From Aporrectodea caliginosa (Eukaryota; Annelida; Clitellata; Crassiclitellata; Lumbricidae), in contig JACEVL010000206.1 in NCBI GenBank assembly GCA_020284085.1, positions 626,001 through 690,000 of the forward strand: DNA of 64,000 nt. Direction: 5' to 3'. Positions 1 through 64,000 of the stretch are shown here, piece by piece. The stretch's first letter is position 1. Every line of letters begins with the position of its first letter. The notes beneath the pieces were generated by a model that was not told the DNA's origin, searched no databases, and saw only the letters and a program-made list of their open reading frames with translations. Both the position numbers and the translations under genes were made by a program.

Positions 1-39
1 CTTATGACAGTTGAGTTTTCAAACGGGGGGGGGGTACAA

Positions 40-690
40 TTGCTTGCAATTAGTACCATTTGAATCCTTGCCCCTAAATGTGACAATTTAGACACCAATA
101 ATAATAATAATAATATTCCAAGATCATTATTCTAAGTGAATTAGAAGATGAGATATTAAAAAATCTCTTTTGGTCGGCCATTTTGGAAAATGGCTGCCAA
201 TCTCGTGTAGATAAGTGTTTGCAATTAGTTCTATTAGAATTCTTGCCCCTAAGTATGTATGTTTAGACACCAGGATCACGATTCGAAGTGAACTAGAAGT
301 TGATATATTGAAAAATCTCTTTTGGTCGGCCATTTTGGAAAATGGCTGCCAATCTCGTGTAGACAAGTGTTTGCAATTAGTTCTATTAGAATTCTTGCCC
401 CTAAGTATGTATGTTTAGACACCAGGATCACGATTCTAAGTGAACTAGAAGTTGATATATTGAAAAATCTCTTTTGGTCGGCCATTTTGGAAAATGGCTG
501 CCAATCTCGTGTAGATAAGTGTTTGCAATTGGTTCTATTGGAATCCTTGTCCCTAAATATGTATGTTTAGACACCAGGATCACGATTCTAAGTGAACTAG
601 AAGCTGAGATATTGGAAAATCTCAACTTCGGTCGGCCATTTTGAAAAATGGCTGCCATTGGGGCCAGGGAGCAAATCTGCGATGGCCCTA
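40..690. repeat. 152-bp tandem repeat, about four copies
   Basis: The word TCTCGTGTAG recurs at about 201, 353 and 505, giving a period of 152 bp; the first and last units are partial and more diverged. Each unit carries a short perfect inverted repeat (GCCATTTT, two G, AAAATGGC) that could form a hairpin. Short reading frames on both strands repeat with the same period and are not genes. No family was recognised; a minisatellite or the internal array of a mobile element is possible. Confidence 0.9.
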
Positions 691-1008
691 TAGCCAAAAA
701 TTTTCCTCATGGTATGTTGCTACCGTGTACCAAATTTCATGCTTCTGTCTTTAAGTGAGCAATTTTTCACCAAGCCGCTCTACTATATTAACAAACAACT
801 TACATCAACCAATAATTTCCGGCTCACTCAAGCACCGCCACGATCACCCAACATAAAAATGTATTCCTGTAGCGACCTTCAATATACTGCGTCATTTCAT
901 GCGACATCATTTAGCTCATTTTTTTACTTTGTCGAGAAATGAAAATGATACAGCGAATGTAAAGCGTCTGAATAATTTATTTTTGTTATCTTTGACACTC
1001 TTTATTAA
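691..1008 (+). repeat. Dispersed repeat unit D, part 1 (left of piggyBac insertion)
   Basis: The text from about 860 (ends of a CTTCAATATACTGC block, then ATTTCATGCGACATCATTT) recurs with small changes at about 47.4 kb and 36.8 kb. The unit continues at 3023, after the TTAA-flanked insertion. No coding capacity is seen. Confidence 0.75.
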
Positions 1009-1084
1009 CCCTAATCATACCAGCATAAAAACAACTTAAACGTACCGGGTGGGGTCATAAATGACCCCATCTGAGTTTTTTACT

Positions 1085-1278
1085 GTAAGTTCAACATGCT
1101 TGCTATTTGAGTGTCAGATATATGTATATGTATGTATGAATATGTATATGCATGTATATATGTATGTACATATAAAATTATACACATATATATGTGTGTA
1201 TATATAATATATATGTATGTATAATTGTATATATGTATCTGTTGCTGTAAGTTTAACATGTTTGTTATTTGAGTGTTA

Positions 1279-1315
<37 letters not shown>

Positions 1316-1387
1316 GTATATATGCATGTATACATGTGTATATATGTATATATATAAATATGCATATATATATATGTTTGTGTATAA

Positions 1388-1426
<39 letters not shown>

Positions 1427-1860
1427 CATATACTGTAAGTTCAAGATGTTTGTTATTTGAGTGTCATATATATACCCATATATATATAATACAATGTATA
1501 TATATGTATCCATGTATATGTATAGATATGTATGTATATATGTATCATTGTATATATTTGTATGTATATGTATTTATATATATATAGGTGTGTGCATGCA
1601 TATATATCTGATGCTGCAAGTTCAACATATAAATTGTTATTTGAGTGTCATATGTATATAGGCCTATGTATGAATATATAAAATTATGTGTACATGTATG
1701 TATGTAATCATGTATATATGTTTATATGTATGTTTGAGATATATATATATGTATATATATATTTATAAATATACATATAATATATACATATAGACCTATA
1801 TAACAATTATCTGATACTGTTATAGATCTAAGTTCAACATATTTGTTATTTGAGTGTCAG

Positions 1861-1893
<33 letters not shown>

Positions 1894-1934
1894 TTATTTC
1901 TCTCTCTCTATATATATATATATATTTGACACTC

Positions 1935-1977
<43 letters not shown>

Positions 1978-1978
1978 A
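1085..1978. repeat. TA/TATG microsatellite with interspersed 45-bp motif
   Basis: This stretch is degenerate TATATG/TATGTA sequence. It is punctuated about every 180-230 bp by a conserved block (CTGTAAGTTCAACATGTTTG then TTATTTGAGTGTCA) near 1083, 1243, 1434, 1613 and 1828. So it is a long-period tandem repeat whose units contain microsatellites, inside the piggyBac-type element. Reading frames here are rich in Tyr and Ile and are artefacts of the repeat. Confidence 0.8.
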
Positions 1979-2044
1979 CTCAGTACAGGATCAAAATCCT
2001 CACTTACAAGGACCATCTAATGGCAGGTTTCACTGGGGGTAGGG

Positions 2045-2715
2045 TTTGGCCGTAATTGAAATTGCTTGAAATTACGCAATTTGTAATTTAATTCAATTAC
2101 AGTTGTCTATGTATTTTGTAATTTGAAAAAATGTTTTATATCTCAAAATAATATGTAATTTAGTAACATTTTTCCGAGTAAAGAACGCCGTTGGAATTGG
2201 AACTTTGCAAGGCCTTAGCCATGTCTCAAGTCACGCAACGATCATCAGTTTCCCAGCACAACTTCCCCAAAATTACTCGAAAAAATGTAATTGAATTACA
2301 AATTACAACTTACTTAGAGACATAAAATATAGTTTCAAATTACAAAATACATAGGAAAATGCAATTGAATTACACATTACAAATTACTTTGAGACATAAA
2401 ATATAGTTACAAATTACTATGAGAAATTAAATATAATTTCAAATTACAGAATACATAGGAAAATGTAATTGAATTACGCATTACAAATTACTTTAAGACA
2501 TAAAATATAATTTGAAATTACAAAATACATAAGAAAATGTAATTAAATTATGCATTACAAATTACTTTGAGACATAAACTATAATTTGAAATTACAATTT
2601 ACTTTTGAGACATAAAATATAATTTCAAATTACAAAATACATAGTAAAATGTAAATTAACTTAAAAATAAAAATTAACAGTTGCATAATTTCAAGTAATT
2701 TCAATTTCAATGGCT
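2045..2715. repeat. AT-rich array with GAGACATAAAATATA motif
   Basis: Variants of ACATAAAATATA followed by TTTCAAATTACAAAATACAT recur about seven times at roughly 35-110 bp spacing. Many units are partly self-complementary (AATTTGAAATTAC type). This lies inside the piggyBac-type element and has no coding potential. Confidence 0.75.
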
Positions 2716-3022
2716 GCCCATTATTTCTGGCCACGTCTCCCAAACACTAAAACTGTTAATTTAGGTTGCAAAATCTGGTGTATTGCTCGGCAAAGTGATG
2801 CTTGAAATTACGAAAATCTTGGGGTCATTTATGACCCCAACAGTCTTTCGTTGATATCATGTAGGCGTCAATATGCAACCCATTCCCGATAGGTTCTCCT
2901 TAAACATGGATATATATGTGACAAATTCCTAAAATAGTTTGACAAAATATTGAATGTTAAAAATTTTATGACAACAATCATACGCGTGGGGTCATAAAAG
3001 ACCCCACCTGGTATGATTAGGG

Positions 3023-3357
3023 TTAAGCGCGACAATAAAATTCTGGCGTTGAGTAAGAGTTAATGGACACTTGCCGTTAAAAGCCAGTCCCTTTTCTACG
3101 CTATTTTTAGCACTTGTTAATAGACCATCTGTTTAAGAAATCATCAATCAAACGCTGTGTCTCATGCTTATATAGCATTGAACAACAATGTTTTAAAGGT
3201 GTCTAAAGAGAGCGCTGTGAAAAATTTTCAACCGTGTTCCGTAATAAAAGATTCCTAGCGTACAACTTGAAATCTCTATTAGCCTTTAGTATACGACGTA
3301 ACGATATAATTATTACCGTCAATTTCATGCGGTAATATTTATCTCATTTGCTACTTT
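3023..3357 (+). repeat. Dispersed repeat unit D, continuation
   Basis: Sequence starting TTAAGCGCGACAATAAAATTCTGGCG recurs at about 47.54 kb and, more diverged, at 55.23 kb. It contains a minus-strand copy of the box TAGACACCTTTAAAAC (3192-3207) with TATATAAG about 31 nt downstream of the box start (near 3170). No gene is seen. Confidence 0.75.
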
Positions 3358-3590
3358 ATTGTATTGTATTGTATTTGAACACTTGTTATAGCGCCCCTAC
3401 CAGATTGCCTATTCAGAGGCGCTCCCGACTACTGCGCGAACGCTGAATCGGAGTTTCACGCCGAAGCGCATGAGCAATTGCGAGTGAAGGACTTGCCCAG
3501 GGTCCCTACGCGGCGGCTTTGAGGTGGATTCGAACCCGCAACCCTCCAGCTGCAAGGCACCGAACATACCCCTATACCACCGCGCCCCAG
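3358..3590 (-). repeat. tRNA-derived SINE, (AATAC)n tail
   Basis: On the minus strand it starts GGGGCGCGGTGGTATAGGGG, carries a B-box-like GGTTCGAATCC, and ends in a GGGCGCTATAACAAGTGTTC segment with an (AATAC)n tail. The same head and body recur at 32.17, 47.76, 54.66 and 62.8 kb, and the body alone at 10.95 kb. The head resembles a tRNA (internal RNA polymerase III promoter), and the 3' segment matches the LINE ends of this window. Confidence 0.88.
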
Positions 3591-3599
3591 TTGTATTGT

Positions 3600-3756
3600 G
3601 TTGTGTTGTATTGTACTCCACGTTTATATTGCGACCGAGCCACCCGCAGTAAAGATCCGAGAAATTAATCTCTGATAAACCGACCGACCCGGAATCAAAC
3701 CCGGGCCGCCGGCGTGGCGAGCGAGCTACCAACCCACTCGGCCACTCAGGCTCTCT
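3600..3756 (-). repeat. Second tRNA-derived SINE family
   Basis: On the minus strand it starts GAGAGCCTGAGTGGCCGAGT, with an A-box-like TGGCCGAGTGG and a B-box-like GGTTTGATTCC, followed by an unrelated body and an (AATAC)-type tail. It differs in head and body from the neighbouring SINE. Only one copy was seen. Confidence 0.7.
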
Positions 3757-4206
3757 AGTCTTTAGTCCCCTTGACCTGGCAAGAGTGAACCCAAGACTCG
3801 CGACATGAGTACAGCGCATTTAATGACTTTACGCTTACTTTTGCGCTGATATTACATTACACTGCTTCATAACAGAGGCGCCTGTGTGCGAACAAATTGT
3901 CTACGGGTGGCGAAGAGTATGGTAAGCAATTTCGAACCCCAAATGGGACTTGAAAGTTGATTGATTAGAGCGCTCTTCTTCGACACCATTAACAACTGTC
4001 AAATATTCCTTTATAAGGACAAGCTTTATTAATTTCATCACTTGACTTCTGTAAAACTAAGGTCACTGATAAATTAGCACCAGTCTTCGTAAGCATTTTA
4101 TAAATTTAAAATCCACTACCCTAGCTCAGCCATGGCCTTCTAGATTATTGACTCAGCGCCGTCGATTGATGCTTGGTCATTAACTAACGGCGCCTAAAAA
4201 TTCATT
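3757..4206 (+). repeat. Dispersed repeat unit D, 3' part
   Basis: The series CCTTGACCTGGCAA, GTGAACCCAAGAC, GAGGCGCCTGTGTGCGAACA, then a box (GACACCATTAACAACTGTC, about 3981) and TTTATAAGGAC (about 4009) recurs in the same order near 38.1-38.4, 48.1-48.65, 50.75-51.0 and 55.5-55.77 kb. It is non-coding, and its right end meets an (AAT)n tract. Confidence 0.78.
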
Positions 4207-4396
<190 letters not shown>

Positions 4397-4410
4397 CAAT
4401 TTTTTTAATT

Positions 4411-5988
4411 TTGTTTGTAGTAAAATTGGGCCCTCTGCTTTTCTGCCTCCCACTCCAACCTATACTAACCCGGCTGCTGTCGCCCTTGGGTTTTGGATAC
4501 TTGGACGACCTCACTTTGGGCGGCAACCCAGAGGTTGTCGAGGCGGATGTGGATCTTATCGAGAGGGAGTGCTTGAGCCTCGGCCTCGCGCTAAACCGCA
4601 CCAAGTGCGAACTGATCACCCCCGATCTTGCCGGCGACGAACGGGGCTCCCTGATACAGTTCACCCGTGTCGATCCATCCGCGGCCATGCTCCTGGGAGC
4701 GCCGCTCCTCCCAGCAGATGCTCTACTCTCCTCTTTGGACAAAAGCGTGGCCTACCTCGCAAGGGCTTTTGAAAGACTTCAGTGTATTGCCAGACAAGAC
4801 GCACTTTTAATACTAAGATGCTCCCTGGGCTCGCCCAGGCTAATGCACACATTACGATGCACCAGCTGTCACGACCACCCACGCCTGAGGGACTACGATG
4901 AGTTGTTGAGAGGTGGAATCGAGCGGGTTCTGAACGTGATGCTGACCGACGTCCAGTGGGCGCAGGCATCCCTCCCGATTAAGATGGGAGGGCTGGGAAT
5001 CAGGAGGGTGTCATCGCTGGCACTGCCCGCCTTTTTGGCTTCGGCCGCGGGCACCCTCCCCACTCAGTCCCTCATCTTGGGAACAACACTCGAGAACGCA
5101 GACACGGCCTACACTTCAGCGCGTTCGCAATGGATGCAACTCGCCAGGATTTCCGACCCAATGGCCGTCCCCAGTCACAAACAATCACAATGGGATGGGC
5201 CGTTGCTGCAGGAGGTCTTATCGTCGGTTAGTGGCGCACTGCAGGACCCTTACGACCAGGCCAGACTAAGAGCGGTGCAGTTCCCTCATGCCTCCGACTG
5301 GCTACATGCCCTCCCGTTGACCGCATATGATCTGAGGATGAGCGACGAGGCCGTGAGAGTTGCGGCCGGTTTGCGCTTGGGCCTGGCCATTTGCGAGCCG
5401 CACACGTGCGCATGCGGTGCTCCGGTGTCGTCCAGAGGCTCACATGGCCTCTCCTGCCATTTGGGGTTTGGACGTCAGGCTAGACACTGCGCCGTCAACG
5501 ATATCATCTACCGCAGCCTCAACAGAGCCGGCACCCCTGCGGTTAAGGAGCCGTCTGGCCTCACCAGATCGGACGGGAGGAGGCCTGATGGCCAGACCCT
5601 GATACCGTGGGGCAACGGGCGGACCTTGATATGGGACGCGACGGTGGTGGATACCGTGGCCGCCTCATACATCCCTGAGACGGCGACCGAAGCTGGAAGG
5701 GCGGCGGAGTTGGCTGCCACAAGGAAACACGCCAAATACGCAGATCTACAGAGGAGGTACACCTTCGTCCCTGTAGCCCTGGAGACCCTTGGCCCTCTCA
5801 ACAGAGAGGGTCTCGCCTTCATCTCCGAGATGGGTCGCCGCCTGACGAAAATATCCGGAGACACCCGAGAGACAGGATTCATCCTCCAGCGCCTGTCGGT
5901 TACGGTCCAGCGTTTCAACGCGGTTGCCTTCCAGGGCACCATGTCGAGGTTGCCCGGCGCTGAGGAGCGACCACCTCAACAACACTAA
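4411..5988 (+). CDS. 5'-truncated non-LTR retrotransposon polyprotein (RT end plus REL-type endonuclease)
   Basis: A 525-codon frame without a natural ATG opens directly in reverse transcriptase (RT) motif sequence (LGPLLFCLPLQPIL). The RT active-site box YLDD follows at about residue 30. A long thumb or linker region follows. Near residue 332 is a CxC...H...C cluster, and then an RPDG...WDATVVD stretch (about residues 391-411). That arrangement resembles the zinc knuckle and restriction-like endonuclease at the C-terminus of R2/HERO-type elements; the exact clade is inferred. The RT fingers and most of the palm are missing, so this copy is dead. GC content is far higher than its surroundings, and the reading frame is otherwise intact, suggesting a young insertion. 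Both ends meet (AAT)n; the 3' tract may be the element's own tail. Confidence 0.78.
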   Translation: MFVVKLGPLLFCLPLQPILTRLLSPLGFGYLDDLTLGGNPEVVEADVDLIERECLSLGLALNRTKCELITPDLAGDERGSLIQFTRVDPSAAMLLGAPLLPADALLSSLDKSVAYLARAFERLQCIARQDALLILRCSLGSPRLMHTLRCTSCHDHPRLRDYDELLRGGIERVLNVMLTDVQWAQASLPIKMGGLGIRRVSSLALPAFLASAAGTLPTQSLILGTTLENADTAYTSARSQWMQLARISDPMAVPSHKQSQWDGPLLQEVLSSVSGALQDPYDQARLRAVQFPHASDWLHALPLTAYDLRMSDEAVRVAAGLRLGLAICEPHTCACGAPVSSRGSHGLSCHLGFGRQARHCAVNDIIYRSLNRAGTPAVKEPSGLTRSDGRRPDGQTLIPWGNGRTLIWDATVVDTVAASYIPETATEAGRAAELAATRKHAKYADLQRRYTFVPVALETLGPLNREGLAFISEMGRRLTKISGDTRETGFILQRLSVTVQRFNAVAFQGTMSRLPGAEERPPQQH

Positions 5989-6016
5989 GCCTTACCGTGT
6001 TTTAACAATGACAATG

Positions 6017-6173
<157 letters not shown>

Positions 6174-6389
6174 GGTACTGCTACAGTTAAGTTTAAATAC
6201 ATTGGTTTACTTAAACACCTTTTTAACGTCGTAATCCGAATGAATATTTTAAAGATTCATTGATTACTTTTGGCTTAAGAGCTGTAATATGCCAAAAACT
6301 AATCTTTGTCGGCGGCAACGGCCTATGTTGTCATAAGCTGCCGTTAAACTGTGGATCCAATCCAATACTTTTGGCTTCCAGTGTGGATG

Positions 6390-6850
6390 ATGTCCATTTC
6401 TGCTGATGATAGTGCCATTATTTTACTTAGGAAATCTAAATATTAAAATATTAGAAAATAAAATTCAGTTGTCAATCAATGTAATACAAAATTGGTGTAA
6501 TGAGAATGGCTTTAAAAATCTATGAATAAAACGACCGGATTCCTCTTTTCAAAAAGAAATAATATATCATGGATTTCAATAAAGATTGATAAAAAACAAA
6601 TTAAGATGAAAAATTCGTGGGAGTAATTTTCGATATTAAATTAGTTGGAAACCACACATTGATTATATAACTGAAAATTATAAAAGAGGTTACACTTTAT
6701 TAGAGCCATAAGTGGCTATGGTCGAGGAGCTTCTAAAAAACACTGCAAACCATAATAAATATTAGGCTATAGAGCCTTCATCAGATCTATTTTAGATTAT
6801 GGTGATGTTGCACATTCTTCAGCCAGTAAGTTGCACCTGGATAAACTTTT
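6390..6850 (+). pseudogene. Decayed LINE reverse-transcriptase fragment (same family as 39.7-44.4 kb)
   Basis: Translated in shifting frames, this matches the region of the intact LINE ORF2 just after its FADD box: ADDSAI near 6399, then a K-T-T-G motif, a V-I-F-D motif, ISGYG near 6710, and R-S-I-L-D-Y-G-D-V-A near 6785-6810. Several frameshifts and stops make it non-functional. It covers roughly residues 680-830 of the ORF2 homologue. It is on the plus strand, whereas the intact copy is on the minus strand. Confidence 0.78.
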
Positions 6851-7160
6851 CTGTGGTCGTTCGTTTCTATCTCACTTCACACGATTAGCGGTACACACAA
6901 AGTTGTGATAGGATTAAAGGCCGTTTACATCACTAGGCAAAGATAAATTCATTAGCTTGGTTAGTAACCTTTAACGACGTTGTTTCACTGCTATGAGTAT
7001 TGGCGTCGCCCTCCTCCTTTATCCAGAGATTCCAGACTAGGAACTGGCACCAGTCGAGCACGACAGTGGCGGATGTCCTTAGCGAAAAAGTGTCCACGTA
7101 AACGGCCATGAAAACCAGTAATAATAATACCAGCCATTGATGATAATGCCAGCCATTCAT
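6851..7160. repeat. Dispersed repeat (GCGTCGCCCTCCTCC family)
   Basis: A minus-sense copy of a dispersed element marked by TTTAACGACG, then GCGTCGCCCTCCTCC with a TTTATCC end, then an inverted GGACTGGCAC. More than ten relatives occur in both orientations in this window. There is no coding potential. Confidence 0.6.
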
Positions 7161-7610
7161 AACAGCTGCATTATCGACACTGGATAATGCAGCCGTCTCT
7201 TGGTCGCTTAGACATCTTTAGAACGGTATTCTCGTCAACTGCGTTCCACTGAGAACTCCGCCGCCAACCAAGCTGCAGTAGTGCCAGTCCCAAGCCTGCA
7301 CAAAGGAGGAGGGCGACGTTAATCATCATTGTTATGACACAATGTGGTTGAAAAACAACCAACCAACCAGCTTTATGCTCTCAAGATGCCCAATTCGCTC
7401 CAAGGGGAGGACATAAGAGATAGCATTGCAGTAGTCAACCCTGCTACAAACAAACGCATGAACAAAGGCATTGGGTGACAGTGAACTGGAAATTACCCAA
7501 ATCCATCCATCTCGTTTGGTGAAACTCAAATTAGAATGTGTGAGTAGGGTAAAATCGACAGCAAAACCTCGGCAGCCACAAAGTGTCTCTAAGCCCGTGC
7601 TTCCCAATCA
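7161..7610 (-). repeat. Chimeric dispersed repeat E with LINE RT scrap
   Basis: In minus orientation it contains a fragment translating to AFVHAFVCSRVDYCNAI, a short conserved stretch of L2/CR1-type LINE reverse transcriptase. The scrap is fused to repeat sequence found again near 33.4, 35.3, 38.5 and 52.1 kb. The same flanks accompany the scrap each time, so the fusion was multiplied as a unit. It is not a gene. Confidence 0.65.
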
Positions 7611-7880
7611 TATTTGGATTCGTAACTCTTTCGAACTTAATTTTTCTTGATGGAACCATGACCTATACAAAACATATTCTGGTGTAATGTTTCTAAACAG
7701 TGAACAGGGTTTATAGCCTACAGTTCAAACCATAAATATTTGATTAGAAAATGCTGTTAATAAATTTTATGTGAAACCCTTGTCTTCACTTGGGAGTCTT
7801 GTTTAAAATGTACCAACACATTCAATGGTTGGCCCTTCGCTCTGAAACGGACTCCCTTTAGCACTGCGCTTACATCAATT

Positions 7881-8519
7881 GCACGGAGTTGTTATTATCA
7901 GCTTCGTCAGCTTCGAGTGGTCTCTCGCTCTCTCTCTCATGATGCAGTTGTGGTCCTTGCTCATGCCTTTGTTACTAGTCGAATTGACCACTGTTCCTCA
8001 CTACTTGCTGGCCTTCCCCTTGGTGTTTTGGGGCGACTAGATCGAGTTCTACGCTCGGCTGCTCGGCTTATTGGACGGCTTCCTAAGTACTCTCCTGTCT
8101 CTGCATACATACGTGATGTGCTGCACTGGCTGCCTATCTCTCAGCGGATCTCATATCGCATTGCTGCTCTGGTTTCTCGTTGTGTTCTTGGCTGCACTCC
8201 ATCTTACTTGCGTGATCTTTGCCGCCCAGTGTCTGATGTTCCAGCGCGTCGGGTGCTTCGCTCTGCGACGAGGGGTGAGTTCCTTGTTCCACGGGCTCGC
8301 TTGGCTATTAGGCAGCGCCGTGCTTTCTCGGTTGTTGGCCCTTCCATCTGGAATGACCTACCACTTAAGCTTCGTTTTTTACTTGTAAGCCATCTGACAG
8401 GGTTCTACAAGTCCCTTAAGTGTTTTTTCTTTAGTCGTGGCTGGGCCGGGAGCGCTCCTGAGTAGTTTCTTGAAGGGGCACTATATAAATGCTCTGAATG
8501 AATGAATGAATGAATGAAT
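7881..8519 (+). mobile_element. 5'-truncated L2/CR1-like LINE, 3' end with (GAAT)n tail
   Basis: An uninterrupted frame to the stop at 8463-8465 encodes the C-terminal region of an L2/CR1-type reverse transcriptase: LAHAFVTSRIDHCSSLLAGL near the start, HWLPISQRI in the middle, then AFSVVGPSIWNDLPL. No start codon or catalytic RT box remains. After the stop comes a short 3' segment ending GGGGCACTATATAAATGCTC with a (GAAT)n tail at about 8497-8519. The last 60 bp closely resemble the 3' ends of the SINEs here. A second copy lies at 37.45 kb. Confidence 0.85.
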
Positions 8520-8520
8520 C

Positions 8521-8650
8521 CCAGAATCCACTCTGAATCTTTCTATTCTTCACTCAAAACTGTTCTTTTCAGCCGTGCTGGAGTCGGGAGCGCTCCTGAG
8601 TAGTAACCTAGAAGGGGCGCTATATAAATCTTCGTAGTGAATGAATGAAA
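8521..8650 (+). mobile_element. Second LINE 3' end in tandem
   Basis: Immediately after the previous tail, a shorter LINE end (about 40 codons, then GGGAGCGCTCCTGAGTAG, GGGGCGCTATATAAATC and a GAATGAATG tail) is joined head to tail. It is a severely truncated relative. Confidence 0.7.
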
Positions 8651-9060
8651 TTCAAATAAAGCTTATCCGATTCGTTAAAAGAAACATAGGGTTCATCGGA
8701 ACACATTTGGAAAGACAACTCGAAACGCTGCTTACATCAATTTGTATGAGCTCTTCTAGACACCTTTAAATCGCTTGCCTCAGACACTGTAATAACGTAT
8801 TTTCGTTTCGTTTTGTCGTTGGGTTGTTTATCTTTATTTGTTCGATCATCGATGTCAGTTACTGTAGGGCGGACATGCTTTGTAGGCTGCTATTAGCGCC
8901 GTGTATTGTAGGCTGTCCGTTCTGTTAGTAGTTAAGATTTATGTCTTCTGTCATTTGTGTTCTTGTGAATTGTTTCAATTGCATAATTGTACTCTGTAAC
9001 CGGTTGCTGTTTGTGAACCGGATTGTTTCAATAAACGAAATTATTATTATTATTTTTTCA
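8651..9060 (+). other. Intergenic; possible LINE 3' UTR remnant
   Basis: The first 150 bp contain a degenerate TAGACACCTTTAAA box. The second half ends GTTTCAATAAACGAAATTATTATTATT, which looks like a retroelement 3' end with a simple-repeat tail. No protein remnant was recognised. Confidence 0.4.
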
Positions 9061-9068
9061 CATATTAG

Positions 9069-9481
9069 CAGTGTGACCACTCCTTGGGATTTTTCCCAAG
9101 ATCTTGGAATTTTTGGGGTCCGACTTGGGATCTGAGGATTTTGCATAGCAATCTTGGGATTTTTTCTACGGTCTACAGACTAGTTTTTACCGTACTTTTC
9201 AACAGTGGCAGCGAATCAGATAGGAACAAAATCGCTCAATGAAAGAAGTTTCTTATTATTGTTACTTGTAAACATTGTAATTGGTTAATTCAAGGTTATG
9301 CTCCGGGTTTGTTTCTTTGCCAGCTCTTAGCTAGTAATTTGTTGAATAATTGTGATTGTTAGAATGCATTTCATGTTTCATCACAAGTTTTTCCTTTTCT
9401 GTTACTTGGTACACGTTTGGCCAATCTTGGGATTTTCTGGCAAGAGCCTGGGATTTCAGAAAATGGAGAGTGGTCGCACTG
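9069..9481. mobile_element. hAT-type MITE with 8-bp duplication CATATTAG
   Basis: The termini are inverted: it begins CAGTGTGACCACTC and the opposite end reads CAGTGCGACCACTC on the minus strand. Eight-base direct repeats CATATTAG flank it at 9061-9068 and 9482-9489. At 413 bp it has no open frame, and TTGGGATTTT motifs repeat internally. CAGTG termini with 8-bp duplications are typical of hAT elements. Confidence 0.9.
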
Positions 9482-9489
9482 CATATTAG

Positions 9490-10948
9490 TTAGAGTCCAT
9501 GAGCACAGCATTTCTTAAAGAAAAAAAGGCAATTATTAAAAAGTTTTGTACAGATTAGCTGAGTGCTTAGTGAAGGGACACATATGGGAGATCCAAAAGG
9601 GATCAGAGTCCCGGTTCACCCGTGAATATCTTTAAATAACTGTAAAACTTTAAGTCAGCCACTATCAAAACTGTGGTAATGCCAGTCCCAAGCCTGGAAA
9701 TGAGAGGAGGTGACGCTAATCATCTTTGTTAGGCGACAGTGCAATTATTAAACATTAACTAAGCAACCAATTGATAGCCTCCTTGTATATAACACGGGTA
9801 TGATAAAGTCGAAGTCAACAGCTTGGCATCGATCAGATAGATGTCGTTTAATGCTGCAGCTATTGAGTCCCTATCCACCACTTCTGTTTTCAGGTGATGC
9901 CAGTACCAACCCGTATAGAGACGGAGGGCGACATCTTTGTTTTGAACAGCGTCGCTAAACGGAAACTACTGCTAAAGTTGCATGTTTCAGTCGAAGCTCA
10001 CATTATGACAAAAGTAGTTAAACAATAACGCTGTAGGCCTAATCACCAAACAGTGACTCTTATTAATTAACAATGTTTGAGGTTTGGATATTACACGACG
10101 TACAGTTATTCGAAACTGGCTCTAAGGTTTACAGCTACTCTCCTATAGGCCAATAGCATGGGCGGATGAGGGAAGTGGAGTGTCATTCATGGGTCAATAA
10201 AATTTATTTGGCCTCGCTGAAATGCTTGCGCGCTCAAGATGCCGAACGCGTCCTTAGGGTAGACCTACATAATGGGCCCTGCAGTAATCAATCTATTACA
10301 AACAAATTCATTGTATTGTATTGCTTTTAATTAAGCATTTGAAAAGCGCTTGTGGGGTGGAGTTGAACCGTTCAGGAGCGCTCCGAACAAAGGTTGTGCG
10401 GCATTGGGCGAAAGTGAACGAGAAATGAACCGCAAAAATCTCGTTTGGAGAAACTAAACTTAGTATTTGTATGTAAGGTAAGGTCGACGTCAAATCTTTG
10501 GCCGCCATAAGTTGTCTCTCAACATCGCATACTAGAATTTGAGCTCTTCTAGGCACCTTTATATCGCTTATTTCAGATGCTATATATAAATCTTCGATTC
10601 TTTTAATAGATAACTTAATTTTGGAACAAACCAGCTATGTAAGGTAATTTCGACATCACTGCCCTGCTGGCATCCATAAGGTGTCATTGCAAACAGGAAA
10701 CTTCAGCATAAATTAGTCCCCTACCTAGTCAACATAACCGCCACCTTTCACTGCCGCCGTAGTTAAGCCCTCGAGTAGAAACCAATCGCTAAGCTACCGA
10801 CTGCTAGCGATTTTGTTCTTATTTTTAAATCGGTGATTCCGAGTTTCGATCTAGGCAGGTTTCGAGCTTTGATTAAAACATATAGACTTAAATTTAATAC
10901 ATATGCATATATAAGTATATAATTTAATACACATGCATATATAAGTAC
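9490..10948. repeat. Dispersed-repeat mosaic without genes
   Basis: This stretch has degenerate copies of the AGTCCCAAGCCTGG repeat (about 9684) and of repeat E (about 10.2-10.6 kb), including the box and a TATATATAA about 31 nt downstream (10550 and 10581). No coding or RNA gene was recognised. Confidence 0.6.
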
Positions 10949-11084
10949 TTCACTCGCAATTGCTCATGCGCTTCGGCGTGAAACTCCGATTCAGCGTCCG
11001 CGCAGTAGTCGGGAGCGCCTCTGAATAGGAATCTGGAAAGGGCGCTATAACAAGTGTTCAAATACAATACAATACAATACAATA
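10949..11084 (+). repeat. SINE body and tail (5'-truncated)
   Basis: Matches the SINE body from TTCACTCGCAATTGCTCATG to GGGCGCTATAACAAGTGTTC and an (AATAC)n tail; the tRNA-like head is missing. Confidence 0.85.
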
Positions 11085-11446
11085 ATCATTGACATGACCA
11101 TTTGGCTTTTTCCTTTTCTCATTAGCAAAAAGGCTCAATTGTTGAACAAAAAATGCTCTTTTGCTGTCTATTTTTTTATATTGAGTTTGTGCCCTCTAAG
11201 GCTTACTATTCAATTTTTTTAAACAATATTGAAATGTTTCCAAAAACTCTCTTTCCCCTTAGAGGGTCAAACAACTAGCACCAACCTACCCTATCGCTCA
11301 AATTGATATCGGAGACGCTCATCTTTTACAAATAGAGTAGGTAGGCAACGTTATAAAGGTGTTTAATCGCAGCATTCTATTTGCCAATGCTTAGCAACGT
11401 CTACGGCTACCACGGTCGTTTATGTCGACAACGCCTCACCTGATGA
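11085..11446. other. No recognisable feature
   Basis: AT-rich unique-looking sequence left of the gypsy LTR. A weak TATAAAGGTGTTTAA box is present near 11355. Nothing else can be supported. Confidence 0.5.
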
Positions 11447-11451
11447 CAGAG

Positions 11452-12086
11452 TGTCACGGCCTACCCTCTCACACGTGGCAGGATAGCACTGTGATCTTCA
11501 ACCCACGACACACGGAAGAGTTTTTCTATACTTTATTACCTACAGCTAAGCGACGTTAAGTGACTACGTTTAATACAGTCTAACTTCGGTATTACATAAG
11601 AGAAAAGAATAATGTTTCTGCAGCGTCTGATGCTCAACGTGTCTCTCGGCAATCGGCCAGGTGAAGTTAGCCTCGACTCCGTCGTAACAAGATGTTCTGT
11701 AGAGAGAGCCCCGTACCCTCCCGACCCAGCGTTTAAATACCGTTAGTCGTCCCTTTGGGTCGGGCGTGACGAATTCGCGTTGGCGTCCCTTCAAAGGCTT
11801 ATCGATCCTTTGAAGGTGGGGCGAAAGTGATTCCCTGTGGCGGCGATGGTCGTCAGTCCGTCGACATATGTCCGCCAGATGGCGCCTGCCTCGTTAACGG
11901 AGGTCGGCGGTCGCCGCTTAATCAGGGCGAAGGGGTGCACGACGAATTGACCTCTTTCATCCGTATAGCGGTCGCTGCGTCGTTACCCCGAGTTTGACCG
12001 TTAGTTCGGGTCACAGAGTGCACTTGTGAATTCCATTGCTGCCCCGTTGAAGGTCGTCGCGTAGGCTGATGGAGCTGACCGCGACA
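11452..12086 (-). repeat. Gypsy LTR copy (3' LTR), minus orientation
   Basis: A 635-bp reverse-complement copy of the LTR at 20889-21523, with TG...CA ends and no difference that I noticed. The five bases outside it, 11447-11451, are CAGAG; the complementary CTCTG lies outside the other LTR (20884-20888). In a normal provirus these would be the same-strand target duplications, which requires the intervening DNA to be inverted. The polyadenylation signal AATAAA lies in the R/U5-like part. A short 74-codon frame inside the LTR is not considered a gene. Confidence 0.93.
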
Positions 12087-12130
12087 TTCCCTCCCATCCT
12101 AAGACGATGGCGCATGTCAGAGATCCTCGC
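12087..12130 (-). mobile_element. Gypsy 3' internal stub with polypurine tract
   Basis: On the minus strand this reads as the end of the retrotransposon interior, finishing GGATGGGAGGGAA directly before the LTR: a good polypurine tract. Thirty-seven bases (12094-12130) are repeated exactly at 27338-27374, where the main body of the element breaks off. Confidence 0.88.
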
Positions 12131-12854
12131 GTCTACCAATGGGGGGGTTTGGAGACCGATCTCCATCCAACTTCAAAAGTGGGGGGGTTTGAGCGATTTT
12201 GGCCGAAAGTGGGGGGGTTTCATTTTTTCATGATATATCTTTTCTCCTGTATGATTGTGATAATATTAACCCACATTAAACCATTATCGTGGGATCGAAA
12301 TTCTCTTGTTTCCATAACAGTAGCAAACGGCTTGTACAACAGAACCCTTACTGCACAGCCTGCACTGCCATGGGGTGGGGTTGGGTTGGAGACCCCGTTA
12401 CATCAAGGCACGGACCCCGGTATACCAGGCGTCCGTGTATCAATGCAGCTGTACCCTTACGAGTCTACAGCCAACGGGTCAACGGCTTACGCGATATACC
12501 GGCCAAACATTTGGGGAGGGTTGAGGACCCTGAGGTTGCTGCGCTAATGACGGCGGCCCAGACTGGCAGCGTTCTCCGCTGCAAACCTGCAATCTGCATC
12601 ATGTGTATCATCACTTCGGCCGTTATCTGGCTCAGCCATCGAAATGGCCCATCTCTAGCCCTCTCTGACCTGTCCAGTCAGTGTGTGGCGGACATTTCAA
12701 ATGAAAATATATGCATAGGAGTAATAATTATAGCCTACGTTGGACTCACGAATATATGAACGCGTTGCGAGTTGATTCATTTAGCCTACTTTATTTCTTC
12801 TGACTTCTAAGTGAGTATTTTTTATGAAATGATACACAATGATAAACAGGGACG

Positions 12855-13095
12855 AGGTGGTGTAGCGGTGTGTTCTCTGCCTTGTAACCGGAAGGTCGCA
12901 GGTTGAATCTACCTCAAGCAAGTTGAAGCAATTGTGTAGCGACCCTGGACAAGTTGCTCACCCTTAATTGTCTGTGAGGAAGCAGGAAGGCAACGGGAAA
13001 CCACCTTAATCGTATTATCCCCGGGCGGCATAAAAAACAATGGATCTGCCTTCTGGTAGAGAACTCCGCATCATCATCATCAAATGAAAAGTCCT
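12855..13095 (+). repeat. SINE inside TE-X copy 1
   Basis: The tRNA-like head has GGTGGTGTAGCGGTGTG and a B-box-like GGTCGCAGGTTGAATC, then a body ending in a CATCATCATC tail. It is related to, but distinct from, the main SINE family. In copy 2 the head and the sequence upstream are deleted while the 3' part remains. Confidence 0.75.
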
Positions 13096-13809
13096 ATTCT
13101 TATAGCAGTATAGCCACATTGCAAATAGCTAATAACAGATCTATAGATTGTGCGCAAATCATGGCCAGTGTCCTTACCAGGCACCATCGTCTGTGTAGCT
13201 AGATGGTGCATTAAAGACTTTAAACACTTAAAGTCATTCTAACTAACTAACTAACTAACTATAGCCAGATTGACTCCAAACTTCAGCTTGGTATAGAAAA
13301 ACCCCTAAGATGTCCTTAAATACACTTATTTAGAAAATATATCTCTAAATTTGTTATTTCGCCAGCCAGAGGCCAAACGAAAAAAATAATGTTTTAACTG
13401 TCATTTCTTAAATTCTTAAACAGCTTTAGTCCGATTGACTTCAAACTTGACCTAGATAAGGTCATAAGGAGTGAAAGGTTCCAAATAACATGGTAACAAC
13501 AGACGTAAAATTCATCCCAATGATCTATTTTATATCTTTTTGGCCAAGCCCCATGTTGTGTCAGGGTTAGAAGGATCATTTCTTGCTGACTTTCTTCACA
13601 AAGAAAAAGTCCAGGAAAAGGATATATGTTTGTTGGTATTCATGCATTATCACTGGCCGTTAACACTTTCACATTAATTTTTCTTTTACCGTCTTTAAAT
13701 AGCTTTAGGCAAGAGTAGGGCCTAGAGTAGGGATGCATTGCTTTTGTGAAGGATACATAATATATAATATAATTATATATCATATATATAATATATATAT
13801 CATATATAA

Positions 13810-14748
13810 TCTTATACTATAATTCTTAAAGTTTGTCCTTCCGTATGTATGTATGTTTGCAATGCATCGCTGTCCGGCTAAAGGCTCCGAAACGGAACGG
13901 TTTAGCGAGTTGAAAAAATTTACAAAGCATTATTACGCAAAGTCTAGGTCAACGCGACTATTTTCAGTTCGCAATTTTATTTAAACGCCGATATATGGCC
14001 ATTTTAAATTTAACTTTTCAGCGAGCTTATTTCAATACCGCCCATAGTAAGGCCATTTGTTCACGTCACGCATGCTTAATAAGCAATCTTACGTCACACG
14101 GAGCATCTAGCAACCAATCAGAAGTCGCCACAGGCGAATTTCTAGGTCAGCGCAACCATTTACAGATTTGGTGACCTAATTACACTAAGCTCACATTTTT
14201 TGCAACCACGACCATTGCCGATTTTCTAGGTCAAAGCAACTCGAAACATACTTTAGCTATTCGAATTTCTATCTCATCCCAATTACTTTCAGCTCATAAT
14301 TTGCTTTCAATTCCGATTTATGGACATTATAAGCATGCCCATTTGTCCACGTCACTAAAATTAATATGCAATCTTAAATTACGTCACGCGGCTAAATATG
14401 CAATCTTACGTCACGCTGGCCAACGGCAAATAATACGCCTATTATAATTTAGAAATAACCCGTGTAGTACGGGGAACAAAATAATACGCCTATTTCAGGT
14501 AGAGATAAACCGTAAAGAACGGGGAACAAAATAATAATATTGCCTATAATTATAAGGTAGAGATAACCCGTGCAGTACACGGGCAAAGCAACTATGTTCA
14601 CCTCTAAATATCGTTTCCATTCAGATATATGGACATTTTTAAATATTTGAAGCCCATCAGCAAATATAGTAAGTAAGTAGCCTTTATTTGCAGCCGTTAA
14701 AAATTACGCCTGGGAAAACCCGGGCGAACGCCGGGTAAAAATTGCTAG
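13810..14748 (+). mobile_element. Non-autonomous Helitron nested in TE-X copy 1
   Basis: The 5' end reads TCTTATACTATAATTC, then a TATGTATGTTTG stretch and GGCTCCGAAACGG, the layout typical of animal Helitrons. The 3' end has a GC-rich hairpin (ACCCGGGCGAACGCCGGGT) followed by a short spacer and CTAG. It lies between A and T of an AT microsatellite with no target duplication, as expected. No Rep/helicase gene is present. Intermediate hairpin-like blocks (CCCGTGTAGTACGGG, CCCGTGCAGTACACGGG) may be relics of earlier 3' ends. Confidence 0.85.
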
Positions 14749-15080
14749 TATATATATATATTATATATATATATATATATCATATATATATCATATATAT
14801 AATATATAATTATATAGGCCTATATAAAAAATATATATACACTGAAAGCACTGAAATTAAATTAGTGTCTACATAGTAATATTTTAAATAATTTTTAGTA
14901 AAAATTTTAATTTACTAAATTAGTTTTAATAGCTGAAAAAGGTCCCGGAACGCCGTTCCGGACCGTTCCGGCCGAAAAAAGCACTGCACCGAAATGTGTG
15001 TTTCAGATGCAAATTTTTGGGCCCAGTGGGGGGGTTGGTTCTCCATTGTAAATCTGGGGGTCACGTCATTCACTGCAAAA

Positions 15081-15410
15081 ATGTCAACAAGGCTGATGAA
15101 GAATTTTCTAGAGTTGAAGCTGCTTAAAGAAGCTTCGCCCAAAATGAGGAAAAAGATTATGAAGAATTGCAAACAGACTCTCTTGTGTTGTCTTTGCGAA
15201 TGTGCGCTCAACGTCTTAAAAGGAAATGTTCCTCTGAAGGAAGCTCAGAAGACTAGACTGAGTCGATTCAAACAGAAGCTCAGAAAATTAACTTCTAAGA
15301 AAACTCGTCAGAAGATTAAGAGGCGAATCGTACAATCTGGTGGTTTCTTAGGTGCGCTGCTAACACCCGTGCTTTCCTTCCTCGGTACGCTGCTAAGCAA
15401 TAAAATATAG
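15081..15410 (+). CDS. Small basic Polinton protein with hydrophobic C-terminus
   Basis: 109 residues. The start at 15081 is chosen because upstream codons lie in the TE-X target duplication and TE-X itself. It is Lys/Arg-rich with several Cys (CLCECALNVL near residue 38), and near the end has a hydrophobic segment starting QSGGFLGALL. Similar short basic proteins with a GGFL-type hydrophobic tail occur in virus-like elements, but I cannot name a function; a membrane-active or virion core role is conceivable. TE-X landed exactly across this start codon, duplicating it. The stop is one base before the next ATG. Its promoter may have been displaced by TE-X. Confidence 0.75.
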   Translation: MSTRLMKNFLELKLLKEASPKMRKKIMKNCKQTLLCCLCECALNVLKGNVPLKEAQKTRLSRFKQKLRKLTSKKTRQKIKRRIVQSGGFLGALLTPVLSFLGTLLSNKI

Positions 15411-15411
15411 T

Positions 15412-16065
15412 ATGGAGCATACGAAAAAGATGGTTTTAGTAGAACCACGACAAATTGAGAAATGGAAGGAAACTATGTTAGATAAAACCCTATCGAAATT
15501 AGACGGAGAAATGTATGAGATACTTCATCGGAACATTGCAGACGATGATAAAGCAAAATTGTACTCGAACAGTTTAAGTCGCTATTTGAATATGGATAAA
15601 CCTAACGTTATAACCAAGTTCGAATCTGGGGATGCCGCCGCCGCCGCCGCCCAGGGCGCTAAACCACCAGCACTCGACTATTCGAGACTTATAGAACAGG
15701 AAGTGTTGGAATCAGTTCCAAAGAAATGGAAAAGTCAGGCTTCTAGGTTGTTAACTCACATGAATGTCAATCCCGATATTCGTTGGAACTCAAAGGGAGA
15801 ACTCGTTTTGAAGAATGCCACTATTCCAAAGACGCATGCAGTGGACTTGGTCAACGATCTGCTCAGAAAAAGAACGACGTCTTCGCTTCCAACCGGTTGG
15901 AGACAGCTCGCCGACGCTTTGAAAGACTCAAATATCCCTCACGAACTAATCGGTAACCAAGATCGTTGGGCATATATTAATGCTTCCACAGAAGAAACTC
16001 CACCAGTTACTCCGAGTCGTAAACGAGAAAGGCTAGAAAGTCTACCAAAGTGGGTACACTACTGA
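15412..16065 (+). CDS. Conserved Polinton protein of unknown function
   Basis: 217 residues, without recognised catalytic motifs. The N-terminal half is helical and charged (EMYEILHRN, then a SRYLNMDKPNVI stretch), followed by an alanine run from GCCGCC repeats near residue 77. The C-terminal half has SVPKKWKSQASRLL, NPDIRWNSKGELVLKNATIP and VDLVNDLLR, which I associate with proteins encoded next to integrase in Polinton-like elements of invertebrates. The start is one base after the previous stop, and the TGA overlaps the integrase ATG (TGATG). It may be a virion or DNA-binding protein; the role is unassigned. Confidence 0.78.
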   Translation: MEHTKKMVLVEPRQIEKWKETMLDKTLSKLDGEMYEILHRNIADDDKAKLYSNSLSRYLNMDKPNVITKFESGDAAAAAAQGAKPPALDYSRLIEQEVLESVPKKWKSQASRLLTHMNVNPDIRWNSKGELVLKNATIPKTHAVDLVNDLLRKRTTSSLPTGWRQLADALKDSNIPHELIGNQDRWAYINASTEETPPVTPSRKRERLESLPKWVHY

Positions 16066-17099
16066 TGGAATCGTATTTCGATCCTAAGCAAGCTGGCAGT
16101 TTCGGTGGAGTTGCGACGTTTCAAAGACACGTTAATGGAGATTTTAAAAATAAGGATATTAAAACTTGGTTGCGCGAGCAAGACGCTTACACATTGCATA
16201 AACCTGTAAGATTAAATTTTAGACGACGAAGAACTTTTACCGTTGGTATAGACGACTTGTGGCAAGCTGATCTTGTAGATCTTTCTACATTGTCAAAACA
16301 TAATGATGGCAATAAATATATATTAACCTGTATAGATGTTTTTTCCAAGTACGCATGGGCGATTCCGTTGAAAACGAAGAGTGGTCCTGAGTTGACGGAT
16401 GCCTTTAAGTCGTTTCTTGTAGATAGACACCCTGCTCATTTACAGACAGATAAAGGAACAGAGTTTCTCAATAGAAATTTTCAATCCATGCTGCGCGATA
16501 ATGCAATTCGCTTTTACACGAGTGAAAATGACGATGTAAAGGCTTCGGTAGTTGAAAGATTTAATCGAACGCTTAAAACGAAGATGTGGAAATATTTTAC
16601 TCACACGAATACGTATCGATATGTAACCGTTTTACAAGACTTGCTACTTTCATATAACAACACATATCACCGCAGCATAGGCATGGCGCCCAGTCGTGTG
16701 AGTTTGGAAAATGAAGCACTTATAAGAAAGCGCTTGTACGGTGAAAAGAAACGACCGACAAAGTGGAGATATAGCGTGGGTGATAAGGTACGAATTTGTA
16801 AAGCTAGAATTGCATTCAAGAAGGGATACTTACCGAGCTGGTCGGAAGAAATTTTCGTAATCATTGCTCGAATACCAACCGATCCCATAACATACGAACT
16901 GCGTGATCTTAACGGTGAGACGTTAAAGGGTAAATTCTACGAACCCGAGCTGCAACAGATTTTGAAAAAAGACGACGTATACAAAATAGAACGAATTTTA
17001 AAGAGTCGCAAGCGCGCCGGCAAAACCGAATATTTCGTAAAGTGGAAGGGTTACGACAACAATTTCAACTCGTGGACATCTGATATATTCGATCTGTAG
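16065..17099 (+). CDS. Retrovirus-like integrase with C-terminal chromodomain
   Basis: 344 residues from the ATG at 16065, which overlaps the preceding stop; an upstream in-frame GTG is not needed. The rve core has its catalytic triad in QADLVD (about residue 67), LQTDKGTEF (about 128) and VVERFNR (about 163), with 34 residues between the second Asp and the Glu. A YNNTYHRSIGMAPS stretch closes the core. The last 40 residues form a chromodomain (YKIERIL, then YFVKWKGY, then N-SW). In Polintons this enzyme inserts the linear element and leaves 6-bp duplications, matching the GACATC repeats here. The chromodomain may steer insertion to histone-marked chromatin. All key residues are present. Confidence 0.94.
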   Translation: MESYFDPKQAGSFGGVATFQRHVNGDFKNKDIKTWLREQDAYTLHKPVRLNFRRRRTFTVGIDDLWQADLVDLSTLSKHNDGNKYILTCIDVFSKYAWAIPLKTKSGPELTDAFKSFLVDRHPAHLQTDKGTEFLNRNFQSMLRDNAIRFYTSENDDVKASVVERFNRTLKTKMWKYFTHTNTYRYVTVLQDLLLSYNNTYHRSIGMAPSRVSLENEALIRKRLYGEKKRPTKWRYSVGDKVRICKARIAFKKGYLPSWSEEIFVIIARIPTDPITYELRDLNGETLKGKFYEPELQQILKKDDVYKIERILKSRKRAGKTEYFVKWKGYDNNFNSWTSDIFDL

Positions 17100-17164
17100 T
17101 CGTTCGCGAGTTCAGTTTCGTAAAGTATATCGCGTATATAGGGTCGTTTCTCTCAAGCTATAGA
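17100..17164 (+). promoter_or_regulatory. Only sizeable gap in the gene block; possible internal promoter
   Basis: Sixty-five bases separate integrase from the penton gene, while all other junctions are at most 5 bp. It contains a TATA-like GCGTATATAGGG at about 17131-17142, about 25 bp ahead of the penton ATG. It may start transcription of the capsid block. This is inferred from spacing and sequence only. Confidence 0.4.
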
Positions 17165-17977
17165 ATGGCGCATTTTTACCTTACGTTGCCTAGTAACAGC
17201 TCTATGCTTTACTATCCCAATAACACTCTTACACATTATACGACGAGATTAGCGAATGCAATATCGTTGACTGGCGAATGGGAGGTTGGTTTGGTGGAAA
17301 TTCAATATCAACATAGCTGGTCTAATTTAGAAAAAATGGAAGGTAGATTTACTTATTTACAAATGGGCAAAAGTGTCGATGATAAACCGCGAAGTTCTAT
17401 GACTAGGACACTGCGTCTATCGCCTGGATATTACGAAACCCCATCTGATTTAGTAGATTCGATAAATGTCCTTATAAAAGAAGCAGCCTGTGGAGGCAAA
17501 TATGAATCGTATCCAAGGTTCACGTATAATCCTATAACGAAGCGTCTCAATGCAGATTTATCAGCAATGTCACGTGTAAATTTCTCTCCAACATTATGCT
17601 CTATGTTGGGTATCGGTAGTCGTCAGAACCCAATTGAAAACGAAGATGATAGCAATTGGGATTGGAAAGGTACAAACGCATGCGACATCAATCGTGGTTT
17701 TTCTTCCATGTACGTCTATTGCAATGTCTTAGAGCACGTTTCAATCGGTGATACAAAAGCTCCGTTACTTCGCATCGTTCGCGTAACTGAAAAAGGTGGT
17801 CAGACTGTGAATACGATATACGAAAAACCTCTATATGTCCCACTACAGCTGAAAACATTTGACTCCTTAGAAATTGATATAAGAAGCGACACTGGCAATC
17901 CAATTCCATTTGAATACGGGAAGGTGATTGTGACACTACATTTCAGACGCTGCAAAATACCATATCATCTACAATGA
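17165..17977 (+). CDS. Polinton minor capsid (penton) protein
   Basis: 270 residues. The opening MAHFYLTLPSNSSMLYYPNN, then THYTTRL, LTGEWEVGLVEI and LSPGYYETPSDLV, is the pattern of the single jelly-roll penton proteins of animal Polintons; the fold itself is not visible here and is taken from that family. It would sit at the fivefold vertices of an icosahedral shell built by the major capsid protein. The frame is complete, and the stop overlaps the next start (ATGA). Its place between integrase and the major capsid gene fits the element. Confidence 0.9.
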   Translation: MAHFYLTLPSNSSMLYYPNNTLTHYTTRLANAISLTGEWEVGLVEIQYQHSWSNLEKMEGRFTYLQMGKSVDDKPRSSMTRTLRLSPGYYETPSDLVDSINVLIKEAACGGKYESYPRFTYNPITKRLNADLSAMSRVNFSPTLCSMLGIGSRQNPIENEDDSNWDWKGTNACDINRGFSSMYVYCNVLEHVSIGDTKAPLLRIVRVTEKGGQTVNTIYEKPLYVPLQLKTFDSLEIDIRSDTGNPIPFEYGKVIVTLHFRRCKIPYHLQ

Positions 17978-18378
17978 AAAAACAATTTTGTTGCGATGCG
18001 AGTAGACTCGACTATGAAGATTATTATTTGAATCAGAGCGGTAACGGAATGTCCGTGTTCCAAGGTGCTCGTATGCAACGCGGACATGGTTTGGGGAGTT
18101 TTCTGAGTGGTCTTTTCAGAAACGCTTGGCCACTCATTCAAACAGGTGCTAAGGCTTTTGGAAAACAATTTCTGAGAACTGGTTTGCAGATTGCCAATGA
18201 TGTCGTAGAGGGACAAGAACTTAAAGAGTCGAGCAAAAGACGTATTCCTGAAGGTATAAAAGCATTCACATCGTCTAGCGATTTCACTAACCAGAGCGGC
18301 AGTGGTAGGAAGAGACGAAAAAGATCTCTTAAGAGAATTACTAAAAGAGTAAAGCACGACATATTCGGTGAGATCTAA
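17974..18378 (+). CDS. Small Polinton protein, glycine-rich middle and basic tail
   Basis: 134 residues. The middle has GLGSFLSGLFRNAWPLIQTG followed by AKAFGKQFLRTGLQIANDVV, an amphipathic segment conserved in small proteins encoded beside Polinton capsid genes. The tail is very basic (GRKRRKRSLKRITKRVKHD). It could bind packaged DNA or membranes, like adenovirus core or lytic proteins; that is inference. It overlaps the penton gene by 4 bp and ends 5 bp before the major capsid start, so co-expression is likely. Confidence 0.8.
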   Translation: MKKQFCCDASRLDYEDYYLNQSGNGMSVFQGARMQRGHGLGSFLSGLFRNAWPLIQTGAKAFGKQFLRTGLQIANDVVEGQELKESSKRRIPEGIKAFTSSSDFTNQSGSGRKRRKRSLKRITKRVKHDIFGEI

Positions 18379-18383
18379 CAACC

Positions 18384-19706
18384 ATGGCGTTCGTCCATCC
18401 ACAGTCTTGCGAGTGCACAAAGAGTGAATTGGATCTCTTTGTTGTACCACCAACTCAGACCAGTATAGAGAGCGGCACATTTGTAGAATATAACCCAATA
18501 GCTACTATTTCTCAAGGAAATCCTATAGAATTTAGTATAACTGGAGCTGGACAAGACTATATAGACTTGTCAAATTCGCAGTTGTATGTTAGAGCTCAGA
18601 TAGTAAAAGCAAACAACGATGCTGTTGATGCCGGTGACAACGTTGGTCCAGTTAACCTGCTCTTACACAGTCTGTTTTCCGAAGTCGACATTACCTTAAA
18701 CGACACGCTTGTCACGGACTCGAACAATACGTATGCATATCGCAGCTACTTGGAAACTGTTCTAAGCTATGGAGATGCGGCTAAAAGTTCGCAATTGACA
18801 ACGGCTTTGTACTACAAAGATGTTGCCACTCATTTTGAAGAAGCCAATCCACACGATGCTAACGGTGTAAATACCGGATTCAGGAAACGCAGCGCATTGG
18901 CCAATGAAGGAAACATTGTTGAAATGTTGGGATGTATACATAGTGATCTATTCTTCCAAGATCGCTTTCTTCCTAATGACGTCAATATAAAGATACGTCT
19001 CGTCCGAAATAAAGATGCATTTTGCTTGATGTCTTCTGTCCAAGGAGCTGCATTTAAAGTTCGAATTTTGGAATGCAAGTTGTACATTAGAAAAGTTAAA
19101 CTGAGTCCGTCAGTGTTTCTTGCGCACGCGAAAGCACTCGAAGCCGGCAACGTGAAATTCCCCATTCGCCGAGGCGTTTGTAAAACATTTACCATACCCA
19201 GAGGCAATCTCGATGCCACTCAAGAATGTCTCTTCTCTGGCCAATTACCCACTCGACTCGTTATAGGATGTGTTGACAATGACGCGTTTAACGGGAGCTA
19301 TACAAAGAATCCATTCAACTTTAAACATATGAATCTGTCACAGTTAAAAGTGTACTTGGATGGTCAACAGCAATCAGTGAAGCCCTTGGAATTAAATTTC
19401 GCTAATAATCAATTTATAAACGCCTATGCTTCGTTGTTCATGGGAACTGGAAAGTGGATGCGAGACGAAGGCAACCAAATAACAAGAGAGGACTTTCCAG
19501 GAGGATATGCTCTTTACGCATTCGATCTAACAGCCGACCTAGCCGAAGGTGGCCATTTCAACCTGCTCAAGCAAGGAAATATTCGATTGGATCTGAAATT
19601 TGCGCAAGCTCTGGCGAATACGATTAATGTCATCGCATTCGCAGAGTTTGAGAATATCTTGGAAATCGACCGCTCGAGAAACGTGCTTTTCGATTACAAG
19701 AATTGA
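18384..19706 (+). CDS. Polinton major capsid protein (double jelly-roll family)
   Basis: 440 residues and apparently complete. Key stretches are SELDLFVVPPTQTSIESG, LYVRAQIVKAN, VNLLLHSLFSEVDITLND, YRSYLETVLSYG, and near the end FDLTADLAEGGHFNLLKQGN followed by IRLDLKFAQAL. They match the family commonly annotated as F54H12.2-like proteins in invertebrates, which structural comparison has assigned to double jelly-roll capsid proteins. An intact frame means this copy, or its source, was under selection recently. It starts 5 bp after the preceding stop and is followed within 2 bp by the protease. Confidence 0.93.
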   Translation: MAFVHPQSCECTKSELDLFVVPPTQTSIESGTFVEYNPIATISQGNPIEFSITGAGQDYIDLSNSQLYVRAQIVKANNDAVDAGDNVGPVNLLLHSLFSEVDITLNDTLVTDSNNTYAYRSYLETVLSYGDAAKSSQLTTALYYKDVATHFEEANPHDANGVNTGFRKRSALANEGNIVEMLGCIHSDLFFQDRFLPNDVNIKIRLVRNKDAFCLMSSVQGAAFKVRILECKLYIRKVKLSPSVFLAHAKALEAGNVKFPIRRGVCKTFTIPRGNLDATQECLFSGQLPTRLVIGCVDNDAFNGSYTKNPFNFKHMNLSQLKVYLDGQQQSVKPLELNFANNQFINAYASLFMGTGKWMRDEGNQITREDFPGGYALYAFDLTADLAEGGHFNLLKQGNIRLDLKFAQALANTINVIAFAEFENILEIDRSRNVLFDYKN

Positions 19707-19708
19707 AA

Positions 19709-20164
19709 ATGAATGGCAGCAGAATAGAGAAGATACTTCAGAAAGATGCAAAGTGTAGAGCAATGTTCTTGGGCGTGTTTGCGAGCGATAGATTACCTAA
19801 AACATTTGACAAAAGCAAACCGGCTCTAATCGTTTGTAATACCGACCCACACGACAAACCTGGACAACATTGGATCGTATTGTACATTGAAGATTCTACA
19901 TACGGCGAATACTTTGATTCGTTTGGAGAACCGCCCGAAGCACCCTTCAGAACGTTTTTACACCGTCATTGTGCGCGTTGGATTTATACCGATAGAAATT
20001 TGCAAAGCGTAGTCAGTCGATTTTGTGGACACTATTGTATATTCTATTGCATTCATAGAGCTAGAAACAAATCTGTTAATGCTATTACAAATATGTTAAC
20101 TTTTGACACTGGTCTTAACGACTATCTGGTTCATAATTTTGTGTGTAACAGTTTAATGTACTGA
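19709..20164 (+). CDS. Adenain-like cysteine protease (capsid maturation)
   Basis: 151 residues from the ATG at 19709, 2 bp after the capsid stop; an in-frame TTG upstream is not needed. The catalytic set of C5/Ulp-type proteases is visible: His in PGQHWIVLYIE (about residue 54), Asp in YFDSFG (about 70), Gln in LQSVVSRFCG (about 99) and Cys in FCGHYC (about 106). It is short for the family but complete. It would process virion proteins during assembly. The last codons (NSLMY and stop) already belong to the terminal inverted repeat. Confidence 0.9.
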   Translation: MNGSRIEKILQKDAKCRAMFLGVFASDRLPKTFDKSKPALIVCNTDPHDKPGQHWIVLYIEDSTYGEYFDSFGEPPEAPFRTFLHRHCARWIYTDRNLQSVVSRFCGHYCIFYCIHRARNKSVNAITNMLTFDTGLNDYLVHNFVCNSLMY

Positions 20165-20834
20165 TGCTGTGTTTCTACTCAATAAAGTTTGATTAAATTC
20201 ATGTCTTTTCGTGTTTGGTAGATAGATTATTATAGACAATGAAAGATAGTCGATAGTATGTGTGAGGTCAAACCCTAATGAGGCCCTTATTCTATAATTC
20301 ACAGAGTTGCAAGCTCATTGGATGCGTGTAGAAACTCCAAAAAGCAATGGCCTATAGTGTAAATGGCTAAGATTGTCTATGAGACTATGTGAGTGAAATG
20401 CCCAAAACAATATGCATGTTGATTGCGTGTATTACAAAAATCTCTCAATTTGTGTTTAGGGAATATTCAAAGCCCTTGTAGCGCCAATGGAGGGGTCTAA
20501 ATTTGATGTAGGCAGCTGCTGTGGCTCACACCCAAAGGGGTCTAAATTTGATGTAGGCACCTGCAGTGGCTCACACCCAAAAATAATTGCCACTTTGGAA
20601 GGGGGAGGGGTAGGTACACGCAAGCCCCACCCGCGCAACCCTTGGCCAAATTTAATGGGTGTCTGTTTTTAGCGGAGGCCGTGGTCGTTTGACCTTTGAC
20701 CCTGTATTCGTACCCAAACTGATGTCCAAAACGGGAGTGTAAAAGTGGGTGGGGTATAAATTGAGGTCCAAAACGGGAGTGTAAATGTGGGTGGGGTATA
20801 AATTGAGGTACAAAACGGGGTATTCATAACTACT
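20149..20834 (+). repeat. Polinton terminal repeat A
   Basis: About 686 bp, matching 31395-32070. It starts in the protease stop region, carries AATAAA at 20181-20186, a 45-bp duplication at about 20489-20580 that repeat B lacks, and ends with 42-bp tandem units (GTCCAAAACGGGAGTGTAAA type, each with GGTATAAATT) up to the terminus at 20834. Read outward to inward the element begins AGTAGTTATGAATACCCCG, the AG start typical of Polintons. The outer 200 bp are the best conserved between the two copies. Confidence 0.9.
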
Positions 20835-20888
20835 GATGTCGTTAAGCTGCTCGATTTTATCCTATTACAAGTTTTGTATGTACCTCTG
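20835..20888. other. Host bridge between Polinton and gypsy, with both target duplications
   Basis: GATGTC (20835-20840) is one Polinton target duplicate, inverted relative to GACATC at 32071. CTCTG (20884-20888) is one gypsy duplicate, inverted relative to CAGAG at 11447. The 43 bp between are the only host DNA left between the two insertions. Confidence 0.88.
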
Positions 20889-21523
20889 TGTCGCGGTCAG
20901 CTCCATCAGCCTACGCGACGACCTTCAACGGGGCAGCAATGGAATTCACAAGTGCACTCTGTGACCCGAACTAACGGTCAAACTCGGGGTAACGACGCAG
21001 CGACCGCTATACGGATGAAAGAGGTCAATTCGTCGTGCACCCCTTCGCCCTGATTAAGCGGCGACCGCCGACCTCCGTTAACGAGGCAGGCGCCATCTGG
21101 CGGACATATGTCGACGGACTGACGACCATCGCCGCCACAGGGAATCACTTTCGCCCCACCTTCAAAGGATCGATAAGCCTTTGAAGGGACGCCAACGCGA
21201 ATTCGTCACGCCCGACCCAAAGGGACGACTAACGGTATTTAAACGCTGGGTCGGGAGGGTACGGGGCTCTCTCTACAGAACATCTTGTTACGACGGAGTC
21301 GAGGCTAACTTCACCTGGCCGATTGCCGAGAGACACGTTGAGCATCAGACGCTGCAGAAACATTATTCTTTTCTCTTATGTAATACCGAAGTTAGACTGT
21401 ATTAAACGTAGTCACTTAACGTCGCTTAGCTGTAGGTAATAAAGTATAGAAAAACTCTTCCGTGTGTCGTGGGTTGAAGATCACAGTGCTATCCTGCCAC
21501 GTGTGAGAGGGTAGGCCGTGACA
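20889..21523 (+). repeat. Gypsy 5' LTR
   Basis: 635 bp with TGTCGCGG...CGTGACA ends, followed by the primer binding site. AATAAA near 21439 is a likely polyadenylation signal. It looks identical to the inverted copy at 11452-12086, so the insertion is young. Confidence 0.94.
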
Positions 21524-21526
21524 TTC

Positions 21527-21545
21527 TGGTGTCAGAAGTGGGATT
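21527..21545 (+). promoter_or_regulatory. Primer binding site, tRNA-Leu type
   Basis: TGGTGTCAGAAGTGGGATT begins 3 bp after the LTR and is complementary to the 3' end of a typical animal tRNA-Leu (ending ...TCTGACACCA). It would prime minus-strand DNA synthesis. Confidence 0.85.
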
Positions 21546-22274
21546 GGAATCGGAACCTGAGACGCTACGTCTCCAGTTCTTTGCAGATTAGAGTGAGGCC
21601 GACGCCGCCTAGGAGCAACCAGCCTCACTCCAGACGAACCGGAAGACGAGACCGACCAGCAAGCGGGACGAAAAAGACGAGAGAGCCACGACAGATCGAT
21701 CAACCGATCATCTGAAGGAGACCGAGCGACGCGGGGATCAGCACGCCAGCCGAGGACAAGAGTTCCACGACGGACGGATCAGCCGATCATTCGGAAGAAA
21801 CAGACGGAGGCAACCGATCAACCGGAACCAGCGCAGCAGAGAACCGAGGAACCAGCAGCGAAGCAGGGACAGGTAAGACCCTTCGTTCGTTGACGGGTTC
21901 AATTGATTGGTCAGGTGTGTCAATCACGGGACAGGATAGGCTGCGGGGGAGATTGATTCTGTTTGTCTCCGATTTGGGCTTTGTATTTTTGAATAACTGT
22001 CCAGGGTTGTTTGAGATTCGTTCTGTTGACTCTAACTGAACCTTTGACTTTGTACTCTAAATAACTGCCTCAGTTGGACACCAAGGAGATTGATTTTGAT
22101 TGAAAACTTTTGATTGGGTTTTTTAATAACTGTCTTTGGTTGTTTGAGATTCTTTCTGGTGACTCTAACTGAACTTTTGACTTTGTATTCTAAAACATCT
22201 GTCTGAGTTGGACACCAAGGGGATTGATTTTGATTGAAACCTTTTTGACTGCATTTTCTTAACAACTGCCTGGG
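21546..22274 (+). other. Gypsy untranslated leader with tandem duplication
   Basis: About 730 bp before the long frame. A unit of about 130 bp (GTTTGAGATTC, CTCTAACTGAAC, GTTGGACACCAAGG, GATTGATTTTGATTGAAA) occurs twice at roughly 22008-22137 and 22139-22273, with a partial third copy before them. Packaging or translation signals could lie here; none is evident. Confidence 0.7.
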
Positions 22275-25200
22275 TTGATGACCACTCTACCCAATTTTTT
22301 GTCGAGTTCCCACCTTTCTCCTGTAACCATGGATGAATTAACGTCGGAGAAACAGGCCGACATAAGAAAGATGTCGACAGAACGCCTGAGAATGCATTTA
22401 CATAAGGCAGGAGTAGAGGAAGAGCTTGTGTTAGCTATGGATAGGCCTCAGTTATTAGAAGAGTATGCACGTATGGTAGCTTTCGGTCAGGAAAGCGAAT
22501 CGGAAGAGACACGTACTACACCGCCTAGATACACGACGGTGATGACGGAATTCGATCTGCAGAAGCAGAGGTTTGAATTCGAGTTAAGAAAGTACGAAGA
22601 GGAACAGGCAGAACGGAGAAGGAGAGAAGAAAGAGAGAGAGTGGCGAAAGAAGAAGAGAGGAAGATAAGAGAGGAAGAGAGGAAGATGAGAGAAGTGAGA
22701 GAAGAGAGAGAGAGAGTGGCGAGAGAGGAAGAGAGGAAGATAAGAGAAAGGGAAGTGCAAATAAGGGAAACGGAACAGGCAGAACGGAAAACGAGAGAAG
22801 AAAGAGAGAGAACGGCGAGAGAAGAGGATCGAAGGTTTAAGAATTCTCTGGCTAGTCGGACACAGCGATTCGGGGAAGTAATGAAGAATGTTATGTGGAA
22901 ATTCCCCCAAGATACTTCAGAAATACCTGGTTATTTTGATCATGTAGAAAACTTGTTTGCAATGTACGAAGTGGACGATGACGTCAAAGCAAAACTTCTG
23001 TTAGGAAACCTCAATGAAAGAGCTAAACAGCTCACGACTCGCCTAACACGCGAGCAGTTGGACGACTATGAAGGCCTAAAAGGATTTCTGCTCAGGGAAT
23101 TCAAAATAAGTTCTATCCAGCTGAAGGAAAGGTTTTACACGATGCGCAAACTAACAGACGAGACGTACACAATCCTTGCCTCTAGATTGCATAACACAAT
23201 GACTTATTACCTACGCAGCCGGCAAGTTAAGAAAGACTTTGACAAGCTTGTGAGCTTACTGTGCGCCGACAGGCTCAAGGAAATGATCCCGAAGGGATGC
23301 CTAGATTTCATTCTAGCGCAAGAAAAGGACAGTTGGCTCAGCCATAGCGAGTTAGCTAACTCGATAGACACTTATATGGCGTCTCACAATAATAACGGTG
23401 AGCCTCTGCGAGCTGGTAATGTAATGGCATATAATGACTATCGGGCAGGGGACCAGCCAAACACCAATAGCTACACAAAATCAGCCAAGAGCGAGGGGAG
23501 GTACGAGGGAAGAACGGAGGGACAACCCTCAAAGGAAGACGCGATACAAAAGGGTCTTTGTTTCATCTGCTTCGGGCAAGGGCACACGGCCCGTTTTTGC
23601 AAGAACGCAAAGGCCCAGGGCGCCGATAAGAAGCAGACGCGTGTCAGCGCCTACGCAATTAACACCCCCCTTAATTACGCCATTTCCCAACCCAGTCCGA
23701 ACACAGGGGAGGAAGAAGAGAGCGCTACGGAACGGGTAGGGGAGGAGCCTCACTCCGACTCAGAGATAATGGAAGGGGAGATAGTTGACACCGATGAACA
23801 GACAAACGGTCCATTCATTGACGCAGACGAGTTCCACGTGCGGTCATACGTAGATGTCAAGATCGACGGTCTGCCCGATCAAAAGGCGTTAATTGATGGA
23901 GGGGCCGAGATTTGTTGTATTAACAGCTCATTAGTGCAACACTTGGATCTACCCGTCAACAGGCAATTAAGACTGTCGGGTATACAAGGTAAGACCGAAT
24001 TGGTCGACGTTGTAAGACTTCACATGAAACCCGGGTTCAACGACCAGGAGGGGATTGTGAACATCGCCCCCGCAGTGCGAGTATGGTGTGCTGCAGTGCC
24101 AGACCTTAATGAGGCGGTTATTCTAACCCCTACCGTAATCAATCTGTTGGGTGAAGTCTCCAAGTACAACGTGCTATCTGTTGGAAAGGTTGAACCCGAT
24201 ACGTCAAACCGACCCGAGGTCAATGTGGACACTCATCAGGTGGCCGCGATAGACGGGATTAGCGATAAGTCCAATGGCGATCACCCGGTTCAGGAAATAG
24301 CCCCAGTAGGCGAAGAAGATGATGAAGTACGTGATTTAGGAGGGGAGAGTTTAAATGCAGACGCGCCTAGTTTTTTAAATCCGGAAGAGCCGGAAGGGTT
24401 ACAGAACGAGCGGGTCGCAGATCGTGACACGCTAGAAAAGGAGCAGCATAACTGTCCCGCGCTCGCACCCTTCTGGAGATTAGCCCATCAGGACAAAGGT
24501 AGCTTTTTCATAGAAAACAAGCTTTTATATCACCGTGACACCATCATGGGCCACAAGGTAAAGCAACTGTGTCTTCCCGAACCACGCATTAATATCGTAT
24601 TGGAAATGGCACATGATGCACCTTTTGCGGGACATATGGCTTTTAAGACGACTCGTTGCCGCATTAAACTTGGTTTCTGGTTTCCTAAAATGGACGACAG
24701 GATTCGTACGTATTGTGCCTCATGCTCTATCTGCCAACTTAGGGCACCAGTCAAGGTGGCGCATAGGGTGCCGATTACTCCCATCCCGAGGGATGACGAA
24801 TTAGCCTTCACCCATCTTTCCATGGATTGTATTGGCCCGATTATCGCCCCTAACGACCCATTAGTGCCAAAGCCGGAATATAATTACGCCTTAGTACTGG
24901 TGGACAAATTCTCGCGGTGGCCTATGGCTTACCCCCTGCGATCGCTAAGCGCGAAGGGAATCTGTGACGCCCTACTGCAGACTTTTATGACCTTTTCGGT
25001 ACCGAAAGTAATCACCTCCGACTGTGGCAGTAATTTCACCAGCAAACTGACAAAGGAATTTCTCAAACGCTTGGGCTGTACTCCTCGGTTTAACACCCCA
25101 GGACACCCAGAGGCGGCCGGCCTTGTAGAACGTTGTAATCAGAGCCTGAAGGCGATGATTTACAAATTAGCCCAATCAGAACCACGCGGATGGCACCGTT

Positions 25201-27194
25201 TATTACCTTTTGTTCTCTGGAGCTTACGAGAGAAGCCATCCGCGACCACCCACATCAGCCCCTTCACTCTGGTATATGGCAGTCTACCTAAGGGACCTTT
25301 GAATATACTGAAGGAATCGTGGGCGGGGGAGCGTGAACTACCGTTTAGTATCGGCAAGAAGCCGGAAGAATACCTACAGACTTTGAAGGAAAACCTAGAA
25401 TTTGCTAAGATGTATGCAGAGTACTATGCCAACATCGAACAGAAGCGGTACGCGGCCCACTACAATCTCCGGAGCACTGATAGAAAATATCAGTTGGGAG
25501 ATAAAGTAATCGTGCTCGCTCCAGATTGGGGAGGGGCTAAGTTGTACAGTCGTTGGCAAGGACCTGCTACAATAGCAGAGGTCAAGTCGCCATACTCTTA
25601 CATTGTAGAATTAGACGGGAAAAGACGACATATACATGCTAACAAAATCAAGAAATTTAACGAACGAATCGAACGGGCAATAGTGAACAACTGCACCGTA
25701 GTGTTTGATAGAGACGAAGAGTTTGGGACGGTGGAGGTAGTCGAAAAGACTATCGAAGCCGAGGTGCCACCTAGCGAACGGGTCGACCCTCTCAAAGTAG
25801 CGCATCTATCGGATGAGGAGAGGCAACAGCTGTTCGCTGTGCTAGATAGGTACCCTACGGTATTTTCGGATAACCCCGGTTTCTGTCCACTCATTGAACA
25901 TGAGATACGGCTCCTACCTGATTTCAGACCCAAACGTCTGCGTGCTTATAAAATCCCAGAATTACTTAAACCGGAAGTTGAACGTCAGATCAAAGAGATG
26001 CTGGCACTGAATATAATTAAACCGTCGAATAGCGAGATGGCCAGTCCGGTTGTATGTGTACTCAAGGGACCCAAGGGGCAGAATGGCGTAAGACTGGCGA
26101 TTGACTACCGCCACGTCAACCGCCACTCCCTAGGTGATTGCTTCCCCACACCGGATATCGCTGACGTCCTACAAAAGGTCGGACGAGCGAAGTACATCAG
26201 CTGTTTTGACGCGAAATCCGGATATTGGCAACTTCCGGTGAAACCGGAAGATCGTTGGCTTACAGCATTCGTCTGCGACGCCGGTTTGTTTGAGTTTCAG
26301 CGAATGCCGTTCGGGTTAAAGTCGGCCAGTAACACCTTCATCCGGTGCATCTCTAGGATCTTGCAACCAGTTCGAGACTTCACGGAACCGTTTGTTGACG
26401 ACATGTCCGTGCTCTCTATGGATTGGACTTCTCACCTGGACCACCTTGATAAATTTCTCCAGACCATTAAGGATTCGGGTCTAACTCTAAGTTTGAAGAA
26501 ATGTAGTTTCGCCCAAAGTAAAACCACCTTCGTAGGTCACATGGTCGGGTCAGGTACCATCGAGCCGGATCCCAGTAAGGTAGCTACATTAGGAGACATA
26601 CAACCACCAGTAACAAAGAAGGATGTAAGACGCATCATGGGCTTTTTCAGTTATTTCAGAAACTTCATTCCTTCGTTGGCCGAAACGGCACGTGTCATAA
26701 CTAACTTAACACAGAAGAACGTACCCAACAAGGTCCCGTGGGACCGGGAACATCAAGAGGCTCTAGATAAATTAAAGGCAGATCTCGGCAGGGCAACCCA
26801 GTTACATACCATCGATTTCACAAAGGATTTTGGCCTATTGGTTGACGCCAGTTCAGCCGCTGTCGGATGTTGTCTGATTCAATGGACAGAGGAAGGAGGC
26901 GAAAAGCCGATTTCCTTTGCCAGCATGAAGCTGTCGGAGACCCAGACGCGCTGGTCCACGATTGAACGAGAAGCGTTCGCGGTAATCTGGGCGCTGAAAC
27001 GATTTCGGTCGTGGGTATTTCTGTCTCGGATCATTGTCTTTTCTGATCATAACCCATTGTCTTTTTTGACCGAGGCGGCGCCTAAGAGCGCCAAGTTAGC
27101 TCGGTGGGCCCTAGCCCTACAGGAATTTAACATTGATTTCAGGTACCTCCCCGGACCCCGGAATATCGCAGCCGATTTCCTGTCCCGGATTTGA
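22275..27194 (+). CDS. Gag-Pol of a Ty3/gypsy element with integrase before reverse transcriptase
   Basis: 1639 residues in one frame; a second ATG at 22330 (MDELTSEK) may be the real start. Order: charged Glu/Arg coiled coil (about 95-195), capsid-like region (about 210-350), zinc knuckle CFICFGQGHTARFC (about 431), protease-like LIDGGAEICCINSS (about 538), integrase (HHCC finger about 779-820; Asp in THLSMDCIGP about 848; Asp in TSDCGSNF about 914; Glu in LVERCNQS about 950; GPY/F-like tail), then RT (MPFGLKSASNTF, FVDD about 1373), then RNase H (LVDASSAAVG about 1521, IEREAFAVIW, FSDHNPL) ending at the stop. Nothing follows RNase H. This PR-IN-RT-RH order is that of the Gmr1 group rather than typical gypsy. 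The protease motif is DGG, not the usual DTG or DSG. Confidence 0.93.
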   Translation: MMTTLPNFLSSSHLSPVTMDELTSEKQADIRKMSTERLRMHLHKAGVEEELVLAMDRPQLLEEYARMVAFGQESESEETRTTPPRYTTVMTEFDLQKQRFEFELRKYEEEQAERRRREERERVAKEEERKIREEERKMREVREERERVAREEERKIREREVQIRETEQAERKTREERERTAREEDRRFKNSLASRTQRFGEVMKNVMWKFPQDTSEIPGYFDHVENLFAMYEVDDDVKAKLLLGNLNERAKQLTTRLTREQLDDYEGLKGFLLREFKISSIQLKERFYTMRKLTDETYTILASRLHNTMTYYLRSRQVKKDFDKLVSLLCADRLKEMIPKGCLDFILAQEKDSWLSHSELANSIDTYMASHNNNGEPLRAGNVMAYNDYRAGDQPNTNSYTKSAKSEGRYEGRTEGQPSKEDAIQKGLCFICFGQGHTARFCKNAKAQGADKKQTRVSAYAINTPLNYAISQPSPNTGEEEESATERVGEEPHSDSEIMEGEIVDTDEQTNGPFIDADEFHVRSYVDVKIDGLPDQKALIDGGAEICCINSSLVQHLDLPVNRQLRLSGIQGKTELVDVVRLHMKPGFNDQEGIVNIAPAVRVWCAAVPDLNEAVILTPTVINLLGEVSKYNVLSVGKVEPDTSNRPEVNVDTHQVAAIDGISDKSNGDHPVQEIAPVGEEDDEVRDLGGESLNADAPSFLNPEEPEGLQNERVADRDTLEKEQHNCPALAPFWRLAHQDKGSFFIENKLLYHRDTIMGHKVKQLCLPEPRINIVLEMAHDAPFAGHMAFKTTRCRIKLGFWFPKMDDRIRTYCASCSICQLRAPVKVAHRVPITPIPRDDELAFTHLSMDCIGPIIAPNDPLVPKPEYNYALVLVDKFSRWPMAYPLRSLSAKGICDALLQTFMTFSVPKVITSDCGSNFTSKLTKEFLKRLGCTPRFNTPGHPEAAGLVERCNQSLKAMIYKLAQSEPRGWHRLLPFVLWSLREKPSATTHISPFTLVYGSLPKGPLNILKESWAGERELPFSIGKKPEEYLQTLKENLEFAKMYAEYYANIEQKRYAAHYNLRSTDRKYQLGDKVIVLAPDWGGAKLYSRWQGPATIAEVKSPYSYIVELDGKRRHIHANKIKKFNERIERAIVNNCTVVFDRDEEFGTVEVVEKTIEAEVPPSERVDPLKVAHLSDEERQQLFAVLDRYPTVFSDNPGFCPLIEHEIRLLPDFRPKRLRAYKIPELLKPEVERQIKEMLALNIIKPSNSEMASPVVCVLKGPKGQNGVRLAIDYRHVNRHSLGDCFPTPDIADVLQKVGRAKYISCFDAKSGYWQLPVKPEDRWLTAFVCDAGLFEFQRMPFGLKSASNTFIRCISRILQPVRDFTEPFVDDMSVLSMDWTSHLDHLDKFLQTIKDSGLTLSLKKCSFAQSKTTFVGHMVGSGTIEPDPSKVATLGDIQPPVTKKDVRRIMGFFSYFRNFIPSLAETARVITNLTQKNVPNKVPWDREHQEALDKLKADLGRATQLHTIDFTKDFGLLVDASSAAVGCCLIQWTEEGGEKPISFASMKLSETQTRWSTIEREAFAVIWALKRFRSWVFLSRIIVFSDHNPLSFLTEAAPKSAKLARWALALQEFNIDFRYLPGPRNIAADFLSRI

Positions 27195-27374
27195 ATGAGG
27201 GGGAGGATGAGAACCTGTCGCAACGAGGGTCGAACCTCGTCGCCTTGTACATAATATGTAACTAATACATGTGTATATTCTTTGTATCTTCTTCAACATG
27301 GACACGCGATGCTGAGGACGAACCGGACGAATCGATGGCGAGGATCTCTGACATGCGCCATCGTCTTAGGATGG
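27195..27374 (+). mobile_element. Gypsy 3' untranslated end, interrupted
   Basis: Follows the stop codon with a purine-rich GAGGGGGAGGATGAG. It breaks off at 27374 in TE-X copy 2, before the polypurine tract and LTR; those lie at 11452-12130 in inverse orientation. Bases 27338-27374 repeat 12094-12130 exactly. Confidence 0.85.
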
Positions 27375-30053
27375 AGAACCAACCCCCCCACTGGGCCCAA
27401 AAAAATTTGCATCTGAAACACACATTTCGGTGCAGTGCTTTTTTCGGCCGGAACGGTCCGGAACGGCGTTCCGGGACCTTTTTCAGCTATTAAAACTAAT
27501 TTAGTAAATTAAAATTTTTACTAAAAATTATTTAAAATATTACTATGTAGACACTAATTTAATTTCAGTGCTTTCAGTGTATATATATTTTTTATATAGG
27601 CCTATATAATTATATATTATATATATGATATATATATGATATATATATATATATATAATATATATATATACTAGCAATTTTTACCCGGCGTTCGCCCGGG
27701 TTTTCCCCAGGCGTAATTTTTAACGGCTGCAAATAAAGGCTACTTACTTACTATATTTGCTGATGGGCTTCAAATATTTAAAAATGTCCATATATCTGAA
27801 TGGAAACGATATTTAGAGGTGAACATAGTTGCTTTGCCCGTGTACTGCACGGGTTATCTCTACCTTATAATTATAGGCAATATTATTATTTTGTTCCCCG
27901 TTCTTTACGGTTTATCTCTACCTGAAATAGGCGTATTATTTTGTTCCCCGTACTACACGGGTTATTTCTAAATTATAATAGGCGTATTATTTGCCGTTGG
28001 CCAGCGTGACGTAAGATTGCATATTTAGCCGCGTGACGTAATTTAAGATTGCATATTAATTTTAGTGACGTGGACAAATGGGCATGCTTATAATGTCCAT
28101 AAATCGGAATTGAAAGCAAATTATGAGCTGAAAGTAATTGGGATGAGATAGAAATTCGAATAGCTAAAGTATGTTTCGAGTTGCTTTGACCTAGAAAATC
28201 GGCAATGGTCGTGGTTGCAAAAAATGTGAGCTTAGTGTAATTAGGTCACCAAATCTGTAAATGGTTGCGCTGACCTAGAAATTCGCCTGTGGCGACTTCT
28301 GATTGGTTGCTAGATGCTCCGTGTGACGTAAGATTGCTTATTAAGCATGCGTGACGTGAACAAATGGCCTTACTATGGGCGGTATTGAAATAAGCTCGCT
28401 GAAAAGTTAAATTTAAAATGGCCATATATCGGCGTTTAAATAAAATTGCGAACTGAAAATAGTCGCGTTGACCTAGACTTTGCGTAATAATGCTTTGTAA
28501 ATTTTTTCAACTCGCTAAACCGTTCCGTTTCGGAGCCTTTAGCCGGACAGCGATGCATTGCAAACATACATACATACGGAAGGACAAACTTTAAGAATTA
28601 TAGTATAAGATTATATATGATATATATATTATATATATGATATATAATTATATTATATATTATGTATCCTTCACAAAAGCAATGCATCCCTACTCTAGGC
28701 CCTACTCTTGCCTAAAGCTATTTAAAGACGGTAAAAGAAAAATTAATGTGAAAGTGTTAACGGCCAGTGATAATGCATGAATACCAACAAACATATATCC
28801 TTTTCCTGGACTTTTTCTTTGTGAAGAAAGTCAGCAAGAAATGATCCTTCTAACCCTGACACAACATGGGGCTTGGCCAAAAAGATATAAAATAGATCAT
28901 TGGGATGAATTTTACGTCTGTTGTTACCATGTTATTTGGAACCTTTCACTCCTTATGACCTTATCTAGGTCAAGTTTGAAGTCAATCGGACTAAAGCTGT
29001 TTAAGAATTTAAGAAATGACAGTTAAAACATTATTTTTTTCGTTTGGCCTCTGGCTGGCGAAATAACAAATTTAGAGATATATTTTCTAAATAAGTGTAT
29101 TTAAGGACATCTTAGGGGTTTTTCTATACCAAGCTGAAGTTTGGAGTCAATCTGGCTATAGTTAGTTAGTTAGTTAGTTAGAATGACTTTAAGTGTTTAA
29201 AGTCTTTAATGCACCATCTAGCTACACAGACGATGGTGCCTGGTAAGGACACTGGCCATGATTTGCGCACAATCTATAGATCTGTTATTAGCTATTTGCA
29301 ATGTGGCTATACTGCTATAAGAATAGGACTTTTCATTTGATGATGATGATGCGGAGTTCTCTACCAGAAGGCAGATCCATTGTTTTTTATGCCGCCCGGG
29401 GATAATACGATTAAGGTTCATATATTCGTGAGTCCAACGTAGGCTATAATTATTACTCCTATGCATATATTTTCATTTGAAATGTCCGCCACACACTGAC
29501 TGGACAGGTCAGAGAGGGCTAGAGATGGGCCATTTCGATGGCTGAGCCAGATAACGGCCGAAGTGATGATACACATGATGCAGATTGCAGGTTTGCAGCA
29601 GAGAACGCTGCCAGTCTGGGCCGCCGTCATTAGCGCAGCAACCTCAGGGTCCTCAACCCTCCCCAAATGTTTGGCCGGTATATCGCGTAAGCCGTTGACC
29701 CGTTGGCTGTAGACTCGTAAGGGTACAGCTGCATTGATACACGGACGCCTGGTATACCGGGGTCCGTGCCTTGATGTAACGGGGTCTCCAACCCAACCCC
29801 ACCCCATGGCAGTGCAGGCTGTGCAGTAAGGGTTCTGTTGTACAAGCCGTTTGCTACTGTTATGGAAACAAGAGAATTTCGATCCCACGATAATGGTTTA
29901 ATGTGGGTTAATATTATCACAATCATACAGGAGAAAAGATATATCATGAAAAAATGAAACCCCCCCACTTTCGGCCAAAATCGCTCAAACCCCCCCACTT
30001 TTGAAGTTGGATGGAGATCGGTCTCCAAACCCCCCCATTGGTAGACGCCACTG
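27371..30053 (-). mobile_element. TE-X, copy 2 (inverted)
   Basis: Reverse complement of 12129-15046 apart from a deletion of about 250 bp (between TATGAAC and CTTAATCG, near 29415). On the minus strand it begins CAGTGGCGTCTACCAATGGG. Its left neighbour is gypsy, its right neighbour is Polinton (30054 onward). Contains the same nested Helitron. Confidence 0.85.
27671..28610 (-). mobile_element. Non-autonomous Helitron nested in TE-X copy 2
   Basis: Inverse copy of 13810-14748 with the same TC start, GC hairpin and CTAG end, in the same position within TE-X. The Helitron therefore entered TE-X before the two TE-X copies separated. Confidence 0.85.
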
Positions 30054-30099
30054 CATTTTTGCAGCGAATGACGTGACGAAGATTTACGTGGTCTTATAT

Positions 30100-30714
30100 T
30101 CATTTCCTCATGTAGACATAATGCGTTTCGCCTGGGAATATATTGGTTCTCAATCTACATCTCTCGTCGGATGCTGCTGTCAGATCGACTAGAAGATAGC
30201 CAAAGGGCACCATAGTCGCATCTGCAAATGCTTCTATCATAAATTGCGATTTTCCAGGAAACATCTGTCTGGCCAAATTTGCAACTTGCGTAGAATCTCG
30301 TACATTCTTGAAAAGAACTAGATAATGTGCATTCAAACTTATCGTTCTCATATGTTTGTTGTTATAAAATAGATTTTGAGTGAGGTATAATATAGAAACA
30401 TTTCTATGGTGACTGATTTTCGTGAATAGCATTGTTACACGCTGGTCAGTCTCAGCCATTAAATCATCCAGCACAAGAAGAGTGCTCTCTTTTCCATCGA
30501 AAATATTCAAGTCTGGAAGCCCCTCGTGAAACTGAATTTGTGGATACTTATCAAAAATTTCTTGATAGATGCCATAGCACCACATTACTTTATGGATTGT
30601 CGGCTTCACCATATGAGGCAAATGATCTATAAAACGCAGAGTAAATTGCGTTTTGCCACAGCCTGAGGGACCACTAACTATAGCCGAGAAAGGATGTGTC
30701 CAACTGACGTCCAT
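30100..30714 (-). CDS. Genome-packaging ATPase (A32/FtsK-HerA type)
   Basis: 204 residues, starting MDVSWTHPFSAIVSGPSGCG: the Walker A motif GPSGCGKT is at about residues 15-22. Walker B is LLVLDDL (about 79-85), followed by a sensor-like LTQNLF (about 119) and SLNAHYLVLFKN. This is the compact packaging ATPase of Polintons and related DNA viruses, which would pump the element's DNA into the capsid at the cost of ATP. All motifs are present. In the element's own order it precedes the small basic protein gene, with TE-X now between. It is transcribed divergently from the RING gene, with 220 bp between starts. Confidence 0.92.
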   Translation of the reverse strand: MDVSWTHPFSAIVSGPSGCGKTQFTLRFIDHLPHMVKPTIHKVMWCYGIYQEIFDKYPQIQFHEGLPDLNIFDGKESTLLVLDDLMAETDQRVTMLFTKISHHRNVSILYLTQNLFYNNKHMRTISLNAHYLVLFKNVRDSTQVANLARQMFPGKSQFMIEAFADATMVPFGYLLVDLTAASDERCRLRTNIFPGETHYVYMRK

Positions 30715-30934
30715 TGTAGAAACTGATAGAAAGTTATAACACGTTCAATTTATATAAGCCGAAGGAGAAATACAAACTAAAGGTTGTGCTCTTCCGCTCA
30801 CTCGTATCAGTATAAGACTTATAACCGTTGATGCATTTAAATGTGAAATTTCATAGGCCTGTGGTCATTATACGTCGAGTGGTCAACGCAGTCGCACTCA
30901 ACGATTCATCACAGTTCTCAAGCTGTACACGAAA
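30715..30934. promoter_or_regulatory. Divergent promoter region, ATPase and RING genes
   Basis: The 220-bp interval between divergent starts has ATTTATATAAGCC near 30748 on the plus strand, usable as TATA in either direction. It probably drives both genes; no direct evidence. Confidence 0.4.
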
Positions 30935-31381
30935 ATGTGTTTTAAGCACGTAAAGAAGGAGCTTATTCAGATGTTTGAGCAACCGTCGAAAGATGATTGC
31001 CCTTGCTGTGTAGACGAAATTGATGGGGATGAAGAACACATATTAAAGCCATCTAACCATTCTCCATCGAAAGAAACGAGTCGTATTCAGCGCTGTCAGT
31101 TCGATGTCTGTGGAAATTATCAATGTGTGTGTGAAATTTGTAGGCCTGAAGCTGAAGGAAAAGAATTAAACTCGAGAGAGCTTCGTCTATCACGTCTTAA
31201 GACCGAGAATGAAATGTTTAAGCGTTCTGTGATTTGTCGAAATTGCAAAATGAATAACGTTGAAATTCTGGCGTTGCCTTGCACGCATGTTGTAACTTGT
31301 GAAAAATGTGCTGACATTTTAGATAATTGCCCATTGTGTGATGCGAGAGTTCTCGGAACAGTTCGAATTTACATGGCTTAA
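30935..31381 (+). CDS. RING-finger protein (IAP-like C3HC4), Polinton-encoded
   Basis: 148 residues. The C-terminal part has the RING spacing CRNCKMNN, then LALPCTHVVTCEKCA, then CPLCDARVLGTVRIYM, close to the RING of inhibitor-of-apoptosis proteins. No BIR repeat is present. The N-terminal half has another Cys cluster (CPCC near residue 22; C..C...C.C..C near 83-98) that may bind zinc. A RING suggests E3 ubiquitin ligase activity, and in a virus-like element perhaps control of host cell death or defence; this is inference. It is the only gene on its strand in the element and ends 13 bp before the terminal repeat, whose AATAAA (31427-31432) could serve it. Confidence 0.85.
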   Translation: MCFKHVKKELIQMFEQPSKDDCPCCVDEIDGDEEHILKPSNHSPSKETSRIQRCQFDVCGNYQCVCEICRPEAEGKELNSRELRLSRLKTENEMFKRSVICRNCKMNNVEILALPCTHVVTCEKCADILDNCPLCDARVLGTVRIYMA

Positions 31382-31394
31382 ACTCGTCTTAATA

Positions 31395-32070
31395 CAGTTT
31401 AATGTACTGAAGTTGTGTTTCTCATTAATAAAGTGTGATTAAACTCATGTCTTTTCGTGTTTGGTAGATCGATTAGTATAGGCTTTGAGACACCGCCTAT
31501 AGCGTGTGTGATTGAGTGGTGCACAATAATCTATGAGAAAAGCACAGTCAAGCAATAATGAGAGCGAAGTTAAGCTAGTTTTAAGTGTGTGAACCCTTAA
31601 CTCACTCCATTTCTCTATAATACGAGATGTCTACTAGAGCACGTCGCTGTGTGTGTGTGTGTGTGTGTGTGATGTCAAACCATAATGAGCCCCTTATTCT
31701 ATAATTCGGCGTGTCATTGGTTGCGAGTACAAACGTCTAATGTTGTGCCATACAGCAAAGTTAAAGGCTGTAGTGTAAAATGCTGGCCGCTTTGTGGTTA
31801 ATGAATAATGAATGAGCTTGGGCACTTTGCAGTGGAGGGGGAGGGGTATGCACATGCACGCCCCACGCGGGCAACCCTTGGCCAAATTTAATGGGTATCT
31901 GTTTTTAGCGGAGGCAGTGGTCGATTGACCTTTGACCCTGTATTCGTACCCAAACTGATGTCCAAAACGGGAGTGTAAAAGTGGGTGGGGTATAAATTGA
32001 GGTCCAAAACGGGAGTGTAAATGTGGGTGGGGTATAAATTGAGGTACAAAACGGGGTATTCATAACTACT
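31395..32070 (+). repeat. Polinton terminal repeat B
   Basis: About 676 bp matching 20149-20834, with AATAAA at 31427-31432, a (GT)n tract at about 31650-31670, and 42-bp terminal tandem units. It currently lies in the same orientation as repeat A. Confidence 0.9.
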
Positions 32071-32076
32071 GACATC

Positions 32077-32172
32077 TTATGGCATCAAAGGCCGTTGACG
32101 TCAATAGTCCAAATAACCCTTCGTCAACATAATAACAATACAACACACAATACAACACATCACAATACAACT
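32077..32172 (+). repeat. Host repeat at the Polinton target site
   Basis: CTTATGGCATCAAAGGCCGTTGACGT continues the dispersed repeat into which the Polinton inserted; relatives lie near 37.2, 44.5 and 54.2 kb. A CACAATACAAC simple repeat follows. Confidence 0.7.
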
Positions 32173-32409
32173 GGGGCGCGGTACTTTAGGGGTATGTTCG
32201 GTGCCTTGCAGCTGGAGGGTTGCGGGTTCGAATCCACCTCAGTCGCCGCGTAGGGACCCTGGGCATGTCCTTCATTCGCAATTGCTCATGCGCTTCGGCG
32301 TGAAACTCCGATTCAGCGTTCGCGCAGTAGTCGGGAGCGCCTCTGAATGGGAAATCTGGTAGGGGCGCTATAACAAGTGTTCAAATACAATACAAATACA
32401 ATACAATAA
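32173..32409 (+). repeat. tRNA-derived SINE, full length, (AATAC)n tail
   Basis: Begins GGGGCGCGGTACTTTAGGGG, B-box-like GGTTCGAATCC, body and GGGGCGCTATAACAAGTGTTC with an (AATAC)n tail. Same family as 3358-3590. Confidence 0.88.
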
Positions 32410-35400
32410 GCTCCTTAGCTTCGTTAGTAAATTTTAACGACGCTGTGTAATTGTTATGATGATTAGCGTCACCCTCCTCCACAATCCAGACTTCGGACTG
32501 GCCCAGTCGAGCACGTCAGTGACTGACGGATGTCCTTAGCGAGGTAAGGTCGGAGTAAACGGTCCTTCCGACCATCGATAATAATGCACTGTCATCACCG
32601 GGTAATGCAGCGGTCTCTTAGACACTTTTAAAACAATATTCATCAAGACTACATATTCTCGCCAAATGCGTTTCGGATTATCTCACAACATACGAAGGCG
32701 ACGTCAACGACATGGAAATCATTAACGATGTCGCTGAATACTTGAAACTAATAATTATCTACATTACTCCATCACAGCCATATTCGGGTAGTGCCAGTCC
32801 AACTAGTGAAAAAAGTAGGAGGCCGACGCTGATCATCTCTGTGTTCTTACAGCGTCGTTAAACAACAACTACTATTTTAACAATCTCTTAATAATTTGTG
32901 TAGCGCCTCTCAATGATACCAAATTAGTGGCACTAGCAGCCCAACTCCGGCGATGAAAAAGCAGTTGTCCGATGCTTCCAATAGGTGTATGCAGGGTCCA
33001 TAAACTCCCTATTTAAAAAATAGGCCTGAAGGAATGTTATTCCACGTTGTTTTATCTTCGAAGTGCACGCAAAGGGAACAACAAGTTCACCTCGAGACGC
33101 AGAACGAAGATGGGCCCGGACAGCCTGATCCGGTGTTCTCCCGTTAATAAATTAGGTGATTAAGTAAGTATAACCTTTATTACACCAATTGATAACCGCA
33201 GTTTAGTTTACATGTAAATCGCATTAATGTATTAGGTGAGTCTAATTGTCCACAAAAATGTGGGATTCTTTAGCTAGCACAGGAAGACCCAGACTGATGT
33301 TTTTAATTCATTGCGTTGGAAAATAGGTTGGCAATCATGGAGAACGTCACATATATAATGCGAGACATGATCAAAATTTCGAAACATCACCGACAGCTGC
33401 ACTAATTACGCGCTCAAGCCGTCAAATGCGCCCCAACGGGAGACAACATAGATGGCATTGCAGTAGTCAATCCTCCTACAAGAAAGCGCATGAACAAGGC
33501 TAGGTGCGTCATTGGATGAAAGTGAACAGGAAATTACCTACATCCATCCATCTCGATTTGAGAAACTAAAATTAGAATTTGTAAGTAAGGTAAGGTCAAA
33601 GAACACAGATGACTATAGTAATTCAACAATCGTGCAGTAGGCATAATCACTTTACAGTCACGCTATTCAACAATGGGTGAGATTTGGATGTCAAACGACC
33701 AACCTGGCTCTAAAGTTTGAAGCTACTCTCCTAGGCCAAAAGTATGAGTGGATGAGGGGAGGGGAGTGTCATTCATGGTCCAATAAAAGTTATTTGGCCA
33801 CGCTGAAATGCTTGCGCGCTCAAGATGCCCAATGCGCTATAAGGGTAGACCTACATAGACTGCACAAAAGTAGTCAATCTACTACAAACAAATTCATTGT
33901 ATTGCATTTAAGCATTTGTAAAGCGCCTCTAGTAGGGTGAACCGTTCAGAAGCGCTCCGAGCAAGGCAAGTGCGGCATTGGGCGTAAGTGAACGAGAAAT
34001 GAGCCTCAAACATCTCGTTTGGAGAAATTAAACTTAGTAGTTGTAAGTAAGGTAAGGTCGACATCAAAACTTTGGCCGCCATAGGATGTCTCTAAACACC
34101 GAATACTGGAATTTTTGTGCGCCTTTATAGACACCTTTATATCGCTGTTTTCAGACCATATATATATATATATATCTTCGTCACGTTTAATCGATAACTT
34201 ATTACTTATTGGTTAATGAATATTCATATTACAATATTACTATCATTCAATTTTAGTTCTTCAATATTGCATAATGGTATGGCTTGGTTAATGTACATGA
34301 ACAGTTTAAAGGAATGCCTTAATCAATTATAATACATGTATGCTTTGTTAGTTAATGAAATTTGTCAGGACATAATGATCACAGACAATATGAGATGAAA
34401 TACTTTATGCTACAAAAATATTGAATATTAGTGAAAGTGTAAAGCTCTGTTTCGACACCTCTAATGGTGTTGTTCGGATGCTATAAGTTTCTTGTTCTGA
34501 TTGTATTGTATATTTTCTGTATTGTCGTCAACGGCCTTTGATGTCATGGGACGACGTTAAACTACGGACAAATAAAAAATGTCATCAGTCGAGTTTTAGT
34601 ATTACAGTCACTGATAAATTTAGCACTAATCTTCTCACGTATTTTTAAAATATAAGCTCTGCCATTGTTGTGGTAGTGCCAGCTCCAAGCCTGGAGAAAG
34701 GGGAGGGCAACGCTAATCATAATATTTGTTATGACACAGTGTCGTTTAATAGCTATTAACCAGACCAAATGAACACAACAGTTGATGTCGACAGAATTAG
34801 TTCTCACTGTTCGTTTGGCTTCATATGAACAAATAGGTAAGTAATGCATTGTTTAACGACATCCTAAAACTACTAAAGGCCTTTGATGTCTTTAAAGTTC
34901 ATTGATATGGTTCAGTTCATTTCCATATAACATCATCCATCGTTTCGCTTACTTCTCTCCCACTGGCACTAGTGGCTGATTTCCCCAGCGAAATAAAACC
35001 GACGTCAAGAACCCTGTATAGCATTGATAATAATGAAAACCATAGATGATAATGATAACCATCGACAACCGGTGCATTGCGGACACTGGATGATGCAGAG
35101 GTCTCTTAGACACCTGTAAAACGGTTTCCATCAATGCTACGTATATTCTCGGCAACAGAAGAGTTAACTCCGCAACTGCTTGCGGTCTGGTAGTGCCAGT
35201 CTCAAGCGTGAATAAAGGAAGAGGGTGACGTTAGTCATCTTTGTTATGGCACGGCGTCGTTAAACAACAACTAACCAACTGGCTTCACGCGCTTACGCTG
35301 CCCAGTGCCCCAAAGAGGATACCTACATAGATAGCAATGCAACTGTCAATCCTACTACACACAAACGCATGAACAGGGAAAGTGGTGCATTGGGTGACAG

Positions 35401-35733
35401 TGAACTGGAAATCGCCCGCAATCCATCCATCTCGTTTGGAGAAACTAAAATTAGAATTTGTAAGTAAGGTAAGGTCGATATCAACACCGTAACAGCCATA
35501 AGCTACCGGTATCTCTAAACACTGCGAACTACAATTGGTGTGAGCCTTCTAGACACCTTTAAATTTTTTGTTGCAGACGCTATTTATATGTTTCACTTTT
35601 GCCTATAATAATTATGTTCAACAATGCAATACAAACAATACGATTGAAGGACTTTTAGTAAAGGTGCCTTGCTCTTCAATAGATTAGGAACCGCTGCACT
35701 AGACCATTGTGCTTCGTATTATGTTGTGTTGGT

Positions 35734-35736
<3 letters not shown>
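32410..35736. repeat. Dispersed-repeat mosaic without genes
   Basis: Contains at least four diverged copies of the GCGTCGCCCTCCTCC / AGTCCCAAGCCTGG repeat (about 32.45, 32.80, 34.68, 35.2 kb) and repeat E with its LINE RT scrap (about 33.4-33.6, 33.8-34.17, 35.28-35.57 kb). The piece at 33890-34080 has the SINE/LINE-like end GCATTTGTAAAGCGCCTCT on the minus strand. The box and TATA tract are at 34128 and 34159. Open frames are all under 100 codons and resemble nothing. Confidence 0.65.
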
Positions 35737-35813
<77 letters not shown>

Positions 35814-35935
35814 TTTATTGGAGCCATTTGACATATATTTATACAGCACAAGCAGCGAAAACTATTCAAAGACAGGCAACAAAAGGGTTCCCAAAAGGGA
35901 TCGAGATCCCGCTAGGTAGGGACCCCTTCATGTGG
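35737..35935 (-). repeat. Retroelement 3' end with (ATTG)n tail
   Basis: On the minus strand: GGGATCTCGATCCCTTTTGG, then a CTGTATAAATATATG stretch and CCAATAAACG, then about 19 ATTG units. Relatives occur at 54.29-54.42 kb (minus) and 56.33-56.46 kb (plus). It appears to be the 3' end of a LINE or SINE with a tetranucleotide tail. Confidence 0.7.
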
Positions 35936-36009
35936 TATATTTCTAGATAAAACGCACAGACGGCACAAATTGCTTGATGCCAATGGTATTGTGTATCAGG
36001 ATTACAGAT

Positions 36010-37448
36010 TGGTTAATACGCTCTCTTTAAACGTCTTTAAAATGTTTTAATATATTCAATACTGGTTAGCATGGAAGATGCTGGGCTTTTGATGTAGGAC
36101 ACGTTTTAGACACCTTTAAAACGGTGCCAATGGATACTATATAAAGGTGGGCGATGCGATTCCTTTCCAATAACACTATCCAAAATTTGGATTTCCCAAA
36201 CAAGTTAACCTCGCGGAGTATACGTACCTTCTTCTACGAATTCCTATCTTAAAAGAAAACTTAGAGATCAGAGCGTACTAAATGAATTACTCGCAATAGT
36301 TAACTCAAAGTATCCAAAGCGCTGTCAAAACGCCAACCGCAGGACGCCTGCTGCTTACTCCAGAGCGCTGCTTCAACTCTCCCGTCTTAACTCAGATTGT
36401 GTTAGGTAGTTCACGCAGCGGTTAAGGAAAGCACAATTTCGATCATCATACTTTCAGTAACCAAAACTCAACTGGTGCCCTTAATACGCTCTTCGGTTTC
36501 AACGCCCGCGAGCTTGGAAGTAGAGCGGAAGTTGACGGAAAGTGTCTGATCAAATACAAAACAGTTATTGTAGCCACGGGTCTGTTACGGCGCGTATGAA
36601 CCTAACCGTTATCACAAAATGGATATCCATAACCGTGAGTTTCTTATGCTTTCTTTACTTACTTGCATATGCATATTTACTCACTCACTCACTCACTCAC
36701 TCACTCACTCACTCATCAAGGCACCCAACATACACAAGTAGTCAAACCTCACCCAAACCCACCCACCCACGCACACGCACTTATTCATTTATTCACTTAC
36801 AACAGACATCTATCTTTAGCGTGCCTTGCAATCTCATTGGCCTGCAGTTTACTGTCTAACTATATTATATTACCGTCGTTTCATGCAATCTCATTTTTAT
36901 CATTTTCTACTTTTGGCCTTGACGATAAATGAATATGAAGCAGTAAAAGTAAAATATCTTAACATTTTATTACTATTGTTATTTCTACTCTTTTATTAAG
37001 CCTTACAATCAAATTGTTGACTTTTAGTTAATGGATAGTCAGCGAAAGAAGTCAATGAAGTAGTAGTAGTTTCATTTTAACGACACTATGTGATAACAAA
37101 GATCATTAGCGTCGCCCTCCTCCTTCATCCAGGCTTGGGACTCTCACTGACAGAAAACGATCAGTGGCGGAATTACGAAGTCAATGATTTTTGTATTTAT
37201 ACCAACGTTTAACGTCGTCTTATGACATCAAAGGCCGTTGACGACAATACAGGAAAGATACAATAATAAATGATTACAAGAAAATGATGTACATGCTCAT
37301 GCTTATGTAGCATTGATCAACAATATTTTAAAGGTGTGTAAAGAAAGGGCTCGGCCCAATCGGTTACCGTGTTTCCTTATAACAGACACCAAACGTGACT
37401 GGTAACCTCTATAATAATTGCCCTGTAGTATACCGACTAACGAAGCTG
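36010..37448 (+). repeat. Dispersed repeat unit D, copy 2
   Basis: The box at about 36106 (TAGACACCTTTAAAACGG) and TATATAAAGG at about 36139 lead into about 480 bp (AACCTCGCGGAG, CAACTCTCCCGTCTTAACTC, AAAACTCAACTGGTGCCCTT) found again at 44.8, 46.5 and 49.65 kb. An (ACTC)n tract follows at 36679-36715. It continues with the ATTTCATGC segment near 36.88 kb. No gene. Confidence 0.8.
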
Positions 37449-38057
37449 TTATTACCAGCTCCGCCAGCTGCGTGTTGTCCTCCGCTCTCTCGCTCTCTCT
37501 CATGATGCTGCCGTTGTTCTTGTTCATGCCTTTGTTACCAGTAGAGTTGATAACTGTAGTTCGATTCTCGCTGGTCTCCCTTCTGGCCTAATAAGCCGTC
37601 TTGACCGGGTCCTTCGCACAGCTGCCCGACTTATTGGTCGTATTCCAAAATACGCTTCAGTCTCCGCTTACTGGCTTCCTGCCTCGCAGCGCATCTCTTA
37701 CAGGATAGCAGCCTTAGTTTGGCGGTGCCTTGCTGGCTGTGCTCCATCATACCTTTCTGACCTCTGTCGTCCTGTCTCTGACCTAGCCCCCCGTCGGGCT
37801 CTACGTTCCTCGGCCAAGGGAGAGCTCCTTGTCCCCCGGGCCCGTTTATGTCTCAAGCAGCGCCGAGCCTTTTCGGTTGTTGGACCCTCAACCTGGAATG
37901 GGCTCCCACTTGAGCTGCGCCTGATGCCTCGCAGCAATTTGCCTGCTTACTGCCGCCTTCTCAAGTCTTCTCTGTTTAGCCGCGGCTGGGCTGGGAGCGC
38001 CTCTCAGTAGGTTCCTTGAAGGGGCGCTATATAAATGCTCGGAATGAATGAATGAAT
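37449..38057 (+). mobile_element. 5'-truncated L2/CR1-like LINE, second copy
   Basis: An open frame without a start codon encodes the same RT C-terminal domain as at 7.9 kb (LVHAFVTSRVDNCSSILAGL, then AFSVVGPSTWNGLPLELRL), with six residues missing before the WLPASQR stretch. The stop is in GCCTCTCAGTAG, followed by GGGGCGCTATATAAATGCTC and a (GAAT)n tail. It sits inside repeat unit D. Confidence 0.82.
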
Positions 38058-38465
38058 AACGATATATTACCGAAAATGTTATGCCGTCTTGTTTAGCTCA
38101 TATTCTACTTTTCTTAACCTGACAATGGGTGAACCCCAACGCCCTCAACATGAGAACAGCACATTTTTAGAATTACGCTTAATTTCCAGATTACACCGGT
38201 ATTACAATGCACTGCTTGGTAACAGAGGTGCCTGTTCGTAAAAAAATTGTCTGCGGTGGGAAAAGAGCACGGTAAACAGATTGGAACCCAAATTGGCTTA
38301 AAAGCTGATTGGTTGGCGCCTCTCCTTAGACACCTTTAACAGCTGTCAAATGCTTGTATGTAACAAGAGGCTTCATAAATTTGATAACTGCAGATCTTTC
38401 ATCATCATGTTCACTGATAAATTTAGCAATAATCTTCTCATGTATTTAAACAAATATAAACACCG
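38058..38465 (+). repeat. Dispersed repeat unit D, copy 2, 3' part
   Basis: Continues after the LINE with CGATATATTACCG, CCTGACAATGGGTGAACCCC and the GAGGTGCCTGTTCG block, then TTAGACACCTTTAACAGCTG at about 38327. Matches 3.76-4.1 kb in order. Confidence 0.75.
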
Positions 38466-38929
38466 CCACTACCCTAGCTGTGATAGTGCCATTCCCAAGT
38501 CAATCCTATTACACACAAACGCATGAACAATGGCAAGTGAGGCATTGGGTGACAGTGAACTGGAAATCTCCCGCAATTCATCAATCTCGTTTGGAGAAAC
38601 TAAAATTAGAATTTGTAAGTAAGGTAAGGTCGATATCAACACCGTAACAGCCATAAGCTACCGGTATCTCTAAACACTGCGAACTACAATTGGTGTGAGC
38701 ACTCTAGACACCTTTAAATATTTTGTTGCAGACGTTATTTATGTGTTTCACCTTTGCCTATTATAATGTTCCACAAAACTCCGTCACTGTTCGCTTTCTG
38801 ACAGTGCCAGTCCCAAGCCTGGATAAAGGAGGAGGGCCACGCTAGTGGTCTTTGTTACCACACACCTAGTCGTTAAACTGCATGAAACTACTACTACTAC
38901 TATAATGATCAACAATGCATTACAAAGAA
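38466..38929 (-). repeat. Repeat E and AGTCCCAAGCCTGG repeat
   Basis: Includes the LINE scrap (IVHAFVCNRIDLG on the minus strand), a TAGACACCTTTAAATA box, then a GACAGTGCCAGTCCCAAGCC block ending in TAGTCGTTAAACTG, which is the intact form of the site hit by piggyBac at 52.51 kb. Confidence 0.65.
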
Positions 38930-39375
38930 TATATCCCATACTGAGTCTAGTAATTTGAACCTCCTGTTTCATTGGTGTGTCCATATATTTAATATAATTA
39001 TGTGGAAACAAGAGGTTGAATCAATTTATAAAATTTTCATTTAGATACATTCTCATATTCATACTGCTACTTTTTATTATATAATCTTTTATTAAGAAAA
39101 ATGTTTCATGAATCTTTTAATAAGGAATATGTTTCTTTAAATTCTAAATAGTTTGTAGAATAAATCTCTGGCAATTCCAGGACTGTGCTTAGCCAAAGAA
39201 TTTGCATCTCATTTCCTAATAGTTCAACGTGGCTAGGAATCCAAGCTATTGTAATTTTACTATTTTGTAATTTATTAACATTAATTATAAATTCTAAGAA
39301 AAGGTTTGGTCGGAATTTAGATTCATTTTCTTTAATAGACGTGGCTACGCTAAACGAATCAGAAAGTATTTATTT
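38930..39375 (-). pseudogene. Decayed LINE fragment (RNase H to C-terminus)
   Basis: Aligns with 40.59-40.98 kb of the intact LINE on the same strand: the VQITRLSMGYIL motif at its left end and RNase H-like sequence at the right. Frameshifts and stops abound. It lies just 3' of the intact copy and is much older. Confidence 0.75.
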
Positions 39376-39656
39376 ATTTATCCAATGTTTAATGACATCT
39401 TTTAGCAACAAAGGCCGTTGACGTCTTTAAAGTTTTTGATGCATTTCAGTTCATTTTCGTGTAGTGTTTTCATCAGTTTTCTTTATCTTTTTTCCGTCTT
39501 GGATTCTATTTCTGAAAGGATATTGACGACTTTAAAGTTTTTGACGTATTTAAGTTCATTTTCGAATAATGTTTTTCATCAGAATTCTTTCTCTTTTCTT
39601 GTCTTTGCTTCTTTTCTGACAGGAAGTTGCAACGATGAAATTTGACAGGTGGTTGT
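39376..39656 (+). repeat. Host dispersed repeat with internal duplication
   Basis: TTTAATGACATCTTTTAGCA and then two copies of a unit of about 120 bp (GACGTCTTTAAAGTTTTTGA and GACGACTTTAAAGTTTTTGA). This is DNA into which the LINE inserted. Confidence 0.55.
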
Positions 39657-40337
39657 TCTTTTTTTTTCTCCTTTTTTTCCTTCTTTTTTTGATATTAAAA
39701 AGAAACAAAATTAATCTTCTAGCCGTACAGGCTTTTCATTAATTTTTTTGGCGACCATATAGGCTCTATTAATAACTGTTTTCTCCTCAATTTTAATCTA
39801 ATTCTTATTCTTAATTACAATATTTGCAGAGCATCACATCTATCTCTCTAAATTAACATCAAGCTATCAATTTTACATTTACAATCAATCAATGTTCAAT
39901 ATTCTTAGTCCATCAAGAATAGTACAAACAGATTCAATAATCAATATCAACATGACAATCAAAGCATCAATATTATTAAATGTTGGTTTTATCAATTACA
40001 ATTAACTCAAAATGAATCCTATACATAAACATTTTCAAACTAGTTTTAAGTAATAACTAAAGACCAAGAATATTAAAAACATTGTTAAGCATCAGTTCTA
40101 TCCAATAAAAAAAAACACATTCAAATTAGAAACCCATACATTTCTCACCATAAACAAACCAATTCAATTGCTATAATCAGAGACCATTATTCTGAAGCAA
40201 GTTATGATGTTCTACTCCAGCAACCGTTATCCAGCCGCATTAGTCAATATTTATTGCCGTTATCTAAGTTATGTAGTTACACATATTACCTGCAGAGAGT
40301 ATTTTCAGATAATATTTACACTATTTATTAATAATCT
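39657..40337 (-). other. LINE 3' untranslated region and A-rich tail
   Basis: On the minus strand about 650 bp of AT-rich sequence follow the ORF2 stop and end in an A-rich stretch (T-runs at 39657-39690 on the plus strand), as expected for a target-primed retrotransposon end. Confidence 0.7.
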
Positions 40338-43300
40338 CTACATAATTTTCCCATTAGTTATAATCATGAGTATGCTATATACTTCGAGATAAATATCTGG
40401 AATAGACAATATATTTTCAACAGTGCATTCCACTTTTTTCTTTGCACATTTTTCAAATATTAATTTTGATATGTCGTGTTTTTTACAAGCAATTAATATA
40501 TGATGAATAGTGTCAGGCACCTGACATTCAGCACATAAGTCCGTTAGGCTTTTACCTATATGTTTCAACCATGTATTACTTAAGATATGTCCCATTCTAA
40601 GTCTGGTAATTTGAACTTCACGTTTCCTTGGAGAGTCTATAAATTTTATATTTGTGGACACCAAAGGTTGAATAGATTTATAGAATCTTCCTTTTGATTC
40701 AAGGTTATATTCAATTTGCCATTTATTTATTACATAATTCCTTATTAAGGAATAGATTTCTTTTAATTCTAAATAATTTGTTGAATTAATCACAGATATT
40801 TCCAGCCCCTTCTTTGCCAGCGTGTCTGCCATTTCATTTCCAGATAAACCAATATGGCTAGGAATCCATGCTATGAGAACAATACTATGTTTTAGTTTAT
40901 TAATATTATCTAAAAATTCAAGAAATAGATTAGGCCGTGAACAAGACCTATTCTCTTTTATTGATGTGGCTACACTTAATGAATCAGTAAATATTATATA
41001 TTTATTTGCTTCTTCATTTTCATTTTCAACAATCCATTTAATTGCTTCAGTTATTGCTGTTAATTCGGCTGAATAAATCGAGGAGTCATTTGCTATTCTA
41101 TAAATATTATGGATCTGCATAGAAGGTATACAGAAAGCTGCTGAAACTTTATGTTCAAGTTTAGATCCATCTGTATAGACAGATACATATTCAACATATT
41201 TATTAATTAATTCTAATGACAAGGATGACATAATATCAGGGGAGTCTGTCTTTTTATTGATATGTCTTTTCAAGGATAGATCGACTTTAATGGTTTTGTT
41301 CAGCCACGGAGCTGTTGGCTGATAAAATGGTGAATTAAATGGCTGAGAATTTAAGGAGAAAAAATGTTCAGTTCTTTTAAACATAGAATTTGATTTAACA
41401 GAGGATGCATAATAATAATTTGACCAGTGGTCTCGCATAGCCTCCGCCGCTGGGTGATCTTTAGAACTGATGATCTTAGATCCAATCTTGAGCGAGTTAT
41501 TTAAGCGACGTAGGTGGAGTGGTAATTCACCACACTCATTTTGTAGGGCTATGATCGGGGTGCCTTTAGCTGATCCACAAGCCAACCTCAAAGCCTCAGA
41601 TTGAATATTTTGCAATTTTTTCAACTGGGAAGAGCTTGCTGTGCTATATGCCACATCGCCATAATCAAGAACTGATCTAATTATAGCTTTGTAAATGGAT
41701 AAAAGGGCTCGCTTGGATGCTCCCCATCCATATCCAGATACAGCTCTCATGATATTCATTCGTTTTTTACATTTGGTAACAATGTAATCTATATGGGAGT
41801 TCCATTTTAATTTAGAATCAAAGATAACTCCCAAGAATTTGACAGTATTTTCTATTTTAATTTGTTTGTTATTAAGGGTAATCCGTAATTTGGGTAATTT
41901 CCTCTTTTTTGTAAATACTATTCCAGTGGTTTTAGCTAAAGAAATTTTAAATCCGTTTTCATCACACCAATCATTTATTTTATTAATAGCTTTTTGGATT
42001 TTATCTTGAAGTAATTTTACGTTTCGACTAGCATAAAAAATTGCACTATCATCAGCAAATAACGATAGTTCGACATTTTCCGAACCAGGATCCAGATTAT
42101 TTATCATTATTAAAAATAATAACGAAGAAATAACAGAACCTTGTGGAGTCCCATTTTCTTGTGAGAATTTTTCAGATAATTCTATCCCTACTTTAACTTG
42201 AAAAGTTCTGTTAGTTAGGAATTTAGAAATCCAGTCAAATATATTTCCCGATATTCCCATTTTATGTAATTTTTCCAACAAAGTTGGAACATGGAGCATA
42301 TCATACGCTCTTTCAAAATCAATAAATATTGCTAAGACATTTTGTTTATTGCTCATTTTTTTATGTATATAATCTTGAAGTCTAAGAATTTGGTCTATAG
42401 TGCTTTTATGCTTTCTAAATCCTGTTTGATACGGAGTGAGAAGTTTATTGGTTTCTAAAAACCACTGTAATCTGTTTGTTATCATCTTTTCCATTATTTT
42501 ACACAAAGTTGGTGTAAGTGAGATTGGTCTATAAGATTCAGGAGCTGTAGGATCTTTATTTGGCTTTAGAATAGGCATAATTATAGCATGATTCCATTCT
42601 TTTGGTATTACACCTGTTGTCCAAACTTTGTTGTAAAAAGATAACAATACCTTTCTGACATTTTTGTGGAGATGCTTAATTAGCTCATAAGGGATTCGAT
42701 CCTCGCCGGGGGATTTATTATTTTTTGAGGCGTCTATGGCATCTTGAAGTTCTCGAATAGTGAAGATCACATTAAGAGCTGATGTATCATTATTATTCTG
42801 ATTTGGTAATGTTTTATTTTCATTATCTTTATTTTGTAAATAATTTAAGAATTCGTCCTTATAATTTGAAGTACTACTGGCTTGGGAGTAAATTTTTCCC
42901 AATAAATTAGCTTTCTGTAAATTAGATTCAGCTTTAGTGTCCTCACTCTGAAGTGTGGGAATGGATGTTGCAGATGCCACCCCTTCCATTCTGCGTGCCA
43001 TATTCCAAATTGATGATAATTTTGACTGATTATTTAATTCGCTACAGTAAGTTTCCCAGCTAGTTTTTGCCTCATCTGCTATCACTCTTTTTGCTATTGC
43101 ATTTTGTCTTTTAAATTCTACATAATCATCTAAATTCCTTGACTTGTTCATCTTATTGCGAATTCTATTTCTCTCGTATATTGCTTTATTACAATTTTCG
43201 TTCCAAAACGGTAACGGTTTATGTCTTTTATTTTTACTTTTCATATATTTTTTAGTTGGAATAACAGAATTGGCTAGTGTTGAAATAGCTGTTGTCAAAT

Positions 43301-44102
43301 TTAAGAAGGTTTTATTTATGTCTTCATCCAAAAGGTTATCTGTAACATGAAATTTACTTTCATTTTTAAAAATTTTCCAATCTGCCTTTTTTAAATTCCA
43401 TGCATGCATTCCCATGCTATCTTCAAGAGTAACAATCTCATTAACTTTTGTAATGACAGGGAGGTGATCTGATCCTAGCGAGGTATTTTCAATAAACTGA
43501 CAACAATTAAGAGCTAGATCAGGAGATGTGATTGTTAAATCAATAACAGAATTTGTACTAGACTGATTAGAAATTATATGAGTTGCTTTACCAGTGTTTA
43601 ACACTGTGAGATTGTTTTCTGTTATTATAGCTTCCAAAATTCTACCATTTGTATTATTCAGACTACTTCCCCACATTTTGTTATGAGAATTAAAATCTCC
43701 AACAGCAATAGTTCTTTTGTTTCTAAATATGCTGTTCAATGTTTCACAATCTATCTTAGCTGATGGAGGAATATAGATGTTAAAAATTTGGATAGGACCC
43801 ATATTAGTATTAATTTCCAAGCACTGATTTTCAATATTTGGAATTTCTTTACTTTTAATAATAGTGAAATTCAGTCCATTTTTTATTAAGAAGGTTAAGC
43901 CACCTCTCTTACTTACATCTGGATTATCTCGTCTTACCATATTATACCCATCAAAAATAGGGTTTCTTTTATGCTCGTTCATGAAAGTTTCCTGTATGCA
44001 AATTAGATCTGGTGAATGTATACTATGTCTTAGATAATTCTTTAATTGATCCTTATTTTTAAGTAATCCTCTAGCATTCCATTGCATTATAGTAAGGTCC
44101 AT
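40338..44102 (-). CDS. LINE ORF2: AP endonuclease, reverse transcriptase, RNase H
   Basis: 1254 residues without interruption. The N-terminus is an APE-type endonuclease (MQWNARGL at 6, a QETF near 38, VGDFNSHNKMWGS near 136, SDHLPV near 207). RT spans about 455-760 (ESYRPISLTPTLCKIMEKMI, FIDFERAYD, GTPQGSVISSLLF, FADD about 682). A ribonuclease H domain follows (VYTDGSKLE about 974, a second acidic site in the AELTAITEAI stretch, FTDSLS, SGNEMADTLA about 1089). The C-terminus has a CAEC...HH...C finger (about 1190). APE plus RNase H after RT fits the I/Nimb-type group of LINEs (inferred). The intact frame implies recent activity. Codon use is AT-rich, like its surroundings. A truncated ORF1 lies 42 bp upstream. 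Confidence 0.93.
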   Translation of the reverse strand: MDLTIMQWNARGLLKNKDQLKNYLRHSIHSPDLICIQETFMNEHKRNPIFDGYNMVRRDNPDVSKRGGLTFLIKNGLNFTIIKSKEIPNIENQCLEINTNMGPIQIFNIYIPPSAKIDCETLNSIFRNKRTIAVGDFNSHNKMWGSSLNNTNGRILEAIITENNLTVLNTGKATHIISNQSSTNSVIDLTITSPDLALNCCQFIENTSLGSDHLPVITKVNEIVTLEDSMGMHAWNLKKADWKIFKNESKFHVTDNLLDEDINKTFLNLTTAISTLANSVIPTKKYMKSKNKRHKPLPFWNENCNKAIYERNRIRNKMNKSRNLDDYVEFKRQNAIAKRVIADEAKTSWETYCSELNNQSKLSSIWNMARRMEGVASATSIPTLQSEDTKAESNLQKANLLGKIYSQASSTSNYKDEFLNYLQNKDNENKTLPNQNNNDTSALNVIFTIRELQDAIDASKNNKSPGEDRIPYELIKHLHKNVRKVLLSFYNKVWTTGVIPKEWNHAIIMPILKPNKDPTAPESYRPISLTPTLCKIMEKMITNRLQWFLETNKLLTPYQTGFRKHKSTIDQILRLQDYIHKKMSNKQNVLAIFIDFERAYDMLHVPTLLEKLHKMGISGNIFDWISKFLTNRTFQVKVGIELSEKFSQENGTPQGSVISSLLFLIMINNLDPGSENVELSLFADDSAIFYASRNVKLLQDKIQKAINKINDWCDENGFKISLAKTTGIVFTKKRKLPKLRITLNNKQIKIENTVKFLGVIFDSKLKWNSHIDYIVTKCKKRMNIMRAVSGYGWGASKRALLSIYKAIIRSVLDYGDVAYSTASSSQLKKLQNIQSEALRLACGSAKGTPIIALQNECGELPLHLRRLNNSLKIGSKIISSKDHPAAEAMRDHWSNYYYASSVKSNSMFKRTEHFFSLNSQPFNSPFYQPTAPWLNKTIKVDLSLKRHINKKTDSPDIMSSLSLELINKYVEYVSVYTDGSKLEHKVSAAFCIPSMQIHNIYRIANDSSIYSAELTAITEAIKWIVENENEEANKYIIFTDSLSVATSIKENRSCSRPNLFLEFLDNINKLKHSIVLIAWIPSHIGLSGNEMADTLAKKGLEISVINSTNYLELKEIYSLIRNYVINKWQIEYNLESKGRFYKSIQPLVSTNIKFIDSPRKREVQITRLRMGHILSNTWLKHIGKSLTDLCAECQVPDTIHHILIACKKHDISKLIFEKCAKKKVECTVENILSIPDIYLEVYSILMIITNGKIM

Positions 44103-44144
44103 GATAATATATATTGAAATTATGATTTAATTAAATTAATTATT

Positions 44145-44420
44145 TTACTGGTGTTTGCAAGAGAAAGTGACAGAGACTCTTCCCTTGAAAAGATATTGAT
44201 TGGCTGACTTTATTAACATAGTGCACATTTCTGGGATAGTATTGTTCTTGTCAAGCATAGCTATGACACCTTGAACAAAGGTAATTGCTTTATTTACTGG
44301 TATTTTTTGATTTTCAAATGTAACAAAAGGCTCCGAATTAATCACAGCCCTGTAATCATCCCTGTTAAAATCAAAGAAGTTATTCACAACTTGATCTTCA
44401 TAATTTGGAACATTAACCTA
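44145..44420 (-). pseudogene. LINE ORF1, C-terminal remnant
   Basis: The last 80-90 residues of a frame that runs off the broken 5' end near 44.42 kb, where host repeat begins. It is Phe/Asn-rich at its start (NNFFDFNRDDYRAVI) with no zinc knuckle in the part left. Spacing of 42 bp to ORF2 is typical of two-frame LINEs. The missing 5' end shows the insertion was 5'-truncated. Confidence 0.65.
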
Positions 44421-45400
44421 AATCGTAATCAGAAAGTAGATTATAAAGCTGTATTTTATAAGCTCATTCGATCACGTTATAAAGGTGTTTAAAACAGCAT
44501 TGTATCAACCAGTGTTTAACGACATCTTATGGCATCAAAAGCCGCTGACGTCCATAGAGATAAGGATTATCTACTGCGATTTCACTTGATTTAATTGGTG
44601 CATGATAACATCGGCGCTATAGAAGTCATTAGAGTATGTTGTACTCGTTTAAAGCATGGGTCGCTAAGAAGTCTATTTTAATATTTTCTACTTTGGCGTC
44701 TATTGAAGTCCCGACGTTTAACTTGACAGTCCTATTGGTTAATACGCTCTCTTTAAACGTCTTTAAAATATTTTAATATATTCAATATAAGTATGGGACA
44801 CACTGGTAAGCATGGGACCCACATCGGCTTTTGAGGTAGGGCACGTTTTAGACACCTTTAAAACGGTGCCAATGGATCTATATAAATATGGGCAACGCGA
44901 TTCGTTTCGTATAACATTTTCCAACATCTGGATTTCCCAAATAATTTAACCTCGCGGGTATACGTACCTTCTTCTACGATTTCGTATCTCAAAAGAAAAC
45001 TTAGATATCAGAGCGTACTAAATGAATTACTCGCAATAGTTAACTCAAAGTATCCAAAGCGCTGTTAAAACGCCAAGCGTAGGACACCAGCTGCTTATAC
45101 TGTATTGTCGTCAACGGCCTTTGATGTCATAGGTCATAGGACGACGTGAAATTTTTGGATTAATAAAAAATAACCAGCCGCGTATTTCAGAGCAGTGCGT
45201 TAACTCTCCCGTCTTAAGTCAACCATCACTTTCAGTAACCAAAACTCAACTGGTGCCCTTACTACGCTCTTTGGTTTCAACGCCCGCGAGCTTGGAAGTA
45301 GAGCGGAAGTTGACGGAAAGTGTCTGATCAAATACAAAACAGTTATTGTGGCCGTATGTCTGTTACGACCCGTAGACGTCTAATCGCAATCGTGAAATAG
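44421..45400 (+). repeat. Dispersed repeat unit D, copy 3 (5' half)
   Basis: An intact TTTAACGACATCTTATGGCA repeat (44515), then the box at 44849 with TATATAAATATG at about 44879 and the downstream block to TCTGTTACG near 45366. A small insertion at about 45100-45170 (TATTGTCGTCAACGGCCTTT) is another dispersed repeat. Confidence 0.75.
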
Positions 45401-45710
45401 GGTAGCGGCGGAGGGGTATAAGAGTTAACCTACCAATTTGAAGGTAGTGGAAATAATTTATCAATTAACCGGCATCCGACACAAGGAAATATATAGCGAT
45501 AGAACCAAGCGATTTAATGGTGTCTAGAAGAGCGCACACAAATTGTAGTATCCAGTGTTTAGTGACATCTTGTGGCTGCTACGGTGTTTATGTCGACATT
45601 GACATAATTAAAAAATCTAATTTTAGTTTCTCCAAAGGACATGGATTGATAAGGAGGAGATCGACGCTAATGATCTTTGTTATCACAGTGTCGTTAAACT
45701 GAAATTACTA
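45401..45710 (+). repeat. Repeat E, plus orientation, left of hAT insertion
   Basis: GTGTCTAGAAGAGCGCACAC, TTTAGTGACATCTTGTGGCTG and GGAGATCGACGCTAATGATC show repeat E. It resumes at 46260 after the hAT element. Confidence 0.65.
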
Positions 45711-45718
45711 CTGTGAGG

Positions 45719-46251
45719 TAGAGAGTGACATGGGGAATTTCCCCGCGGGAAAACCGCGGTAACCGCGGGATATCCCGCGGTAATGGGGACAACAATTGCG
45801 GTAATACCGCGGTAATGGAGACAACAATTGCGGTAAGACCGCGGTAATGGGGTTAACTCTCGCGGTAATACCGCGGTAATGGGGAATGAGCCGGCAAGAA
45901 ACCCGGGTGATGCTAAGAACTTGAGAACTGATAAGGAGATTTTTATTTCCTGAAGCCTTCTAGTCAGAAATAGTCAAGACTTGGTTAATGCAAACTGTCG
46001 ATAGGATAATAACAGACTATTGCAGTCTGCAATACAAATAGATTTTTAAGCTAAAAAATGTTATTTTTTAAATTTGAATTGGTGTAAACTTTTTGCGGGA
46101 ATGTGATGTCGTCCTGCGGGGATGGGGTGGGGATGGGGAGAAAACCTGCGGGGATGGGGAGAAACCCTGCGGGGATGGGGCAGGGATGGGGAAGACTTAC
46201 TTGCTGCGGGGCGGGGATGGGGACGAGATTGTCTCCCCATGTCACTCTCTA
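45719..46251. mobile_element. hAT-type MITE with 8-bp duplication CTGTGAGG
   Basis: Inverted ends TAGAGAGTGACATGGGGA, flanked by CTGTGAGG at 45711-45718 and 46252-46259. Inside, one end has ACCGCGGTAAT units about every 34 bp, and the other CTGCGGGGATGGGGAGAAA units. These are probable subterminal transposase-binding repeats. It has no gene, and its length is 533 bp. Confidence 0.92.
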
Positions 46252-46259
46252 CTGTGAGG

Positions 46260-46480
46260 TTCATCGCTCGCATTCACTTACACACAAATGCCGAATGGGG
46301 CATTGTTCGTGCGTTTGTTTGTTGACTGATTGATTTGTGCATTGCTATCTGTGTAGGTCTTCCCTTGCGGCGCGTTGGGCAGTTTGAGCGCCTGCTGTGT
46401 GCAGCTGATCGGTTAGTTGCTCTTTAAAAACACTCAGTCGTAACAAAGATTATTAGCATCTCCCTCCTCATTTCTGTGTA
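46260..46480 (+). repeat. Repeat E, right of hAT insertion
   Basis: Carries the LINE RT scrap region (GGGGCATTGTTCGTGCGTTT, GTAGGTCTTCCC) in plus orientation, followed by part of the GCCCTCCTCC repeat. Confidence 0.6.
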
Positions 46481-47762
46481 TGTATACTAGCCAGAGATTC
46501 CTGTAAATATCTCAAATACAGCCACGATCGGTATGTCCAAATTATTTCCTTTCCGATAATACTTTCTGAAATTTCGATTTGCCAAACAAGTTAACCTCGC
46601 GGAGAACACATACCTTCTACGAATTCGTATCTCGAAGGAATCCTTAGAGATCAAAGCGCACTAAATGTTGTTACAATCGTAATAGTTTTCTCGAAATATC
46701 GAAAGCGCTGTTAAAATCTCAAGCACAGGATACCCGCTGCTTACTCCAGAGCGCTGCATCAACTCTCCCGTCTTAACTCATAATTGTGTAGCTAGCTCTC
46801 GCAGCGGTTGATCAAAGCACGATTTCGACCATCACTTTCAATAACCAAAACTCAGCTGGCGTCCTTACTACACTATTCGGTTTCAACGCCCAAGCGCTTG
46901 GATATAGAGCAGTAGGTGACGTAATGTGTCTGATCAAATACAAAACAGTTATTGTGGCTATAGTACAGGTCAGAAACGGCGCGATAGGACCTAATCGTTA
47001 TCACAATAAAATATGATTGGCTCTCGCTAGAATGTGCATTAGATCCTGATTTCTAAAACTGCTCTGCTGGATTTTGGTAGAGTCTAATTATGCATATTGT
47101 ACGACATGCTAATCATGCATTATAATTGACTTTCACTACGTTTTGTCGTCTCAAATGTGCATGCATTATTGTTTGTCAGTTGCAGGTCTTTGTCTCGAAC
47201 TAATCAATGTTACTTTCAACTTTCTTACTTACTTTTTTGCTTAATTACATATCTATTATCTACTTACTCAGTCACTCGCCCACCGAAGTACCCAAGTGGT
47301 CAAACCCCACCCAAATCCACCCAAGCACACTGACTCATGCGTTTAACTACATACACAAGTTAACATTATGACATACATCTAGCGTGTCTTGGAATCTCAT
47401 TGACCTTCAATATACTGCATGATAATATACTATCGTCATTTCATGCGACATCATTTAGCTCATTTTTTACTTCGACGAGAAATGAAAATGAAACAGCGAA
47501 AGTAAAGTGTCTCAATAATTTATTATTGTTATCTTTTACACTTTTATTAAGCGCGACAATAAAATTCTGGCGCTGAGCAATAGTTAATGGACCATCTGTT
47601 TAAGAAAGAATTCAATCAAACGTTGCGTCTCATGCTTATGTAGCACTGTACAACAATGTTTTAAAGGTGTCTAAAGAGAGCGCTGTGAAAAATTTTCAAC
47701 CGTGTTTCGTAATAAAGGACTCCTAGCATACTACTTGAAATCTCTATTAGCTTGTAGCTTGT
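46481..47762 (+). repeat. Dispersed repeat unit D, copy 4
   Basis: The AACCTCGCGGAG and CAACTCTCCCGTCTTAACTC block (46.54-47.0 kb), a diverged ACTC segment, and CTTCAATATACTGC up to TTATTAAGCGCGACAATAAA. This is the piggyBac-free form of the site at 1005-3026. A minus-strand box at 47661-47674 has TTATGTAG 31 nt away. Confidence 0.8.
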
Positions 47763-48045
47763 GGGGCGCGGTGGTGTAGAGGTATGTTCGGTGCCTTGCA
47801 GCCGGAGGGTTGCGGGTTCGAATCCACCTCAAGGGGTATATTTGTGCCTTGTAGCCGGAGGGTTGCAGGTTCGAGTCTACCTCAAGCCGCCGCGTAGGGA
47901 CTCTGAGCAAGTCCTTCACTCGCAATTGCTCGTGCGCTTCGGCGTGAAACTCCGATTCAGTGTCCGCGCTGTAGTCGGGAGCGCCTCTGAGTAGAAATCT
48001 TGAATGGGCGCTATATAAATATCGGAAATGAATGAATGAATGAAT
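47763..48045 (+). repeat. SINE with duplicated tRNA-like head, (GAAT)n tail
   Basis: GGGGCGCGGTGGTGTAGAGG and a first B-box-like GGTTCGAATCC are followed about 50 bp later by a second head part with GGTTCGAGTCT. The body ends GGGCGCTATATAAATATCGG with (GAAT)n, like the LINE tails at 8.5 and 38.04 kb. Confidence 0.88.
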
Positions 48046-48189
48046 ACGGTCTAACGATATATTACCGTTAATTTCATGTTGTTTATTTTAGCTAATTTTC
48101 TGTTTTAGGCCCTTCACCTGGCAATGGGTGAACCCCAAGACCCGCGACATGAGGACAGAGCATTTAATGACTTCACGCTTACTTTCCAG
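48046..48189 (+). repeat. Dispersed repeat unit D, copy 4, continued
   Basis: CGATATATTACCG, CCTGGCAATGGGTGAACCCC and the GACTTCACGCTTACTTTCCAG blocks in the usual order. Confidence 0.7.
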
Positions 48190-48445
48190 ATTGTGTTGTA
48201 TTGTATTCAAACATTTATAAAGCGCCTCTCATATGGTGAACCATTCAGAGGCGCTCCCAGTGCGCAAGGCCAAAGAGAAGAAAAAGGTTTCGAGAAAAGC
48301 AAAGGTAGAAGAGAGGTTACTAGCTAGAATTCGAGAGCGAGTAGATGGAGTCAGCGCATTCCAAAGAGAGGGACCAATTGAGGTAAAGGACCGGGACTGA
48401 GCCATAGCTGTTCTAGTATGAGGAACTAGAAGCTCGATCAAGTCT
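48190..48445 (-). mobile_element. LINE 3' end, minus strand, (AATAC)n tail
   Basis: A short frame ending at 48229 reads SFTSIGPSLWNALTPSTRSR in the RT C-terminal domain and ends in TGSASEWFTI. The 3' segment GAGGCGCTTTATAAATGTTT and (AATAC)-type tail resemble the SINE tails of the AATAC class. Confidence 0.75.
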
Positions 48446-49320
48446 GTTTGATTGCGCTGATATTACATTACACTGCTTCGTAACAGATGCGCCTGTGTGC
48501 GAGCAAATTGTGTACGGTGAGCAAAGAGTATGGGTAAGCAAATTCGAACCCAAAATGGGACTTGAAAGTTGATTGGTTAGCGCGCTCTCCTTAGACACCT
48601 TTAACAGCTGTCCGATATTCTTATATAAGGACATGCTTTATTAGTATCTTCACTTACTTGATGGCAGGACACTGCTCTGATCTTACAGGTCAAACAAAAT
48701 TCGGTTTTGTTTGGAGTTGGGCAAAAAGAAGGAATGGAATTGCAACCTATGTTTTTAAAGCTTAAAGTAGTGTAGAAATATTTGCAACACTGCGGTTGAA
48801 AACGAGCAACGTTGCTTGTCATTAAAACCAGAGAACTAATTGGAAGAAAATTAATTAAATTAGACAAGGTGTCTTTTACTGAACGACTTTTGGCAAAGGT
48901 GACTTGCTCTGCACTGGGTTGGGAACCACCCTCCTAACCGCTAAACCATCTTGTTCTTGATTATGCTGTCTTGATTTTTGGGCACGATAACCGATTGGTT
49001 AAAGCGCTTTCCTTCGACACTATTCACATGTTTAAATGTACGATATATGGGACTCACAATTGGTCAGAGTACACATTTTAGACACCTTTAAAACGGCATT
49101 AATCTATGCTATATAAGGACCAGACGCTGTAGGCCATTAATTATTCTTGCAATGTTTCATTGAGAAAGGAGGTCGCTACTCTGACAGTGTAGCTCGGTGC
49201 TGTCCAACCTTTTTAACACCGCGGGCCACCGAAGAGGTAATTTTTGAAGCCAAGGGCTGCACCAGTCATCTCAAAAGCAGCGACTAAAATTTATTGAAAA
49301 TTATTAACTGTATTATAATT
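48446..49320 (+). repeat. Dispersed repeat unit D 3' part and unassigned sequence
   Basis: GCGCGCTCTCC and the box at 48592, TATATAAGG at 48622, then unique-looking sequence; a second box at 49079 with TATATAAGG at 49109 (31 nt). No gene recognised. Confidence 0.65.
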
Positions 49321-49433
49321 AATTAATAAGAGTTCCATGTCTCTGTCTGTCTGTCTGTCTGTCTCTCTCTGTTTCTCTCTCTCTGATTTCTGTCTTTCTG
49401 TCTTTCACTCTCTTTCTCTGGCGGTTTAAACTG

Positions 49434-49522
<89 letters not shown>
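49321..49522. repeat. CTGT/TCTC and (TA)n microsatellites
   Basis: A CTGT and CTCT run (about 49340-49420), then about 43 TA units (49436-49522). Confidence 0.95.
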
Positions 49523-49525
<3 letters not shown>

Positions 49526-51732
49526 GGACACATTGGTCGATTGGTTAAATGCCAACCTTGTAACATGGATAGTACGTGTTCGAGCCTACTCCCTTGAGAC
49601 GATTACCGTGTTGGCGCCTTGGCAAGTCCTTCACTCACAATTGCTCAATAACACTTTCTGAAAACTAGATTTCCCAAATAAGGTTACCTCACGAAGAACA
49701 CAAGCCTTCTTCTACGAATTCATATCTTTAAAAAAAATTAAAGACCGCTGCTTACTCCAGAGCGCTGAGTCAACTCTCCCGTCTTAACTCAGATTTTGTA
49801 GTCAGTTATCGTAGAGACTGAGCTAAGCACGATTTCGACCATCATACTTTCAATAACTAAAACTCAACTGGTGCCTTTACTACGCACTTCGTTTTCAACG
49901 CCCATGCCCTTGGAAGTAGAGCGGCATTTGATGTAAAGTGTCTGATCAAATACTGGCCAGTTATTGTGTCCATAAGCCAGATACAGAGCGTAGGGACATA
50001 ATCGTTATCGTAAAATAGACATTTCTGTATGGTCAAATTATGCATGAAATTGGTTCTCACTAGAAATGACGTTAAAGCCTGATTTATAAACTGTTCTACT
50101 GTATATATGTCTACTGCTCTGCTTGTATTATTCATTCTGAAGTGCGAGATAATAACAGTTATTTCCAACATATTTACTTACTTACTTTCTCACTCACTCA
50201 CCTACCCAAGCTTCAATCATTACCAACTAAACATAACCCTTCCCAATCACTCAAACGCATCCACCCATACCCACCCAATCACACACACACACACACACAT
50301 TCATTTATGTACTTACTAACTGACCTATATAATTGCTTGGTTACTTACCTACTTACTTACTCACTCACTCACTCGTCTACCCAGGCACCCACCATACCCA
50401 ACTATCCAAAACTCCACCCACACGCATTCATCCAAACCCACCCAAAGTCACTCACTCATTCACCTATCTACCAAGACAATTTCTCGCTTAATTACTCACG
50501 AGCTTATATATTTTAAAAGCCGCGAACAGCAGACTGCTGGATGAGAAAATCTTTAATAACATAAAAATCCTTGATTTGTTTCTAATAAACACCACTTACG
50601 TTAACGAAAACTCCGCTCTACTTGTACTCTGGTAGTGCCAGTTGCAAGCCTGGATAAAGGAGGAGGGCGACGTTCATCTAATCGTCTGCAGTATATCGTC
50701 TAAAGATATTTTATCGTCAATTACTGCGGTATTATTTAGCTCATTTTCTGTTTTAGACCTTGGTCTGGCAAGAGTGAATCCATAGGATCCCCAAAATGGG
50801 GACAGCGTTTTTATGATTTTGCGTTTACTATCCAGATTACATCGGTATTACATTAAATTGTTTGGTAACAGAGTCACCTGGGTTCGAAAAACTCTACGGT
50901 AGGTAAAGAGTATTATAGTAAGCAGATTTGATGCCCCCCATGCGACACGGAAGTTTATTGTTAGCGCTCTCCCCTTAGACACCTTTAACAGCTGTAATAC
51001 ACTCTTTAATAAGGACAGGCGTTATAAATTTATTATTGAGGTTTTTAGACAGTCTATTAATAATAACTCTATAATTATAATGCGAGATTGATGTATGGCC
51101 CTGGACGCTATCAAATGTCATCAAACAGTGGAAACTGCTGCTCATATAATTATAGTCATGGGACACGGTTGTCCACGGTGGGTAATGAGTACGTTAAATA
51201 GACTCATAAAAGTAAAGGACTGGAAAGTTTATTTGTTAGAGTACACTCTATTCGTTCTCAACTTAAGATTTACCTACTTACCTCTTTCAATTACTTATTC
51301 ACCATAGACTGCCTATGTATCGGTTGGTTGCTGTTTCTGCCTATTGGCTTAATAAAGTGGTTCATATCCACGTAGGCTTACTTAGTTTACAGCGTAATGT
51401 CAGCGTGCGCGGCTGCTGTCCTAACCGATATGGCAGATGACATGTTGCAGGGTCCTGACCAGTGACTGAAACCCCCTCTCAACTAATAGCCAGGCAAAAG
51501 GAGCTATGGGTCTCCTTTGTCTATGGACCTGTTATTCATGCTTTTGTTCATTTCTTATGACAACAACAAAACCCCATTATCATCATATTCATCATAATCA
51601 TCGTCATCACCATCATCATCAGCATAAACATTCTCGTCGCTGTCATCATCATCGTCATCATCAGCATAATTGACGCCAAAATAATGATAATTAAATAACC
51701 ACCTTCATCTACACCAACGGCGATGAAGATGA
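49523..51732 (+). repeat. Dispersed repeat unit D, copy 5, and AT-rich sequence
   Basis: Downstream block at 49.65-50.02 kb (GTTACCTCACGAAG, AACTCTCCCGTCTTAACTC), diverged ACTC and CACCCA runs at 50.17-50.47 kb, a GGAGGAGGGCGACG repeat at 50.65 kb, and the 3' part with the box at about 50976. From 51.05 to 51.73 kb nothing is recognised. Confidence 0.65.
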
Positions 51733-51938
<206 letters not shown>

Positions 51939-52509
51939 GCTGATTCCTGACAACGTACTCCGCCACTGCCCGTTTTCCTATATAGTGACAGTCGCAAGTC
52001 TAAAGAAAAGGAGAGGGCGACGCTAATGATCTTTGTTGCTACTGCAGAGTGTCGTTAAACAGCAACTAACCAACCAGCTGCACACAGCAGGCTCTCAAAC
52101 TGTCCAATGCGACTCAAATGGAGACCTGCATAGATAGCACTCCACAAATCAATCAGTCTACAAACCAACGCATGAACAATGCCCGTGCGGCAGTTGGGTG
52201 CAAGTGAACGCGAGCGATGAAGCGCATCCATTCATATCGTTTGGAGAAAATAAATTTAGATTTGTTAACTAAGCTACGGTCGCATCAACACCGTAGCAGC
52301 TTTTAAATGTTTCGAAACACTGGATACTACAATTTGTGTGCGCTCTCCTAGACACCTTTAAATTGCTTGACCCTCACGCTATAATAAATATCTTCGTGTC
52401 GGCCAATAATAATAACTCCGCCACTGTTCGCTTTCTGACAGTGCCAGTCCCAAGCCTGGATAAAGGAGGAGGGCGACGCTAATGGTCTCTGTTACCACAC
52501 AGCTAGTCG
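51939..52509 (-). repeat. Repeat E and AGTCCCAAGCCTGG repeat
   Basis: Includes the box CCTAGACACCTTTAAATTGC at about 52350 and ends GTTACCACACAGCTAGTCGTTAA, the target of the following piggyBac. Confidence 0.65.
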
Positions 52510-52513
52510 TTAA

Positions 52514-54124
52514 CCTTCGCCACATGTTTGGGGGTCAAAATTACCCCCAGGGGTATATTTTCATCTGTAACTTTCTAAAATGTGGGCACCAAAAAGTTTC
52601 CTTTGGTGACTTTTCCTACAAATTCCTCCTTGTCAAAATGGTATGAGTGACGTCATACGTTGACGCTTAGTTCTGACGCTGTGACGTCATTTTGGTGAGG
52701 TCTTAGAGTGAAATTCATGTCCATATCATTAGTGTCCATACAATGAGGTGTATCTCTGCTTCTACGCAAGGTATCTTGAAGATTATTTTTTTGTGTCTAA
52801 TGTTTTAGGGGTCAGGGAATTCACTCCAGCTACTGACAAATGCGTGACCTTGACGGAAGACCTTGAAATTCAAGGTCACATGATTTTTTACATGACCATA
52901 CCTATCTCTGCTATTATACCTGTTAGAACAACGAAGTTTTTTGGTTCCTATGGTTATTTGGTACAAGGAACTCAACAAAATATAAACAAAACACAACTGG
53001 AATATGTTATGTTACATCTTATGTTACATCGTTTCACTTCTCGTAATTTGTTTATGACTTGTTGCCAGTGTATCTAACTACATTCGGTACAGGTAAATGA
53101 TTGTGTGGAATGGTTACCACAAACAAATTGACCACACGTGCTGCATCTGTGCTTCGTCTTGGTGTCATTCTTTCGATCGCACATGTGACATCGTCCTCTC
53201 TGAGGAGTGATGACTGTGTCGTTCTGTGTTGTCGTAGGAACAGGCAGATTCACGTATTCCAAAGCCCGCTTTATCGATTTTCTGCCGCTTACGCAGGGCG
53301 TGCTTCTTCTGCTGTCGATCCATGGAAGACACATACTTTTCCCCATTTCCAATATGAATGCTCTCCTTCTGTCCTTCTGATTAGTGTTTGCAGAATCCAC
53401 CCATTCAGGATGTTGATGAAACCAAATCACGGATGCGTTATGTGCAGCTATATCCAGAAGGGTGAAGAAAAGTGTCAAGGGCCATCGTCTGGTAGAACGT
53501 TTCACTGTATATTGTCTGCACATTTTGTCCAAAGTGTCAACTGCACCTTTAGTGCTATTGTAGGTAAGGATGACCTCTGGTTTCTTGTGACATTCGGACG
53601 AGATCACATTGTCGTGATGAGCAGTTGACAATAAGGTGACAATAAGGTGACAGCCTTATTTTTCTTTGGCACGTATGACACTATTGTCATCTTACCGGAA
53701 AATCCAAACACTGATGACAACAATTCTCGTTTAGCATTTGGTAGCATTTCTCTAGGTATGCATCCTTTCGACTTTCTCAATGTTCCGACTAGGGTCAGAG
53801 AATTATCTAGCAGATGTTGAGCTAGAGTAACATCGGTGAAGAAGTTGTCCGTTGTCACATTCCATCCTGATAGCATGCGTAGAAGCAGAGATACACCTGA
53901 TGATGGTATGGTCACGTAAAAAAGCATGTGACCTTGAATTAATTTCAAGGTCATCCGTGAAGGTCACGCATTTGGCAGTAGCTGCAATAAATTCCCTGAC
54001 CCATAAAACATTAAAAACGAAACAAAAATTATCAAATTCCATGCCCAGGAACAGGTATACCTTGGGGGTCATTTGGACCCCCAAGCATAGAAGACGTAGT
54101 TTTTTTTCTCGCGTATGGCGAAGG
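52514..54124 (-). mobile_element. piggyBac-type element with transposase remnants and inverted arms
   Basis: Flanked by TTAA (52510-52513 and 54125-54128). Ends are inverted: CCTTCGCCA at the left, TGGCGAAGG at the right, with subterminal GGGGGTC...ACCCCC palindromes. The uninterrupted site TAGTCGTTAAACTG is present near 38.87 kb. About 120-190 bp near 52.76-52.93 kb are an imperfect inverted copy of 53.87-54.05 kb (both encode VREF-ATxKCVT-DDLEI), so the coding 5' part was duplicated in inverse orientation at the far end. 1611 bp in total. Confidence 0.9.
53074..53954 (-). pseudogene. piggyBac transposase, C-terminal part, frameshifted
   Basis: Two overlapping frames cover the end of a piggyBac transposase. 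The upstream frame has GWNVTTDNFFTDVTLAQHLL, carrying the second catalytic Asp of the family. The downstream frame has YNSTKGAVDTLDKM with the third Asp and a Cys-rich end (RCHMCDRK, CSTCGQFVCGNHS). The first catalytic Asp region is missing. The frames are separated by an 11-bp tandem duplication (GACAATAAGGT twice, about 53627-53648). The element is therefore non-autonomous. Confidence 0.88.
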
Positions 54125-54658
54125 TTAAACAGAAAAACCACCACCACCACCACGCCAATAATAATTATTGATGAAGTCGTCAACGGCCTTTGATGTCATA
54201 CGATGACGTTAAACCATGGAATAAAAAAAAATAATTGATGAATGACTTCCACTAATACAATAAGATAACGAATAAACTAAAATTCTATGATATTCAATTC
54301 AATTCAATCTTTACTGAAACCATCAATGAAGTTATATACAGTGATAAACTTCGCATATCAATATGGCAACAAGGAAGGCCCTTAAGGGATTAAAGATCCC
54401 GCTAACAGGAACACCTATTTGCTTAGCCTTAAATTTACATTGTGGCAGGACGGTTAACAGTCTGCATTTATAAGGTTGCATCAAATGCGCAATAATTATT
54501 ATCAACTAGAATATCGAGTCATTAAGCGCAAAGAAACAAACAGAAAAGAACGACTTAACTAACTAAATAACAGTACACAAGCAGGCTATTTATTAGTGAT
54601 GTCTCTTATCAAGTAAGAGCGTAGCATTGTTTTAAACGATTGTAAGATTAGGCACCTG
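54125..54658. repeat. Dispersed repeats; retroelement 3' end with ATTGA tail
   Basis: GTCAACGGCCTTTGATGTCA repeat at about 54180, then at 54292-54425 a minus-strand retroelement end of the same type as 35737-35935 (GGGATCTTTAATCCCTTAAG, tail ATTGA). The remaining 230 bp show nothing. Confidence 0.6.
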
Positions 54659-54920
54659 TGGGGCGCGGTGGTGTAGTGGTATGTTTGGTGCCTTGCAGCC
54701 AGAGGGTTGCGGGTTCGAATCCACCTCAAGCCGCCGCGTAGGGACCCTGGGCAAGTCCTTCACTCGCAATTGCTCATGCGCTTCGGCGTGAAACTCCGAT
54801 TCAGTGTCCGCGCTGTAGTCGGGAGCGCCTCTGAGTAGAAATCTTGAAGGGCGCTATAACAAGTGCTCATACATACATACATACCTACATACATACATAC
54901 ATACATACATACATACATAC
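54659..54920 (+). repeat. tRNA-derived SINE, full length, (CATA)n tail
   Basis: GGGGCGCGGTGGTGTAGTGG, GGTTCGAATCC, body to GGGCGCTATAACAAGTGCTC, then a (CATA)n tail of about 50 bp. Same family, third tail type. Confidence 0.9.
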
Positions 54921-55189
54921 CTGTTCAATAGAAAGAGGGATTCTGCTCCAAACACCTGGGCAAGTTAATTTAATGGAGAATCTTCGTGAGTTGGAATGGG
55001 CATGAATACCACGATAAAGTTTAGAGCTCCTAGTAAGGTGGTGATGTATGTCAGATCCTTGCTGAAAGTATCCTGAAAAGTTATGAGACAGCAGGTCATG
55101 AGTAAATCGGTACATAAACAATACCTATCTGCTATAGGTCCTTATTTGATGGAACCCGCTCTCGTATGCCGGGGCTGAGTAAAATGTCT
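54921..55189. other. No recognisable feature
   Basis: Short frames only; a minus-strand stretch of about 60 codons has an RFTHDLLSHN motif that could be a LINE C-terminus, but I cannot support it. Confidence 0.35.
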
Positions 55190-55790
55190 GATTATTTTAT
55201 TATTGTTGTAATTTTCATTTTGTTATTAAGCGCTACAATCAAAATCAGTCGAGAGCGCTGAATGATTATAGTGGACGCCAAGCCAAAGGCAGATGCAATC
55301 AGGTTCTGTGTTTTATTTATATATAGCATTGGTTAACCATAATTTAAGGGTGTCTAAAGAGAACGCTCTTACCAATCGGCTACCGTATTCCATTATAACA
55401 GACCGTAGCGTCCCTTGGAATCTCTATTGACCTGTAGTACGCTATATATCTAACGATTTTTTACCGTCAATTTCATGCGGTATTATTTAGCTCGTTTTCT
55501 ACTTTAGGCCTTGACCTGGCCATGGCTAGATCCCAAGGTCTCCGACAGAGGAGAGCGCTTTTAATGACTTTACACTACTTTCCAGATTGCGCCACTATTA
55601 CATTCTGTGTAACTGAGGCGCCAGTTTGCAAACAAATTGTCGGTAAAGTGTACATTAGGCAGATAGGCTGCTATTCCCTAATGGGTCTGGAAAGTTGATT
55701 GGTCGGAGAGCTCTATTTAGACACCTTAAAAAGTTTTGATTTATTCCTATAATTATAAGGGCAGGCTTATCTATAGAGCTGTAATATGCC
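55190..55790 (+). repeat. Dispersed repeat unit D, copy 6 (partial)
   Basis: TTATTAAGCGCTACAATCAAAA, a minus-strand box (55345-55357) with TATATA 31 nt away, CGATTTTTTACCGTCAATTT, CCTTGACCTGGCCATGG, and a plus-strand box at 55717 with TTATAAGGGC near 55752. Confidence 0.75.
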
Positions 55791-56070
55791 AAAAACTAAC
55801 CTTTGTCGGCGGCAACGGCCTCTGTTGTCATAAGCTGCCGTTAAACTGAGGACCCCCCTAAATGCAACACTTATTTCGAGTAGGGGCATGATATGTAAAT
55901 TTAACATTTTATAAATTTAAACATAGAGCATTTTTCAAATTTTACATGTTTTTGTTTAATAGTATTCGTTCATGGCAACCATCTTTAGACAACCTCTCTG
56001 ACAAGACGCAGCGCTCGTGAATAAGCTGGTGCCCCGCGCTTAGAGGGGCGTTTCGGAAGTTGGAGCTTAC
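55791..56070. other. Dispersed repeat scrap and unassigned sequence
   Basis: TGTAATATGCCAAAAACTAACC and CGGCGGCAACGGCCTCTGTT recur from 6.28-6.35 kb. Nothing else is recognised. Confidence 0.5.
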
Positions 56071-56456
56071 GATTACGATTGGAGTTGATGAGCTTCAGTG
56101 GCGTGGAACCCGTTAAAACTGGACAGAGGTGGTCAATAGGTATCTCCTTAGACCTGTATAATGGAGAAGCTATTCTTCAGAGCTTAAATTACTCATCCAA
56201 GGGTAGTGGTGGCTATTTACTATGTACTTTACTGTTAGCATTGTTTACGAAACTTGATGTTGCACTGTTTATCAAGGCTTTGGATGTGCTGTCACTAATT
56301 CAGATTTTGAAATGTTGTTCTAGGTGTCCCTAGTTAGCGGTATCTTGATCCCTTTTGGAACTCCTCTTGCGGCCAATCTTGATATTTCATGTTGAAATGT
56401 TATGTAATTTGATACGGCTTCAATAAAAAAAAGTTTTGATTGATTGATTGATTGAT
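56071..56456 (+). repeat. Retroelement 3' end with (GATT)n tail
   Basis: Ends GTATCTTGATCCCTTTTGG, CTTCAATAAAAAAAAG and GATT units, the same end type as at 35.8 and 54.3 kb. An 84-codon frame at 56079-56333 resembles nothing known. Confidence 0.55.
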
Positions 56457-56524
56457 TTGGACTGTTGAATGTCGAAACATCCTCCCTGAAGAATATGTAA
56501 CCATTTGGATGGCGATGGTGATCA

Positions 56525-56930
56525 AGTTATTGTCTGTCTGTCAGTCTGTCTTTCTGCCTGTCTGTCTGCCTTTCTGGCTGTCTGTATTTCTGCCTGTCCG
56601 TCTGTCTGAATTTCCGTCTGTTTGTATGTTTTTCTGGCTGGATACCTCTCTGCCTGTCTATATTTTGTCTGCCTGTCTGTATTTCTGTCTGTCTGCCTGT
56701 CTGTCTGCCTAGTATGTATTTCTGTATGTATGTCTTTATTTCTGTCTATCTGCCTGTCTGTCTGTATTTCTGTCTACCTGCCTGTCTGTCTGTATTTCTG
56801 TCTGTCTATCTGCCTGTCTGTATTTCTGTCTGTCTATCTGCCTGTCTCTGTCTGTCTGTCCCTGTCTCTCTGTCTGTCTATCTGCCTGTCTGTCTGTATT
56901 TCTGTCTGTCTGTTTGCCTGTCCAGTGGCG
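56525..56930. repeat. Degenerate CTGT tetranucleotide array
   Basis: CTGTCTGT with CTGCCTGTCTGTATTTCTGT higher-order units. Cys/Leu/Ser-rich frames are artefacts. Confidence 0.95.
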
Positions 56931-57000
56931 GCGCCAGGGGGGCTAGTAGGGCTTAGCCCCCCCTAACTGCGGCTCAGCCCCCCAAACAAAAAGTGGGAAA
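56931..57000 (+). mobile_element. Single transposon end starting CAGTGGCGGCGCCAGG
   Basis: CAGTGGCGGCGCCAGGGGGG followed by an inverted-repeat-like AGGGCTTAGCCCCCC and AGCCCCCC is the look of a DNA-transposon terminus. The other end was not found, so the element is truncated or too diverged. Confidence 0.4.
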
Positions 57001-57941
57001 TCTCTGCCAATGCTTACTTCATAATAAGCCAACTGAACAGTGACCAACGGCAACGAAATCATCAACTAGGCCTATCTCGGGCAGTGAGGCAATTATATTA
57101 CTTGATTATGATGGACAGGGTCACAGACTCACAGGGCCTATTTTAATCTTTACCGATTACATTCTTACTGACTTTACGGTTTCAGTTGCGTGCAACGACC
57201 TCTTTCTTATAATTATTATGGTTGCTTGAGTGCGTGACTGACTCACTTCCGTTCTAAAAGCAAAAGGGCCTAATAGCGGGATTGCGGGAAACAGATTAAT
57301 GCGATCAATATTTAATTAATTATTTTCTTGGGGTTTCTGCTATAGATTTACGAAGTTTTCCTTAAGTTTCTTTCAAAAACTTTTTGTTATATTTTTATTT
57401 TTCTAGAATTTCCAAGTGTTGCCATGGATAATAATTCTTAAGTAAAGTGTTTCAACTTCATGATGCTGATGTTTTAATGGGTTTGGTGTAGTATTGCATG
57501 ATGGCTTTATTCCAACATAAAGTATTTCAGACACAAAAAGTGTGATTGGGAATGTAAGTTTGTCATCATGTTGTTTGTACAGGAGGCATAGTTGCAGTTC
57601 AAATAAATTCATGTTTGAAAGTTTTCCTGTAGCAAAATGCTGTAGGCCTAATAACTTGTTAGGGATTTTATGTCGCTTATGTACATTAAATTTGTGCTTT
57701 ACAAGGAAATAAACATTAGGATTTAACGTGTTTATTGTATAGTTTTCAATCAATCTAAGTGGAGAATAGTAAAACTTGCAAGAACCTGTTTCAAATCAAT
57801 GCCCAGTAACAGCTGTAAGGGTCTATGAAAGAAGTAATTTGGGAACATCTTAAAGATTTTCTTGTGATAGAGCTCAAACTTCTGTACAGTATATTGATTC
57901 CATTGTCTGCAGGTTTTGTGTCGGGTATAGAAGAGGGAAGG
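57001..57941. other. AT-rich sequence without recognised gene
   Basis: A minus-strand frame of 116 codons (57403-57753) has VYFLVKHKFNVHKRHKIPNK and might be a LINE RT C-terminal remnant, but no diagnostic motif supports it. Confidence 0.4.
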
Positions 57942-57949
57942 GATGGAGG

Positions 57950-59363
57950 CATAGGCGCAACCACCCTATGGGACCCGTAGGACGCGTCCCCCAACTTTCG
58001 GGCAGGCTTGGACGGTGCCCCCAACTTTTGAAAATTTTGAGGTAAACAAGAGCCCAAAATGCACTCCATGTGGTATTAAATGCTCAAAATTGCGTCGTCG
58101 TCTGGGGCTCCGCCCCAGACCCCGTTGGCGGAGCTTACGACGCTCCCCCGTATCCCTATAGTCGTTAGGGGCTTCTTGCTTTCCGCAATCGCGGCTGTAC
58201 GTGCACCTTCCGCACTCGCAATTTCCACTCGAAGTCTCGAACGTTCTAGTAGGTCCGTCCCCTAACAAATCGTTGGACCTGGCCGATAGAATACAGAGTA
58301 AGGCTAAAGCCGCTAAACTCAACTGAGTCTATAAGAATTCAGTGCAGGATGTTGCTGTATAATTTCACTCTAAACCTGTAGCCTACTTATCACGCTTTAA
58401 AATTCTACTAAGGCTCGCGGTAGAAGCCTAGGAGGACATTTCAATTATTACTTCTGAGACTGCGAGTGGTATTCTTCTAAAACCTAAAATCTCAGTTTAT
58501 TCATATAATAAAGTCATATTTTTTCACATATCTAGATGGTTTAGGTACTTTTATATCGAAATCATCGGTGAAAAATTTGAGGTAAATTAGAGCCCAAAAT
58601 GTACTGCATTTGGCATGAAATGCTCAAAATTGCGTCAGTTTCTGGGGCTCCGCCCCAGTGTGATTTTCGTTAACGATAACGATAACGAAAATGTTCGTTA
58701 ACGAAAATAAAATGATTTCGTTAACGATAACTATAACTATAACTAAAAAATATCATTAACTATAACTATAACTATAACGAAAATAACACTAACGAAAATT
58801 CATCTTTATTTTCGTTAATACAAAAAAATAAAAATAGGAAGTGCAATATGGACGATACGACATAAATGAGAATGAAAAATGCGAAATTTTTATTGTGAAA
58901 TTTGTCAGTTACTTTGGAAACTCGTGTATTGATGAAGCTGAATGTACCCATGCTTCAAAGGTTTTCATAGCTCTGAGTAAATTGTGAAACAGCGTATTAA
59001 TACGCACAATTTTGCTTATAGACTTAATTATTGTAACTAAGTAGTAACTAAAATTAACTAAAATAAAAATCCATTAACTATAACTATAACTATAACTAAA
59101 AAAATAATACTAACTATAACTATAACTATAACTAAAATAAAAATCATTAACTATAACTATAACTATAACTAAAATAAAACCTGTAAGGAAAATCACACTG
59201 TCCGCCCCAGACCCCGATGGGGAGCTTACGACGCTCCCCATACCCCCTAGTCGTTAGGGGCTTCTTGCCTTCGGCAATCGCAGCTTCGCGCCTTCGGCGC
59301 TCGCAATCCCCCCTCAGACATTCTAGTAGGTCCCCCAACTTCTGGACCGTGGTTGCGCCTCTG
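57950..59363. mobile_element. hAT-type element with 8-bp duplication GATGGAGG, carrying a second one
   Basis: Ends CATAGGCGCAACCAC and (minus strand) CAGAGGCGCAACCAC, flanked by GATGGAGG at 57942-57949 and 59364-59371. A segment of about 80 bp (AGAGCCCAAAATGCACT ... GGGGCTCCGCCCCAG) occurs twice, near 58.05 and 58.59 kb, so the interior was duplicated. No transposase. Interrupted by 58656-59200. Confidence 0.88.
58656..59200. mobile_element. Nested hAT-type MITE with TAACTATAACTATA arrays
   Basis: Inverted ends CAGTGTGATTTTC, flanked by TCCGCCC on both sides (58649-58655, 59201-59207; a further C is ambiguous, so 7 or 8 bp). Subterminal regions are arrays of GATAACGATAACGAAAA and AACTATAACTATAACTA. 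No gene. Its insertion splits the GGGGCTCCGCCCCAG block of the outer element. Confidence 0.87.
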
Positions 59364-59454
59364 GATGGAGGTACAGGAAGGGGAAAAGAGGGTAGGGCTT
59401 CAGCGCATACAGATATTTCATTTTGGGGGATTAAGGCTGACATATTGTCTTCGT

Positions 59455-59816
59455 CGTTGTCTCTCTGCTTGTCTGTCTGCCTCCCCGTGCATCATTGGCC
59501 TCCTATGTCTCACCTGTCTGTGACGTATATCTCTGGAAAGAACTCAAATGAAGATCTCCGCCAGTTCGCTCATCACCTGTCTGTCTGTCTGTGTCTCTCT
59601 GTCTGTCTGTCTGTCCCTGTCTGTCTGTCTCTCTCTGTGCCTGTCTGTCTGTCTCTGTTTCTGTCTGTCTGTCTGTCTGTCTCTGTCTGTCTGTCTGTCT
59701 GTCTGTCTGTGTTTCTCTGTCTCTCTGTCTGTCCCTGTCTCCTTGTCTCTGTCTGTCTGTCTGTCCCTGTCTGTCTGTCGCTTGTCTGTCTGTCTGTCTG
59801 TCTGTGTCTCTGTCTC

Positions 59817-59854
<38 letters not shown>

Positions 59855-59983
59855 CCTGTCTCTTGTCTCTCTGTCTGTCTGTCCCTGTGTCTCTGTCTCT
59901 GTCTGTCTGTCTGTCTCTGTCTGTCTCTGTCTCTGTCTGTCTGTCTGTCCCTGTATCTCTGTCTGTCTGTCTGTCTGTCTGTC

Positions 59984-60056
<73 letters not shown>

Positions 60057-60060
60057 TCCT
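59455..60060. repeat. Long CTGT/CTGTCTCT array
   Basis: About 600 bp of CTGT with CTCTGTCC variants. Long Cys-Leu-Ser and Asp-Arg-Gln-Thr frames are artefacts. Confidence 0.97.
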
Positions 60061-60395
60061 GTCTTCCGTCTCACCTTCGACAGCTTGCACTGCCAAACAA
60101 GAATTTGGTTGTTTAATAATTGCTAAGCAACAATTTCATTGTTCATTGCTAAGCTGTAATACATTCGTTTGTCTCTGCAGAGGTTTGAATCAGTGCCGTC
60201 GAACTAAAAAAAAAACTGGCTCTATACAAATGAATTACATTATGCGGTTCGGTTAAAGAGTAGCTGCACAGTTAGAAGATCCAGTAATGTAATAAAAAAT
60301 GGAATTGATATAGCGCCTGTCGTCGAGTTGAGGGGAAATTGCTCTCAGCGCCGATGTCAACAGTGATTGCTCGTCTGGAAATTAATTTCCAAGGT
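60061..60395. other. Spacer between arrays
   Basis: No recognisable gene or repeat; AT-rich with a GATATAGCGCCTGTCGTCGAG stretch weakly like a SINE end. Confidence 0.35.
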
Positions 60396-61085
60396 GAGCT
60401 GTCCGCCTGTCTATATGCGTCCTTGTACCTGCGTTTGTATCTGTATCTGTATGTCTCTGTTTATAATTTTGTCTGTCTATCCCTGTCTGTCTGTCTCTCT
60501 GTCTCTCCCTCCCTCTCTGTCTATTTCTGTCCTGTCTTCTGCCTCTGTCTCTGTGTATCTGTGTCTCCCTCTGTCTCTGTCTATCATCCCTCTCACTCTG
60601 TCTCTGTCTCTGCCTGTCTCTCTGTGTCTCTGTCTGTCTGTCTATCTTTGTCTGTCTCTCTGTCTCTATCTCTATCTGTCTCTATGACCTGATTTTATCT
60701 TTGCACCTGACAGTTCTATTCTGCAGTCTATTCTGCAGTCTGTCTGTCGATCTGTCTCAATGTGTCCATTTGTCTGTTTCTGTGTGCCTGAGTTTGTCTG
60801 CATATCTCTATTGTCTGTATGGCTCTGTGCATGAGTCAACCTGCATGACTCTGTGTGCGTGTGTGTGTGCGTGCGAGTGTGCGTGTTATCGGCTTCTTTA
60901 TGCATAAGTCTGCGTACAGAACTGTATGTTTTTTCAGGAATACGTTTTTGTGCTAGTATCTGTGTCTCAGGCTGTCTACGTATGTCTGAGTCTCTGTGTC
61001 TGTCTGTCTGTGTGTGTCTGCCTGTCTGTCTGTCTGTGTGTCTGTGCTGTCTGTCTGTCTGTCTGCGCCTACGAGTGTCTTTTCC
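60396..61085. repeat. Degenerate CTGT/TCTG array
   Basis: Imperfect CTGTCTGT, CTCTGTCTC and GTGTGCGT segments with short unique islands (60690-60730, 60890-60960). Confidence 0.9.
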
Positions 61086-61251
61086 CTTAGGGAATAACGA
61101 AGACCGGTCTATTCCATAAACCTTTTTCCGTCCATTTCTCAGAGCTGCGTTTAACAAATGGCGCAGCATAAAGGTCTGGAGAGAATGAAAAAATCTTCAG
61201 ACTATAGGTCCACTCACGGAGGACCATTCGAATGGTCAGACAGGACTATAG

Positions 61252-61535
61252 ACACTTACACTCACTCACTCACTCACTCACTCACTCACTCACTCACTCA
61301 CACACACACACACACACTCACACACACACACACACACACTCACTCGCTCGCTCGCACACTTCACACACGCACACTCACACAGTGTCACAACACACACACA
61401 CACACACACAGTGTCACACACGCACACACACACACACACACACAACCACACACACACACACACACAGCACACACAAGACACACACACGCACGCACACACA
61501 CACACACACACACAAGCACACGCGCACACACAGGC
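61252..61535. repeat. (ACTC)n and (CA)n array
   Basis: ACTC units (61257-61300), then CA repeats with periodic AGTGTCACAACACA and CGCACACA interruptions. Thr-His frames are artefacts. Confidence 0.95.
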
Positions 61536-62489
61536 GTGTGCGTGTTTGTGCGTTTGAGTTTGTGCTTTGAGTTGGGGCACAGGTGGGACAGAAATCTCGA
61601 CACGAATTTCTGCCCTGGAAGGAGTTTTGAAGCCCCGACCTCACGATTGACAGTCCAGCACACTAACCATATTAAACACATTGGGCACCCCGAACTATAG
61701 AATAAATTCCTTTAGACGTTTATATTGCAACTCTCCTGAATTTTTAATAGTGGAAGATCCATGCGTATTAAGAAGAGCCACAAGCGCAGCTCAAGTTCAG
61801 CCTGTTTTATCTGCAACCCCTCTTCGCATTACATGAATATCTATGGCAGATATGTGTGAGGTTTAAATGGAGAGTCACGGCGTCATAAAGGAAAAGCTTA
61901 CCACCCTGCTAGCATGCCCATGAATATTTTATGGGGCGACATGGGCTTAATGGGAACGCATTGGAACTATATGGGTCTTATTAGGAACTGCTTGAAGGTG
62001 AGCGAACCTTAACGATCCATAAGAACAGTTTTGTCATTTTTCTGCAACCACTCGAAAAGTTTATTATACTACACTGTAGATATTGCTGCAATGAAAGGAG
62101 TCTATACTCTGTAGCACAGTAAGTCAATGACTATTTAGCTCTGGCATCAAATACAAAGCGCCAGCCAATGTTTATAGAGCGTATACGTGCTTATAATACG
62201 ATACAGGAAAACTAAACCCCAGTCATGTAATTATTAGCAACACTGAGCATGGTCCTGCCATGTCGTCACAGAGAAAAAACTTGTTTGACGCCATGTAGCC
62301 TATCGTCGGCCTCTGCTATTAAGGGTCCTATAATACGAGAATGGTGGCAGGGTCTATGCTAGTCCATAGCTGCCGTAAATTCCGCTACTGCACGTACCCT
62401 GGCAGTGCCAGTACCAAGCCTGGAGAAAGGAGGATGGCGACGCTAGTCACCTTTGCTAAGACACAGTGTCGTTAAACAGCAACTAACTG
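61536..62489. repeat. Mostly unassigned; one AGTACCAAGCCTGG repeat
   Basis: A possible tRNA-like SINE scrap near 61620-61660 (CCCCGACCTCACGATTGACA) and a GGAGGATGGCGACGCTAGTC repeat at 62400-62480 ending GTCGTTAAACAGCAACTAAC. About 700 bp between show no feature. Confidence 0.5.
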
Positions 62490-62665
62490 ATTGCCGTACG
62501 TCATGAGTGTACCGTGCACTCTCGTGCGTTGGTCCAAACCCTTGGAATAATCTCCCCGTTGGCATTCCCGGTTAGCACTCAAGCTGTCCATTTAAACTCA
62601 AGTTACTTTTCTAGCCATGTTAAGACCCACCTGTTCAGATACCCAGGTTTCAGATAGACAGCCGA
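62490..62665 (+). pseudogene. LINE RT C-terminal scrap
   Basis: Across a frameshift the sequence reads PNPWNNLPVGIP, then SSHVKTHLFRYPGF, the common C-terminal end of L2/CR1-type LINE polyproteins. A second partial copy lies at 62860-62975. Confidence 0.6.
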
Positions 62666-62802
62666 GTTCTTAGCTCTTGTGGAACAGACAATGCGCCAGC
62701 GTATATACATACATTAATGCATACACACTCGCTGCCATGTACTACATACGTACGTACGCAGGCACGAGCCAGTACATACACACAGAAAGGAGGACATACA
62801 TT

Positions 62803-63015
62803 GTGGGGCGCGGTGGTGTAGGGGTATGTTAAACGGCAACCAACAGCCGGAGGGTTGCGTCATGAATGCACCGTGCACTCGCGTGCGTTGGTCCAACCCC
62901 TTGGCAATAATATCCCCGTTGCTCATTCAAGCTGTCCATTTAAAACTCCGATTAGTTTTCGCGCCATGTAGTCGGGAGCGCCTCTGAGTAGAAATCTTGA
63001 AGGGGCGCTATGCGC
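62803..63015 (+). repeat. Chimeric SINE with LINE scrap in the middle
   Basis: Starts with the SINE head (GGGGCGCGGTGGTGTAGGGG), switches at about 62830 to repeat and LINE-scrap sequence like 62.47-62.6 kb, and returns at about 62970 to the SINE end (GTCGGGAGCGCCTCTGAGTA, GGGGCGCTATGCGC). It may be a template-switch product. Confidence 0.7.
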
Positions 63016-63029
63016 TTTAGTCTTCATAC

Positions 63030-63080
63030 ATAGCCTACATACATACATACATACATATACATACATACATACATACATAT

Positions 63081-63121
<41 letters not shown>

Positions 63122-63140
63122 TACATACACACACACACTA
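63030..63140. repeat. (CATA)n and (CA)n microsatellite
   Basis: CATA units, then about 20 CA units, then more CATA, following the chimeric SINE and perhaps derived from its tail. Confidence 0.93.
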
Positions 63141-63805
63141 CAAGAACGGAGGTCAGACTTTTCTCCATCACCCTTACAGTCCTTTCCACGGACCAGGGTG
63201 TGACCGTCTAGCGCCCCCTGCGTGAAGATCAGTCCACAGCTTCCCTCGGCTTACACACAGTCAAATAACTGCAGGTCAAATTATTTTCTAACCCTCGTCG
63301 AGCGTGTCTTCTTCGGCGACGCACGTCGTTATAAATCTATCAGAAATATCGCCGACTAGATTAGTTATCGATTCCGCCAATCGATATCACACGAATTGAT
63401 CCCTATACGTATACCAACTTTCCTTATCCCGATCCCATCACCAAGCCTCTCTTCTTTCCCTCTCAAAACACCGAAATAAAAGCATTCTTATCGCGGATGG
63501 AAAGCCTGTTCGTGACTCTAATCCACAGCATTTTATTGTTTCTGACTTGCAATGGCCGATATTAGACGTTGCTGGTCGTCTTATATATATTTTATCGGAC
63601 GTGGGCGCGGCGCAAAGAAAAATTATTGCTACGTCGCAAGAATTTTATAGCGCATATCGTCGACGCCTTGGAGTCCCGTGTCGCCCTGCGTTGCGGAGAA
63701 AAGGCGAATGATAATAGGATTATCAATTATGAATTCATTCTGCTGGTGATTTCGATGCGATGAACAGCTAAGTTGTTTGAGAGAGGCGATGAAAAGTACG
63801 TGACT
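63141..63805. other. No supported feature
   Basis: Less repetitive than the rest of the window. Frames of at most 68 codons on either strand resemble nothing; a host gene beginning beyond the window cannot be excluded. Confidence 0.35.
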
Positions 63806-64000
63806 TAGGGGCCGTCCATAAATGACGTCACGCACCTAGGGGGAAGGGGGGTCGGAAATTTGTGACGATGTGTGACATGGGGTGGGGTCAGTGAGAGGTG
63901 TGACGTCACACCAGGTCTATGTAATTAAATTTAGCAATTAACAACAATGTAATTTTAACAATAACAGCAATTATTGTGAGTATTAAATTTTCATTATTTT
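63806..64000 (+). mobile_element. Transposon-like end, continues beyond window
   Basis: GGGGCCGTCCATAAATGACG followed by TCACGCACCTAGGGGG resembles the conserved terminus of a dispersed animal DNA transposon, with TGACGTCA-type palindromes. The second end is not in the window. Confidence 0.45.

Follow-up and report, generated by a model that had tools for sequence, protein, structure and literature searches.

How a Ty3/gypsy element and a neighbouring Polinton both came to carry repeats in the wrong relative orientation is the question raised by a locus of the annelid Aporrectodea caliginosa. The window analyzed here is a stretch of 64,000 nucleotides (assembly GCA_020284085.1, contig JACEVL010000206.1, positions 626,001 to 690,000). 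The two elements were inserted 43 bp apart; in the assembly both are split, and the stretch between the two split points is flipped (Table 1). Copies of a third transposon, TE-X, lie at both edges of this segment.

Table 1. Coordinates of the gypsy, Polinton, TE-X and host features in the window.
Feature	Position	Strand	Details
Outer 5-bp target duplication of gypsy, CAGAG	11447-11451	+	sequence; family copies compared
gypsy LTR (3' LTR in element orientation)	11452-12086	-	635/635 identical to 20889-21523, inverted
gypsy 3' end adjoining LTR	12087-12128	-	includes duplicated 31-mer 12098-12128
TE-X copy 1	12129-15046	+	lacks the family's first 5 bp (CAGTG) at gypsy side
243-bp block	12760-13002	+	in TE-X copy 1; 237-243 bases of it in 20/20 other copies; absent from copy 2
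~930-bp block	13824-14751	+	in both window TE-X copies
Polinton-like patchwork where the right terminus of TE-X would be, followed by 8-bp duplication CAAAAATG	15047-15083	+	8-bp duplication at 15076-15083
Polinton half 1, now inverted	15084-20148	+	chromodomain integrase 16026-17099; frame 18387-19703; C5 protease 19655-20164
Polinton terminal repeat	20149-20834	+	outer end ACTACT at 20834
Polinton 6-bp duplication GATGTC	20835-20840	+	flipped: GACATC
Host spacer between the insertions, 43 bp	20841-20883	-	inverted relative to outer host flanks; three paralogous empty sites
gypsy 5-bp duplication CTCTG	20884-20888	+	flipped: CAGAG
gypsy 5' LTR	20889-21523	+	
gypsy internal part	21524-27370	+	open frame 22266-27194, integrase before RT and RNase H; second 31-mer 27340-27370
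TE-X copy 2	27371-30053	-	lacks ~28 bp at gypsy side; Polinton side ends in the intact terminus CACTG (30049-30053)
Polinton half 2, not inverted	30054-31394	+	8-bp duplication CATTTTTG 30054-30061; A32-like ATPase 30100-30744 (-); RING protein 30857-31381 (+)
Polinton terminal repeat	31395-32070	+	outer end ACTACT at 32070
Polinton 6-bp duplication GACATC	32071-32076	+	

The two interrupted elements

In the protein encoded by the gypsy element, the Pfam domain rve (872-948) precedes RVT_1 (1269-1426). An integrase upstream of the reverse transcriptase characterizes Gmr1-type Ty3/gypsy elements in the available text of PMC8220671, and by its domain order the window element is a putative member of this type. 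Other copies of the family are flanked by 5-bp duplications of their own, namely GATGT (L001), ATACC (L007) and TTGTC (L004/L005).

Polinton/Maverick elements are defined by a 6-bp target duplication and by terminal repeats that end in (AGT)2 (PMC8097293, in the portion available), and here we found AGTAGT ends with GACATC on both sides after the flip. Of the genes expected in such elements, the integrase, C5 protease and A32-like ATPase were identified by Pfam, the ATPase barely above the cut-off, and the protease frame extends into the Polinton terminal repeat. No match to a DNA polymerase, such as the protein-primed polymerase B expected of a Polinton, was found among the 10 ORFs searched with Pfam, nine of them within the Polinton or bordering it. 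The frame at 18387-19703 putatively encodes the Polinton major capsid protein; two viral_contigs scans with this frame and its alignment gave no confirmed relatives. An Rfam scan returned a single match (18.3 bits vs a gathering score of 65), and a tRNA scan found none.

One inversion common to both elements

The gypsy LTRs are identical at every base when aligned in inverted orientation, and the Polinton terminal repeats align in the same orientation, with 520 of 606 aligned bases matching, 150 gap columns, and the last ~146 alignment columns identical. As assembled, the target duplications read CAGAG and CTCTG for the gypsy element and GATGTC and GACATC for the Polinton, and each pair matches only when one side is flipped. 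A sequence-only reading of this window had described these orientations and duplications, and had proposed that a single inversion of 15-18 kb, or a misoriented assembly segment, was common to both elements. Our alignments bear this out, including the size if the TE-X arms are counted; the unique part of the flipped segment (~15047-27370) spans 12.3 kb. The same reading held that the flip restores a host repeat, TTAACGACATCTTATGGCA, which does occur exactly at 44516-44534. The Polinton edge at 32066-32084 matches it as one of seven window matches with three or fewer mismatches, compared with a mean of 0.03 in shuffled sequences.

The claim of a shared inversion also survives two tests that are independent of duplication rules, one from continuous sister copies of both elements and one from paralogous empty host sites. 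Gypsy copies L005, L006 and L008 contain a single 31-mer and continuous sequence on both sides of the split site, and the same holds for L009 and L010. An uninterrupted Polinton (L061), which covers the middle of one other Polinton copy only, carries the reverse of 15483-15048 together with 30054-30154 as one stretch with a 34-bp overlap. Three paralogs of the empty host site, all on this contig, have the 43-bp spacer the other way round, with scores of 46, 45.5 and 31 when flipped vs 14 for each when unflipped. The flanks of the two TE-X copies gave local scores of 31 and 25 when flipped and of 7 and 8 when unflipped; in a control of 4965 random window pairs none reached 25, the maximum being 24. 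The edges of the segment carry a perfect 31-bp gypsy duplication (12098-12128 and 27340-27370) and an imperfect Polinton duplication of ~34 bp (15048-15083 and 30054-30087). Unless the assembly is wrong, the segment running from the gypsy 3' end to mid-Polinton is confirmed as inverted relative to its ancestor in the assembled chromosome.

The TE-X family and its two copies in the window

A genome search for TE-X produced 422 first-look candidates, 40 of which were scored. On contig C256, TE-X copies lying in opposite orientation have in common a block that starts at one terminus of the element. The family has the TIR CAGTGGCGTC and 8-bp target duplications, both TIR ends being found in 16 of 20 family copies examined. 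Among these two-ended copies the 8-bp duplications were exact in 10 of 16 and within one mismatch in 11, the other five showing 3 to 7 mismatches. TE-X is regarded as a non-autonomous element, presumably of the hAT superfamily, to which its short TIR and the duplication length point. The view obtained from the window alone, that TE-X makes target duplications of 31-36 bp, is refuted by the TIRs in 20 family copies and by the 10 exact 8-bp duplications. The CACTG at 15071-15075 was similarly rejected as an intact TE-X right terminus, native Polinton having the same five bases there.

The two window copies are inverted relative to each other and differ by one mismatch in 2675 aligned bases, with 246 gap columns. 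The 38 scored copies outside the window reached at most 98%, or up to 99.5% with gaps ignored, on which measure the window pair stands at 99.9%. Over the 5' part compared, the window copies have in common nine substitutions that none of 20 other copies carries. The ~930-bp block in both was represented among those 20 copies only by two matches of 40-50 bp (L043), and three of the 20 yielded no 3' part. Both window copies seem to derive from a single parent. The TE-X in the gypsy element lacks both termini and is bordered by a duplication of 31 bp rather than the family's 8 bp, with microhomologies of CCAT and GC at the gypsy junctions. At the Polinton side, too, the right end of TE-X is altered (15047-15075), ~2 bp from the end point of the gypsy-side copy. 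Since TE-X is truncated at the gypsy junctions and its two copies look derived from one parent, it was probably a product of the inversion event rather than its substrate.

Origin of the inversion

We lean slightly towards a single repair event in which staggered breaks duplicated both TE-X and the 31-mer in inverted orientation. Before this event, TE-X would have been present in the Polinton only. In the gypsy 3' region, one break would have left strand ends ~31 nt apart; at TE-X in the Polinton, the strand ends of the other break would have lain close to the two termini of the transposon. After fill-in or template copying, the intervening segment would have been rejoined in reverse via 2-4 bp of microhomology, leaving inverted copies of the 31-mer and of TE-X at both edges, with TE-X shortened in each case where it meets the gypsy element. 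Staggered breaks are expected to leave such duplicates, and the 31-mer, single in L005, L006 and L008, is found at both edges here, as is TE-X. Duplication of TE-X in one event is suggested by the gypsy-side trimming, the nine common substitutions, the ~930-bp block and the single difference in 2675 bp. Abortive cutting at the ends of the transposon may have determined where the break at TE-X fell. Stated generally, abortive transposase cutting at both ends of one hAT-like element could amount to a staggered break with strand ends one transposon length apart, and its repair with another break could give a small inversion between two trimmed, opposed transposon copies; we offer this as a tentative idea that is unlikely to be right.

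A simple model of the single repair event does not predict the altered TE-X right end at the Polinton side, and a stagger almost exactly one transposon long would be a coincidence unless a transposase was involved. Matching 8-bp duplications are also absent from 5 of the 16 two-ended family copies, and gene conversion could be the source of the private features common to both window copies. The same final structure would result from two steps, and this is the main rival: a trimmed TE-X from the neighbouring Polinton would have been captured at a staggered gypsy break, creating the 31-bp duplication, and ectopic homologous recombination between the inverted TE-X copies would have followed later. 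Recombination would be favoured by inverted repeats that are nearly identical, measure 2.7-2.9 kb and lie 12.3 kb from each other, and exchanged duplications are a published sign of ectopic recombination (PMC2775673, in the portion available). The duplications bordering TE-X indeed pair only across the flipped segment, yet the missing termini and the length of the gypsy duplication make the gypsy-side copy unlike a transposition product, and an unusual capture plus a second event are required; we consider this course somewhat unlikely. A crossover point is not visible in the TE-X copies because only one substitution separates them.

The sequence-only reading implied that TE-X had inserted independently into each element and that ectopic recombination came later, whether or not gene conversion accompanied it. 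The large size of the family would allow for this, but the gypsy TE-X has neither its two termini nor an 8-bp duplication, and the substitutions and block common to the window copies, unseen in 20 others, indicate that, conversion aside, the two copies are not independent members of the family, which makes such an origin highly improbable. An assembly artefact, in which the true chromosome is uninverted and incorrect ends were connected via the TE-X copies by the assembler or by a haplotype switch, is also quite unlikely. The near-identity of the two copies is what a collapsed repeat would show, but they differ by the 243-bp block and small indels and so are not simply one collapsed sequence. 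The window contains no N, and the 361-bp left host flank matches this contig only, a second contig with it not being found, so that no second haplotype is visible for mixing. Even an artefact would require the gypsy element to contain a trimmed TE-X together with a 31-bp duplication.

Comparison with known inversions

The single repair event resembles the Drosophila inversions formed by end-joining of staggered breaks, in which inverted duplications of the DNA between the breaks flank the segment (PMC3355041, PMC4965816). In the available text of these papers, staggers on the kb scale may occur at both breakpoints, and inversion 2q of D. mojavensis has staggers of ~1 kb and 4.3 kb (PMC3355041). 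The case described here differs in that the long duplicate is an end-trimmed transposon and the short one is 31 bp, and in that the inversion is ~12 kb and lies inside two transposons. In the inversions that Galileo mediated by ectopic recombination, as given in the accessible part of PMC2775673, what was exchanged were the 7-bp duplications made by the transposon itself, whereas here the truncated gypsy-side TE-X is bordered by a 31-bp gypsy duplication. Inversions of Atlantic cod likewise have hAT-like non-autonomous elements, hAT-type MITEs, at their breakpoints, and opposed TEs at breakpoints were taken as a sign of ectopic recombination in that survey (PMC12368964, in the portion available); our junctions, in contrast, suggest that the same pattern may arise without two earlier insertions. 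In a limited search of partly available literature we came across no inversion described as having transposon duplications with trimmed ends, which is not proof of absence.

Nested insertions and intact sister copies give this inversion base-level junctions, which suggest that the transposon at one edge is a by-product. If the by-product reading is right, some inversions now attributed to transposons recombining with each other would have to be reinterpreted, and a simple test for such inversions is to check the transposon's own ends and duplications. Were the breaks indeed made by transposase cutting, their scars would resemble those of classical ectopic recombination between two copies of a TE and be mistaken for them.

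Identity of the elements and evidence for the inversion

The window (C205:626001-690000) comes from a genome assembly of 1.098 Gb in 4544 contigs, and its host DNA received a Ty3/gypsy element and a Polinton 43 bp apart. A domain search found the gypsy integrase upstream of both reverse transcriptase and RNase H, an order that PMC8220671 states for the Gmr1 family; the protease match fell below the cut-off, and Gag was assigned from position alone. Gypsy target duplications elsewhere are 5 bp long (GATGT at L001, ATACC at L007, TTGTC at L004/L005). The Polinton encodes a chromodomain integrase, a C5 protease, an A32-like ATPase and a RING protein; DNA polymerase B was not recognized by domain search among nine ORFs within it or at its edges. 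A further Polinton frame with 2491 database relatives is presumably a capsid-type protein. Contig C598 holds a second Polinton copy (L062), with the ATPase region followed by RING-region-like sequence and part of the terminal repeat. Elsewhere in the window, a long open frame of 1262 aa resembles the pol of non-LTR retrotransposons, with putative endonuclease, RT and RNase H domains.

Coordinates of features in the window and of two related copies
Feature	Contig	Position	Strand
Left host flank	C205 window	11086-11446	
31-bp gypsy sequence (31-mer)	C205 window	12098-12128; 27340-27370	
TE-X copy 1	C205 window	12129-15046	+
~930-bp block of TE-X	C205 window	13824-14751	
Altered right end of copy 1	C205 window	15047-15075	
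Recurrence of CAAAAATG	C205 window	15076-15083	
Polinton pieces	C205 window	15047-20834; 30049-32070	
Host spacer	C205 window	20841-20883	
TE-X copy 2	C205 window	27371-30053	-
Non-LTR pol-like frame	C205 window	40338-44126	-
TE-X copy L042	C256	41184-44736	
TE-X copy L048	C256	73567-70055	

The sequence-only reading held that the gypsy LTRs are inverted, that the Polinton ends lie in the same orientation, and that the target duplications of both elements pair only once the intervening segment is flipped. All of this was borne out, and the LTRs are identical. Six non-window gypsy LTR loci were compared at the split site, which is absent from three (L001, L004 and L007, solo LTRs or a 5' LTR); the other three (L005, L006, L008) are uninterrupted over it, each with a single 31-mer against two in the window. 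At L009 and L010, the two pieces that end in the window at 27374 and 12130 adjoin with a 37 bp overlap, and the L009 LTRs are in direct orientation. For the Polinton, the best 40 of 122 first-look candidates were scored; the 39 non-window matches start at 30054, just beyond the TE-X terminal CACTG, and none of these 39 carries a TE-X terminus at this site. In the sole copy fetched (L061), the reverse of 15483-15048 and 30054-30154 form a single stretch with a 34 bp overlap.

The left host flank has 11 matches, all on C205. The host repeat that took both insertions belongs to a local repeat family, the ten other listed matches being 77-86% identical. Three of the ten non-self matches were fetched, and each aligns over both flanks and, between them, the spacer in flipped orientation, with 1- to 15-base gaps. 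The spacer scored 46, 45.5 and 31 flipped versus 14, 14 and 14 unflipped, and the whole site 301, 245.5 and 206.5 versus 233.5, 181.5 and 157; host DNA within the segment is therefore inverted relative to that outside. Judged from these alignments, this evidence for inversion is independent of transposon rules.

TE-X copies and their junctions

We take TE-X, found at both inversion edges, to be hAT-like; stop-to-stop frames across the window copies reach at most 174 aa. A search with its 5' part gave 422 first-look candidates, and the best 40 scored included 38 non-window copies, listed at no more than 98% identity. Among 20 fetched for comparison, both ends (CAGTGGCGTCTACC and GTTAGACGCCACTG) are present in 16; exact 8-bp duplications flank ten of these, and in five the flanking 8 bases mismatch at 3 to 7 positions. 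The 5' end alone was detected in L047, L052 and L058, and L060 escaped the 5' pattern. Length, taken from first to last base in common with copy 1, was measurable in 16 of the 20 (~1.9-2.2 kb in 11, 2.8-4.3 kb in five).

The window copies differ by one substitution over 2675 aligned bases, plus gaps, the main one being a 243-bp block absent from copy 2 and kept (237-243 bases) in all 20 other copies. In the 5' part, they have nine common substitutions found in none of the 20, and gap-free identity is 99.9%, against 99.5% for the nearest other copy. Both contain the ~930-bp block, which has no match of at least 120 bp among the 20 and two 40-50 bp matches in L043. Given these common substitutions, this block and near identity, both probably descend, recently, from a single parent copy; gene conversion is an alternative explanation for their likeness.

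At the gypsy junctions, where the 31-mer forms its border, TE-X is missing 5 bp on one side and ~28 bp on the other. It does not resemble a product of transposition. At the Polinton, the complete left terminus of copy 2 adjoins CAAAAATG (reverse strand), and these 8 bases recur beyond copy 1. The right terminus of copy 1 differs from 17 family ends, being a patchwork of native Polinton and a TE-X-like G run, as if several short template switches had produced it. In native Polinton, the target CATTTTTG is followed directly by CAGTG; the TE-X terminus consists of these five bases too, a match that could have guided a template switch.

On contig C256, TE-X copies L042 and L048 lie in opposite orientation. 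Their common block comprises TE-X and ~1.5 kb of right flank (92% identical) and begins exactly at the terminus CAGTG in both; the 8-bp duplications match at L048 and not at L042. This is possibly a second inverted duplication edged at a TE-X end.

Origin of the inversion

The simplest account would be one event with staggered breaks, of ~31 nt in the gypsy and about the length of TE-X in the Polinton, whose ends would have been filled in and then joined via microhomologies CCAT and GC. Such an event would account for the inverted orientation of both the 31-mer and TE-X, the trimmed gypsy joints and the near-identical copies; it does not, however, predict the altered Polinton-side right end near the stopping point of the gypsy-side copy. 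PMC3355041 describes staggered breaks of ~1 kb and 4.3 kb for D. mojavensis 2q. Alternatively, the gypsy may first have captured TE-X and recombination may then have followed, which would leave the same end state. An assembly artefact is improbable: the left host flank, used as query, occurs on C205 alone with no second contig, the window contains zero N, the 243-bp block distinguishes the two TE-X copies, and the odd, trimmed gypsy-side TE-X would remain to be explained.

The gypsy, Polinton and TE-X insertions are older than the inversion. Because the LTRs are identical and the TE-X copies differ by one substitution, sequence comparison suggests that the inversion is recent.
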